The notes below the pieces were generated by a model. It was not told where the DNA came from, made no database searches, and saw only the letters and a program-made list of their open reading frames with translations. A stretch of DNA of 64,000 nucleotides, taken from the NCBI GenBank assembly GCA_963281255.1, contig OY725506.1, positions 346,001 through 410,000 on the forward strand. Direction: 5' to 3'. A program made the position numbers and the translations under genes. The DNA comes from Aphrocallistes beatrix. Its lineage: Eukaryota; Porifera; Hexactinellida; Sceptrulophora; Aphrocallistidae. Below are positions 1 through 64,000 of this stretch, piece by piece; positions within the stretch are counted from its first letter, which is position 1, and each line of letters starts with the position of its first letter.

Positions 1-1399
1 TGGAAATGAAACCTCTTTTACATAATCTAATTAAATTATAATATAACTTTTAAGAGTGTTCAATAAAGTTGTAAATATTTGGGACTTCTCATATTCCAAT
101 TCTTATTATTGCTATTACAAACATATTGAGTGTATTGCGCAAGCATATTTTACATTTCCTTGGAATATGAAGGTCTCAAGAGTAGATTTATCAGAACAGT
201 GCATAAAACAGTACAGACGTAACAGGTGAGCGATGGTTGGGTTTGGGGAGCCATCACCACGAAGTAAATTTAAAATGCTAGATTTCCCAACAAAGTTGTG
301 CTGCTATCCAGGAACATTTGATTGGCTAATAAATTTTGACACTTTTTGTGAAAATGTGTGTAAATATTTCAGAAATTACACCCAGGTTCAATTCTCCATC
401 ATATAAGGAATATATGGTCCAAATTCGACACCGATCATGACATAAGGCATCTCCTATACTAGGAGCTGCACTGAAAGATAGCTCTATGGGGAGGCATGAT
501 CAAGGATTTTGCCTCGAGTTTGATTCAGCGGTCCCGGATTTCATTGGACCTGCCTAAGCCAAATCATAGTAAGGCCACGGATTATTTAATTTAGCTCCGC
601 CTCGCCCTGGGCTTGGTAAATTCCTAAGCTCCTAGGCATCACCAAGTCAAATTGAGTAGCCTGACTCGTCATTTCTGAGTCTGTAAAATAACATAACTAC
701 AATCATAGGCGTAATGGTCCTCCTCCCTTAAATTTATGCTCTTTAACTGAGAGAAAAATATTTAAAAGAGTGTCGATAGGTCAAGTTCAGAGTTGCACGA
801 GGGCCGACTTTTCTTATCGCCCTGCGGGCCGAATATAATAGTTTGCGAGCCCGTGGTCCGGAAATTTGGCAGAACTCCCCGCGATGACAACCGAGACGAT
901 GTCTTTAATTGTCACGAGGTACCAATTAAGGAATACTTACGCAAATGGAACTTTGTTAGTTTCCACTTATTTGTGTTTGCAGAAACTCATTCCCATAAAA
1001 GGATTCCCTTAGTGTCTCTCTATAGTTAGTAAGTTACAAAGCGGGCTAAAAATATTTATGCGGGCTTTTTGCGGGCCGCGGTTACAAATTTCGGCTCGTG
1101 TGCAATTCTGGTCAAGTTATCCCATATTATCTTTATCATCAGATTTGAGTTGATTAATAATAGCAAAAATAAATATTTGAATTAAGCAGATACAGTATTG
1201 ATTTATCAGGAATACAGTCGAATACTAATAGAATGAGTAAGCAATCAATACACTATGAGGCCTAAGATATAGTTTGGATAGTTTGAGGAAATATTAGAAT
1301 AAATAAAGTTATTACTAGCGACTAATTACTCGCTATTAAGAGCGAGAATATATAGAATACTAGACTGAGAGCAAAATAGATAGCAGGAGGGAACGTTAT
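1..1399. other. Intergenic: 5' flank of a unit to the left, then 3' flank of gene A
   Basis: No coding exon is seen. The first ~200 bases match the distal 5' flank found upstream of A, C and D (compare 5220-5420 and 13350-13550), so another minus-strand unit probably lies just left of the window. Bases ~520-780 repeat the intergenic block also seen at ~5800-6080 and ~14090-14400. A hAT-type MITE occupies 788-1110 and has its own entry. Bases ~1130-1399 are the 3' flank shared by all minus-strand units. Confidence 0.6.
788..1110. mobile_element. hAT-type MITE with 8-bp target-site duplication
   Basis: A 323-bp insertion with imperfect terminal inverted repeats: the left end begins CAGAGTTGCACGAGGGCCGA and the reverse complement of the right end begins CAGAATTGCACACGAGCCGA. 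It is flanked by the 8-bp direct repeat GTCAAGTT (780-787 and 1111-1118). Paralogous intergenic regions at ~6067-6090 and ~14390-14410 carry the uninterrupted empty site. The 8-bp duplication and CAG-type termini fit the hAT superfamily. It has no transposase. A weak open frame inside is not credible as a gene. Confidence 0.85.
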
Positions 1400-4300
1400 T
1401 CACTGGAATAGCTCAGGGCTAACAAAGAGTCTTTTGCTATGAGAAGTCTTCTGTACATTACAAGGCATGTTAGATCTGTCTATGTCATCAACAGCATTAT
1501 CCATCATCTTATCTCGTACCTCAGTTGGAGATAGAGTAGAATTAGCTTTCACAATCAATGCAGCTACTCCTGATACGTGAGGACAAGCCATAGACGTTCC
1601 AGTCAATCTTGTATAGTCTATAGGAGATTAGATTTGAAAAAGAATAACTTCGCTTAGACTCGAGATATAGAACTATTTCATACAGATTGCGCACTCTACT
1701 TAAACGTCATTCGACAGACCGATACTGAAGCTCCATTAAAACGTCACATGGATGGATTTATACAAGCAAACTCGTGTTAATAACTTATCAAGGTTATATT
1801 ACGCCGAAAAGGTCCAAAATTGATAAATAGCAAAAAGTCTACTTTTGGATGAAAAAGATGTTAAAATTTGTATTTCTGTACCATAAAGTCTAAAAGACCG
1901 TTTTGGGAGCTTTTTTAGCTAAAATGCCAGATGGTTCGATAATGATTGGAATTTTTAGATATTTCCAACCTCAAATCCTTCGACCATCCTTACTCAATTA
2001 AAATAATATTTGTTTTAAACAACTTAAAAATTACAAGATAATTTACTTGCCGTAATCATTTGTATAACTGGCACTCAATATGTCATTTCCAGGTGCCATT
2101 ATATCGACACATTTTCCATAGTTTGAAAACGAAGACATCTTCTTAACACAGGTATCTGTATCGTATTCATGTGCACCTACACATATAACACCCTGATCTC
2201 GACAGAAAGTTCCCTCGCAACCATCAACCGCTTCGTTTCCACTAGCTGCAACATTGACAGCTCCCAAATCCCACAACTCTCCTACTGCCCTGTCTGCTGC
2301 TCGGCTAACTCCTCCAATCGACATGCTTGCAATAGTCCCGACGAAATCTGGCCTAAATTTGAAAAAATAGAATCGTAAGTAAATCAAACTAAATAGCAAA
2401 ATTTGCTTTACTCTATGGACTAGGGATGCTGGCAACTCATTCTCGATGTCCAGTACATACAAAAGTGTGAAATATCTTATATATTAAAACGTTAGGATTT
2501 TTTTGTGTTTGTCCGAATTGGTTGAAGAATTGGCATGTAGGTGCCAAATGATACCGCTACGATTAATTTCTAGGATCTAAGCGAAATTTTCACACCTCTG
2601 CAAAAAATGGAAAACAAATTTTTTACACCTATTCTATACAAAATATATGACTCCATTCTCACAATAGAAATCATTATACGACACTACATTAAATTATCAT
2701 TGTTATTAATAGTTCAAAGCCACAACTTAGGTTTGATATCTTAAATGTATTACAGTACACCCTCGCTAATCCGAACAGCTCTGTGCCAATGATCGAAAAA
2801 ATCGTTCGGATTAGTGAATTTGTTCCGATTAGTGAAATAGCACTAATTCAATGGGGTATTAACTATAAAAAATTTGAATTGTTAGAATATTAAGGATAAT
2901 AATTTGTTATAATTGCTTCTTTAATGAGGTTTCTCAATCTTATTGAAATGTATAATATTACTATAAACGTTGATTTAAGGCATAGAGGCGAATAAGATTA
3001 TATTTCGGGTGTTCAGATTGTAAGAATGAAGTGTTCGGATTAGCGAGGGTTCGGACTAGCGAGGGTGCACTGTATAGTGTATAGCAATAAAAAAGATTAC
3101 GTGCATATTTTCACACCTTTATATATACATTTTCACACCATTTGACAAATTTTGAAAAATATGCCAGAGACTAGCTTATAATGGGTGATATGGGGTTTTT
3201 AGGGGTGTAGATTTCGAATATCATATTTTCGAGTAAATTTGATAATTTTTTTGTTTACTTTTGTTTACAATAGATACATTAAGTAAACAAATTACAAAAA
3301 TAGGCTAGAGATTAGCTTCCAAAGGTTAGCATAGCGTTTTTAGGGATCTAGAATTTCAAATATTATATTTTCAGATCGATATGATAATTTTTTTGTTTAC
3401 TTTTGTTCACAATAGATACATAAAGTAAACAAATTACCAAAATAGGCTAAATTGAGTAACCCCAGGCGCCCGCGGGCGACACTGCGGACACAAAGTATCC
3501 GCAAGTCGTGCAGCGTAAGCAAGCGAAGCGCGCTTGTTAATATTAAAGTTGCTATTAGGCTAAAGGTATTACCGGATTGATTTAATTTTGTGCATAAATC
3601 CAACGTAATCCAGTCCGGTGATGACTATTGCCCAAGTACCATTGTAGGGAGGATTTCCTAAGACTCTAACTGCGTACAGATTTGCGTCCTTCGCAACTCC
3701 ACTGTCAACTCCTGCAGCTATTCCAGCACAGTGTGTGCCGTGACCATCGAGATCTCGTCCATTCACAGTAGTTCCGTAGTATGCATCGATTCCATCAAAA
3801 CCCAGTTTTGCTCTACTCCCGCTGTTTCCATTTCTCCACCTATCATCATGATATTGTAGTGTAGGAACTTGTCATGTACAATATTGTTATTGGTTCAAAC
3901 CAATTTTATAACTTCCACTAAACAATTTATTTAAGCAAAACCATTGGCCAAATTTCAAATTTTGAGATGGAATTTAGAAAACGAAAGAAATGTTCATCAA
4001 AACTGTTGCTACTGCTTTAGTATTGTGGCAGAGAAATTGCATAGGCCACAGATCAATATATTTTCCATGTTGAAGGAAGTTTGGTACAAATTGGTTAAGT
4101 TCTATGCTTCAAAAGAAAATATCATAATAAGGACTACGCTAACTATACATGTACTGATGCTAACCTGAAGTCTATATGATCATAATTGATTCCTGTGTCA
4201 ACAATGTAGATGTCTGCTCCTTTCCCATAATTTTCTGGTTTGAAAGTACCATTAGTACAATTCACATTATCGAGAATGTCTAGGTTGAATTGACTTGTTT

Positions 4301-4813
4301 CAAAGTCGTCTTCCAAAATGGGAGAATCGTTTTGTTCAATGGACCTGTCAAGATGTACGACCTGGTCCTTCTCGATGAGTTCAACGTTTGCTAGTTTTGA
4401 AATCTATAAATGAGATATCTAATGAATCAACACTACGCAAACCAGCTCAACAAACTATCAACAAACAACCAATCAGAATCATGGCTCATTGTAGTATTTT
4501 GATTTGGGACCTCAAAAAATTCCAATTTTCGAACCGATTTTTTAAAAAATAGCACAATGTTATTTTAATCACTCACCATCTCAGCTGTAGCCTCACTCAT
4601 GTTTCCGATCACGAAAGGCAGTAGTGAAGTTAAGGAGCGCACTTGCATCTCTTCACGAGTAGAAGAGGCGTGCACTTCCATACTCTGAATCAGCTCTTCG
4701 ATGTCTCCAGCATCTGATCCCTCTTTCAGGAGGATGATGTACCTCTCGTGATCAGGAAATTGTCCTCTAGCTACCATAGTGGCCAGAAGGAATGCACAGA
4801 CGTATAGAAGCAT
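1400..4813 (-). CDS. Gene A: secreted subtilisin-like serine protease, catalytic residues intact
   Basis: Five exons (minus strand): 4577-4813, 4165-4403, 3573-3839, 2051-2352, 1400-1617, encoding 420 aa. Residues 1-17 form a signal peptide and ~20-105 an I9 inhibitor-type propeptide. The S8 domain follows with Asp148 in IVDTGINYDH, His192 in DGHGTHCAGI, the oxyanion Asn287 in AASGNE and Ser357 in GTSMACPH. This is the expected order and spacing for the proteinase K group. The start is the ATG shared by all paralogues. Introns 1-3 have GT donors, whereas intron 4 is best read with a GC donor (G|GCAAGT). Intron 3 is enlarged by a pogo/Tigger-like MITE and a GC-rich repeat head. The product is predicted to be an active secreted endopeptidase with unknown substrate. 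Confidence 0.85.
2753..3072. mobile_element. pogo/Tigger-like MITE in intron 3 of gene A
   Basis: A 320-bp element whose ends are inverted repeats: it starts CAGTACACCCTCGCTAATCC and ends with the complementary pattern (GGACTAGCGAGGGTGCACTG). It is flanked by TA dinucleotides (2751-2752, 3073-3074). The 'cctcgctaatccgaac' style terminus is characteristic of pogo/Tigger elements. It carries no transposase frame and is nested in a larger insertion (~2475-3540) missing from intron 3 of paralogue C. Confidence 0.75.
3455..3540 (-). repeat. GC-rich structured repeat head (truncated copy)
   Basis: This is the GC-rich ~85-bp head of the dispersed family described in full at 9241-9757, here in reverse orientation in intron 3 of gene A. 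The hairpin-forming 'gcggacac..' and 'gcgcgcttcgcttgc' type segments are recognisable. The AT-dinucleotide tail was not found next to it. Confidence 0.6.
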
Positions 4814-6361
4814 TTATATTTGCGAAGTGTCCTGTTGAAATTCGGTATGTAAGGTCCAAAATAGGCAGAATTAATTTTTAAAACTGGATTTTGTTGCTGA
4901 TTTTCTTTTCTTGAAGTTGTGGGTGAGTAGATTTGTTGGTACATTTTGTCGATCTCTATTTATATGCAAACTATTTTTTTGCTGTGTAAACTAGTGTCAA
5001 TGAATTTTTACTGAACTATACGAATGTATAATTCTCACAATTGAAAATTATTTTTCCACACGTGTCTTAATTGATATTTAATATTTAGACACCAAACATT
5101 TAACTTTAATTATTTTAACTCTACAGACTATAACACATGCGTTGAGAGGCCTTCCATAGTTGATCATGAGGTCGAAAGGAATTTTGAGTTTAATATTAAA
5201 AACCAAATATATTTAACATCAAATCGAATAGAAACCTTTTTACATAATCTAATTAAATTATAATATAACTTTTAAGGGTGTTTAATGAGTCGTAAATATT
5301 TGGGACTTCTTAGATTTCAATTCTTCTTATTGTTATTATAAACATTTTGAGTGTATCATGTGAACGTATTTTACATGTTCCTTTGGGGTATGAAAGTCTC
5401 AAGAGTGAAGGCTTCAGAACAGTGCATAACATAGCATATTGTCCAACCCTCCCGATTCCGTTTGTCTATCCCGACTCCCGACGCAAGTCCCGCCGGGAGC
5501 TATATAATCCCGATTTCACCTATTTTTCCTTTTTAACCCGATATTCTACATTGTTAATTCAATATTTCCCTCAACTTTAAGTCAATAACCACGCGTATTC
5601 GGTTTTAGACCACTACTCTTTTGGATTTGCTATTGTTATATTTTACACTCACCATTTCATTATTGTATTAGCGTAAGCTGTTCTATATCTCACTAGTCAT
5701 GGAATCTAAACGGCTATAGGATGATCCAGAATCTTCCAAAAATGGCGGTAAGAAACATAATAATATATGCTATATAAAAAATTGAATATCTATAGTCGAG
5801 TTTAATTCAGCGGACCCGGATTTCATTGGACCTAGCTAAGCCAAATCATAATAAGGCCTCGGATTTTTTATTTGGCTCCACCTCGCCCTGGGCTTGGTAA
5901 ATTCCTAAGCTCCTTGGCATCACCAAGTCAAATTGAGTAGCCTGACTCGTCATTTCAGAGTCTATGTAAAATAACATCACTAAAATCATAGGCATAATGG
6001 TTCTCCTTCTTTTGAGATATTTCCTTAAATTTATGCTCTTTTCCTCCTGAAAATATTATAAAGAGTGTCGATAGGTCAAGTTACGCTATATTATCTTTAT
6101 CATCGGATTTAGGTTGGTTAATATTGGCAAAAATAAATAATTGAATTAAGCAGATACAGTATTGATTTATCAGGAATACAGTCGAATACTAATAGAATGA
6201 GTAAGCAATCAATACACTATGAGGCCTAAGATATAGTTTGGTTAGTTTGAGGAAATATTGGAATAAATAAGTTATTACTAGCAACTAATTACTCGCTAGT
6301 AAGAGCGAGGATATATAAATACTAGACTGAGAGCAAAATGGATAGCAGGAGGGAATGTTAT
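4814..6361. other. Intergenic A-B; near-identical to the region upstream of gene C
   Basis: This interval holds the promoter of A (separate entry), then ~5170-5780, which matches ~13290-13900 upstream of C nearly base for base. The identity includes a meaningless 77-codon open frame present at both places, which points to a recent segmental duplication of about 8 kb. From ~5800 it continues as the shared intergenic block and the 3' flank of gene B. I see no gene. Confidence 0.6.
4956..5166 (-). promoter_or_regulatory. Promoter of gene A: TATA box and conserved upstream module
   Basis: A TATAAATAG box lies at 4956-4964 (minus), ~143 bp before the ATG. At 5141-5166 is the block GTTGAGAGGCCT...TTGATCA that recurs upstream of most family members at a similar distance (~330-420 bp from the ATG). 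Confidence 0.6.
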
Positions 6362-8709
6362 TCACTGGAATAGCTCAGGGCTAACAAAGAGTCTTTTGCT
6401 ATGAAAAGTCTCCTGTACATTAGAAGGCATGTCAGATCTGTCTATGTCATCAACAGCATTATCCATCATCTTCTGTTGTACCTCTCCTGGGGACAGAGTA
6501 GGATCAGCTTTCATAATCAATGCAGCTACTCCTGATACGTGAGGACAAGCCATAGACGTTCCAGTCTTTCTTGTATAGTCTAGAGGAGATTAGATTTGAG
6601 TAAACAACTTCACAAAGACTCGAGATATAGAACTATTTCAGACACATTAAGTACTCTACTTAAACGCCATTCGACAGACAGATACTGAAGCTCCATTAAA
6701 GCATCACAAGGATGGATTTATACAAGCAAACTCATTTTAATAACTTACCAAGGTTAAATTACGCCGAAAAGGTTAAAATTGAAAAATAGCAAAAAGTCAA
6801 CTTTTGGATGAAAATGATGTTGAAATTTGTATTTCTGTACCATCAATCCTAAAAAAGCCGCTTTGGGAGCGTTTTTAGCTAAAATGCCAGATGGTTCAAT
6901 AACATTTAAGCCGAATTTTTACAAATTCCCAATCTCAAATCCTTCAACCATCCTTACTCAATTAAAATAATATTTGTTCTAAACAACTTAAAAAGTACAA
7001 CATAATTTACTTGCCGTTATTATCTGTAATAATGGCACTCAATATGCCATTTCCAGGTGCCATTATATCGACACATGCTCCATAGTTTGAAAACCAAGAC
7101 ATCTTCTTAACACAGGTATTCATATAGTATCCATGTGCACCTACACATATAACACCCTGATCTCGACAGAAAGTTCTATTGCAACAATCAATCTGTTCGT
7201 TTCCACTAGAGCCAACATTGACGACTCCCAAATCCGACAACTCTCCTACTGCCCTGTCTGCTGCTGAGCTACCTCCTCCAATCGACATGCTTGCAATAGT
7301 CCCGACGAAATCTGGCCTAAATTTGCAAAAATAGAATAGTAAGTTGTAGCTAAATCAAGATAAAAAGCAAAATTTGCTTTAACTGTTTGGACTAGGGATG
7401 TTGGCACTTCATTTTCTGGTTAAGAGGTCTATATTACAAGGGTGTGAAATATTAATATTAAATTTGCTATTAGACTGAAGGCATTACCGGGCTGAGTTTA
7501 TTTGGTGCATCGATCCAACGTAGTCCAGTCCGGTGATGACTATTGCCCAAGTACCATCGTAGGCAGAAATTCCTAAGACTCTAACTGAGTACAGATTTGC
7601 GTCCTTTGCAACTCCACTGTCAACAGTGTGTGCCGTGACCTTTGAGATCTCGTCCATTCTCAGTAGTTCCGTAGTATGCATCAATTCCATCGAAACCTGG
7701 TTTTGCTCTACTCCTACTGTCTCCATTTCTCCATCTGTCATCATGATATTATAGTGTAGGAACTTGTCAGGCAGATTATTCTGATTGGTTCAAACTAATT
7801 TTAAAACTTCCACTCAATTTATTTAAGTAAGACACATTGACCAAATTCCAAATTTTGAAATGGAATTTAGAAAAGAAAAGAAATATTCATCAAAACTGTA
7901 GCTACAGCTTAGTATTGTGGCAGAGAAATTGCATGGGCCACTGATCAGTATATTTACCATGTTGAAGGAAGTTCGGTACAAATTTGTTCCTAGATTTTCA
8001 TTAGTCTATACCTCAAAAGAAAATACCATAATAAGAACCACACTAACTATACATGTACTGATGCTAACCTGAAGTCTATATGATCATAATTGATTCCTGT
8101 GTCAACAATGTAGATGTCTGCTCCTTTTCCATAATTTTCTGGCTTGAAGGTACCATCAGTACAATTCACATTATCGAGAATGTCAAGGTTGTAGCGGCTT
8201 GTTTCAAAGTCGTCCAAAATGGGAGATTTGTCTTGTTCAATGGCCATGTCAGGATGTACAATCTGGTCCTTCTCGATGAGTTCAACGTTTGCTAGGTTTG
8301 AAACCTATAAATGAAATATCTAATGAAGCAACACTACGCAAACCAGTTCAACAAACTATCAACAAACAACCAATCAGAATCATGGCTCATTGTAGTATTT
8401 TGATTTTGTGACCTCATTCCAATTTTCGGACTATTTTTTTAAAAAAAGCAAAATGTTATTTTAATCACTCACCATCTCAGCTGTAGCCTCACTCATGTTT
8501 CCGATCACGAAAGGCAGTAGTGAAGTTAAGGAGCGCACTTGCATCTCTTCACGAGTAGAAGAGGCGTGCACTTCCATACTCTGAATCAGCTCTTCGATGT
8601 CTCCAGCATCTGATCCCTTTTCCAGGATGATGATGTACCTCTCGTTACCAGGATATTGTTTCCCAGCTACCATAGTAGCCACAAGGAATGCACAGACGTA
8701 TAGAAGCAT
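6362..8709 (-). pseudogene. Gene B: subtilisin-like protease inactivated by a 20-bp deletion in exon 3
   Basis: Exons (minus): 8473-8709, 8069-8304, 7488-7734, 7015-7316, 6362-6579. The Asp (IVDTGINYDH), Asn (SSGNEQ) and Ser (GTSMACPH) exons are intact and splice sites are conserved. Exon 3 is 247 nt instead of 267. Relative to A, C, D and E, the 20 bases coding the end of the HGTHCAGIAAG motif are missing near 7624, so the frame meets a stop directly after HGTHC. Its intact neighbours and otherwise unspoiled exons suggest a young lesion. Intron 4 uses the GC donor of the active clade. Confidence 0.8.
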
Positions 8710-8852
8710 TTATATTTGCGAGATGTCCTGTTGAAATTTGGTATGTAAGGTCCAAAATAGACAGAATTAATATTTGAAGCTGAATTTTGTTGTTGATCTT
8801 TCTTTTCTTGAAGTTGTGGGTGAGTAGATTTGTTGGTACATTTTGTCGATCT

Positions 8853-9064
8853 CTATTTATAAGTAAACTATTTTTTTGCAGTGTAAACTAGTATCAATGA
8901 ATTTGTAATGAACTATGCGAATGTATAATTCTCACAATTGAAAATTATCTATCCACACGTGTCTTAATTGATATTTAATATTTAACCACCAAAACATTTA
9001 ACTTTAATTATTTTAACTCTACAGACTATAACACATGCGTTGAGAGACCTTCCATAGTTGATCA
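8853..9064 (-). promoter_or_regulatory. Promoter of gene B: TATA box and conserved upstream module
   Basis: TATAAATAG lies at 8853-8861 (minus), ~145 bp before the ATG, and the GTTGAGAGRCCT...TTGATCA module at 9039-9064. The sequence is nearly identical to the promoters of A and C, so this disrupted gene may still be transcribed. Confidence 0.55.
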
Positions 9065-10386
9065 TGAGGTCGAAAGGAATTTTGATTTTAATGTTAAAAA
9101 CCAAATATATTTAACATCAAATGGAATAGAAACCTTTTTACATAATATAATTAAATTACAATATAACTTTTAAGGGTGTTTAATGAGTCGTAAATATTTG
9201 GGACTTCTTAGATTCCATTTCTTATTATTGTTATTATAAACACAAGCGCGCTTCGCTTGCTTGCGCTGCGCGGCTGGCGGACACTTTGTGTCCACCTGAG
9301 CCGCCCTTTGGGCGCCTGGGGTAACCATTGATTAATTATATGGGAGATAATATCTCGGAATACGTCTGTCCTACTGTTATAATCGAAATCGCACGAAAAA
9401 TCGCCAAATTTGTCAATTGTTAAAATTTTTGATGCGTAATGATGACGTCATAACAAAATGATGAGTCTTTATTTTTTGATAATAGTTGCATCATATGTAA
9501 GGTATATTAATATACACATTCTCTTAAAATCTCAGCCTTCTATTACTTAAAATAGTTATGTTCCAAAAAATGGAATTTTTAATTCTTAAAACGGTGACAA
9601 TGACGTCATAATTCCATGATGAGTCAATATTTCCGTGTGAGCTCAGAACTTAGTGGAGCTATAGCTAAAAGACTCCCACATGCCAAAAATCAGCTTTTGT
9701 GCCAGGCAGTTTCTTCATTCAATTCGTTACAGATATATATATATATATATATACAAACATTAAAGTCTCAAGAGTGGAGGCATCAGAACAGTGCATAATA
9801 TAGCATACTTTTAATAATTTTAATAAGTGTTCAAAATTAAACAAATACAATTGCATACTGTCCAACCGTCCCGATTTCGTTTGTCTATCCCGACTCCCGA
9901 CGCAAGTCCCGCCGGGAGCTATATAATCCCGATTTGACCTATTTTTCCTTTTTAACCCGATATTCTACATTGTTAATTCAATATTTCCCTCAATTTTTTG
10001 ACAATAACCACGCGAATTCGGTTTTAGACCACTACACTTTTGGATTTGCTATTGTTATATTTTACACTTTACTAGTATTAACGTAAGCTGTTTTATATCT
10101 CACTAGTTATGGTATCTAAACAGCAAATCATAGTAAGGCTCCGGATTTAAAAAAAATAAATAATTGAATTAAGCAGATACAGTATTGATTTATCAGGAAT
10201 ACGTTCGAATACTAATAGAATGAGTAAGCAATCAATACACTATGAGGCCTAAGATATAGTTTGGTTAGTTTGAGGAAATATTAGAATAAATAAAGTTATT
10301 ACTAGCAACTAATTACTCGCTAGTAAGAGCGTGAATATATAGAATACTAGACTGAGAGCAAAATAGATAGCAGGAGGGAATGTTAT
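8862..10386. other. Intergenic B-C
   Basis: Apart from the distal promoter of B and the dispersed element at 9241-9757, this is the shared flank sequence (9820-10110 matches 5440-5700 upstream of A) and the 3' flank of gene C. The block at ~520-780 and ~5800-6080 is mostly deleted here, with a junction near 10130-10150. I see no gene. Confidence 0.5.
9241..9757 (+). mobile_element. Full copy of a ~0.5-kb dispersed repeat with GC-rich head and (AT)n tail
   Basis: The GC-rich head (9243-9335) holds successive short stem-loops, including GGCGGACAC/GTGTCC and a CGCGC/GCGCG arm. An AT-rich body follows with two TGACGTCA palindromes (9443-9450, 9601-9608), then a tail of AT dinucleotides (~9733-9752) preceded by 'cgttacag'. 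Comparison with the paralogous flank upstream of A and C shows it as an insertion between A/T-rich short repeats (AAAC). No protein is encoded. The structured head plus simple-repeat tail suggests a SINE-like or MITE-like element. I cannot name the family. Confidence 0.65.
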
Positions 10387-12937
10387 TCACTGGAATAGCT
10401 CGGGGCTAACAAAGACTCTTTTACTATTAGATGTCCTCTGCACATTACAAGGCATGTTAGATCTGTCTATGTCATCAACAGCATTATCCGTCATCTTATC
10501 TCGTACCTCAAATGGCTCTAGAGTAGAATTAGCTTTCATAATCAATGCAGCTACTCCTGATACGTGAGGACAAGCCATAGACGTTCCAGTCTTTCTTGTA
10601 TAGTCTATAGGAGATTAGATTTTAGTAAACAACTTCACAAAGACTCGAGATATAGAACTATTTAGACACATTACGTACTCTACTTAAACATCATTCGACA
10701 GACAGATACTGAAGCTGCATTAAAGCATCACAAGGATGGATTTATACAAGCAACCTCATGTTAATAACTTACCAAGGTTTAAATACGCCGAAAAAGGTCA
10801 AAATTGAAAAATAGCAAAAAGTCAACTTTTGGATGAAAATGATTTTGAAATTTTCTGTACCATAAAGTCAAAAGACCGTTTTGGGAGCTTTTTAGTTAAA
10901 ATGCCAGATGGTTCGATAGTGTTTGAGCAGAATTTTTACAAATTCCCAATCTCAAATCCTTCAACCATCCTAACTCCATTAAAATAATATCCCTTCTAAA
11001 TATCTTAAAAATTACAATATAATTTACTTGCCGTTATTATCTGTATAACTGGCACTCAATATGTCATTTCCAGGTGCCATTATATCGACACATTTTCCAT
11101 AGTTTGAAAACGAAGACATCTTCTTAACACAGGTATTTATATCGTATTCATGTGCACCTACACATATAACACCCTGATCTCGACAGAATGTTCTATTGCA
11201 ACCATCATCCGCCTCGTTTCCACTAGCTGCAACATTGACAGCTCCCAAATCCCACAACTCTCCTACTGCCCTGTCTGCTGCTCGGCTAACTCCTCCAATT
11301 GACATGCTTGCAATAGTCCCGACGAAATCTGACCTAAATTTTCAAAAATAGAATAGTAAGTAAATCAAACTAAATAGCAAAATTTGCTTTAACTCTTTGG
11401 ACTAGGGATGCTGGCAGCTCATTATCAATATCTATGGTAAGCACAAAAGTGTGAAATATTAATATCAAAGTTGCTATTTGACTAAAGCTGTTACCGGGCT
11501 AAGTTCATTTTGTGCATCAATCCAACGTAGTCCAGTCCGGCGATGACTATTTCCCAAGTACCATAGTTGGGAGGATTTCCTATGACTCTAACTGAGTACA
11601 GATTTGCGTCCTTTGCAACTCCACTGTCAACTCCTGCAGCTATTCCAGCACAGTGTGTGCCGTGACCTTGGAGATCTCGTCCATTCAGAGTAGTTCCGTA
11701 GTATGCGTCGATTGCGTCAAAACCTGGTTTTGCTCTACTCCCACTGTCTCCATTTCTCCACCTGTCATCATAATATTGTAGTGTAGGAACTTGTCATGTA
11801 TATTATGCTTATTGGTTCAAACCAATTTTATAACTTCCACTAAACAATTTGTTTAAGCAAGACCATTTGCCAAATTTCGAATTTTGAAATGGATTTAGAA
11901 AACGAAAGAAATATTTATCAAACTGTTGTTACAGCTTAGTATTGTGGCAGAGAAATTGCATAGGCCACTGATCAATATATTTCCCATGTTGAAGGAAGTT
12001 TAGTACTGTTGCATGATATTTCTACTACCGTGATATTCTTACTACATTTAATAGATGGACCATGGATACTATTAATCCATGAAATTTCTACTACCATGAT
12101 ATTCTTACTACCATTATGTTAGTTAAACAATCGCCATCAAATTGTGTCGAGCGTCCTAATTTAATAGCATGCGACACAATTTGATGGTACGCGACATAAT
12201 TTAGCTTGGTAAGACCCATATATAAGTTCCTCACCTCAAAAAGAAAATACCATAATAAGAACTACGCTAACTATACATGTACTGATGCTAACCTGAAGTC
12301 TCTATGATCATAATTGATTCCTGTGTCAACAATGTAGATGTCTGCTCCTTTCCCATAATTTTCTGGCTTGAAAGTACCATTAGTACAATTCACATTATCG
12401 AGAATGTCTAGGTTGAATTGACTTGTTTCAAAGTCTTCCAAAATGGGAGAATCGTTTTGTTCAATGGACCTGTCAAGATGTACGACCTGGTTCTTCTCGA
12501 TGAGTTCAACGTTTGCTAGTTTTGAAATCTATAAATAAGATATCTAATGAAACAACACTACACAAACCAACTCAACAAACTATCAACAAACAACCAATCA
12601 GAATCATGGCTATTGTAGTATTTTGATTTGGGACCTCAAAAAATTCCAATTTTCGAACCGATTTTTAAAAAAATAGCACAATGTTATTTTAATCACTCAC
12701 CATCTCAGCTGTAGCCTCACTCATGTTTCCGATCACGAAAGGCAGTAGTGAAGTTAAGGAGCGCACTTGCATCTCTTCACGAGTAGAAGAGGCGTGCACT
12801 TCCATACTCTGAATCAGCTCTTCGATGTCTCCAGCATCTGATCCCTTTTCCAGGAGGATGATGTACCTCTCGTTACCAGGCCATTGACTCCTAGCTACCA
12901 CAGCAGCCATAAGGAATGCACAGACGTATAGAAGCAT
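10387..12937 (-). CDS. Gene C: secreted subtilisin-like serine protease, catalytic residues intact
   Basis: Exons (minus): 12701-12937, 12293-12528, 11495-11761, 11032-11333, 10387-10604, encoding 419 aa. It has a signal peptide (1-17), an I9 propeptide, Asp in IVDTGINYDH, His in LQGHGTHCAGI, oxyanion Asn in AASGNE and Ser in GTSMACPH. Exon lengths match A except for one codon in exon 2. Intron 4 has a GC donor. Intron 2 carries an inserted AT-rich repeat (~12003-12226) related to the element inside introns of D and E. Upstream flank is near-identical to that of A. The product is predicted to be an active secreted endopeptidase. Confidence 0.85.
12003..12226. repeat. Inserted AT-rich repeat in intron 2 of gene C
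   Basis: Intron 2 of C is longer than that of A and B by this segment. It holds repeated 'atttctactacc.tgatattcttacta' motifs and facing copies of 'caaattgtgtcg' / 'cgacacaatttgatgg', the same words found in the elements at 16020-16230 and 20880-21060. Its exact ends are uncertain. Confidence 0.45.
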
Positions 12938-14687
12938 TTATCTTTGCGAGATGTCCAGTTGAAATTCGGTATGTAGGGTCCAAAATAGACAGAATTAATA
13001 CTTGAAACTGAATTTTGTTGCTGATTTTCTTTTCTTGAAGTTGTGGGTGAGTAGATTTGCTGGTACATTTTGTCGATCTCTATTTATAAGCAAACTATTT
13101 TTTTGCAGTGTAAACTAGTGTCAATGAATTTGTAATGAACTATGCGAATGTATAATTCTCACAATTGAAAATTATCTATCCACACGTGTCTTAATTGATA
13201 TTTAATATTTAACCACCAAAACATTTAACTTTAATTATTTTAACTCTACAGACTATAACACATGCGTTGAGAGGCCTTCCATAGTTGATCATGAACTCGA
13301 AAGGAATTTTGAGTTTAATATTAAAAACCAAATATATTTAACATCAAATGGAATAGAAACCTTTTTACATAATCTAATTAAATTATAATATAACTTTTAA
13401 GGGTGTTTAATGAGTCGTAAATATTTGGGACTTCTTAGATTTCAATTCTTCTTATTGTTATTATCAACATTTTGAGTGTATCATGTGAACGTATTTTACA
13501 TGTTCCTTTGGGGTATGAAAGTCTCAAGAGTGAAGGCTTCAGAACAGTGCATAACATAGCATATTGTCCAACCCTCCCGATTCCGTTTGTCTATCCCGAC
13601 TCCCGACGCAAGTCCCGCCGGGAGCTATATAATCCCGATTTCACCTATTTTTCCTTTTTAACCCGATATTCTACATTGTTAATTCAATATTTCCCTCAAC
13701 TTTAAGTCAATAACCACGCGTATTCGGTTTTAGACCACTACTCTTTTGGATTCGCTATTGTTATATTTTACACTCACCATTTCATTATTGTATTAGCGTA
13801 AGCTGTTCTATATCTCACTAGTCATGGAATCTAAACTGCTATAGGATGATCCAGAATCTGCCAAAAATGGTGGTAAGAAACATAAGAATATATGCTATAT
13901 AAAAAATAGAATATCCATAGTCGTAGCTATCAAGTTGGATTACACCCAGGTTCAAATCTCCATCATATAAGAAATAAATGTTCCAAATTCGACACCGATC
14001 ATGACATAAGGCATCTCCTATACTAGGAGCTGCACTAAAAATTAGCTCTATGGGGAAGCATGATCAAGGATTTTGCCTCGAGTTTGTTCAGCGGTCCCGG
14101 ATTTCATTGGACCTAGCTAAGCCAAATCATAATAAGGCCTCGGATTTTTTATTTGGCTCCACCTCGCCCTGGGCTTGGTAAATTCCTAAGCTCCTAGGCA
14201 TCACCAAGTCAAATTGAGTAGCCTGACTCGTCATTTCAGAGTCTATGTAAAATAACATAACTACAATCATAGGCATAATGGTTCTCCTTCTTTTGAGATA
14301 TTCCCTTAAATTTATGCTCTTTTCCTCCTGAAAATATTGAAAATAGTAACTTAACCTATCGACACTCTAAATATATTAAAATATTTAGAATGTCGATAGG
14401 TCAAGTTACGTTATTTTATCTTTATCATCGGATTTAGGTTAGTAAGTATTGGCAAAAATAAAGAATTGAATTATGCAGATACAGTATTGATTTATCTTGA
14501 AAACAGTCGAATACTAATAGAATGAGTAAGCAATCAATACACTATGAGGCCTAAGATATAGTTTGGTTAGTTTGAGGAAATATTGGAATAAATAAGTTAT
14601 TACTAGCAACTAATTACTTGCTAGTAAGAGCGTGAATATATAGAATACTAGACTGAGAGCAAAATAGATAGCAGGAGGGAATGTTAT
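12938..14687. other. Intergenic C-D; duplicate of the A-B intergenic region
   Basis: Bases ~12940-13900 repeat ~4815-5770 almost exactly. Bases ~14090-14400 repeat the block at ~520-780 and ~5800-6080. A short perfect inverted repeat built on 'cctatcgacact' / 'agtgtcgatagg' lies at ~14356-14402. I see no gene. Confidence 0.55.
13080..13291 (-). promoter_or_regulatory. Promoter of gene C: TATA box and conserved upstream module
   Basis: TATAAATAG lies at 13080-13088 (minus), ~143 bp before the ATG, and the GTTGAGAGGCCT...TTGATCA module at 13266-13291. Confidence 0.6.
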
Positions 14688-17600
14688 TCACTGGAATAGC
14701 TCAGAGCTAACAAAGAGTCTTTTGCTATGAGAAGTCTCCTGTACTTCAGAAGGCATGTTAGATCTGTCTATGTCATCAACAGCATTATCCATCATCTTAT
14801 CTCGTACCTCAGTTGGAGATAGAGTAGAATTAGCTTTCATAATCAATGCAGCTACTCCTGATACGTGAGGACAAGCCATAGACGTTCCAGTCAATATTGT
14901 ATAGCCTATAATATATTAGATTTGAATAAGCATTACTTCGCTTAGACACTAGATAGAACTATTTCATACACATTACGTACTCTAAATAAACGTCAATCGA
15001 AGACCGATACTGAAGCTCCATTAAAACATCACAAGGATGGATTTATACAAGCAAACTCGTGTTATTAACTTATCAAGGTTAAATTACACCGAAAAGTTCC
15101 AAAATTGAAAAATAGTAAAAAGTCTACTTTTGGATGAAAATTAGGTTAAAATTTGTCTTTCTGTACCATAAAACCGAAAAGACCGTTTGGGAGCTTTTTT
15201 ACCTTAAATGCCAGATGATTCGATAATGTTTGAGCGGAATTTTTGCATATTCCCAATCTCAAATCCTTCAACCAATTTTCATTATCTTTGTTTTAAACAA
15301 TGATAAAAGTACAAGATAATTCACTTGCCGTAATCATTTGCATAAGTGGCACTCCATATGCCATTTCCAGGTGCCATTATATCGACACATTCTCCATAGT
15401 TTGAAAACGAAGACATCTTCTTAACACAGGTAAACCAATTGTATTTATGTGCACCTACACATATAACACCCTGATCTCGACAGAAAGTTACCGAGCAACC
15501 ATCAACTGCTTCGTTTCCACTACCTGCAACATTGACAACTCCCAAATCCCACAACTCTCCTACTGCCCATTCTGCTGCTCGGCTAACTCCTCCAATCGAA
15601 ATGCTTGCAATAGTCCCGACGAAATCTGACCTAAATTTGGAAAATAGAACATTAAGTTGTAGCTAAATCAAGCTAAAAATCAAAATTTGCTTTATCTATT
15701 TGGACTAGGGATGTTGGCAACTCATTTTCTGGTTAAGAGGTCTGTGTAAAATTTGCATTAGTCCTACTCCATATGTAGGCGTTAGTCCTACCCTTTTCAG
15801 ATGTTGGCGTTAGTCCTACTCCTAAACTATTTCAATTGATCTTCACTAAAAGGTTTCATTTATCCCTGTTATTCATTGTCACTTACCAAACACCAAAAAT
15901 GCCACTTAATCACCTCTTCATTCATAAATGCCTCTTTCACAGTCTTTGGATAATATTCTCAACTCAAAATGCTGCTCTTCCCTTTCTTCTTACAAATATC
16001 TTCAAATAGTTTCATCATAACTTGATAACCACCGCCACCAAATTGTGGCACGCGAAACAATTTGATTGCAGACAACACAATGTACTAGTATTTATAAAAC
16101 TTCATATGAACCATAAATGCAAAATGAAATTCATCCATGGTTCATATGGGGTTTCCCAAGTAAATTGTGTCGTGTGCCACTAAATTGTGTCGAGTACCAT
16201 CAAATTGTGTAGCGTGATGCTATTTAGTGGCGATCGTTATGAAACCGGTTGAACTACAAGGTTATTTGAGTGAGCGAAGCAACATCTCACGATTTTACGG
16301 ATAATCTCAGAATTCTACGCTAGAAAACCATTCATGTTTATACAGTATGAGAATCTCACGGATCGACGCAACAGGTCAATATTACAAGGATGTAAATATT
16401 AAAATTAAAGTTTCAATTTGGCTAGAGGTATTACCCGGCTGAGTTTATTTGGTGCATCGATCCAACGTAGTCCAGTCCGGCGATGACTGTTGCCCAAGTA
16501 CCAGAGTTGGGAGCATTTCCTAAGACTTTAACTGAGTACAGATTTGCGTCCTTTGCAACTCCACTGTCAACTCCTGCTGCTATTCCAGCACAGTGTGTGC
16601 CGTGACCATCGAGATCTCGTCCATTCTCAGTAGTTCCGTATAATTCATCGATTGCGTCATAACCTGGTTTTGCTCGACTCCCGCTGCTTCCATTTCTCCA
16701 CCTGTCATCATAATATTGTAGTGTAAGAACTTGTCATGTATATAATTCTTATTGGTTCAAACCAAATTTATAACTTCATCAAACAATTTATTTAAGCAAA
16801 ACCATTGACCAAATTTAAAATTTTGAAATGGAATTTAGAAAAGAAAAGAAATATTCATCAAAACTGTAGCTACAGTTTAGTATTGCGGCAGAGAAACTGC
16901 ATAGGCCACTGATCAGTATATTTACCATGTTGGAGAAATTTGGTACAAATTGGTTCCCATATTTTTCATTAGTAAGTTCTCCACCTCAAAAGAAAACACC
17001 ACAATAAGAACCACACTAACTATCCATAAACTGATGCTTACCTGAAGTCTCTATGATCAAAATTGATTCCTGAGTCAACAATGTAGATGTTTACTCCTTC
17101 TCCATAATTTTCTGGTTCGAAATAACCATCAGTACAATCCACATTATCGAGAATGTCTAGGTTGAATCGACTTGTTCCAAAGTCTTCCAAAATGGGAGAA
17201 TCGTCTTGTTCAATGGACTTGTCAGGATGTATTACCTGGTCCTTCTCGATGAGTTCAACGTTTTGCAATTTTGAAACCTATAAATGAGATATCTAATGAA
17301 ACAACACTATGGAAATCAGCGAAATATCAACAAACAACCAATCAGAATCATGTCTCATTATGTCATTTTGAATGAACAAAAACTGTATTTTTCCATGGAT
17401 TTGTGAGTTTAAAATTTGAAAATTTCGGGATTAAAAGATTTATCTTACAAAGTAAATCTTGTTTTAATCACTCACCATCTCAGCTGTAGCCTCACTCATG
17501 TTTCCGATCACGAAAGGCAGTAGTGAAGTTAAGGAGCGCACTTGCATCTCTTCACGAGTAGAAGAGGCGTGCACTTCCATACTCTGAATCAGCTCTTCGA

Positions 17601-17712
17601 TGTCTCCAGCATCTGATCCCTTTTCCAGGAGGATGATGTACCTCTCGTTAGCAGGAAATTGTCTCCCAGCTACCATAGTGGCCACAAGGAATGCACAGAC
17701 GTATAGAAGCAT
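14688..17712 (-). CDS. Gene D: secreted subtilisin-like serine protease, catalytic residues intact
   Basis: Exons (minus): 17476-17712, 17042-17277, 16435-16701, 15329-15630, 14688-14905, encoding 419 aa. It has a signal peptide, an I9 propeptide, Asp in IVDSGINFDH, His in LDGHGTHCAGI, Asn in AGSGNE and Ser in GTSMACPH. Exon 3 ends GG|GTAA, so the split residue is Gly rather than the Arg of other members. Intron 4 uses the GC donor. Intron 3 contains a MITE at the same site as in E. Exon 1 differs from that of the opposite-strand gene G by one silent base. The product is predicted to be an active secreted endopeptidase. Confidence 0.85.
15741..16371. mobile_element. MITE in intron 3 of gene D (left end degraded)
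   Basis: The right end ('gagaatctcacggatcgacgcaac' region) and insertion point ('aggtc') match the MITE of gene E at 20736-21109, while the B paralogue has an empty site. The left terminus is replaced by 'gcgttagtcctac' type repeats. It includes an internal segment with facing 'aaattgtgtcg' / 'cgacacaattt' words. The shared site shows that the insertion predates the D/E duplication. Confidence 0.6.
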
Positions 17713-17854
17713 TTATCTTTGCGAGGTGTCCTGTTGAAATTTGTATATAAGGTCCGAAGTAGACAGAATGAATACTTGGAGCTGAATTTTGTTGTTGATA
17801 TTTCTTTTCTTGAAGTTGTGAGTGTGTAGATTTGTTGGTACATTTTATCGATCT

Positions 17855-18066
17855 CTATTTATAAGTAAACTATTTTTTTGCTGTGTAAACTATTGTCAAT
17901 GAATTTGTAGTGAACTATACGAACGTATAATTTACAAAATTGAAAATTATTTTTCCACACGTGTCTTAATTGATATTTAATATTTAGACACCAAAACATT
18001 TAACTTTAATTATTTTAGCTCTACAGACTATAACACATGCGTTGAGAGGCCTTCCATAGTTGATCA
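17855..18066 (-). promoter_or_regulatory. Promoter of gene D: TATA box and conserved upstream module
   Basis: TATAAATAG lies at 17855-17863 (minus), ~143 bp before the ATG, and the GTTGAGAGGCCT...TTGATCA module at 18041-18066. Confidence 0.6.
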
Positions 18067-18649
18067 TGAGGTCGAAAGGAATTTGATTTTAATATTAAAA
18101 ACCAAATATATTTTTTAAGAATGGAATAGAAACCTCTTTTACATATACAATTAAATTATAATATAACTTTTAAGAGTTTTTAATGAGGTGTAAATATTTG
18201 GGACTTCTTAGATTCCATTTCTTATTATTGTTATTATGGACATATTGAGTGTATCATGCGAGCGTATTTTACATGTTCCTTTGGGGTATGAAAGTCTCAA
18301 GAATGGAAGCTTCAGAACAGTGCATAACATAGCATATTGTCCAACCCTCCCGATTTCGTCCGGATTCTTTTTGAATCTGGAAGTCAAATGTCGATAAACA
18401 AAATCTGTACCAGCCACATAATTTTAATTAATATATAATTTATTTTGTAGGTTTACAACTCAAATATTATGTGCTATAATGCTTGATAGCTAGCGTGCAA
18501 ACTCATTTAAGAAATTATCTAAGGACATATTCTAATTGTGAGATTTAATGCGAATCATTACAGAGACGTATAGAAGATTAAGCCCAGAATCCTAATAGCC
18601 GAAAATATTTTGTATTAGCTTCTAGGTGTGAGAGCAATTTTGGTCCTCC

Positions 18650-19190
18650 CAAAAGTGGCCCGATTAAGCAGTTGACCCGATTTAAATAAATATTTAAGAG
18701 CCTCAATAACCAACAGCTGCTATTTTGCTCACCGTTTAGTATTCATGCTCCAACTACAGCTGATTAATCGCAAAGCTAGCAGTACTAACTAAATATAGTA
18801 CAAAGTATATTTATTGGATCTTAGGCCTTAATAACAGTTTGACTCTCTCTATCATTATATTGTTATTTCTCAATAAATCTAACTCCTATATGCTTATTCT
18901 ATCAAATTAAACTTATTATTGATCAAAGCCATGTTAAAATACGTCCGGAATTTATAGCTCTCAAAGAGTGGAGACATCAGGAGAGATGTTGGGTATTCCA
19001 CTTAGCTGAGCTGCTATCTTGGAACCTGTGCATCAAGAACTTACAATTATTCTATCAAAAGGTCAATTATTCTAAGAAAAGTATGATAATCCAGAATGGA
19101 TCGGAACATAGGCATCGATGTTGGAGACCTTAGAGAGGGCTTCAGGTTGAAGCTAGGAGGACCTGAATAATCTCTAGTGTCCTCATTTTA
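18650..19190 (+). pseudogene. Relic of a G-type gene: intron-1 end fused to 3' UTR
   Basis: Bases ~18670-18706 match the end of intron 1 of gene G (25735-25771). They are joined directly to the sequence following G's stop codon (18707 onward matches 27863-28200, including the AATAAA-bearing 'tctcaataaatctaactcc'). All coding exons are gone. The plus orientation between two minus-strand genes fits a lost head-to-head partner. Confidence 0.6.
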
Positions 19191-19665
19191 GTTTTTTTAA
19201 GATTGATTCTATGGAGTAAGACCATAGCCAAAATTATGTGTCTTGACCCATCATTTCTGAGTCTATGTAAAATAACATAACTACAATCATATAGGCTTAA
19301 TGGCTCTACTTCTTTTGAGATATTCCCTCAAATTTATGCTCTTTTTTCCTAAAGAATATTATAGAAGAGTGTCGATAGGTCAAGTTATCCCATATTATCT
19401 TTATCACCAGATTTGAGTTAGTTAATAATAGCAAAATAAATAATTGAATAAGCAGATACTTTATTGATTTATCAGGAATACAGTCGAATACTAATATAAT
19501 GAGTAAGCAATCAATACACTATGAGGCCTAAGATATAGTTTGGTTTGTTTGAAGAAATATTAGAATAATTAAAGTTATTACTAGCAACTAATTACTCGCT
19601 AGTAAGAGCGTGAATATATAGAATACTAGACTGAGAGCGAAATAGATAGCAGGAGGGAACGTCAT

Positions 19666-22428
19666 TCACTGGAATAGCTCAGGGCTAACATAGACTCTTT
19701 TGCTATGAGAACTCATCTGTACATAAGAAGGCATGTGAGATCTGTCTATGTCATCTACAGCATTATCCATCATCTTCTGTCGTACCTCTGCTGGGGATAG
19801 AGTAGGATCAGCTTTCATAATCAATGCAGCTACTCCTGATACGTGAGGACAAGCCATAGACGTTCCACTCTTTCTAGTATAGTCTATAGGAAATTAGATT
19901 TGAGTAAACATAACTTTGCAAAGATTCGAGATATAGAACTATTTCAGACACAATACGTACTCTACTTAAACGTCATTCGACAGACCGATCCTGATACTCC
20001 ATTAAAATATCACAAGGATTGATTTATACAAACAAACTCTTGTTAATAACTTATCAAGATTAAATTACACCGAAAAAGGTAAAAATTGAAAAATGGTAAA
20101 AAGTCAACTTTTGGATGAAAATGGTGTTGAAATTTGTATTTCTGTACCAGAAAGCCTAAAAGACTGCTTTGGGAGCTTTTTTAGCTAAAATGCCAGATGG
20201 TTCAATAGCGTTTAAGCGGAATCTTTACAAAAATCCCAATCTCAAATCCTTCAACCATCATAACTCAATAAAAATAATATCCCTTCTAAACTGTTCAAAT
20301 ATACAATATAATTTACTTGCCGTCATCATTTGTATTACTTGCACTCAATATGACTTTTCCAGGTGCCATTATATCGACGCATGCTCCATAGTTTGAAAGC
20401 GGAAACATCTTCTTATCACATGTATTCGTATCGTATTTATGTGCACCTACACATATAACAGCCTCATCTCGGCAAAACGTTTTCTGGCAACCATCAACCT
20501 TTTTGTTTCCACTAGCTGCAACATTGACGACTCCCAAATCCCTCAACTCTCCTACTGCCCTGTCTGCTGCTCGGCTAACTCCTCCAATCGACATGCTTGC
20601 AATAGTCCCGACGAAATCTGGCCTAATTTGCAAAAACAGAAAAGTAAGTTGTAGCTAAATCAAGCTACAAAGCAAAATTTGTTTTAACTATTTGGACTAG
20701 GGATGTTGGCAACTCATTTTCTGGTTAAGAGGTCTGTTGCGTAGATTCGTGAGATTCTTATACTATATAACCATGGATGGTTTTCTAGCGTAGAATTCTG
20801 AGATTATCCGTAGAATCGTGAGATTTTGTTCCGTTTACGCAAATCGCCTTATGGTTCAATCAGTTTCATCATAACTTGATAGCCACCGCCACCAAATTGC
20901 GGCACGCGACACAATTTGACGGCACATGACACATTTTACTATGGTAAAACCTCATATGAACCATAGATGCAAAATAAAATTCATCCATGGTCCATATTGG
21001 GGTTTCCTAAGTAAATTGTGTCGTGTACCACTAAATTGTGTCGAGTACCATCAAATTGTGTCAACCATCCATGGTTATACAGTATAAGAATCTCACGAAT
21101 CTACGCAACAGGTCTATATCACAAGGGTGTGAAATATTAAAATTTAAGTTTCTATTTGGCTAAAGGTATTACCGGGCTGAGTTTATTTGGTGCATCGATC
21201 CAACGTGGTCCAGTCCGGTGACGACTGTTGCCCAAGTACCATCGTTGGGCGAAATTCCTTTGACTCTAATTGAGTACAGATTTGCGTCTTTTGCAACTCC
21301 ACTGTCAACTCCTGCTGCTATTCCAGCACAGTGTGTTCCGTGACCTTTGAGATCTCGTCCATTCTCAGTAGTTCCATAGTATTCATCGATTGCATCAAAA
21401 CCCAGTTTTGCTCGACTTCCGCTGCTTCCATTTCTCCACCTGTCATCATAATATTGTAGTGTAGGAACTTGTCATGTATATTATTCTTATTGGTTCAAAC
21501 CAATTTTATAACTTCCACTAAACAATTTATTTAAGCAAGACCATTGGCCAAATTTCTAATTTTGAAATAGAATTTAGAAAAGAAAAGAAATATTCATCAA
21601 AACTGTAGCTACAGTTTAGTATTGTGGCAGAGAAATTGCATGGGCCACTGATCAGTATATTTACCATGTTGAAGGAAGTTCGGTACAAATTTGTTCCTAG
21701 ATTTTTTCATTAGCAAGTTCCTCACCTCAAATGAAAATACCATAATAAGAACTACACTAACTATACATGTACTGATGCTAACCTGAAGTCTCTATGATCA
21801 TAATTGATTCCTGAGTCAACAATGTAGATGTCTGCTCCTTCTCCATAATTTTCTGGCTTGAAAGTACCATCAGTACAATTCACATTATCGAGAATGTCTA
21901 GGTTGAATCTACTTGTTTCAAAGTCGTCTTCCAAAATTTGAGAATCGTATTGTTCAATGGACATGTCAGGATGTACAATCTGGTCCTTCTCGATGAGTTC
22001 AACGTTTGCTAGTTTTGAAATCTATGAATGAGATATCTAATGAAACAACACTACACCAAACAGCTCATCAAAATATCAACAAATAACCAATCAGAATCAT
22101 GGCTCATTGTAGTATTTTGATTGACTTCAAAAAATTAAATTTTCGAACTGTTTTTTTTCAAAAAAAAGCAAAATGTTATTTAATAACTCACCATCTCAGC
22201 TGTAGCCTCACTCATGTTTCCGATCACGAAAGGCAGTAGTGAAGTTAAGGAGCGTACTTGCATCTCTTCACGAGTAGAAGAGGCGTGCACTTCCATACTC
22301 TGAATCAGCTCTTCGATGTCTCCAGCATCTGATCCCTTTTCCAGGATGATGATGTACCTCTCATTGTCAGGAAATTGTCTCCCAGCTACCATAGTAGCCA
22401 CAAGGAATGCATAGACGTATAAGAGCAT
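19666..22428 (-). CDS. Gene E: secreted subtilisin-like serine protease, catalytic residues intact
   Basis: Exons (minus): 22192-22428, 21783-22021, 21173-21439, 20321-20622, 19666-19883, encoding 420 aa. It has a signal peptide (MLLYVYAFLVATMVAG), an I9 propeptide, Asp in IVDSGINYDH, His in LKGHGTHCAGI, Asn in AASGNKK and Ser in GTSMACPH. Intron 4 uses the GC donor. Intron 3 carries a complete MITE. The upstream flank differs from that of A-D, though a TATA box is present. The product is predicted to be an active secreted endopeptidase. Confidence 0.85.
20736..21109. mobile_element. MITE with long terminal inverted repeats and AGGTCT duplication
   Basis: The 374-bp element begins GTTGCGTAGATTCGTGAGAT and ends with the inverse complement; the inverted repeats run ~45 bp through 'ccatggatggtt'. 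It is flanked by AGGTCT on both sides (20730-20735, 21110-21115). Gene B has the uninterrupted site at ~7430-7445, so the boundaries are secure. It has no coding capacity. Confidence 0.8.
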
Positions 22429-22583
22429 TTATATTCTTGTGATTCTAATAACATTTAGCAATTGATTAGAATTAAAATTAGTTTTAGAATATAATGTGTA
22501 ACATTTATACCGGATATTTAGTTGTTGGATTTTCTAGTTCTGGAGTTCTGAAATTCTGGTAATCATCACCCATCCCATTCTCT

Positions 22584-22592
22584 GTATTTATA
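22584..22592 (-). promoter_or_regulatory. TATA box of gene E
   Basis: TATAAATAC on the minus strand, ~156 bp before the ATG. The surrounding flank is unlike that of A-D, and the GTTGAGAGGCCT module is not in the usual place. A copy of it (23450-23475) lies about 1 kb upstream, nearer the orphan exon F. Confidence 0.5.
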
Positions 22593-23799
22593 CAAACCGT
22601 AGAGTATATTCATAAATGGATCAACTCATATGATTAGTTGTTTTTGTGATAAATTATATTGCAAATATTATAGATAATCTACACGTGTATAAAGTGAATA
22701 GAATTTTGAAGCAATACAAACAAAGAGCCGCACTAAGTTTGAAGTATCTTTGTTAGTAAGCTTCTACATTATTTTGCAAAGAATATCTATAGCATTCTAT
22801 GTGTAAATAACAAGAAATTGTTAATATAATTATGAAGCCACCAATACTATGAGCAAAATCACTAGTCTTTCTTCCTATACAAATCGTATTGTTTTCTCAT
22901 TATCACATTTTTAGAATTTGAATTAAGTACAATAGAATACTTAACAAATTGATGCCGTAATGACGCAGCAAAATCAAGATTCCATAGTCTTAATCTTAGC
23001 AATTTGAATTAATATACGGAGTGCATTATGTGTTGCATATCACTTCCTATGAAATTTTTTGATATATCTCAACAAATGGGATATTATAGAAGTGGGAATA
23101 AGATGATTGAGTTTTACTCACTGCTCCATAGTTGAATGCCATGACCCAGACTAACAAGATTGCATACTGTGTTTGCTACCAAAAAGTTTTGATTCTGTGT
23201 TGGAAACCCAGATGCATAGCTAATTTTTGGTGGGCGTCGGGATCCCTGACAAATTAATACATCTTTCTCTGATGACAATTTCAGAGCCGTGGATCGCTAT
23301 ACTTTAGCCTAGTATCCATACTTTTTCTCATATATTAGAAATCAATGTCTTTTAGGGCCGCTTCATAATTGAAAATTATTTTTTTAGACACCAAAACATT
23401 TAACTTTAATTATTTTTGAATTTTAACTCTATCAGACCATAACACATGCATTGAGAGGCCTACAATAGTTGATCATGAGGTCGAAAGGAATTTTGAGTAT
23501 AAAATTAAAAACTAAATACGTATATATTTTTTAAAATGGAATTGAAACCTCTTTTACATAATCTAATTAAGTTATAATATAACTTTTAAGGGTGTTCAAT
23601 GAGTTGTAAATATTTGGGACTTCTCACATTTCAATTCATATTATTGCTATTATAATCATATTGAGTGTAGAAGATGAAGAGTCCAAATCAACATTGGAGG
23701 AATGTGCTCATAAAATTATTCTGTATTTTAATAAATCTACATTTATGATCTCTATTGCAAACTATTAATACATTTTTTAAAAAAATGAAAATAACTCAC
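22593..23799. other. Intergenic E-F
   Basis: Bases ~22600-23330 are AT-rich, with no recognisable gene and no clear match elsewhere in the window. Bases ~23365-23660 repeat the distal flank of A-D, including the conserved module at 23450-23475, which suggests a duplication junction. Nothing else is supported. Confidence 0.45.
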
Positions 23800-24018
23800 C
23801 ATCTCAGCTGTAGCCTCACTCATGTTTCCGATCACGAAAGGCAGTAGTGAAGTTAAGGAGCGTACTTGCATCTCTTCACGAGTAGAAGAGGCGTGCACTT
23901 CCATACTCTGAATCAGCTCTTCGATGTCTCCAGCATCTGATCCCTTTTCCAGGAGGATGATGTACCTCTCATTACCAGGAAATTGTCTCCCAGCTACCAT
24001 AGTAGCCACAAGGAATGA
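23800..24018 (-). pseudogene. Orphan first exon (F) of a protease gene, 5' truncated
   Basis: This is exon 1 sequence from within the signal peptide (ATMVAGRQFPGNERY) to GNMSEATAEM and a perfect donor (ATG|GTGAGT at 23800). The sequence diverges just upstream of ~24018, removing the first codons, and no exons 2-5 follow before gene E's promoter. It lies head-to-head with gene G (1.2 kb). The exon is still nearly identical to its intact relatives, so it was truncated or corrected recently. Confidence 0.7.
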
Positions 24019-24121
24019 ATTAACTTGACATAACTTGACCTGACTTGAACAGAAAGGAACTCTCAGATCAACTGGGACAATATTTTGATCAAAAAATCAG
24101 AAAGTACAAAATAGATGTATT

Positions 24122-24274
24122 CAAAGGCGTAGCCAGCACAATTTTAGGGTGCGGCAATTCTAGTCTATTCCGTGGAGTGTTGCGCCACCCAATGCTAATT
24201 TGTGAAATTTTAGTGGGCACATCCTTTGAGATTGCGGCCTAGGCCCCATGTGCCGCACCCTGGCTACGCCTCTG
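24122..24274. mobile_element. Short hAT-type MITE with 8-bp target duplication
   Basis: A 153-bp foldback element with 15-bp inverted ends (CAAAGGCGTAGCCAG at the left, CTGGCTACGCCTCTG at the right). It is flanked by GATGTATT at 24114-24121 and 24275-24282. Related, more decayed sequences are visible near 39515-39990, 47175-47310 and 55750-55830. Confidence 0.8.
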
Positions 24275-24282
24275 GATGTATT

Positions 24283-25079
24283 ATAAGCCTAAAAATGGCA
24301 AAAATAACTTGAATTTATTTTATTAGTTTTAATCAAACCATTTTAGCTAAAGATTTTTTAATATTCTACACAAACATGTGGGGGATGGGGGAATAGGTAA
24401 ATCTTCGCAGTCCCGAGCTCCCCCACCTTAAAAGTTCTCTTGTAGTGCAACGAAATCTTTATAAATTTGCAGGTCTAACTCGAATATCAATATTCAGATT
24501 AATGTACTTACTATAAATCGAAAAATACCATAAAGATAGCACAGTTTGCCTCCACATTTATCGTGTAGTCGCCATCCATACATCCAACAAATGTGCCGCG
24601 ATACTAAGTGAGTATATTCTAGCTCAGTGATTGTTCAAATAAGTCCCACTGTGCTAGACGACTTTGCTAGTTCTCGGAGGGGGCCCCAGGCCCCCTGGAT
24701 CCACCACTGCTGTATTCGCAATAACATCAAGAAGAATGAGAGAATCTCAAAGTTTCACCTGATAAAACAGATTAGAAATGATTAAGATTCAATAGAAATA
24801 TTAAAAAAATGCAAGTATTATTCATCGTTCTATTTGATATAATTATAAGACAAAATCCTAAGGTACTAAATGATTAAACTGCTAAGCTTCTTAACTAATA
24901 CACGTGCAATTGATAATTTATTAATAATTAAACTTGCAAAGCTTTTGGATCTAAATATGAATTCTCTATTAGGGCATGTGAGAATTTTCATTTAAAAGAG
25001 TAAACTGTGCTAGCTTCCTTAATTCGAACAACATCAATGCTTTCTTGTGGACATTCATTGCATCTTTTTGCACGAATTG
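24283..25079. other. Region upstream of gene G
   Basis: AT-rich sequence with no supported gene. A short GC-rich foldback (ggggccccaggcccc) lies near 24680-24700. The flank does not resemble those of the other family members, and the GTTGAGAGGCCT module was not found. Confidence 0.4.
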
Positions 25080-25087
25080 TATAAATA
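25080..25087 (+). promoter_or_regulatory. TATA box of gene G
   Basis: TATAAATA on the plus strand, ~160 bp before the ATG, the same spacing as in the minus-strand members. Confidence 0.5.
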
Positions 25088-25241
25088 TAAAAATGGAAAT
25101 AACAAATCTATTTAAATCCCACTACAAAACAAAAGAGGTACAACAGTTCTACGCAATTCAGGTATTTATTATTATTTCATCAGATCTTCGAATTTATTAT
25201 GATTTTAATTTCTATATTTCAACAGAACATCTCGAATACAA

Positions 25242-27857
25242 ATGCTTCTATACGTCTGTGCATTCCTTGTGGCTACTATGGTAGCTGGGAGACAATTTCC
25301 TGCTAACGAGAGGTACATCATCCTCCTGGAAAAGGGATCAGATGCTGGAGACATCGAAGAGCTGATTCAGAGTATGGAAGTGCACGCCTCTTCTACTCGT
25401 GAAGAGATGCAAGTGCGCTCCTTAACTTCACTACTGCCTTTCGTGATCGGAAACATGAGTGAGGCTACAGCTGAGATGGTGAGTGATTAAAATAACATTT
25501 TTGACATAATGGGTGGTCCATATATCCATTTTCGGTACAAGGATATACAGCTCGCCGAAGAAAAGTTCCTAATATCAATCTCATAAATTTCCATACATCT
25601 AAATCTATAAATAGCGTTGTGGTGTAGGGAAATATTGCAATATTTACGCTTCTATATAAGATAAATAATATTCAGTTGACTAAACCTGATAATTCGATAT
25701 CTCAACTAATAATACGAAAACAATTAAATGGGGTAAGGCAATTTTTAAATAAATATTTAAGAACCTCAATTCATAGGTTTCAAAACTATCAAGCGTTAAA
25801 CTTGTCGAAAAGAATCAAGTAATAAATCTTTACAACAGACGTTATATCGAACAATATACTCCCATATTGAATATACCTCAAACTGACCGCTACAACATAG
25901 ACATTCTAGACAATGTGGACTGTATTGATGGCAGTTTCAGTCCGTGCAACTATGGGAAAGGAGTGGACATCTACATCGTGGATACAGGAATCAATTATGA
26001 CCACATAGATTTTGGGTTAGTTTCAAACCTCAAATAGATGCAATTTTATAAACATGTACGTGTACGTATATTATAATAAACAATGAATAGTATACTCTAT
26101 TCATTGTTATAAAATGCTTTCTTTATATTTTTAATTTTAACCTTTTACATTGTATAATGGTTATATTATGCTCGAAAACTCAAAAAGTTTACAATGACAT
26201 CATAATTCCATTATTTTCACTTGAGATTTGACATTCCTCGAGCGACACACAAAATACTTGTTATACAACAATCGAGTTTTGATAATTTGATAAAGATAAC
26301 CATTGAAAGATTGAATCAATCAATTCGTGTAAGAATTTACAGTACAAGAATTTACAATAGGACCACATCGATCATTTTGGCCCGATAAAGCGGAGAACCC
26401 TATTAACCGAAAATTTTTTATTAGCTTCCATGTGTGAGAACTATTCCGGTCAATTTGTCCAATTCAGTGTTTGGTCCGACTGCTACCCAGTGACCCAATT
26501 AAACAGACTTTGTATTATTATATTGCTACATGAAGTACTGAATGTTAGGTTTAGAGGTGGACGGACTAGTGGAACTAGAGCAGAGCTAGGTTATGACGCT
26601 GTGGATGTGAAACTTGGTACAACTGATAAAGGGAAGGATAGCTATTATGGATGGGGAACCCATCATGCTGGAATAGCAGCCGGTATTTACAGTGGAGTTG
26701 CGAAAGATGCAAATCTGTACTCAGTAAGAGTTTTAAAGACGAGTGGGGCAGTTGATTTCGGTGATTGGGAGATGATAATTGACGGAATTGACCATGTTTC
26801 ATCGATGCACGATGAAAGATCATCGAGGTACAACTATATAACATTATACAACTAAGTAGCCATTATCTAGGAATATACACTTAATTTGCTTTAGAAAGAT
26901 GAAGAATTGCATTGACTATTTTTAAAATGCAAGGATTCACTTAATTGAGCTAGACTCTACGAAACCTTTTTTCTCTTAATTAACGATCATTCTAGTTTCC
27001 AACTATACCATAACCATATTAAGTGGTGCGGTTGGTAATAACAGACCATGGTTTTACCATTTTTTTAACTATATTAGTTTTATGGGCGATAAGGTGGATG
27101 GGCACCACTTTAAAACATAGTGACAATGGCCTTACCACTTTTTATGAGCTTCCGACGGCAATTTATACTATACATAGTGAGCTAACTTCTAGTAATTGAA
27201 TTTTTGATAAAACAGGTATAACTTTGTCGGATCTATTGCAAGCATATTCAATGTACAAGATAGCCGATCAATTTCAAATGCCGCTAAAGAACTGTGGAAT
27301 AAGGGAATCGTGACTGTTGTCAAGAGCGAAGACGCTCGTTCCGATGCTTGTCGATATTGTCGCGAAATGCATATATGCGTAGGTGCACATGGATACAATG
27401 TGGATACTTGTGACAAGAAAATGGTGGAGGATTCAAACTATGGACCATGTGTAGATATAATGGCACCTGGAGTGAACATAGTAAGCGCTAGCCATACAGA
27501 TGTTTTCAGTAAGTAACTATTCCAATGCATTCAGACTTTGATTCTATTTATATACCTGCTATAACACAATATACATACGTATAGCTGCATATTATCTCTG
27601 TCCTTATTGAAGTATATAATTTTATTAATTCCATTCCAGGCTTTACAGTTATGGAAGGAACCCAGGCGGCTTATCCTCATGTGACGGGAGTAGTTGCATT
27701 GATGAAAGGGGCTAACAGTAGCATAACTCCAGATGAAATACTATATAAGTTGAAGGAACATGGTATTGGTGACATAGACAGATCTGACCAATCTTGTGGG
27801 GTACAGGCAACATCTCATGCCAAAAGACTTTATGTCAGTAGTCAGCTGCTCGACTGA
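25242..27857 (+). CDS. Gene G: secreted subtilisin-like pseudoprotease (His, Asn and Ser lost)
   Basis: Exons: 25242-25478, 25777-26015, 26555-26827, 27216-27508, 27640-27857, encoding 419 aa with no stop. The signal peptide and I9 propeptide are essentially those of gene D. The Asp is kept (IVDTGINYDH). The catalytic His is Trp (YYGWGTHHAGI), the oxyanion Asn is Asp (VVKSEDA) and the catalytic Ser is Gln (GTQAAYPH), so it cannot work as a serine protease. All introns are GT-AG; the exon 3 acceptor sits 2 bases upstream of the family position and restores frame. AATAAA lies at 28029-28034. The intact frame with a dismantled active site suggests a binding, decoy or inhibitory role (inference). 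Confidence 0.8.
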
Positions 27858-28694
27858 TGAAACCAACAGCTGCTATTTTGCTCACCGTTTAGTATTCATG
27901 CTCCAACTACAGCTGATTAATCGCTAAGCTAGCAGTACTAACTAAATATAGTACAAAGTATATTTATTGGATCTTAGGCCTTGATAACAGTTTAACTCTT
28001 TCTATCATTATTTATATTGTTATTTCTCAATAAATCTAACTCCTATATGCTTATTCTATCAAATTAAACTTATTATTAACCAAAGCCATGCTAAAATACG
28101 TCGGAATTTATAGCTCTCAAAGAGTGGAGTGATTATGAGAGATGTTAGGTATTCCACTTAGCTGTGCTGCTATCTTGAACCTGTGCATCAAGAATTCAAT
28201 AATATGAGTATTACAAACGTTGAAATTTGTGGACAAATACTAAATAACATTCCCCACATTATTATGATATATCCCGATCCATTTGTTCCGATCAATCAAA
28301 TGTTTTACACGAATTCTAGAAATATATTTATCTAAAATATATATGCAATCCTTGAGCAGACAAGAGAAAATTCTTTCTTGATAGTAGATGGGCTTAATGC
28401 AAATATATCCATGGCAGTACCACCTTTTTGATAAACTGTGTTAGTTCTAAATATTCATCTGACAATGTGAAACAATGGCAAACGTAAGTTGCTTCTCACT
28501 ATGGGATATCACTGATTACGTTTCAATTCGAAATGTATGACAGAATGTCTCTATTCGTGATGCATAATTTATGAATGAGAATACTCGAATTATGCTCCCT
28601 TTATTATTCGCTGACGGATGCTATGTATAGATCTAGAACCTAGATAGCACTTAGTTCCATTTAGCATGGGAAACGATTATCTCGCATAAATCAA
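27858..28694 (+). other. 3' UTR/flank of G and spacer to gene H
   Basis: Bases 27863-28200 form the G-type 3' block, which recurs at 18707, 31265, ~37265 and 44615 and contains AATAAA at 28029-28034. The remainder to 28694 is AT-rich with no gene seen. Confidence 0.55.
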
Positions 28695-28700
28695 TATAAA
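28695..28700 (+). promoter_or_regulatory. TATA box of gene H
   Basis: TATAAA 51 bp before the ATG, which predicts a very short 5' UTR (~20 nt). This is unlike the ~110-140 nt leaders of the protease genes. Confidence 0.5.
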
Positions 28701-28750
28701 GCATTACTCACAATCATGCAAGCATATTTGTAATTTCTAATATTGTTCGA

Positions 28751-30550
28751 ATGAACCGTTCGCTTTTGCTTGTTTGGTTCTTCGCCACTTTAGTGTTGTC
28801 TCAGAAGACATGTCCTCCTTACGACCCTAGCGAATACGTCAAGAATTTCCGCGTTCCTCCTCAATGCAAACCGGAGGTGTTATCTTGCACCCGCAGTTGG
28901 AAGTCTGGCATTCCGCTTGGTGCTTCGACTGATTTACCTCTGATCGATAGCGATTTCATTTTATGTCATGAAGGGTTCTATACCTGCGGGTATGTGCCAA
29001 TAGATCCGGATACTGGAAAGGTGTTGGGTGGGAGTGGTGTGCATATAGGTGGCGGAGTGGACTTAGGTGTCAGGGACAGAGCTGGGCTGGATGTTATTAG
29101 CGTGCCATTAGATATAATCAACATACTGGACCTGTACTTGCAGGTTAAATCAGACGATGCGGCCTGTGCAGTTATTAACATTCCTTTTTCACTGTCGAAC
29201 TCTCAAGCAACGACGCTAACGGATGCAGTCATAAACTCCATTGTCAGTCTAGCTCAGGTACGCTACGATACAGAACAGACTGTGGGAACGAGTTTTATTT
29301 CACTTCCTAAAGGCATACGAACTGCAATTGTGGACATTTGGTACCATTTGGGGCCGCCAGAAAATTACCCTGCATTTTGGAGTAGCGTTATTGTCAATGA
29401 TTGGGACAGAGCTGTTGTTGAATTGCAAGGTTACTATACTAGCCCGACTCCGGATCAAATATTGGATGTTAGGAGGAGGTATGACGAGGCTGATATTATC
29501 AATGCTGCGTTGGAGGAATGTACCACATCGGCTGACGTAGTTTTCCTACTCGATGAATCTGGCAGCATTAGTTCGAGCGATTTCACTCTGGCTCTAAACT
29601 TTACTCAACAGATTATCAATGCCTTTCCTGACGAAACCTTGGCAGACCCGAAAGGAACTCGATTCGGACTCTCCGTGTTTGGTTCTTCCTACCGGAGGGA
29701 GTTTAACCTGCTCTCTAACAAGAACAAGACTGCTTACACGAATGCTCTTTCATCTGTGGTGAAGATGGGAGGTGGCACTTACCTAGGAGCTGCTCTAAAT
29801 GAAATAATCAATAGCCAGTTTACAGAATCGAACGGTCTCCGCCCTGAGTCACTGGGATTTCCAAAGATTCTAGTTGTCCTGACAGATGGGAGAGCAACTG
29901 ATGCAGTTGTGACCCCCTCTCAGAACGTACGAGATCGTAACATCGTGATCTACGCAATCGGCATAGGAGGCTACGACCTAACTCAGCTTAACTCGATTGC
30001 ATCCTCTCCTAGCATGGACTACATCTATTTACTGACTGCATTTGCAGATCTCAGTGGTTTTGCAAGTACTCTCACTGCCTCAACTTGCTACCAGTCTCAG
30101 CCAATCTCTTTCAACCTCACAATCACGGGGCAAATTAAAAAGGATGAATTCCAGTATTTTGAGTTCCAAGTCAGCATCACTGACAATCTGTTGGTTGTCG
30201 TGATAGATTTCATCGGAGGTACACTACTATTTGCCTCGCGTGATACACAACACCCATACGAGTTCGATAATGATTTCGGGTTCCTGTCTTCTTCCAGTTC
30301 TCGCAAGGAAATCGTAATTTCACCACTGGCAACAAACGCAACTACCGCAAGGCGACGCCGAGATAGCCATGCTAACGTTACTTTTCCAGTATACGTATCC
30401 GTCAAGGGTACTAGCAGTAGCAACACGTTTGTGCTCACAGGCAATCCTTGTGATCCGGCGGTCTGTAAGCAAGGGGCTTCTGGAGCTGGCGCTCTACAGG
30501 AGTCAGTTTCAGTGCTAGTTCTACTTTTCGCGATTTTACTTAGCTTCTGA
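28751..30550 (+). CDS. Gene H: intronless secreted/GPI-anchored protein with pesticin/T4-lysozyme-like and vWA domains
   Basis: 599 aa in one exon. Residues 1-17 form a signal peptide. Residues ~55-255 resemble the pesticin/T4-lysozyme muramidase fold, with a Glu in CHEGFYT and the glycine-rich motif SGVHIGGGVDLG; its Asp fits the second acidic residue, but the usual catalytic Thr position is His. Residues ~260-440 form a von Willebrand A domain with a full MIDAS (DESGS, a Thr in GGGTYLG, the Asp of VVLTDGR). Residues ~450-580 may be a beta-sandwich PPC-like module. The C-terminus ends in a small-residue stretch and a hydrophobic tail (VSVLVLLFAILLSF) typical of GPI attachment. Base composition is visibly richer in G+C than the surroundings. 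Possible role: surface binding to, or hydrolysis of, bacterial cell wall (inference). Confidence 0.75.
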   Translation: MNRSLLLVWFFATLVLSQKTCPPYDPSEYVKNFRVPPQCKPEVLSCTRSWKSGIPLGASTDLPLIDSDFILCHEGFYTCGYVPIDPDTGKVLGGSGVHIGGGVDLGVRDRAGLDVISVPLDIINILDLYLQVKSDDAACAVINIPFSLSNSQATTLTDAVINSIVSLAQVRYDTEQTVGTSFISLPKGIRTAIVDIWYHLGPPENYPAFWSSVIVNDWDRAVVELQGYYTSPTPDQILDVRRRYDEADIINAALEECTTSADVVFLLDESGSISSSDFTLALNFTQQIINAFPDETLADPKGTRFGLSVFGSSYRREFNLLSNKNKTAYTNALSSVVKMGGGTYLGAALNEIINSQFTESNGLRPESLGFPKILVVLTDGRATDAVVTPSQNVRDRNIVIYAIGIGGYDLTQLNSIASSPSMDYIYLLTAFADLSGFASTLTASTCYQSQPISFNLTITGQIKKDEFQYFEFQVSITDNLLVVVIDFIGGTLLFASRDTQHPYEFDNDFGFLSSSSSRKEIVISPLATNATTARRRRDSHANVTFPVYVSVKGTSSSNTFVLTGNPCDPAVCKQGASGAGALQESVSVLVLLFAILLSF

Positions 30551-30651
30551 TTCGAAACATCAGAATTTTAGATTTGTAGATTACCTTTACTTTCCATATT
30601 TTATTCTCTTATTTATCTTTTCATTTCAATTTTATTTGTTTTATAAGGCAC

Positions 30652-30657
30652 ATTAAA
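30652..30657 (+). terminator. Possible polyadenylation signal of gene H
   Basis: The ATTAAA variant, ~100 bp after the stop codon. No canonical AATAAA was noticed closer. Confidence 0.35.
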
Positions 30658-31042
30658 CTTTGTATTCTCTCTTTGGTCAATTCTTTTATTCTCGATACAT
30701 TATCTAAAGAGCTGGTTTTATCACATCATGGGCATTTACTCAGTAACCAGAGGAGTACCATGCATTTGGGTGTATAGAGACTTGAGTCCAGATCAGTACA
30801 GCAGTTACCGGATATGTAAGAACATTCAACTCGAAAACGGTTGACATATGCCCTATATACTTTATGACTGTATGAATAGCATTATATGCAGTTCTAGACA
30901 AGGAATACAGATGCTTTACGTAATTAACTATCCAATGTATTCAGACTTTGATTCTATGCATTTACTGCTTTAACATCATCATAACTGTATATTATCTCTG
31001 TCCGAAATATTAAGGTCTATAACGTTATTAAATCCATTCCAG

Positions 31043-31260
31043 GCTTTACAGTTATGGAAGGAACCCAGGCGGCTTATCCTCATGTGACGGGAGTAGTTGC
31101 ATTGATGAAAGGGGCTAACAGTAGCATAACTCCAGATGAAATACTATATAAGTTGAAGGAACATGGTATTGGTGACATAGACAGATCTGACCAATCTTGT
31201 GGGGTACAGGCAACATCTCATGCCAAAAGACTTTATGTCAGTAGTCAGCTGCTCGACTGA
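31043..31260 (+). pseudogene. Duplicate of exon 5 of gene G
   Basis: The same 218-nt exon as 27640-27857 with an apparently identical translation, including GTQAAYPH, preceded by the same acceptor (ccattccag|GC) and followed by the same 3' block to ~31700. Part of the upstream intron (30925-31042) is also shared. No exons 1-4 accompany it. Gene H lies between the two copies. It could be an inert duplicate, or an alternative last exon spliced from gene G's exon 4 across H; both acceptors are intact. Confidence 0.65.
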
Positions 31261-32284
31261 TGAAACCAACAGCTGCTATTTTGCTCACCGTTTAGTATTC
31301 ATGCTCCAACTACAGCTGATTAATCGCTAAGCTAGCAGTACTAACTAAATATAGTACAAAGTATATTTATTGGATCTTAGGCCTTAATAACAGTTTGACT
31401 CTTTCTATCATTATATTGTTATTATTCAATAAATCTAATAGCCTCTATATGCCTATTCTATCAAATTAAACTTATTATTAACCAAAGCCATGTTAAAGTA
31501 CGTCGGAATTTATAGTTCTCAAAGATTGGAGGGATCAAGAGAGATGTTAGATATTCCACTTAGCTGTGCTGCTATCTTGGAACCTCTGTGCATCAAGAAA
31601 TTACAATTATCCTATCAGAAGAGGTTATGTATAATATCCGGAATGGATCGAAACATACGCATTGATGATGGAGACCTTAGAAAGGGCCTCAACCCAGGTT
31701 GAAGCTAAGAGGACCTGGATCATCTCTAGTGTCCCCATTTTAGTATTTAACTCTATGTTAAGTGTTAAATATGTACCTCTCTGCATGGTTGTTTCATATT
31801 ATTGAAATTAAAAGAATAAAAATATTCTAGTGATCTTCAAAGAGCCAAAATTACGAATCTTGACTCGTCATTTCTGAGTCTATGTAAAATAACATAACTA
31901 CAATCATAGGCGTAATGATTCTCCTTCTTTTGAGATATTATCTTAATTTTATGCTCTTTTCCTCCTGAAAAATATTATAAAGAGTGTCGATAGACCAAGT
32001 TATGTTATATTACGAGTATCTTTATCATCAGATTTGAGTTAGTTAATAATGGCAAAAATAAATAATTGAATTAAGCAGATACAGTATTGATTTATCAGGA
32101 ATACAGTCGAATACTAATAGAATGAGTAAGCAATCAATACACTATGAGGCCTAAGATATAGTTTGGTTAGTTTGAGGAAATATTAGAATAAATAAGTTAT
32201 TACTAGCAACTAATTACTTACTAGTAATAGCGAGAATATATGGAATACTAGACAGAGAGCAAAATAGATAGCAGAGAATGTTAT
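31261..32284. other. G-type 3' block and 3' flank of gene I
   Basis: Bases 31265-31730 repeat the block after gene G (AATAAA near 31429). From ~31850 to 32284 is the minus-strand 3' flank shared by all units. I see no gene. Confidence 0.5.
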
Positions 32285-34570
32285 TCAATGGAATAGCTCA
32301 GGACTAACAAAGAGTCTTTTAGCATGAGTTGTCTCCTGTACTTCAGAAGACTCGCTAGAATAGTTCATGTCATCAACAGCATAAGCCATTATCCTTAGTC
32401 GTATCTCAGCTGGACATAAAGTAGGATCAGCTTTTTTCATTAATGCAGCTACTCCTGATACATGAGGAGTAGCAGCTGCCGATCCATACACCAGTATAAA
32501 CTCTGTAATAGATTTGATTCTTGTAAACAAAAATTTAATCTCCATTAAAATATCACCAGAAAAAGTGCGCTTCGCTTGCTTGCGCTGCGCGGAAATTTTT
32601 AGTTCAAATATACAATGGAATTTACTTACCGATATTGTTTGTACTTTCGGCAGTGAGTATGTCTTCTCCAGGCGCCATTATATCGACACATGGTCCATAG
32701 CTTGCATACTGATCCACCTTCTTAACACAGGTCTTTATATCGTATTCATGTGCACCTACACATATGGCGCGTTCATTTCGACAGAAATTAGTTTCACAAT
32801 TATCAACCTTCTTTTTTCCACTGGCAACAACAACAACAACTCCCGAATCCCACAACTCTTGTACTGCCTTGTCAACTGTAATTTTAGCATAGTCTCCACC
32901 TCCAAAAGATATGCTTGCAATCGTCCCGACGAATTCTGGCCTAAATTTGCAAAACGAAATTGTAGTAATGATAAACCTAGCTAAAATTTTGACACCTTTT
33001 CACAAAAGGTGTCAAAACGTATTAGCCAATCAAGATCCAGGGATTTAAGATCACAGTTGGTTTTGATTTTATTGACTGATAGACCAAACTCAATGCTTAT
33101 AAACGAACCACATTGACTTCCTAAACTTAGAATCTGATTGGTTTATTTGGTAAAAAATGCTTAAAATGCAATCAAGGATGTATATTATGCAAATGCCCTA
33201 CGAGTCACTTAATAGAGCTTCACTATCAGTCTGTCGACTGACACTTTTTTAGTTGTCATTATACAACAGGTATTACCTCTTTGATTTTTCACTGTGTGCC
33301 TCTCCAATGTAGTTCAGCCCAGCGATTACTGTACTCACACTACCTCCTGGATAACTTCCTATGACTCTTACTGAGTACAGATTTGCGTCCTTGGCGATTC
33401 CACTCATAAGACCTCCTGCTATTCCTGCAGTGCATGTACTAAAATGTTCTAGTCCAACATATGAAGTGTTATGGTGTTCTTCAAATGCGTCAAAGCCAAA
33501 TTTTGCTCTACTTCCACAGTCTCCATTTCTCCACCTGGAATAGTAAAAATATCATGTAAGAAATAAGGATATATCTTAGCTTACTGTATATATGACCACA
33601 GAAACTTGTGGATTTTGGACTAGGGATGCGGTAGAAGATGGTTGAACTAATACATGAGCTGCCTTAAATCATTAACCAATTATGATAGAGCTTAGGAATG
33701 TATTACCAGCCTATATAAATATGGTATGGTATCAAAGTACCCACATCTTTTGTTAAAATTTAGATTTGTAATCATATGATTGTGCCATTGGTTATATTTG
33801 TGACAAATTGCATCTATGAGAATAGGTCATATATCCCGATAGGAATTACAATAATAAATTACATTAAAACTATGAATGCACTGAACCTAACCTGAAATCT
33901 ATATGATCAAAGTTGATTCCTGTGCCTACAAGGTAGATGTCTGCTCCTAACCCGAAATTATCTGGCGTGAAGGTACCATCAGTACAGTTGACATTATCGA
34001 GAATGTCTAGGTTGAATCGATTTGTTGGAAACTTTGTTTCTTCCAAAATGGGAGATTCGTCTTGTTCAATGGACATGTCAAGATGTACAACCTGGTCCTT
34101 CTCGATGAGTTCAACATTTGGTAATTTTGAAACCTATAAATAAGATATCTAATGAAACAACACTACGCAAAACAGCTCATCAAAATATCAGCAAACAACC
34201 AATCAGAATGACAGCTCATTGTAGCATTTTGAATAAAAACATTAAAGGTAATATTAATGGAATTGCAACCTCTGAAAATTCGAAATGAAAGATTTAAATG
34301 CTTGTTTTAATAATAGTAATGATAAATACTCACCATCTCAGCTGTAGCTTCACTCATGTTTCCGATCACGAAAGGCAGTAGTGAAGTTAAGGAGTGTACT
34401 TGCATCTCTTCACGAGTAGAAGAGGCGTGCACTTCCATACTCTGAATCAGCTCTTCGATGTCTCCAGTATCTGATCCCTTTTCCAGGAGGATGATGTATC
34501 TCTCATTATCAGGAAATTGTCTCCCAGCTACCACAGTAGCCATAAGGAATGCACAGACGTATAGAAGCAT
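32285..34570 (-). CDS. Gene I: secreted subtilisin-like pseudoprotease (Asp, His, Asn and Ser all lost)
   Basis: Exons (minus): 34334-34570, 33892-34133, 33277-33534, 32630-32940, 32285-32502, encoding 421 aa with no stop. The signal peptide and I9 propeptide are standard. At the Asp site is Gly (IYLVGTGINFDH), at His is Phe (GLEHFSTCTAGI), at the oxyanion Asn is Lys (VVVVASGKKK) and at Ser is Ala (YGSAAATPH). Conserved cysteines, the DIMAPG motif and exon phases are retained, so the fold is probably kept. Intron 4 has a normal GT donor (G|GTAAGT) and a truncated GC-rich repeat head at ~32563-32592. It forms a sub-clade with J and L. Confidence 0.85.
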
Positions 34571-34723
34571 TTATCTTTGCGAGATCTAATAGTTGATACT
34601 GCAAATAAATATTAAGATACTGAATTTTAAATGCATATTATTTAATAAATGTGACTTTAGTGGTTCGATATTTCTCGTATTGTAGTTTTTAATTTAGGTG
34701 AAATATTTATCTCATAGATATTT

Positions 34724-34973
34724 GTATTTATACTGTTGCATATATATTTGGTGATGCGAAATATGTAATTGGATAATTTTGATGGTAGAATCATTGAAGC
34801 ATTTTAATAAAAAAGAGAATTCCACTTGAATATACCTTCTTCTCACATGTGTGATTTTTTCACATACTATTGAATGAAGTAAGAATGCACATTCAAATCT
34901 ATAAGCAAATAATTTTATTGGTTATTCTATATTTCGACGACACGTGTGTTGAGAGGCCTACAAATGTTGATCA
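34724..34973 (-). promoter_or_regulatory. Promoter of gene I: TATA box and conserved upstream module
   Basis: TATAAATAC lies at 34724-34732 (minus), ~154 bp before the ATG. The module GTTGAGAGGCCT...TTGATCA is at 34948-34973, preceded by a CACGTG E-box at 34941-34946. Confidence 0.6.
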
Positions 34974-35276
34974 GCTGCAAAAAGGAATTACTTTGTGTGG
35001 AGCATTTTTCAAATTTATTCCCTAAATATTTATTGTTCTAATTTTTAAATTTAATTCTCATAATAGCTTCTAGAGCTGTTAATCAGATGATAGACTTTGG
35101 AAATTCCCAAAATTCCGATTATTATCTCGTGTATTACACAATTGTATTATATTGATGATCGTCTATGAATTTTCATAAATTAAATAAATATAGATTGATT
35201 GAGTTTGTACTCACTGTTCCTTCCTCTGATACACGTTTATGGCCTTGGACCACAAATCTAAGAAGAGTTGAAATAT

Positions 35277-35545
35277 CAACAAGAGAATTAAAAATCAGAA
35301 AGAGAAGTTGAAAGATTAAGAAGAGAAGTTGAAAAATCAGAAAGAGAAGCTGAAAGATTAAGAAGAGAAGGTAAAAATCAGAAAGAGAAGCTGAAAAATT
35401 AAGAAGAGAAGTTGAAAAATCAGAAAGAGAAGCTGAAAGATTAAGAAGAGAAGGTAAAAATCAGAAAGAGAAGCTGAAAAATTAAGAAGAGAAGTTGAAA
35501 AATCAGAAAGAGAAGCTGAAAGATTAAGAAGAGAAGTTGAAAGAT
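35277..35545 (+). repeat. 21-bp tandem repeat encoding a degenerate heptad (coiled-coil) array
   Basis: About twelve head-to-tail 21-bp units of the type gaagttgaaagattaagaaga alternating with gaagttgaaaaatcagaaaga. In one plus-strand frame these read EVERLRR / EVEKSER / EAERLRR, a heptad pattern suited to a coiled coil. Two units are 20 bp, which breaks the frame. This looks like the remains of a coiled-coil coding segment, or a minisatellite grown from one. The opposite-strand open frame across it is a shadow. Confidence 0.6.
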
Positions 35546-35852
35546 GCGAATTGTCTTGAAGGGATTGAATGGAATTTGAGAGATTATAAAGAATTACTAC
35601 AAATAAGTCATCAAACTCCAATAGAGCGTCTGCAATTGATCGACTTTTTAAGGTTTGCAATTGATCTAAAATACAATTGTCGGTAAATTGTAAACCAAAC
35701 AAATGAAACTGTAAAATGTATACTCAGGAACGTTTCATTGTATAACACGTGTTATAACGCTGTTATAACTCGTGATAAATAAGTGTCCATTTTACAAATT
35801 GCTCATTTTACAAAATACATATCTCTAACTTTATCTTCACTCTAATCTTAAC

Positions 35853-36291
35853 ATGGAACACGTTTGCGGTAATTATAAACATAAAAGTGGAACAATTTTT
35901 ACTCCGCCAGATTGTTTTAAATACACTCAACACAAAGTCAAACCTGGGGTAATCTATCTCGGATGTGGTTTACATCAGAAAGTAAAGAGTAAAGGGTCTG
36001 CAAAGTTAAACTCTGAATTCAATACAATTGATTCCTTAAAACACCATAACCATCTAGTTTCTGTTTATAATGTTGAGGTTTTAGTTTTAAATTTCTGCTG
36101 CGAGATCTTCACGTGAAAGGTTGTCTAAAGTGTCCAAAGATGTTGTTCGTGATGGTCCTTCTGCAGTTCATGTGTCCTATAAAACTTTGGAGAGTGCAAT
36201 GTATCGAGCAAGAAGAGAAATTGAACCACCTATTCCTAAAGGTGCTACTGAATTTTGTCAACTTATTGTAGCATTTGATTTTGGTATATAG
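35853..36291 (+). pseudogene. FLYWCH-type zinc finger-like gene or fragment
   Basis: Frame 1 from 35853 reads a Cys/His-spaced segment (GVIYLGC ... KGSAKL ... HHNHL) resembling a FLYWCH finger, and loses similarity after ~36060. A second frame (~36096-36291) reads SKVSKDVV...LESAMYRARREIEPPIP, resembling the helical region that follows FLYWCH fingers in many invertebrate proteins. A GT at ~36061 and an AG before ~36096 might splice them, but the gap is very short. It may be a transposon-related or decayed gene, with the coiled-coil repeat upstream perhaps part of the same unit. Confidence 0.4.
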
Positions 36292-36589
36292 TATAAAATT
36301 TCTTTCCAATATGTTTTACTGTTGCTTTTCATTTTTCATTCAATATCTTTTCTCAATTCATTAATTAAATCATTATATTCTCAATGATATTAGTCAAAGT
36401 TAGGATAAATCAATTCTAAAGTCGATCAATTGCAAACGTTGTCAGTCGACGAATTGCATCGCTTCCAATGTCTCAGCATATTTGAAAGTGGAGTCTTAAC
36501 CTGCCTATGTGACGAGAATCGAAGATCGCTACTATAGTGAAATTTCCACCACTCAATGTCATCTGATCCTAATTGACATTACGCAAAAT

Positions 36590-37600
36590 GAGAGAGAGTC
36601 TGTTAACTCAAATATATTTTGCCTCGAAATATCCAATTTGATACACGTGTGAGTATAGAACACTTCTTGCTTTAACATCTGCGTAGTTTGTCTCAATACA
36701 GTTAGGATTTTTGTCAGTCGCGTTTGATAACGAATATAGTGTGCACTGGTCATGTCCATTCCAGAAGTGTGCGATATTACAGATTTTATGGGAGCATTGT
36801 AGTTAGTTATCCGAATAGAAAGAAGTCGTAACAGGGTTGCCGTGGGATTGAATAACATTTTGGCATAATGGGTGGTCCTTCCATATATTCATTTTCAGTA
36901 CAAGGATATACAGCTCGCCAGAGAAAAGTTCCTAATATCAATCTCATAAATTTCCATACACCTAAATCTATAAATAGAGTTGTGGTGTAGGGAAATATTG
37001 CAATATTAACGTTTCTATACACGACATGACAAAAATAATATTCAATTGAGTAAACCTAAATATTCGATATCTCAACTAATAATACGAAAACAATTAAATG
37101 GGCAGAGGAAATTTTTAAATAAATATTTAAAAACCTCAATTCATAGGTTTCAAAACTATCAAGCGTTAAACTTATCGAAAAGAATCAAGTAATAAATCTT
37201 TACAGCAGACGTTATATCGAACAATATACTCCCATATTGAATATAGTACTTCAAACTGATCACTCAATAAATCTAAATCTTATATGTTTATTCTATCAAA
37301 TTGAACTTATTATTAACCAAAGCATGTTAAAGTACGTCGGAATTTATAGCTCTCAAAGAGTAAAGGCATCAGGAGAGATGATAGGTATTCCACATAGCTG
37401 TGCTGCTATCTCGGAACCTGTGCATCAAGAAATTAAAAGTAACCTATCAAAAGAGGTTATGTCTAATATCCGGAATGGATCGGAACATAGGCATTGATGC
37501 TGGAGACCTTAGAAAGGGCCTCCTCCCAGGTTGGAGCTAGGAGGACCTGGATAATCTCTAGTGTCCTCATTTTAGTGTTTAACTCTATGTTAAGTGCTGA
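36590..37600 (+). pseudogene. Relic of a G-type gene: intron 1 and partial exon 2 fused to 3' UTR
   Basis: Bases ~36860-37146 match intron 1 of gene G. Bases 37147-~37255 match the first half of G's exon 2 (VSKLSSVKL...), with a 3-bp insertion near its end. The sequence then jumps directly into G's 3' block (37262 on). The Asp-bearing half of exon 2 and exons 3-5 are deleted. The preceding ~36590-36850 pairs with ~43970-44200 near the other relic. Confidence 0.65.
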
Positions 37601-38137
37601 ATATATACAACTCTGCATGGTTGTTTCATATTATTGAAATTTAAATAATAAAAATATTCTAGTGCTTTCCGAAGATTGACTCTATGGGGAATCACCATAG
37701 CCAAAATTACGTATTTTAACCCGTCATTTTAGAGTCTATGTAAAATAACATAGCTACTATCATATGCGTAATGATTCTCCTTCTTTTGAGATATTCCCTC
37801 AAATTTATGTTCTTTTCCTGAAAGAAAAATATTATAAAAGAGTGTCGATAGGTCAAGTTATCCCATATTATCTTTATCACCAGATTTGAGTTAGTTAATA
37901 ATCGCAAAAATAAATAATTGAAATAAGCAGATACTTTATTGATTTATCAGGAATACAGTCGAATACTAATAGAATGGATAAGCAATCAATACACTATGAG
38001 GCCTAAGATATAGTTTGGATAGTTTGAGGAAATATTAGAATAAATAAAGTTATTACTAGCGACTAATTACTCGCTAGTAAGAGCGAGAATATATGGAATA
38101 CTAGACTGAGAGCAAAATAGATAGCAAGGAAAGTTAT
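37601..38137. other. 3' flank of gene J
   Basis: End of the G-type 3' block, then the minus-strand 3' flank common to all units. I see no gene. Confidence 0.45.
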
Positions 38138-41100
38138 TCAGTGGAATAGATCAGGACTAACAAAGAGTCTTTTAGCATGAGTTGTCTCCTGTACTTTAGA
38201 AGGCATGTCAGATCTGTCTATGTCATCAACAGCATAAGCCATTATCCTTTGTCGTATCTCAGCTGGACATAAAGTAGGATCAGCTTTTTTCATCAATGCA
38301 GCAACTCCTGTTACATGAGCACCAGCAAATCCCGCTCCATTGTCCATTTCAAAATCTGTAGTAGATTTAAATTGTGTAAACAATAATTTAAGCTCCATTA
38401 AGATATCACCAGAATGTGAAACTTGTAGATCCTTACTATTAAAACTCGATTAATGTGTGATAGTATGTATGTGTATACTTTTTGGGTGATAAAAGACTGA
38501 AATTATAATAGAATAATAATTGTATATTAATATATCTCAAATATGAAAAAATATCTTCAAAAAATGATGACTCATTATTTTTATATGACATCATCGTTAG
38601 GGATCAAAAAGCGCATAATTGACAAATTTGATGATCTTTCGAGTGATATCGATATAACAGTAAGACAGACATAATTAGAGATGTTAACTATATTATAATC
38701 AATAAATAGGCAACCAATGGACGCCTCCAGTGGACACAAAGTGTCCGCCACCCCCTCAGCCCAGCAGGCGAAGTGCGTTTGTCCATATAGATACGAAGTA
38801 TATTCTAGATTAAGGCAAATTATAACCAGGAGCATATTATTTGCTAGCACAGATTATTCGTCTATTCCCAGATTGTGTGGATTATTCTAAATTATAGACT
38901 CCTCGTATATGCCCCTGGTATATTCTGGGCTGTTGCATCAAAAGTGATGGAATTTCTAAAAGATTTCGAAAGTGCACATCTACGCGTACAAATTAAAGAG
39001 ACCCACATGCAAAATTTGCAAAAAATTCAGACTGTTATATTTCGCAATGAAAATCAGTAAAGAGTCAAAGTTGAAATATGCAATAGAATAAACTCACCGA
39101 TATTGTTGTAACCACTGGCAGTCAATATGTCTTGTCCGGGCGCCATTATATCGACACATGGTCCATAGTCTGATTTCGTATACATTTTCTTAACACATGT
39201 ACTTTCATCGTATTCATGTGGAGCTACACATATGACGCGTTTACCTCGACAGAAAGTACTCTCACAACCATCAATCGCCTCGTCTCCACTGGCAACAACA
39301 ACAACAACTCCCGAATCCCACAACTCTTGTGCTTCCTTGTCAAGTCCCATTTGAACCATAAAGTTACTTCCAGTAGATATGCTTGCAATCGTCCCGACGA
39401 ACTCTGGCCTAAATTTGCAAAAAGCATTTATAGTAATGATAAACATAGCAATTTAATTAAGCTAATAGTGCTTTGTTGATTATCGAACGTTATGACGTAA
39501 TGGTACAAGCAGAGACGTAGTGAGAGTGCAGTGCATACGGCTAAGGCCTCAATCCAAAGGTTTTGTGCCTCACTCTGACCTCATCTTGACCCATGTTTTC
39601 ACAGTTCGATCTTGGTTTTAAAATTACACCACGATTTGTGCAATTTTCATCGCTACAAACGCGCTTCGTTTGCTTGAGCTGCGAGGCTGGCGGACACAAA
39701 TAGCATACCAGAGGCATCTTTTGGGCGCCTATGCTCACATTGAGTAATTATAAGGTAGATAATATCTCAAAACCGTCTGTCTCACTGTTACGATCGATAT
39801 CACTCGAAAAATCACATTCTTCGATCAATTCGTTACAGAGATATAAATATATTCACACGATATTAATTGAATTTTGATAGAAAGGATTCATATTTTTCGG
39901 TGGTTAATATCTCGGTGAGTCTAAGCTGTACCAAGGTCTCAACCTTAAACACCTCCCTTGGCCTCACCCTAAAATTCAGCTGGCTTCTGGCTACAGGGGT
40001 GTGAATATTAATGCTAGTGCTGCTCTTAGAATAGAATATGCCTTATGCCATGATGTCGAAACCCCATCAATATGTCAGCATGTCCGTCTGCTCTCTACAG
40101 GAATTTCGTTTCGACCAAATTGGACCAAATCTGGGGCATATATTCCTTATATGGTGGAGATTTGAACCTAAGTCCAAATTCTAAACAATTTTCGCACCTT
40201 TTCACAAAATGTGTCAAAACGTATTAGCTAATCAGAATCCAGGGATTTAACATTAAAGTTGCCATTGATTTTATTGACTAATAGACCAAACTCAATGCAT
40301 ATAAACGAATCACAATGACTTCCTAAACTTAAAATCTGATTGGTTTAACATGGTGAAAAATGCTTAAAACCCAATTAAGGATTTTAAGGATGCAAATTCC
40401 CTACGAGACAAAGTGAAGCTGCACTATTAGTCTGTCGACTGACATTATTTAGCTGTTATTATACAAAAGGTGTTACCTCTTTGAATTTTCTCTGTGTTCG
40501 TTTCCAATGTAGTCCAGCCCAGCGATTATTGTCTCCGAGGTACCGTGTTGAGCATGTCCGATGACTTTTACTGAGTACAGATTTGCGTCCTTGGCTATTC
40601 CACTCACAAGACCTCCTGCTATTCCTGCAGTGCTTGTCTCATAAGACTCCAATCCAACATATGAAGTGTTACGGTGTTCATCGAATGCGTCAAAGCCAAA
40701 TTTTGCTCTACTTCCACAGTCTCCATTTCTCCACCTGGAATAGTAAAAATATACTTTAAGAAATGAGGAGAGATATATATTATATCCAACTATACTTAGG
40801 CATCTCATATGTAGAACTGATTTTCGCACTTAGCTTTTGTAAAATTATCAGTACAAAGATTTTTAATGCTGCTCCCAGTCTCGGATCATGCCTCATGTCA
40901 TGATCGGGATGCGACGTCCGTCCGTCCATCTGCTTGATCCTGGAAATTCTACTGGACAAAATGACACCAAATTTAGACCATATATTGCAAATATTGTGGA
41001 AATTTGAACCTGAATCCAAATTATCAAATATTTTCTCACCTCTCCACAAAAAATGTCAAAATATATTGGATTGAAATTCAATTAAGGCTGCATATTATTC

Positions 41101-42990
41101 AAATACTCTACGAGTCGCTTCACGAAACTGTACTATCGGTCTGTCGACCGACATTTTGTTTGCTTGTTCCAATTGATTGAAAAATTGCCAAGTAGTAGAG
41201 ATATGAAAATTGGCATGTATGTATGTGTATGATGAATTTACGATAAAGTTCGAAATCTGATGAAATTTTCACACTCCCGGGGAAAAAAGCAGATTAAAAT
41301 TCACACCTTTTCCATTCAATATATCTTGCTGCACTCTTATAATAGAAGTCATTATACGGCACTACAAATACTGTCGTTATTAAGAATTCATATATTTTAA
41401 ATATTAAAACTCAATGGCTTTTGGTGTTTTTGTTTATTAGAGGAACGGGGGGTGCTAGAAATGTGAAATTTCTGAACAAGTGAATAATAATGAAACTAAG
41501 GGAGATTTCGAAGTTCTATACGAAATCTTCACACTTTTCCGAGATAAGTGACAAATTGTGCTGACTAATTAAATTCGTTTGTTAAAATACAAATATATTG
41601 GGATCTAAACAGTGGTGACATCTACAATGCATACAATTGAAGGGAAAATCGAAATCGATTAGTTCAAGCGAGCACCAATCAATTATCAGGCTTTTATAAT
41701 GCGATTCACACTATTCTATTCTATAATAAACAAGCGCGCTTCGCTTGCTTGCGCTGCGCGGCTGGCAGACACTTTGTGTCCGTCAGAGGCACCGTTTGGG
41801 CGGCTGGGGTCACATTGATTAATAATATGGGAAATAACATCTCTAAAAACGTCTGTCTGTTATATTCGATATCGCACGAAAAATCACCAAATTTATCAAT
41901 TTTTAAAATTTTGATGAGCAATGATGACGTAATAACAAAGTGATGAGTCATCATTTTTGATGATAGTCCATCATATGTGAGGTATGTTAGTGTACAGATT
42001 CTATTAAAATTTTCAGCCTTCTATCTCCTATAATGGCTGAGTTATGCTCGAATAACTGTATTGCTTAACTTTTAAAAATGTGACAATGACGTCATAATTC
42101 CATGATGAGTTGACATTTTGCTCTGAGCTCAGAACTTACTGAACCCATAGCCAAAAGAGCCCCACATGCCAAAAATCAGCTTTCTGGGCCAGACAGTTTC
42201 TTCATTCAATTCATTACAGATATATATATACACAGTATGTGAATAAGTCATATATTCCAATAGGAATTACTAAAATAAATTACATTAAAACTATGCATGC
42301 ACTGATGCTAACCTGAAATCTATATGATCAAAGTTGATCCCTGCGCCTAGAAAGTAGATGTCCACTCCTGCCCCAAAATTATCTGCCGTGAAGGTACCAT
42401 CAGTACAGTTCACATTATCGAGAATGTCCAGGTTATATCGATAGGGTGTTGGAAGAATCTCTTCTAAATTGGGAGATTCGCCTTGTTCAATGGAACTGTC
42501 AAGATGTACAACCTGATCCTTCTCGACGTGTTCAACGTTTGTTAATTTTGAAATCTATAAATAAGATATCTAATGAAACAACACTACGCAAAACAGCTCA
42601 TCAAAATATCAACAAACAAACAATCAGAATGACAGTTCATTGTAGCATTTTGAATGAAACAATAAAGGTAATATTAATGGAATTGTAACCTCTAAAAATC
42701 CGCAATGCAAGATTTAAATGCTTGTTTTAATAATACTAATGATAAATACTCACCATCTCAGCTGTAGCCTCACTCATGTTTCCGATCACGAAAGGCAGTA
42801 GTGAAGTTAAGGAGCGTACTTGCATCTCTTCACGAGTAGAAGAGGCGTGCACTTCCATACTCTGAATCAGCTCTTCGATGTCTCCAGCATCTGATCCCTC
42901 TTTCAGGAGGATGATGTACCTCTCGTGATCAGGAAATTGTCCTCTAGCTACCATAGTGGCCAGAAGGAATGCACAGACGTATAGAAGCAT
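38138..42990 (-). CDS. Gene J: secreted subtilisin-like pseudoprotease (Asp, His, Asn and Ser all lost)
   Basis: Exons (minus): 42754-42990, 42313-42554, 40477-40734, 39098-39408, 38138-38355, encoding 421 aa with no stop. The Asp site is Gly (IYFLGAGINFDH), His is Tyr (GLESYETSTAGI), Asn is Asp (VVVVASGDEA) and Ser is Gly (NGAGFAGAHVTG). Exon 1 encodes the same 79 residues as exon 1 of active gene A, 38 kb away, although exons 2-5 are very different. Intron 4 donor is G|GTGAGT. Introns 2, 3 and 4 each contain a copy of the GC-rich-headed repeat, making this the longest minus-strand unit. Confidence 0.85.
38430..38785 (-). mobile_element. Dispersed repeat, partial copy in intron 4 of gene J
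   Basis: A reverse-orientation copy of the family described at 9241-9757. The GC-rich head is at ~38700-38785 and the AT-rich body to ~38430. The AT-dinucleotide tail is degenerate. Confidence 0.55.
39655..39850 (+). mobile_element. Dispersed repeat, partial copy in intron 3 of gene J
   Basis: GC-rich head (~39660-39740) and part of the AT-rich body. It is embedded in decayed hAT-MITE-like sequence ('cagagacgtag...' at 39515 and 'ctggctacagg' at ~39985). Confidence 0.5.
41731..42236 (+). mobile_element. Dispersed repeat, full copy in intron 2 of gene J
   Basis: GC-rich head at 41731-41815, AT-rich body with TGACGTCA at 42087-42094, and an AT-dinucleotide tail at ~42221-42236. Collinear with 9241-9757. 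Confidence 0.65.
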
Positions 42991-43160
42991 TTATCTTTGC
43001 GAGATCTAATAATTGATTCTACCAATAAATATTAAGATAAACAGAATTTTAAAATATATATACTTGTACATTATTTAATATATGTGACTTTAATTATTCG
43101 ATCTTTCTAGCTTTAGCCGAGGTTTTTCATTTAAGGAGATTATTTATCTCACACATATTT

Positions 43161-43407
43161 GTATTTATACTGTTGCATATATATTTGGTGATGCGAAATA
43201 TGTAATTTGATAATTTTGATGGTAAATCATTGAAGCATTTTAATAACAGAGAATTCCACTTGAATACACCTTCTTCTCACATGTGTGAATTTTTCACATA
43301 CTATTGAGTGCATTAAGAATGCACATTCAAATCTAAAAGCAAATAATTTTATTGGTTATTCTATATTTCGAAGACACGTGTGTTGAGAGGCCTACAAATG
43401 TTGATCA
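43161..43407 (-). promoter_or_regulatory. Promoter of gene J: TATA box and conserved upstream module
   Basis: TATAAATAC lies at 43161-43169 (minus), ~171 bp before the ATG. The GTTGAGAGGCCT...TTGATCA module is at ~43382-43407, next to a CACGTG E-box. Confidence 0.6.
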
Positions 43408-44392
43408 GCTGCAAAAAGGAATTACTTTGTGTGGAGCTTTTTTTAAATTAGTTTTTAACTCAAAACAAACAATAGCATCTTTTAATATTTCAATTAAATT
43501 CTCATTTCAACTTCTAAGAGTGTTAATCAGATGGTCGACTTTGGAAATTCTCAACATTCCATATTTTATCACGTGTATTACACAATTGTATTCTATTTTT
43601 GATCGTCAATGAATTTTTTGTTAAATTAAATAAAGATAGATTGATTCTAATCGTGGTGGCAAAAGATCTTTCTGCGAGAATTACAGATCACTACCCTAGA
43701 GAAATTTCTATCACTCAAGACTAAGCAAAATAAGAGAGAGTTTGTTAACTTAAATATGAACTTCACCTTGATTTGGAAAGAGAAAAATTTCTTCATTTCT
43801 TTTAAATCCTTTGAGATTTCGGATACAAGTGAATTTTGCATTGAAAAGACTCATGTTTATAATATTTTATTATTTCCTAATTATTTTATTTTAATTTTTT
43901 TTTCTGTTCCAAAACAAGTTTCTATTCTGTTCCACAATTTTGTATTGGTTTAGAAATGTGTTATAGTTAACAAAAGCTTATACCAATTTGATACACGTGT
44001 GAATATAGAACACTTCTTGCTTTAATATCTGCGCAGTTTGTCTCAAATACAGTTAGGATTTTGGTCAGTCGCGTTTGATAATGAATATAGTGTGCTCTGG
44101 TCATGTCCATTTCAGAAGTGTGCGATAGTACAGATTTTATGGGAGCATTGTAGTTAGTTATCCGAATGAAAGAAGGCGTAACAGGTTTGCAATGGCATTG
44201 AAATAATATTTTGGCATAATTGGAGGTTCTTCCATATATCTATTTTCGGTGCAAGGATGTACAGCTCACAAGTGAAAAGTTCTTAATAAAATGATGACTC
44301 CTCACTCTGTAAATTTACAAATTTGATTATTTTTCAAGTGATATCGATTATAACAGTAAAACAGACGTATTTAGAGATTGAATCTATTACAG
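43408..44392. other. Distal flank of J and G-type intron-like sequence
   Basis: Bases to ~43640 match the distal flanks of I, K and L. Bases ~43970-44290 match ~36590-36950, including the start of G-type intron 1. No intact gene is seen. Confidence 0.45.
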
Positions 44393-44611
44393 GCTTTACA
44401 GTTATGCAGGAAACCCAGGCGGCTTATCTTCATGTAACGAGAGTAGTTGCATTGATGAAAGGGGATAACAGCAGCATAACTCCAGATGAAATACTATACT
44501 GAGTTGAAGGAACATGGTATTGGTGACATAGACAGATCTGACCAATCTTGTGGGGTACAGGCAACATCTCATGCCAAAAGACTTTATGTCAGTAGTCAGC
44601 TGCTCGACTGA
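44393..44611 (+). pseudogene. G-type exon 5 copy with a 1-bp insertion
   Basis: Matches 27640-27857 but is 219 nt. An extra base near 44500 puts a stop in the middle of the exon (ILY*). Substitutions also alter GTQAAYPH to ETQAAYLH. The acceptor and the 3' block (44615-45060) are conserved, and AATAAA lies at ~44776. G-type intron 1 sequence sits just upstream, with exons 1-4 missing. Confidence 0.7.
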
Positions 44612-45564
44612 TGAAACCAACAGCTGCTATTTTGCTCACCGTTTAGTGTTCATGCTCCAACTACAGCTGATTAATCGCTAAGCTAGCAGTACTAACTAAA
44701 TATAGTACAAAGTATATTTATTGGATCACAGGCCTCAATAACAGTTTGACTCTTTCTATAATTAAATTGTTATGGTCAATAAATCTAACTCCTATATATG
44801 CTTATTCTATCAAATTAAACTTATCATTAACCAAAGCCATGTTAAAGTACGTCGGAATTTATAGTTCTCAAAGAGTGGATGGATCAAGAGAGATGTTAGG
44901 TATTCCACTTAGCTGTGCTACTATCTTGGAACCTCTGTACATCAAGAAATTACAATTAACCTATCAGAAGAGGTTATGTCTAATATCCGGAATGGATCGG
45001 AATATACGCATTGATGATGGAGACCTTAGAGAGGGCCTCAACCCAGGTTGAAGCTAGGATGATCTGAATAATCTCTAGTGTCTTCATTTAGTGTTTTAAA
45101 TTGACTCTATGGGGCATGACATTAGCCAAAATTACGTGCCTTGACTCAACATTTCAGAGTCTATGTAAAATAACATAACTACAATCATAGGCGTAATGGT
45201 TCTCCTTCTTTTGAGATATTCTCTTAAATTTATGCTCTTTTCCTCCTGAAAAAATATTATAAAAGAGTGTCGATAGACCAGGTTATGCTATATTATCTTT
45301 ATCATCAGATTTGAGTTGGTTAATAATAGCAGAAATGAATATTTGAATTAAGCAGATACAGTATTGATTTATCAGGAATACAGTCGAATACTAATAGAAT
45401 GAGTAAGCAATCAATACACTATGAGGCCTAAGATATAGTTTGGTTAGTTTGAGGAAATATTAGAATAAATAAGTTATTACTAGCAACTAATTACTCGCTA
45501 GTAAGAGCGTGAATATATGGAATACTAGACTGAGGGCAAAATAGATAGCAGGAGGGAACGTTAT

Positions 45565-48500
45565 TCACTGGAATAGCTCAGGGCTAACAAAGAGTCTTTT
45601 GCTATGAGATGTCTCCTGTACTTCAGAAGGCATGTCAGATCTGTCTATGTCATCAACAGCATTATCCATCATCTTCTGTCGTATCTCAGCTGGAGACAGA
45701 GTAGGATTAGCTTTCATAATCAATGCAGCTACTCCTGATACGTGAGGACAAGCTGTGTACGTTCCAGTTTTTCTTGTATAGTCTATAAGAGATTTGATTG
45801 AATAAACAAAATTTAGCTCATTTAAGACATCATAAGAATGTAAAAACTATACCTACTCATGTTGATAACTTAAATATTAATTTTAAAGTAATCTAAGTGC
45901 AAATCAGATTCTACTTAACCCTCGCCTGGCTAGGTCTCAAAAGTATAAATAGAGAAAACCCCACTTTCATTTTCACTTTCATTTCCACTTTCAACATTCC
46001 TAGCCAACCGCGGGTTGATGAATAATCCATATTAGCCGTTGAAATGTTATTTATATCTTTGAACAAAGTTTTGCAGCGAGGTGTTAAAATATGAATATAC
46101 ACCTCAAAAACCGGAAGTGATGGAATTTCAAAATACGTATAGAATTTGAAAAAATATCCATAGAGATCCACATGCAAATTTGGAAAAAGTTGTACCGTTA
46201 GATTTCGCAATCAAAAAGAGATGAAGAGTTCCAATATATTATATAATCTACTTACCGTTATTGTTTCTTTTGTTGGCACTCAATATTCCAACTCCAGGTG
46301 CCATTATATCGACGCATGCTCCATAGTTTGAACGAGAATACATCTTCTTATCACATGTATCTGTATCGTATGCATGTGCACCTACACATATAGTACTCTG
46401 ATCTTTACAGAAAGTTCTTCTGCAAGCATAACCCGCATAGTTTCCACTGGAACAAACAGTGACAACTCCCAATTCCGACAACGCTTGTACTGCTCTCTCA
46501 GCTGTATCACTAACTCCTCCAATTGACATGCTTACAATCGACCCGACGAAATCTGACCTAAATTTGCGAAAATTAAGTCATCCTTATGATTAAAACTAGA
46601 TTAATGCGTTTATATATATATATATCTGTAACGAATTGATTGAAGAAACTGCCGGGAACAGAATGCTGATTTTTGGTATGTGGGAGTCTTTTGGCTATGG
46701 CTCCACTAAGTTCAGACGTCAGACAAAAATTTCTACTCATCATGGAATTATGACGTCATTGTCACCTTTTTTATAATTAGAAATTTCAGTTTTTTGACCA
46801 TAACTCAGCCACTTTACGTGAGAGAAGGCTAAAATTTTAATAGAATGTGTATATTAATATACCTCACATATGATTCAACTATAATCAAAAAGTGATGACT
46901 CGTCACTCTGTTATAACGCTATCATTACGCATCAAAATTTTAAAAATTGACACATTTGGTTATTTTTCGTGCGATATCGATTATAACAGTAGGACCGACG
47001 TATTTAGAGATGTTATCTCCCTTATAATTAATCAATGTGACCACAGGCGCACACAGAACGCCTCCGGCGGACACAAAGTGTCTGGCAACCACGCAGCACA
47101 AGCAAGTGAAGCGCGCTTGTAGTAATAATAAACCTAGTAAATTAAGTTAATTGAAGTTTTACTAAACTGAGGCACCTGCTAGCAGAGACGTAGCGAAGGT
47201 GCAACGCATGCGGCCAAGGCGTCTAACCAATAATTTTGTGCTGCATCCTGGCCTCATTCTGGCTGCGCACTGAAATTCAGCTGGCTACGCCTCTAGCTGC
47301 AAGGGTGTGAATGTTCCTATTTTAACTTGACACTATACTACAAGAATTACCTCTTTGAATTTTCAATGTGCGCCCTTCCAACATAGTCCAACCCATCGAG
47401 CACTTCATCCCAACCACCATAATAGTAAGGAAGTCCAAAGACTCTTACTGAATACAGATTTGCGTCCTTGGCAACTCCACTGTCCACACCTGCTGCTATC
47501 CCAGCAGAGTGTGTACCAGAACCGAAAAGATCTCGGCCATTATCAGAAGTTCCGTAGAATGCATCTATTGCGTCATAACCTAAGTTTGCTCGACTTCCAA
47601 CGCTTCCATCTCTCCACCTGACATAATAATAATTTACTGTAAAAAATTATATTATATTTAGCATCTCATTATGTAGAATCAGATTTTCGCATTTGTTTAT
47701 AGTAATATTAATATTTAATATGTTTCTTGTATTTACAGGGTGATCTAAAAGTTCTAAGTATTATACTTACACATGAGGATATAACATCCGACATTTCGTT
47801 TTACTTGAAAATTATAAGGATTATTTCAATTATTTTGCAATCAAATTGCCTCTCTTTCCTGATATATTTGCTAAGGTGGATCATAAATGTTTGTGTGTTT
47901 AGTAAAAAGAGAAAAATAAAAAAAATAAAATCCTTGGTACATTCTATGATTATACTTTAACAATTGTTGTTCTTATTGGTGATTCCCGGTCAATAAACCA
48001 AAAGAAATAGTCATATATTAGTATTTTGAATTAATAACTGACTATAGGAAGATATAAATATATTTAAACAGGAGAAACAAAAAATTTTCGAACTTGACAT
48101 TTTTGAGATCAGATTATTGGAGTCCCGGGTATATAATATTTATTTAAAAATTTGTATAAAAAATATTTTGCGCAATGAATAGTGTTCATTTCTAAACTAG
48201 AAGGGTGGTAGATTCCATAGATGCAAACTGATTTAAAGTTAGACTAAATTATCTTAGTCAAATCAATGAAGTAGAATTTATAGTTGCAGAACTTTTGGAT
48301 CACCCTATATAATGTATAGGTACATATTTTCACACCTTTTACACTGACGCTAACCTGAAGTCTATATGATCATAATTGATTCCTGTGCCAACAATGTAGA
48401 TGTCTGCTCCTTTCCCATAATTTTCTGGCTTGAAAGTACCATCAGTACAATTCACATTATCGAGAATGTCTAGGTTGTAGCGGCTTGTTTCAAAGTCGTC

Positions 48501-49019
48501 CAAAATAGGAGATTCGTTTTGTTCAATGGACATGTCAGGATGTACAACCTGGTCCTTCTCGATGAGTTCAACGTTTGCTAGTTTTGAAACCTATAAATGA
48601 GATATCTTATAAAACAACACTACACAAAACAGCTCATCAAAATATCAGCAAACAACCAATCAGAATCACTATTCAGACATAGCTCAATGTGGCATTTTGA
48701 ATACAAAATATAATTAATATAGTCATGGATTTGTGAGCCCATTAGAAGATTTATTTTTTAATATGCTCATTTAATCACTCACCATCTCAGCTGTAGCCTC
48801 ACTCATGTTTCCGATCACGAAAGGCAGTAGTGAAGTTAAGGAGCGTACTTGCATCTCTTCACGAGTAGAAGAGGCGTGCACTTCCATACTCTGAATCAGC
48901 TCTTCGATGTCTCCAGCATCTGATTCCTTTTCCAGGAGGATGATGTACCTCTCATTAGCAGGAAATTGTCTCCCAGCTACCATTGTAGCCATAAGGAATG
49001 CACAGACGTATAGAAGCAT
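45565..49019 (-). CDS. Gene K: secreted subtilisin-like pseudoprotease (Asp, His and Ser lost), mosaic of clades
   Basis: Exons (minus): 48783-49019, 48355-48590, 47351-47617, 46256-46557, 45565-45782, encoding 419 aa with no stop. Asp is Gly (IYIVGTGINYDH), His is Ser (LFGSGTHSAGI) and Ser is Tyr (GTYTACPH). The oxyanion Asn is kept (CSSGNYA). Exon 2 is almost identical to that of gene B, the Asp-to-Gly change being one base (GAC to GGC). Exons 3-5 have the lengths and wording of the active clade, while intron 4 has a GT donor (G|GTAAGT). Exon 1 has EKESD where others have EKGSD. It may have died recently from the active lineage. Confidence 0.85.
46607..47124 (-). mobile_element. Dispersed repeat, full copy in intron 3 of gene K
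   Basis: Reverse orientation: AT-dinucleotide tail at ~46611-46626, body with TGACGTCA at 46751-46758, and GC-rich head at ~47038-47122. Collinear with 9241-9757. A decayed hAT-MITE-like sequence follows at ~47175-47310. Confidence 0.65.
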
Positions 49020-49184
49020 TTATCTTTGCGAGATCTAATGATTAAAATATTTAGAATAATCTACCAATAAATATTAAGATAAACAGAATTTTAAATATAT
49101 ATACATATTATTTAAATCCTGCAACTTTAGTTGTTCGATCTTTCTAGTGTTGAAGCTTTTAATTTAATTAGATTATTTATATTT

Positions 49185-49429
49185 GTATTTATACTGGTGT
49201 ATATATATTTGGTAATGAGAATATGTAATTGGATAATTTTGATGGTAGAATCATCGAAGCATTTTAATAACAGAGAATTCCACTTAAATTCCCTTTTTTC
49301 TCATGTGTGAATTTTTCACATACTATTGAGTCCAGTAAGAATTCACTTTCAAATTTAAAAGCAAATGATTGTATTGGTTATTCTATATTTCGACGACACG
49401 TGTGTTGAGAGGCCTACAAATGTTGATCA
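49185..49429 (-). promoter_or_regulatory. Promoter of gene K: TATA box and conserved upstream module
   Basis: TATAAATAC lies at 49185-49193 (minus), ~166 bp before the ATG, and GTTGAGAGGCCT...TTGATCA at 49404-49429. The flank to ~49830 is inverted relative to the flank of gene L (~50850-51640). Confidence 0.6.
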
Positions 49430-49852
49430 GCTGCAAAAAGGAATTACTTGATGTGGAGCTTTTTTTCAAATTTGTTTCTTAAATATTTATTATTCTAAAT
49501 ATTTTAATTAAATTCTCAGAATAACTTGGTGTTGAAAGGTGTTGATCAGATGGTAAACTCTTTTACATTTTCTAACATTCTGATTAATATATCGTGTATT
49601 ACACATTTGTATTCTATTGATGATCGTCAAGGAGTTTATCTCAAAACTTAAATACATTAAATAAAGATAGATTGATTGAGTTTCTGCATTGTTCCTTCCT
49701 CTGGTACAGGTTCATAGCAATAGAGCACTAATGCCAGCTCAGGTCATCCCTGATATTATTGATGGGCAGTACTCTTCAATAATATTCGCAATTAACTATC
49801 ATTACAAAACCAAAGTAAAATATGGTTTTAAAATTACTTTTCTTCCAGCAGA

Positions 49853-50765
49853 ATAGTTGGACTATGATATCCCCATTGTTTCCCCATTTTTGCCACCAAA
49901 AGAACCATTTTACGGTTGGATCGACTTCAACCACTTTTTGGTCCAAACCGGACCACTTCACACCTGATGCATACGACTTTTATATGTAATATTTAAATAA
50001 AATCGCTGATTTCTAGGGCATACCTAATTTTCCGGGATGAGACGGGACAAAACCGAAAATCTAGATACCTAATTTCCGGGACGGGACGAGTCAAGATGCA
50101 TAATCTTCGGGACGGGACGGAAAAGGTACCTAATTTCCGGGACGGTCCCGTCCCGTCCCGTCCCGTCCCGGAAATTAAGCATGCCCGATTTCTAATCTAT
50201 TTGTAATCTAAAATAGGTTTCGCATTTAAGAGTAGAACATCCACTGCTTCTTCACTTGTGGCTGGGGTGGTTGTGTCGCGAAAAAAATGGTCCGGAGCTA
50301 AAATTGGTCCGGGTTAAATTTTGTGTCATTTAATTACGTACACTAAAGTAGTCCTCTCCTCATCGGATGTGATGACATTACAACAAGTATGTAGAAGTTT
50401 TACTATTGCGTCCCGCCATTTCCCGCAAACTACAACGCTGCGCCCCGCTTTTATCATAGCTCAAGTTGGCAGATATGAATATTGTAATACATCGGGACTA
50501 CGAAATTTTTGATAACTAAAATTTCGTAGCATACGGAGATACATACATACATATGGACGGATGTGGTACACCGTCCATGCCACAGGGGCATCTCTCTGCA
50601 GAAACTGCACTAAACATGCTCCTCCGGACTAGATTTAGCAGCCAAAACTGATCCCTCGGACCAATTTTGGCTGCAAAAACTGGTCCCCCGGACCAATTTT
50701 GGCCTGACAGTTGCATGCATGAAGGCAACTAACCCTGATTTGACCATTTTCGACATAGTAAAAAG
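49853..50765 (+). pseudogene. Relic of an M-type gene: intron 4 sequence and an exon 5 fragment
   Basis: Bases ~49853-49990 match, in opposite orientation, intron 4 of gene M (~60040-60340). Bases ~50706-50765 match M's exon 5 around ACMKATNPD (here with DLTIFDI) and then break off. Between them lies inserted GC-rich repeat (50034-50188) and other unrecognised sequence. This is a plus-strand remnant between K and L. Confidence 0.55.
50034..50188. repeat. GC-rich inverted/tandem repeat built on 'cgggac'
   Basis: Several copies of 'cctaatttccgggacgggac' are followed by (gtccc)n in the opposite sense and 'ggaaattaagc'. The two sides can fold into a long hairpin. Similar 'gcgggacactgcgggac' wording occurs at ~60085-60240 in intron 4 of gene M. 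The class is unknown. Confidence 0.55.
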
Positions 50766-51251
50766 GTAATTTTTCTACAAATGCTAAGGACATTGACAGC
50801 ATAGAGGTTATGAAAGAATGCCTTCAAGTGAGATTGCCAAGTAACAGCTAGAATATATTCTACTTTGGTTCTGTAATGGTAGTAATCGAGAATATTAGTG
50901 AAGAGAACTGTCCATCAATAATATCAAGGATGACCTGAGCTGGCATTAGTGCTCTATTGCCATGATCCTGTATCAGAGGAAGGAACAATGAGTAGAAACT
51001 CAATCAATCCATCTTTATTTAATGTATTTAAGTTTCGAGATAAACTCCTTGACGATCATCAATAGAATACAAATGTGTAATACACGAGATATCAATCAAA
51101 ATGTTGGGAATTTCCAAAGTCTACCATCTGATTAACACTCTTAGAAGTTGCAATGAGATTTTAATTGAAATATTCCAAAGATGCTATTGTTTGTTTTGAG
51201 TTTAAAACTAATTTGAAAAAAGCTCCACACAAAGTAATTCCTTTTTGCAGC

Positions 51252-51485
51252 TGATCAACATTTGTAGGCCTCTCAACACACGTGTCTTCGAAATATAGAA
51301 TAACCAATAAAATTATTTGCTTTTAGATCTGAATGTGCATTCTTACTGGACTCAATAGTATGTGAAAAATTCACGCATGTGAGAAGAAGGTGTATTCAAG
51401 TGGAATTCTCTGTTATTAAAATGCTTCAATGATTTTACCATCAAAATTATCCAATTACATATTTCGTATCACCAAATATAAATAC
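51252..51485 (+). promoter_or_regulatory. Promoter of gene L: conserved upstream module and TATA box
   Basis: TATAAATAC lies at 51477-51485 (plus), ~161 bp before the ATG. The conserved module is at 51252-51277, read on the minus strand relative to the gene A-K notation, with an adjoining CACGTG. Confidence 0.6.
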
Positions 51486-51645
51486 AAATATGTGTGAGAT
51501 AAATAATCTACTTAACGCAAAAACCTAAATCCAAAAAAAACATAAAACAACTCAAGACTCAGGTATTGAATAATATATATATTTTAATAGTCTGTTAATT
51601 TAAATTTTAATTGATAAAATTCAATAGTACATCTCGAGAATATCA

Positions 51646-54600
51646 ATGCTTTTCTACGTCTGTGCATTCTTTGTGGCTACTGTGGTAGCTGGGAGACAAT
51701 TTCCTGCTAATGAGAGGTACATCATCCTCCTGGAAAAGGGATCAGATGCTGGAGACATCGAAGAGCTGATTCAGAGTATGGAAGTGCACGCCTCTTCTAC
51801 TCGTGAAGAGATGCAAGTAGACTCCTTAACTTCACTACTGCCTTTCGTGATCGGAAACATGAGTGAGGCTACAGCTGAGATGGTGAGTGTTTATCATTAC
51901 TATTATTAAAACAAGTATTTAAATCTTTCAGTACGATTTTTAGAGAATACAAATACTTTACAATATTACTTTTACAAGCGCGCTTCGCTTGCTTGCGCTG
52001 CGCGGCTTGCGGGCACTGCGTGTCCGCAGAGTTACCCAGTGGGCGCTTGGGGATATTAGAGAAACAATACGTCGCTTTCTTGTTCTCTACTAAGTATGCT
52101 GAATTGCCATTTGTCTACATTAATGAAATCAGAACCGAAAATTTAGGTTCGTGATAAATAGAATTTACTTCGTACTAAGTCAACTAATCCTGAATGTAAG
52201 GTCAATTTGAATCCACATTACTAAATATTATTATACTTGAATAATCAACCAATTTCACTCCATGTCGTTAACAACAATTAAAGTGTGTTATCTGATATAA
52301 TCAATCAATTCGATTATAAAATAACTTTTAACAATAAAATAATAGACTCAAATAACTGTATTCAATTATTTATATGATTTAAAATCGTGTAAATCGCATT
52401 ATAAAAGTCTGATAATTGATTGGTTCTCACATGAACCAATGAATTTCAATCACAAACAGTCCTTTTGATTGTATGCATAAGTCACTGCTATTTGATCCCA
52501 ATGTATTTGCATTATAAAAGAAACGAATTTCATTGGTCAGCACAATTTGTCACCTATCTCGGCGAGGTGTGAAGATTTCGCTTAGATCTTCGAACTTAAT
52601 CGTAGACTCATTATTATTTACCTGTGTGTCAAATTTCACATTTCTAGCACCTCCCAGTTCCTCAATCAATTCTGGACAAACAAACAAACAAACAAAAAAA
52701 CAAAAAAACAAAAAAAAACAAAAAACCATTGCGTTTTAATATATAAGATTGTAATTATTCAAAATGCTGCAAAGAGCTGTCATTCTGATTGGTTGTTCGC
52801 TGATATTTGATGAGCTGGTTTGCATAGTGTTGTTTCATAAGATATCTTATTTATAGGTTTCAAAGTTAGCAAACGTTGAGCTCATCGAGAAGGACCAAGT
52901 TGTACATCTTGACAGTTCCATTGAACAAGGCGAATCTCCCAATTTAGAAGAGATTCTTCCAATACCCTATCGATATAACCTAGACATTCTCGATAATGTG
53001 AATTGTACTGATGGTACCTTCACGGCAGATAATTTTGGGTTAGGAGTGGACATCTACTTTGTAGGCACAGGGATCAACTTTGATCATATAGATTTCAGGT
53101 TAGCATCAGTGCTTTTAACGTATTTATTATGGTAATTACTATTGGGATATAGAGCTCGCTTTTAGCTTAAAATATGATATTTTTTCAAAAGGTGTGAAAA
53201 TATGTATATATATCAATATGTTAATAACTCATAAAATATTCATATTATTACTTTCAAAGCGCGAAAATCGGCTCCTACATGGTGAAATACCCTACATTAG
53301 TCGTTGAGATCTTACTTATATCTTTAAATAAAGCTTTGCAGTGGTGGTGTTAAAATATGAATGTAAGAACTTCTCAAAGCGGCACCTCTGAAATACGGCA
53401 ATTAAGTGAACTCCGGATTGACATTTTCAATGCAAAATTACCTCCGAGATGCGACACTGTCTGGCAAACGCGCACTTATGGCCTAAAAATATTTGCGTAT
53501 ATTAATTAATATATTATTCATCAATTTAATTAACAATATTTAATATTTAAACTTCAAATTTCTAAGTGTCTAGAGAAGTCCACTCGAAGTTAGGGAGTCG
53601 ACAACTGGTGTAGATGTGCACTGTCAACAAAAAATTGTTGACAGTGCACATCTACACCATAATGAGATTCTACATGCGAAATTTGGTAAAATCGGACTGT
53701 TAGATTTCGCAGTAGCGCGGATATGGACATAGTAGTACATACATACGGACGGACGAGATACTCCGTCCATGCCATAAGGGCATCTCCCTATAGGAGCCGC
53801 AATAAAAAAACAAAAAACACCATTGCGTTTTTAATATATAAGACATATGAGGTCTAAATAACAATGACAGTATATTGTAGCGCCTTACAATGATTTCTAT
53901 TCTAAGAGTGAAGTCATATATATTGGATGGAAAAGTTGTGAAATTTCTTTTGCTTTTCTTCTGGTAGTGTGAAAATTTCTTCAGATTTCGAAATTCATCG
54001 TAAATTCATCATTGGCACATGCATGCCAATTTTCATATCTCTACTACTTAGCAATTTTTCAATCAATTCGAACAAACAAAAACAATCTTAGCATTAGATT
54101 AATGTTACAAACGCTAAGTGCGAGAATCAGTTCTGCCTAAGTATTGTTGGGGATATTATAATATATATCCTTATTTCTTACAGTATATTTTTACTATTCA
54201 AGATGGAGAAATGGAAACTGTGGAAGTAGAGTAAAATTTGGCTTTGACGCATTCGATGAAGACTATAACACTTCATATATTGGACAATGGCGTTCTGATA
54301 CAAACAGTGCAGGAATCGCAGGAGGTATCGTGAGTGGAATCGCCAAGGACGCAAATCTGTACTCAGTAAAAGTCGCAGGATCTGATGTATCCGGTACGTG
54401 GAAAACAATCATCGATGGGTTGAACTACGTTGGAAAGGCACACAGTGAAAATTCAAAGAAGTAATACTTGTTGTATAATGGTAACTAAAATAATATCAGT
54501 CGACAGACTGATAGTGCAGCTCCATTTAGTGACTCGTAGAGCATTTGCATAATATACATCCTTAATTGAGTTTTAAGCAATTTTACCATGTAAACCAATC

Positions 54601-57457
54601 AGATTTTAAGTTTAGGAAGTCATTGTGATTCGTTAATATTCATTGAGTTTGGTCATCAGTCAATAAAATGAAAGCCAACTGTAATGTTAAATCCCTGGAT
54701 TCTAATTGGTTAATACGTTTTGACACCTTTGGTGAAAAGGTGTGAAAATATTTCAAAATTTTGACCCAGGTTCAAATCTCCATTATATCCACTATATAAT
54801 AGCCAACTGAATTTTAGGGTGCGGCCAAGGGCAGTTTATAAGGTTGAGACATTGGTGTAGCTTAGAATCACCGAGATATTATCCACCGAAAAATATAAAT
54901 CCTTACTATTAAAATGCGATTAATATAGTGTAGTATATTCTCTGTAACGAATTGGTGAAGAAAATGATTTTTCGAGTGATATCGATTATAACAGTAAGAC
55001 AGCCGTATTTAGAAATACAACCGCGCTTCGCTTGTCTGCGATGCGCGGGTAGCGGACACTCTGTGTCCGCCAGAGGCTCCCTTTGGGCACCTAGGCTCAC
55101 ATTGATTAATTATATGGTAGATAACATCACGAAACACGTATTTCTTACTATTATAATCGATATCAATCGAAAAATCACCAAATTTGTCAATTTGTCAATT
55201 TTTGATGCGTAATGATGACATCATAACAGTGATGAGTCATCATTTTTTTATGATAGTTGGATCATTATTGAGATATATTAATATACATATTCTATTAAAA
55301 TTACAGCCTTCTATTCCCTAAAATTACTGAGTTATAGTCGAAAAATTGAAGTTTCTAATTATTAAAAAAGTGACAATGACGTCGTAATTCCATGATGAGT
55401 CGACATTTTCGTCAGAGGTCAGAACTTAGTGGAGCCATAGCCAAAAGACTCCTACATGCCAAAAATCAGCTTTCTGTGCCTTGCAGTTTCTTCAATCAAT
55501 TCTATACATATATTTATATACAGTATATACTATATATATATATATACACATTAATCGAGTTTTAATAGTAAGGATTATCTACCTTATAATTAATCAATGT
55601 GAGCCCAGGCGCCGAAAAGATGCCTCTGGCGAACACTTTATGTCCGCCAGCCTCGCAGCGCAAGCAGGCGAAACGCGCCTGTAGTGATGAAAATTGCACA
55701 GATCGTGGTGTAATATTTACACCTATATCGACTACTACAACATGGGCCAAGATGAAGCCAGATTGAGGCACAAAATTATTGCATTGAGGCCTTATCCGCA
55801 TGCTGCACCCTCGCTACGTCTCTGCTTGTAGCATTACGTCATAACGTTTAATAATGCTTCAAAGCTCTAGTAGTTTAATTAAATTGATAGGTTTATCAAT
55901 ACTATAACTTTCTTTTTGCAAATTTAGGCCAGATTTCATCGGATCGATTGCAAGCATATCTTCTTCATTAAATATTGCTACTATTGCAGTTGACAAAGCA
56001 GCGCAAAAGTTGTGGGATTTGGGAGTTGTCGTTGTTGTTGCCAGTGGAAACGCAGAGTTAGATGGTTGTGAAATTACTTTCTGTCGAGGTGAACGTTCCA
56101 TATGTGTAGGTCCACATGGATACGATAAAACTACCTGTGGTAAGAAGGTGAATACGTATTCAAGCTATGGACCATGTGTCGATATAATGGCGCCTGGAAA
56201 AGACATACTGACTGCCAGTACCATGAACAATATCGGTAAGTAAATTCCATTGTATATTTGAACTAAGATTCTTTACTATTCCTCTTTGTCCCAGATTATC
56301 TGGATTATTCTAAATTATATACTACTCGTATATGCTCCTGGTATATTCCGGGCTGTTACACCGAAAGTGATGGAATTTCAAAAAGATTTCGACATTGCAC
56401 ATCTGCGTACACCATAAAGAGACACACATACAAAATTTGCAAAAATCCAAACTGTTATATTTCGCAATTAAAATCAAACCAGTGCTAGTAATAATATACT
56501 ACTGGTAATTAGGTACCTTAACCTAGAATATACTCCGGGGTATAATATAGGCTTGCTGAGTATCTATACGTATATACAATCGCGCTTCGCTTGCTTGCGC
56601 TACGCGACTTGTGCCCACAGAATCGCCCTTCGGGCGCCTGGGGTTACTCAATCTAACATATTTTGGGAATTTGTTTACTTTATGGAAATATTGTAAAGAA
56701 AAGTTAACAAATATTTATCATTCGCTTGCGCCTAGGCTCATATTCATTGATTATAAGGTAGTTAACATCTCTAAATACATCTGTCTTACTATTATAAACG
56801 ATATCACTCGAAAGATAATCAAATTTGTCATCATTTTTTGATGATAGTTGTGTCATATTTGAAATATATTAATATACTCTTAATATTTCATTATAATTTC
56901 TGCCTTCTATCACCTAAATGGCTGAGTTACAGTTTGAAAAACTGAAATTTCCAAATATACAAAAGGTGACAATGACATCATAATGCTATGATGATTTGAT
57001 ATTTTAATCTGAGGTCAGGATTTAATGGAGCCATAGCCAAAAAGACTTCTATATGCCAAAAATAAGCCTTCTGCGCATCGCGGTTTCTTCAATCAATTCG
57101 TTACAGAGCTATATATATATATATATATATACTGTGACACATTAATCGAGTTTTAGTAGTAAGGATGTATAAGTTTTACATTCATGTGATATTTTAATAG
57201 AGCTTAAATTATTGTTTACCCAAATCAAATCTACTACAGATTTTGTAAAGGAGACAGGGACAGAATGTGCTTGTCCTCATGTAACAGGAGTTGCTGCATT
57301 AATGAAAAAAGCTAATCCTGCTCTATGTCCAGCTGAGATACGACAAAGGATAATGGGCTATGCTGTTGATGACATTGACAGATCTAACAGGTCTTCTGAA
57401 GTGCAGGAGATATCTCATAGCAAAAGACTCTATGTTAGTCCTGAGCTATTCCACTGA
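51646..57457 (+). CDS. Gene L: secreted subtilisin-like pseudoprotease (Asp, His and Ser lost)
   Basis: Exons: 51646-51882, 52857-53098, 54203-54460, 55928-56235, 57240-57457, encoding 420 aa with no stop. Asp is Gly (IYFVGTGINFDH), His is Ser (GQWRSDTNSAGI) and Ser is Glu (GTECACPHVTG). The oxyanion Asn is kept (VVVVASGNAE). Exon 2 is closest to that of J. All introns are GT-AG, with intron 4 donor G|GTAAGT. At 5.8 kb it is the longest unit because introns 1, 3 and 4 hold dispersed repeats. It is the only I/J-type gene on the plus strand. Confidence 0.85.
51975..52055 (+). repeat. GC-rich structured repeat head in intron 1 of gene L
   Basis: Head of the family at 9241-9757. The AT-rich body that follows differs from the full copies and resembles that at ~60860-61070 in gene M. 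Confidence 0.5.
52530..52752 (+). repeat. SINE-like repeat with (CAAA)n tail in intron 1 of gene L
   Basis: Sequence running through 'atttctagcacctcccagttcctcaatcaattctggacaaac' into an (aaac/aaaaac)n tail at ~52677-52731, then 'cattgcgttttaatatataag'. Related copies lie near 41400-41580 (reverse), 53820-54100 and 61070-61200. Confidence 0.45.
54480..54770. repeat. Repeat shared by intron 3 of genes I, J and L
   Basis: About 270 bp also present at ~32985-33260 (I) and ~40190-40450 (J), with the palindromic core GTCTGTCGACTGACA at one end. That core alone also appears at ~41125-41160 and 63628-63655. It could be an old insertion inherited by the clade or conserved intron sequence. Confidence 0.45.
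55018..55512 (+). mobile_element. Dispersed repeat, full copy in intron 3 of gene L
   Basis: Head at ~55020-55105, body, and tail near 55500-55548. A reverse-orientation head of a second copy follows at 55598-55685, so two copies face each other. Confidence 0.6.
56578..57133 (+). mobile_element. Dispersed repeat, full copy in intron 4 of gene L
   Basis: GC-rich head at ~56581-56645, AT-rich body with part of a second head at ~56722, and an AT-dinucleotide tail at ~57110-57133. Confidence 0.6.
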
Positions 57458-58199
57458 ATAACATTCCCTGCTATCTATTTTGCTCTCAGTCTAGTATTCC
57501 ATATATTCACGCTCTTACTAGCGAGTAATTAGCTGCTAGTAATAACTTAGTTACTAAATTCTAATATTTTCTCATACTAACCAAACCATATTTTAGGCCT
57601 CATAGTGTATTGATTGCTTACTCATTCTATTAGTATTCGACTGTATTACCTCATATATCAATACTGTATCTGCTTAATTCAATCATTTATTTTTGCCAAT
57701 ATTAACCTACTCAAATCCGGTGATAAAGATAATATGGCATAACTTGACCTAAGAACTCTTTTGTAGTAGTTGTCTTTCAGGAAGAAATGAGCGAAAATTT
57801 GAGGTAATATTTCAAAAGAAGGAGAAACCATTGCTCCTATGATTGTAGTTATGTATTTTACATAGACTTTGAAATGTCGAGTCAAAATACCTCATTTAAA
57901 CATGATATTCTTTAGGTTCCCCTAGCTCCAATCCAGGGTGGGAGGAGAGCGGCCCTCCCCAAGGTTCCCATCATCGATACCTATTTTCTAACCCATTCCA
58001 GATATAGGCATACCCCGCTTTTGATAGACTGATTGTAATTTCTTTTTTGAAAGATATTAGACTTATTTTATGGGAAATGATACGTAACATACAGCCGACT
58101 CCGCTTAATAGGGTCACATCGGTTAGAGGACATTTTGCTTCGATTAAACGGAGAACCCTATTAACCGAAAATAATTTGTATTAGCTTCTATGTGTCTTT
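57458..58199. other. 3' flank of gene L and spacer
   Basis: Bases 57460-57730 are the family 3' flank in plus orientation. Further on are C/T-rich unrecognised sequence and, at ~58095-58185, a fragment ('cgattaaacggagaaccctattaaccgaaaat') also present near 18655 and 26380. I see no gene. Confidence 0.45.
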
Positions 58200-58362
58200 C
58201 CGCAGGTGCACTCATCATAGCGTAGTGGTGCTACGCATATATATTTTGAGCCACATAAGGATTCCGTGCATTCGTTTTCTGTGAATCTTCCCCTGGGAAC
58301 AACTACAACTATTCCTTGAGCCACTAATGCCCTAGCCGCCTTGTCAGCTAAATCGTTCTTTA
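58200..58362 (-). pseudogene. Relic: partial exon 4 fused to a protease-gene 5' flank
   Basis: The minus strand reads DKAARALVAQGIVVVVPRG... then ESLCGSKYICVAP, a diverged exon 4 whose oxyanion region is PRGRF instead of ASGNE. Directly upstream (58370 on) it joins the 5' flank typical of I, J and K, including the conserved module at ~58546-58571 with CACGTG. Exons 1-3 and the proximal promoter are deleted. Confidence 0.65.
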
Positions 58363-59752
58363 TCTGTAATTGGATAATTTTGATGATAGAATCAATAAGC
58401 ACTTTAATTATAAAGAGAATTCCACTAAATTCGCCTTTTTCTCACATGTGTGAATTTTTCACATACTATTGAGTGCAGTATGAATTCACATTCAGATCTA
58501 AAGCAAATAATTGTATTTGTTATTCTATATTTCGACGACACGTGTGTTGAGAGGCCTACAAATGTTGATCAGCTGCAAAAAAGAATTACTTTGTGTGGAG
58601 CATTTTCAAATTTGATTTAAACTCAAAACAAACAATAACATCTTTGGAATATTTTAATTAAATTCTCATTTCAGCTTCTAAGAGTGTTAATCAGATGATA
58701 GACTTTGGAGCTTCCCAACATTCCGATTAATGCCTCGTGTATTGCACAATTGTATTCTATTGATGATCGTCAATGAATTTTTCATAAATTAAATAAAGTT
58801 GGATTGATTGAGTTTCTATCACTGTTCCTTCCTCGGATACAGGTTCTTCCTTGGACCACTAATGCCAACTCAGATCATCCCTGGTATTATTGTTGAACAG
58901 TTCTCTTCACTAATATTCGCGATTATTACCATTACAGAACCAAAATAGGATAGATTCTAGCCCAGGCTTCATCCAGGTTATCAACACCATACGCCTAGAA
59001 TATGTAGATCATTTTTTTCACCCGCCAAGAATAGGTGTTATGTATTACGGTATAGGAAACTAATTAATTTCACGCGCCTAGACAAATATTTAGAAGTTAT
59101 CATTCGCCCATAGGCGCGCCGCATACGCCTGAATGAAACCCTGATTCTAGCTATCACTTGGATATCTCATTTGAGGACATTCTTTCATTCTGAGATGGGA
59201 GATTCTGCTCAGGTTTGACCTGGGCAGTTTGCACTACTGACATGGTTCTGAGATTATCGGATTGGATATGGAGGAGTTAGCTAATAGACTAGAATACTTA
59301 TGTTCTGCGGGACTGGTAGTTTTGCTGTGGGAATTTTAGGTAAAGCTTCCACATAGTCTATAGACTCTATAAAATGGAAACACCAATTTTTGTATTAAAT
59401 TTTCTTTAACACAAGAAATGTATCAACCGTATTGAAAACCCAGCTCTTGTCAACCAAGGTATTTCCTAATAATCGCCTAGACGTTTATTTTTCGCACTCA
59501 TCAAGCACCAGAAATTATTCAAGTTTGTTATTAATAAAGCATAGATTCATAGAGCAAAATAATAGAAATAGTGACACAGTTAGACAGAGAAAATTAGTTA
59601 ATACAACATAAGGCCTAGAATATAGTTATTTATTTCAAAGTATTTCATAAAGTTACCAAGTTAGTACTACTAGCAGCTAATTACTCGCTAGTTAGAGCGT
59701 GAATACTTCTGAATACTGGTCTGAGAGCAAAATAGATAGCTGTGTATATTAT
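58363..59752. other. 5' flank of the relic and 3' flank of gene M
   Basis: Bases ~58370-58990 match the distal flanks of I-L, with the module at 58546-58571. Bases ~59580-59752 resemble the minus-strand 3' flank of the other units. Between them nothing is recognisable. Confidence 0.45.
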
Positions 59753-62700
59753 TCATTTGAAGAGGCTAGAGGTTACATGAAGTCTCATCCCAACAACTTG
59801 ATTTTTTACGCAGGAAGACATTTCAGATTTGTCAATGTCGTTAACATTATTGGTAAAGAAGCTTGCTGCTATGTCGGATATGGTTATATCAGGGTTAGTT
59901 GCCTTCATGCATGCAGCCACTCCAGCCACAAGTGAAGAAGCAGTAGATGTTCCACTCTTAAATACGTAACCTATTTTATACGTAAATAGATTAGAACCGA
60001 TCAGCCATTCTATTTAAATACTACATCTTAAAGTCGTATGCATCAGGTGTATACATGATAGCTATGGTAAAAGCCGCATCGCTGAATTTCGCGGGACACT
60101 GCGGGACGCAATATAAATTTTTTTTAAAAAAAAAGTGGAACATAATGGGGAAATTTCATGTCAAAGCGGGACACTCGCAAAAAGTTTCTCAATAGAAGAG
60201 TGAAAAAAGCGGGGACATCTCGACAAAAACGGGACAGTTAGCATGTATGCAGGTGTGAAGTGATTGAACTAAAAGTGGTTGAAGTCAGTCCAACTGTCAA
60301 AACGGTCCTTTTGGAGGATATAATGGGGGTATCATAGTCCAACTGTACCGGTAGTCACTGTCCTACACATACAATGCTAATAATGAAGAATCATTGTTTG
60401 TTTCACTTACCATCATTATCTGTGTTACTAGCGCTTAAAATGTTCACCCCAGGTGCTATTGTTTCAACACAGTTTCCATAGCCAGAGTTCGGCCATATCT
60501 TCTTTTTACAGCTACACTGCTCATACTCATGTGCACCTACGCACAGACCTCCTTGGCATAATGTGTTCTCGGGACAATCGACAGGAGAGTCTCCACTGGG
60601 AGCCACTGTGATAATTCCCACAGCATTTAATGCAGTGGCAGCTTTGTACGCCAACTTGCTTTCACCTAAGATTGTGATGCTTGCAATCGATCCCACAAAA
60701 TCTGGCCTATTATTTCAATATATTAAATCATGTGCAGTGGTTTATATAAATGTGACAATACTAGTAATATTATTAATAACAAGCGCGATTCGCTTGCTTG
60801 CGCTGCGCGGCTTACGGGACTGTGTGTCCCCAGAATCGGCCTGCGGGCGCCTGGTGATATCAAGAAAATGGTTGATTTTTTCTAATTCTCTCCTAAAAAA
60901 TGTCATTTATCGACGCGGTTATACTCATGAATTCAATTGAGAAGAAAGATTATGTTTATGATAAAGGAATTTACTAAATATTAGGCGAAATTAACCTGAA
61001 ATACTCAATTTGAAACCACATAGAAAGTTCATATTACCAAAGATTATTATATTTGAATGGATTAACCAATTTCAGTCCTACATGCCAATTTACATATCTC
61101 TACGACTTACCAATTCTTCAATCGATTCGGACAAACACATCCAAACGAACAAATAAACAAACAAACAAACAAATCCTAGCGTTTTAATATATACTTGTAA
61201 GATTAATTAAAAGTGTGATATTATGTGACTACATATACTACGCCATATGTGCATTTCATCTCTTAAGGGGGTTAAAATGTGATCTAGTGAAGAGTTAAGC
61301 TATAATTACAAGTATGTACCTCAGTGAATTCGTGTTATGCATTTTGAAGACTGCTTCCATTCCGCTGAGGACTGTTACCCAACTGCCGTAAAAGGGTGCA
61401 GGCCCCTTGACTCGCACAGAGTACAGATTTGCCTCATACGCAAATCCACTGTCTACACCTCCTGCTATTCCAGCATAGTGCGTGCCTGTGCCGATAGGGT
61501 CTCTTCCCTGCTCATTTGTACGGTAATGAGCGTCAATAGCATCAAAGCCTAGTTTTGCTCTTGTTCCACTCTTCCCATTTTTAAACCTACAAATTGTAAT
61601 CATTTATTGCGTATTTTTAGTGCAGTTCCTATTATAGTACTGCTTTAATGGTATCGACGGAGTGCAACGTATGTCTGTCCGTCCAGACGTTTTTGAGAAA
61701 GATACGGGACCGATTTTACCAAACTTGGAACTGACAGTCCTTATATGGGAGTTTTTCACCTGATGTAACTATTATTCATATTTTCACACATTTCCTAAAA
61801 ACGTGACAGAATGTGTTGACCATTGAGATTGAAGAATTTTAATTTTACAGCTGAAGGTGGATGTTGTTGCAGAAAAAATAAATATATTTCCATAGCTTCA
61901 ATGTTAAATTAATGGATTCTGATTGGCTAATACAATTCTACACCTTGTTGAAAAGATGTTAGATTTTTCAAAGGTTGAATTCAGGATCAAATATATCCGC
62001 CATATACGAAATATATGACCGAAATTTTTTGTGCGATTCAGTATGTAGCATCATTCTAATACAGTATCTATACATCAGTGCTACCTGAAATCTACATGAT
62101 CATAGTTGATTCCTGAGTCGAGAATATAGATATCAACGCCTGATCCAGGGCTATCTGGAATGTAAAGACTGTCATTAGCACAATTCACATCATTGATAAT
62201 GTCCAAGTGATAGCGATAAATGTTAGGACTATCCAAAAGGAGAGAATTGTCTCGCTCGAAAGACACGTAAGGGTCTACAGCTTGGTCTGGTATGATGTCA
62301 TCAACATTTGGCAGTTTTGATACCTATAGTTGAGGGATCTTAAATATTTTCAATTATTATAATATTTTATTCTTATTGATTCATGAATTGATAGAATGCT
62401 GTGTTCTACTGTATATAATATAAAATTCAGATGACAGCACTTATTTATAGGCTAGGAAGGATTTCTTTGAGATAAAATTCCCAAAATTCTCAGTAATTAT
62501 GTATTTGTTTTTAATATAAAAATTTTGTTTTCCCAGTTAAAATTTTTATTAACATTAAATATTATTCTGTAACACCTAAATATAAATCGATAATTTTAAA
62601 ATTTAAAATTAATCGGTCAGTTAATTGACAGTCTAAGATTGATCTAAGAACAGCATGAATTAAATAGTTAACGAAGTCGAATGTATAGATTCCGAATATC

Positions 62701-63035
62701 TGATTTGAAGAGGTCTATGAAAAATTTTAATTTCAATTTTATAATTCTTGAAATAATGGCACAATATTCATGAAGTAATCTTAATGTTAATCACTCACCA
62801 TCTCAGCTGTAGCCTCACTCATGTTTCCATACACGAAAGGCAGTAGTGAAGTTAAGGAGCCTACGTGCATCTCTTCACGAGTAGAAGAGGCGTGCACTTC
62901 CATACTCTGAATCAGCTCTTCGATGTCTCCAGCATCTGATCCCTCTTTCAGGAGGATGATGTACCTCTCGTTATCAGGAAATTGTCCCCCAGCTACCATA
63001 GTGGCCAAAAGGAATGCACAAACGTAGACAAGCAT
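59753..63035 (-). CDS. Gene M: divergent secreted subtilisin-like protein, His and oxyanion Asn lost but Asp and Ser kept
   Basis: Exons (minus): 62799-63035, 62085-62323, 61320-61586, 60411-60706, 59753-59970, encoding 418 aa with no stop. The start chosen is the ATG at 63035, matching the other members (MLVYVCAFLLATMVAG). Asp is kept (IYILDSGINYDH). His is Thr (PIGTGTHYAGI), the oxyanion Asn is Asp (APSGDSP) and Ser is kept (SGTSTASSL), although the following Pro-His is missing. Exons 2-5 are the most divergent in the array, while exon 1 remains close to all others. All introns are GT-AG. Without His it should not be an efficient protease. Confidence 0.8.
60780..60860 (+). repeat. GC-rich structured repeat head in intron 3 of gene M
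   Basis: Head of the dispersed family, with body sequence like that following 51975-52055 in gene L. A (CAAA)n-tailed repeat lies further on at ~61070-61200. Confidence 0.5.
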
Positions 63036-63188
63036 TTGTATTCTCAAAATGTCCTATAAATAAATTAGTCAATTCAAAACAAAATCGATTTAATTTTAAA
63101 ATATTTCTCTTAGTACCTGAAGTTTTAGTTGTTCGATGTTTCTTCTTTTGAATTTCTCGATTAAAGTAGATTATTCATTCTATTGCTT

Positions 63189-63383
63189 GTATTTATACTA
63201 GAAGCATCCACCAGCAGATGCGAAAGTGTGATTGGATAATATTGATGGGGAATCGTTAGAGCATTTACTAACATTGCCTTTATACATAATTACTTTCAAG
63301 TGCATTCTCTTATTCTCACATGTTGTATATAGAGAATTCAAATTCCACCACATGTATTTTGAGAGCCCAATCAATGCTGATCA
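63189..63383 (-). promoter_or_regulatory. Promoter of gene M: TATA box and degenerate upstream module
   Basis: TATAAATAC lies at 63189-63197 (minus), ~154 bp before the ATG. At ~63358-63383 is a diverged version of the module (TTGAGAGCCC...TGATCA). Confidence 0.5.
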
Positions 63384-64000
63384 TGAGTTTGAATGGAATT
63401 TCTTTGTGTTGAATGTATCATTGTATCTCAGAATATTTTTATCAAACTAACTTAAAGCAAACTTTCGTAATAATCCAATTCCGTTCTCATAATATCTTCA
63501 GAGGTGTTATATTATGAGGATATTTTGTTTCCTTCATTGTCAATAGTGAATTGGATACACTTGTTAACTAATCTACACAATAAAACGTTGAGAATTGTTT
63601 TATTCTCAACTCTGGTTGTAATTATGCAGCTGCACTATCGGTCTGTCGACCGACATTTTTAGTGTGCTCCTTATACAATAATAATGGTATAGGTCACAGC
63701 ACTAAATGGCTGTGGGGGGTCCATCCATCCGTAATCCTCTCTGAGCAATTTACAAGAGTTTGATAGTTAACCAATCTACGACAAAATCAAAATTTGGTGG
63801 TGGCTATCTTAACCACCTCTTACTTTTTTTGGTGGTTAATGGCCACCAAATTCTAAATACGCGATATATATAGATCTATACCAGGGTATTATACAGCCTT
63901 CCAGAGATACGCTCCTAATCTAAAATTTCTAAATTTTCATACGCCTAAATCGCTAAATAACATTATAATATTGGGTAAATTGGGTATTTTTGTGGATTTT
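63384..64000. other. Right edge: flank of M and start of G-type sequence
   Basis: A GGTCTGTCGACCGACA palindrome lies at ~63638-63655. Bases ~63880-63990 resemble the middle of gene G's intron 1, so another plus-strand G-type unit may begin near or beyond the window's end. No exon is seen. Confidence 0.4.

What the first reader, a model, noticed from the sequence alone, without database searches (positions are those of the whole stretch)
25242..63035. Six intact-frame pseudoproteases, each with a different set of active-site losses, beside four intact proteases
Seen: G, I, J, K, L and M keep five exons, phases, signal peptide, I9 propeptide and open frames. Their catalytic positions read (Asp/His/Asn/Ser) D/W/D/Q, G/F/K/A, G/Y/D/G, G/S/N/Y, G/S/N/E and D/T/D/S; A, C, D and E read D/H/N/S. 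His is lost in all six. Known: secreted protease homologues without catalysis act as regulators, decoys or binding proteins in other families. Inference: the full frames and varied replacements suggest selection for non-enzymatic roles, perhaps several independent losses, within one co-regulated locus.
Basis: partly seen in the sequence, partly recalled or inferred. Interest (0 to 1): 0.88.

Follow-up and report, generated by a model that had tools for sequence, protein, structure and literature searches.

The report
Glass-sponge dead-protease gene family
In what looks like a glass-sponge genome, a cluster of secreted protease genes holds a few intact enzymes and more relatives whose cutting machinery is gone but whose genes are still open and still shaped by selection, which suggests that they bind rather than cut.

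Summary
All ten window genes (active A, C, D, E; inactive G, I, J, K, L, M) have five exons, open frames and the stated residues. Flanks and other contigs add five intact pseudoproteases (O, Q, T, C4, C1). All 11 lack the catalytic His. The proteins are proteinase K-like S8; mtDNA points to a glass sponge.

They do not look like drifting pseudogenes: homogeneous neutrality is rejected, and the product of 11 tip probabilities of no stop is below 10^-18 under neutrality. Yet 8 of 11 tip dN/dS values do not differ from 1. Site models show a mixture: 11-17% of sites at omega 3-9, in actives and pseudoproteases. These sites concentrate in the substrate cleft in the actives and I/J/K/L; in the M group the main test shows none.

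Exon 1 (signal, propeptide start) is homogenised across active and inactive copies; exons 2-5 are not.

Several independent losses and co-regulation are not shown. Best reading: retained non-catalytic binders, perhaps decoys for cleft ligands. Expression and binding are untested.

The parts
1400..4813 (-). A, active-type S8 zymogen; exons 4813-4577, 4403-4165, 3839-3573, 2352-2051, 1617-1400
   Evidence: D/H/N/S
6362..8709 (-). B, active-type copy, frame broken in exon 3
10387..12937 (-). C, active-type; exons 12937-12701, 12528-12293, 11761-11495, 11333-11032, 10604-10387
   Evidence: D/H/N/S
14688..17712 (-). D, active-type; exons 17712-17476, 17277-17042, 16701-16435, 15630-15329, 14905-14688
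   Evidence: D/H/N/S
19666..22428 (-). E, active-type; exons 22428-22192, 22021-21783, 21439-21173, 20622-20321, 19883-19666
   Evidence: D/H/N/S
23800..24033 (-). F, solitary exon-1-like piece
25242..27857 (+). G, pseudoprotease D/W/D/Q; exons 25242-25478, 25777-26015, 26549-26827, 27216-27508, 27640-27857
31045..31242 (+). H, exon-5 piece with the same matched peptide as G exon 5
32285..34570 (-). I, pseudoprotease G/F/K/A; exons 34570-34334, 34133-33892, 33534-33277, 32940-32630, 32502-32285
37147..37284 (+). exon-2 fragment, G-like
38138..42990 (-). J, pseudoprotease G/Y/D/G; exons 42990-42754, 42554-42313, 40734-40477, 39408-39098, 38355-38138
44501..44593 (+). exon-5 fragment, G-like
45565..49019 (-). 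K, pseudoprotease G/S/N/Y; exons 49019-48783, 48590-48355, 47617-47351, 46557-46256, 45782-45565
51646..57457 (+). L, pseudoprotease G/S/N/E; exons 51646-51882, 52857-53098, 54203-54460, 55928-56235, 57240-57457
58196..58348 (-). exon-4 fragment; C4 exon 4 is the best of the queries tried
59753..63035 (-). M, pseudoprotease D/T/D/S; exons 63035-62799, 62323-62085, 61586-61320, 60706-60411, 59970-59753

Best explanation
A family of secreted proteinase K-like (S8) zymogens, in a probable glass sponge, in which the intact catalytically dead copies found (11) outnumber the intact active-type copies found (4). SHOWN: open frames, splice sites and propeptide region; loss of the catalytic His in 11 of 11; selection on the coding sequence; positively selected sites in both classes; exon 1 homogenised between classes. 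INFERRED: the dead copies are secreted proteins that bind with the remodelled former substrate cleft instead of cutting. The most likely use is competition for ligands of the active siblings' cleft, either canonical protease inhibitors (bodyguard decoy) or protein substrates. A near-common signal-propeptide exon would give all members the same secretion and folding start. Recurrent gene conversion keeps that exon uniform, while the mature exons have diverged too far to convert.
For: 15 intact five-exon models; residues. Pseudoprotease class omega 0.66, fixed at 1 rejected with 2dlnL 50.6. M1a vs M2a 2dlnL: all15 139.7, pseudo11 77.0, active4 43.6, IJLK 74.2, MTC1OQC4 42.5; again with exon-specific trees, exons 2/3/4/5 12.5/67/58/27. 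Cleft share of sites with posterior >0.95: active4 6 of 32 vs 5 of 260 elsewhere (p 3e-4), IJLK 6 of 32 vs 7 of 260 (p 1e-3), all15 9 of 32 vs 13 of 260 (p 1e-4). Mean posterior omega is higher in the cleft in all five sets (Mann-Whitney p 0.027 to 8e-5). Exon 1 neutral tree length 0.50 against 2.6-3.4 for exons 2-5. A-J exon 1 identical at 236 of 237 though the 300 bp upstream matches at 0.53, while A's closest relative C differs at 13 of 237 though flanks match at 0.93 and 0.97; D-G 236 of 237 with flanks 0.56 and 0.48. AU rejects exon 1 on each other tree tried and the exon 1 tree on exons 2-5.
Against: No expression, proteomic or binding data. In the M/T/C1/O/Q/C4 group no site >0.95 lies in the cleft (0 of 32 vs 8 of 260, p 1; 2 of 32 vs 16 of 260 at 0.8, p 0.61), and for all 11 pseudoproteases the 0.95 test is not significant (2 of 32 vs 6 of 260, p 0.21; 7 of 32 vs 16 of 260 at 0.8, p 0.007). 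The cleft list was written after the sites had been seen, from recalled subtilisin BPN' numbering, with no control for surface exposure. 9 of 11 pseudoproteases have lost the S-x-G-G motif (kept in K and I), which by recall helps to hold canonical inhibitors. 8 of 11 tip omegas are not distinguishable from 1. Broken pseudoprotease-type copies exist (P, R, U).
Confidence: 0.5

Rival explanations
1. Birth-and-death debris: inactive copies are young pseudogenes that drift and have not broken yet.
For: Several tip omegas near 1 (J 1.40, M 1.07, O 0.95, Q 1.16, T 1.04); broken copies and fragments of both types lie around them.
Against: Homogeneous neutrality rejected; internal pseudoprotease branches omega 0.46 (some of these may predate the loss of activity); product of 11 tip probabilities of no stop below 10^-18, substitutions alone; exon gaps 23 of 25 in frame; of 17 five-exon copies the 2 broken ones are active-type.
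Confidence: 0.1
2. Regulators of the active siblings through the shared propeptide: the dead zymogens keep the I9-like prodomain and inhibit, chaperone or titrate the active enzymes, or are matured by them in trans.
For: Signal plus propeptide exon nearly identical in both classes (90-100% nt identity among 17 copies) and homogenised; dead copies should not be able to cleave their own propeptide (inference from the residues).
Against: Homogenisation alone can come from conversion without function; the propeptide end in exon 2 is not homogenised and varies in length; I9 below Pfam cut-off.
Confidence: 0.2
3. Structural or scaffold proteins: the fold is reused as matrix material, as has been proposed for silicateins.
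For: Probable glass-sponge host; a passive scaffold role is discussed for sponge silicateins in PMC10282587 (section 2.5 read).
Against: Cleft-focused positive selection in I/J/K/L is not expected of a scaffold; no link to a spicule or matrix proteome was found in the papers seen.
Confidence: 0.08
4. Exon 1 is uniform because of nucleotide-level constraint, not gene conversion.
For: Matches between distant copies often end close to the exon limits, for example D-G from -28 to +259.
Against: Constraint does not make A agree with J at 236 of 237 sites while A differs more from C in exon 1 than in the flanking intron, nor does it change the tree.
Confidence: 0.07

Closest known systems
Scabies mite inactivated protease paralogues (SMIPP-S, SMIPP-C; PMC5956821, passages seen)
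   Same: Multicopy protease families with catalytic residues lost in many copies beside active ones (32 SMIPP-S beside one active serine protease; five SMIPP-C beside five active); some SMIPP-S inhibit complement.
   Different: Other folds (serine protease group of mite allergens, cysteine proteases), not S8; a parasite. No exon-limited homogenisation is mentioned in the passages seen.
PsXLP1 bodyguard decoy of Phytophthora sojae (PMC5814044, passages seen)
   Same: Inactive paralogue co-secreted with the enzyme binds the enzyme's inhibitor.
   Different: Endoglucanase, truncated paralogue; inhibitor binding was shown there and is untested here.
PCSK9 (PDB matches; PMC8551645 and PMC13276728, start of abstract in listing)
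   Same: Proteinase K-subfamily animal S8 protein that acts without catalysis after release of its prodomain, which stays bound.
   Different: PCSK9 cleaves its own prodomain, so its triad works; by recall it has a C-terminal Cys/His-rich domain, absent here, and is not an expanded family.
CspC pseudoprotease of Clostridioides difficile (PMC6636752 and related rows, start of abstract in listing)
   Same: Subtilisin-like pseudoprotease working with a related catalytic protease.
   Different: Bacterial spore germination; no expansion seen in the listing.
Gall midge small secreted salivary proteins (PMC2955719, start of abstract in listing)
   Same: Secreted gene families in which coding parts vary more than non-coding parts.
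   Different: Unrelated small proteins.

Membership tests
Peptidase S8, proteinase K-like | Peptidase_S8 domain by profile | tested here: met
   6 of 6 proteins scanned are over the cut-off (E; A, G, I, M, K); 6 of the 15 intact proteins were scanned. Best PDB matches of E and A: keratinase, aqualysin, other proteinase K-type chains, PCSK9
Peptidase S8 as an active enzyme | Asp/His/Ser triad plus oxyanion Asn | tested here: not met
   Met in A, C, D, E; not met in 11 of 11 pseudoproteases
Inhibitor_I9 prodomain | PF05922 over cut-off | tested here: inconclusive
   5 of 5 match at about residues 24-98 with 13.5-20.8 bits against cut-off 21.2; E not listed at 0.001
Pseudoprotease under selection | Catalytic residues lost, frame kept by selection | tested here: met
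Pseudoprotease under selection | No proteolytic activity; a non-catalytic function | not testable with these tools
   needs protein
PCSK9 | C-terminal Cys/His-rich domain (recalled) | tested here: not met
   the 15 models end at 410-427 aa, soon after the S8 domain
Paralogous inhibitor decoy (PsXLP1 type) | Inactive paralogue binds the inhibitor of the active one | not testable with these tools
   no inhibitor known
Pseudogene | Neutral evolution, frame decay | tested here: not met
   For the 11 intact pseudoproteases. B, A0 and the fragments do fit

The most novel reading that the evidence does not exclude
A protease fold turned into a variable recognition repertoire in an early-branching animal: a constant leader-propeptide exon, kept uniform by gene conversion, is joined to mature exons whose former substrate cleft is diversified by selection after catalysis was given up, with inactive members outnumbering enzymes and spreading to other chromosomes.
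Probability: 0.2. Interest if true: 0.82.

Novelty: new variant of a known kind. Interest (0 to 1): 0.58.

Why it matters
Here one probable glass-sponge locus holds active and dead members of one S8 family with graded losses, so the steps from enzyme to non-enzyme can be compared inside one genome. The contrast between a converted exon 1 and diversifying mature exons is a clear, testable case of gene conversion limited to one exon. If the dead copies bind cleft ligands, the family gives a test of paralogous decoys in an early-branching animal.

Tried and rejected
Rejected: plain pseudogenes for the 11 intact copies; haplotig artefact (the copies lie at separate places of one 2.84 Mb contig); the actives nested with K/I/J/L inside the rest (AU 0.04, borderline). 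Not decided: K with the actives (AU 0.30) or K/I/J/L with the actives (AU 0.19), hence one to three losses. Codons at the His site (K, L TCT; I TTT; J TAT; six M-group copies ACA; G TGG) suggest one event for K/I/J/L and one for the M group. A bilaterian host was my first guess (note) from AGA=Ser; it was dropped when ATA at conserved Ile sites, no TGG in cox1, nad3 beside cox1 and a split cox3 frame fitted glass sponges. 18S rRNA could not be searched. In literature searches no paper on S8 pseudoproteases of glass sponges was among the rows shown (20 of 55, 12 of 147, 8 of 8, 10 of 1,825, 8 of 8,657); the library is partial.

Rows left out: A0 and B (frameshifted) and the fragments (F, H, N, P, R, S, U, C2, C7 and three short window pieces) were left out of the 15-copy alignment, trees and omega fits. 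Exon models were required to be open and in phase, so the exon gap count is partly fixed by construction; its two gaps not in threes are in the O-Q pair. 14 related pairs were compared, and introns differing more than 1.6-fold in length were left out. The four outgroup rows are joined tblastn pieces and lack some residues. Codon fits use my own GY94 code on one tree for exons 2-5; recombination can inflate M2a, which is why exon trees were tried too. Exons 2-5 accept the joint tree, but exons 2, 3 and 5 reject some of each other's trees, so some exchange there is possible. In one search the tip probability of G was 0 of 2,000 and was entered as 1 in 2,000.
Full report
What is there. The window is C20:346001-410000 of an unnamed 100.5 Mb, 28-contig genome. 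Exon-wise tblastn and a splice-aware model search give 15 intact five-exon genes of one family: A, C, D, E, G, I, J, K, L, M in the window; O, Q, T in the right flank; C4 and C1 on other contigs. Intron phases are 0/2/2/1 in all 15. Two further five-exon copies are frameshifted, B in the window and A0 in the left flank (seen by eye). Fragments lie between them, among them broken pseudoprotease-type pieces P, R and U in the right flank. The genome search lists 22 places for exon 1 and calls its counts lower bounds. The proteins are proteinase K-like S8 domains behind an I9-like propeptide that scores just under Pfam's cut-off.

Catalytic residues. The His is lost in 11 of 11 pseudoproteases; Asp is kept in 6, Asn in 4, Ser in 3. 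Four more distant paralogues of the same genome keep D/H/N/S in the pieces aligned. All six active-type copies (A0, A-E) use a GC donor in intron 4; the 11 pseudoproteases and fragment N use GT.

History. The rooted protein tree groups A, C, D, E (SH-aLRT 89.9, bootstrap 88) and, weakly, all pseudoproteases (82.9/58); I/J/L, M/T/C1 and M/T/C1/O/Q/C4 have bootstrap 99-100. AU tests do not reject pseudoprotease monophyly (it is the ML tree), nor K or K/I/J/L with the actives (0.30, 0.19); they reject, narrowly, actives with K/I/J/L inside the rest (0.04). Losses may number one to three.

Selection. On exons 2-5, one omega is 0.66 for pseudoprotease branches and 1.02 for active branches; forcing the former to 1 costs 2dlnL 50.6. 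By tip, G (0.42) and C1 (0.53) are below 1 and I (3.1) is above 1 at the 5% level (2dlnL 19.2, 4.4, 7.2); the other 8 of 11 do not differ from 1. Site models resolve this: in all five sets tested M2a beats M1a with 11-17% of sites at omega 3.1-8.7. In the four sets that hold pseudoproteases 32-40% of sites have omega 0.13 or less; in the four actives 89% of sites have omega 0.55 and no such strongly constrained class appears. Exon-specific trees repeat the result for exons 2-5 but not for exon 1 (2dlnL 4.7). Exon gaps are multiples of three in 23 of 25 cases over 14 close pairs, intron gaps in 36 of 206. Under neutral substitution alone the product of the 11 tip probabilities of no stop is at most 10^-18.4; this is conditioned on my having chosen intact copies, though all 11 pseudoproteases found with five exons were intact.

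Where the selected sites lie. By recalled subtilisin BPN' numbering, six of the 11 active-copy sites >0.95 (E numbering 190, 219, 225, 294, 295, 353) fall at S2, S2/S4, the 98-101 loop, the S1 floor and S1'. A list of 32 cleft positions, written after the sites had been seen, was tested against 260 other positions. At posterior >0.95: actives 6 against 5 (p 3e-4); I/J/L/K 6 against 7 (p 1e-3); all 15 copies 9 against 13 (p 1e-4); all pseudoproteases 2 against 6 (p 0.21; at 0.8, 7 against 16, p 0.007); M/T/C1/O/Q/C4 0 against 8 (p 1; at 0.8, 2 against 16, p 0.61). Mean posterior omega is higher in the cleft in every set, M group included (1.30 against 0.97, p 0.004). So cleft diversification is well supported for the actives and for I/J/K/L, and at best weak for the older M group.

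Exon 1. Its neutral tree length is 0.50 against 2.63, 3.28, 3.25 and 3.36 for exons 2-5. Nucleotide identity is 90-100% among 17 copies; between copies of different groups the match often ends near the exon limits, for example D-G from -28 to +259, while related copies match far beyond. A and J agree at 236 of 237 sites, D and G at 236 of 237, though their flanks are at or near chance similarity (A-J intron 1 is 0.80); A and its closest relative C differ at 13 sites though their flanks agree at 0.93-0.97. AU tests reject exon 1 on all five other trees and the exon 1 tree on exons 2-5, while exons 2-5 each accept their joint tree. I read this as gene conversion across active and inactive copies. 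Conversely, upstream regions differ between classes, which speaks against a single shared promoter.

Host. The 17,996-base mtDNA reads AGA as Ser, keeps AAA as Lys, uses ATA at conserved Ile sites and has no TGG in cox1 (conserved sites judged by recall). Genes recognised by eye in the translations, apart from cox1 and the large rRNA, lie on one strand with nad3 next to cox1 and a cox1-cox2-rRNA order, and cox3 is split between two frames. These are traits given for Aphrocallistes vastus and other glass sponges (PMC2267718, passages). The species is not known. The A. vastus genome paper (PMC10282587, passages and sections 2.2 and 2.5) reports lineage-specific tandem clusters but no S8 cluster in what I saw; passages of the Oopsacas minuta genome paper (PMC10280926) held no mention of proteases of this kind.

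Mechanism. Shown: dead copies are kept as frames, part of their sites is constrained, and at least I/J/K/L diversify the former cleft. Inferred: they are secreted and bind. I judge cleft-ligand competition (decoy for inhibitors, or substrate binder) most likely, propeptide-based regulation next, scaffold and debris less likely. Loss of the S-x-G-G motif in 9 of 11 (kept in K and I) suggests that those nine no longer bind in the canonical inhibitor manner.

Noticed in passing
window 28751-30550 (+): Apparently single-exon protein of 599 aa with a hydrophobic start, a pesticin/phage-lysozyme-like domain, a von Willebrand A domain and a hydrophobic tail, inside the protease cluster between G and H; GC is 0.41 in that 2-kb bin. 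Possibly a laterally acquired antibacterial domain (inference).
   Followed up: partly
intron 4 donors of A0, A, B, C, D, E: All six active-type copies use a GC donor (g|gcaagt) where the 11 pseudoproteases use GT.
   Followed up: partly
window 27855-27960 and 31258-31360; also about 18700-18830: The sequence after exon 5 of G recurs after the solitary exon 5 H, and similar sequence on the other strand is seen below E; read by eye.
   Followed up: no
G000:C28 (L037, L038): Mitochondrial genome of glass-sponge type with cox3 split between two frames.
   Followed up: partly
L033 (C2:7009001-7018000) and L035 (C7:4478001-4487000): Incomplete family members on two more contigs: in the 9 kb fetched, C2 shows exons 1-3 only, C7 an exon 1 and an exon 2 piece.
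   Followed up: no
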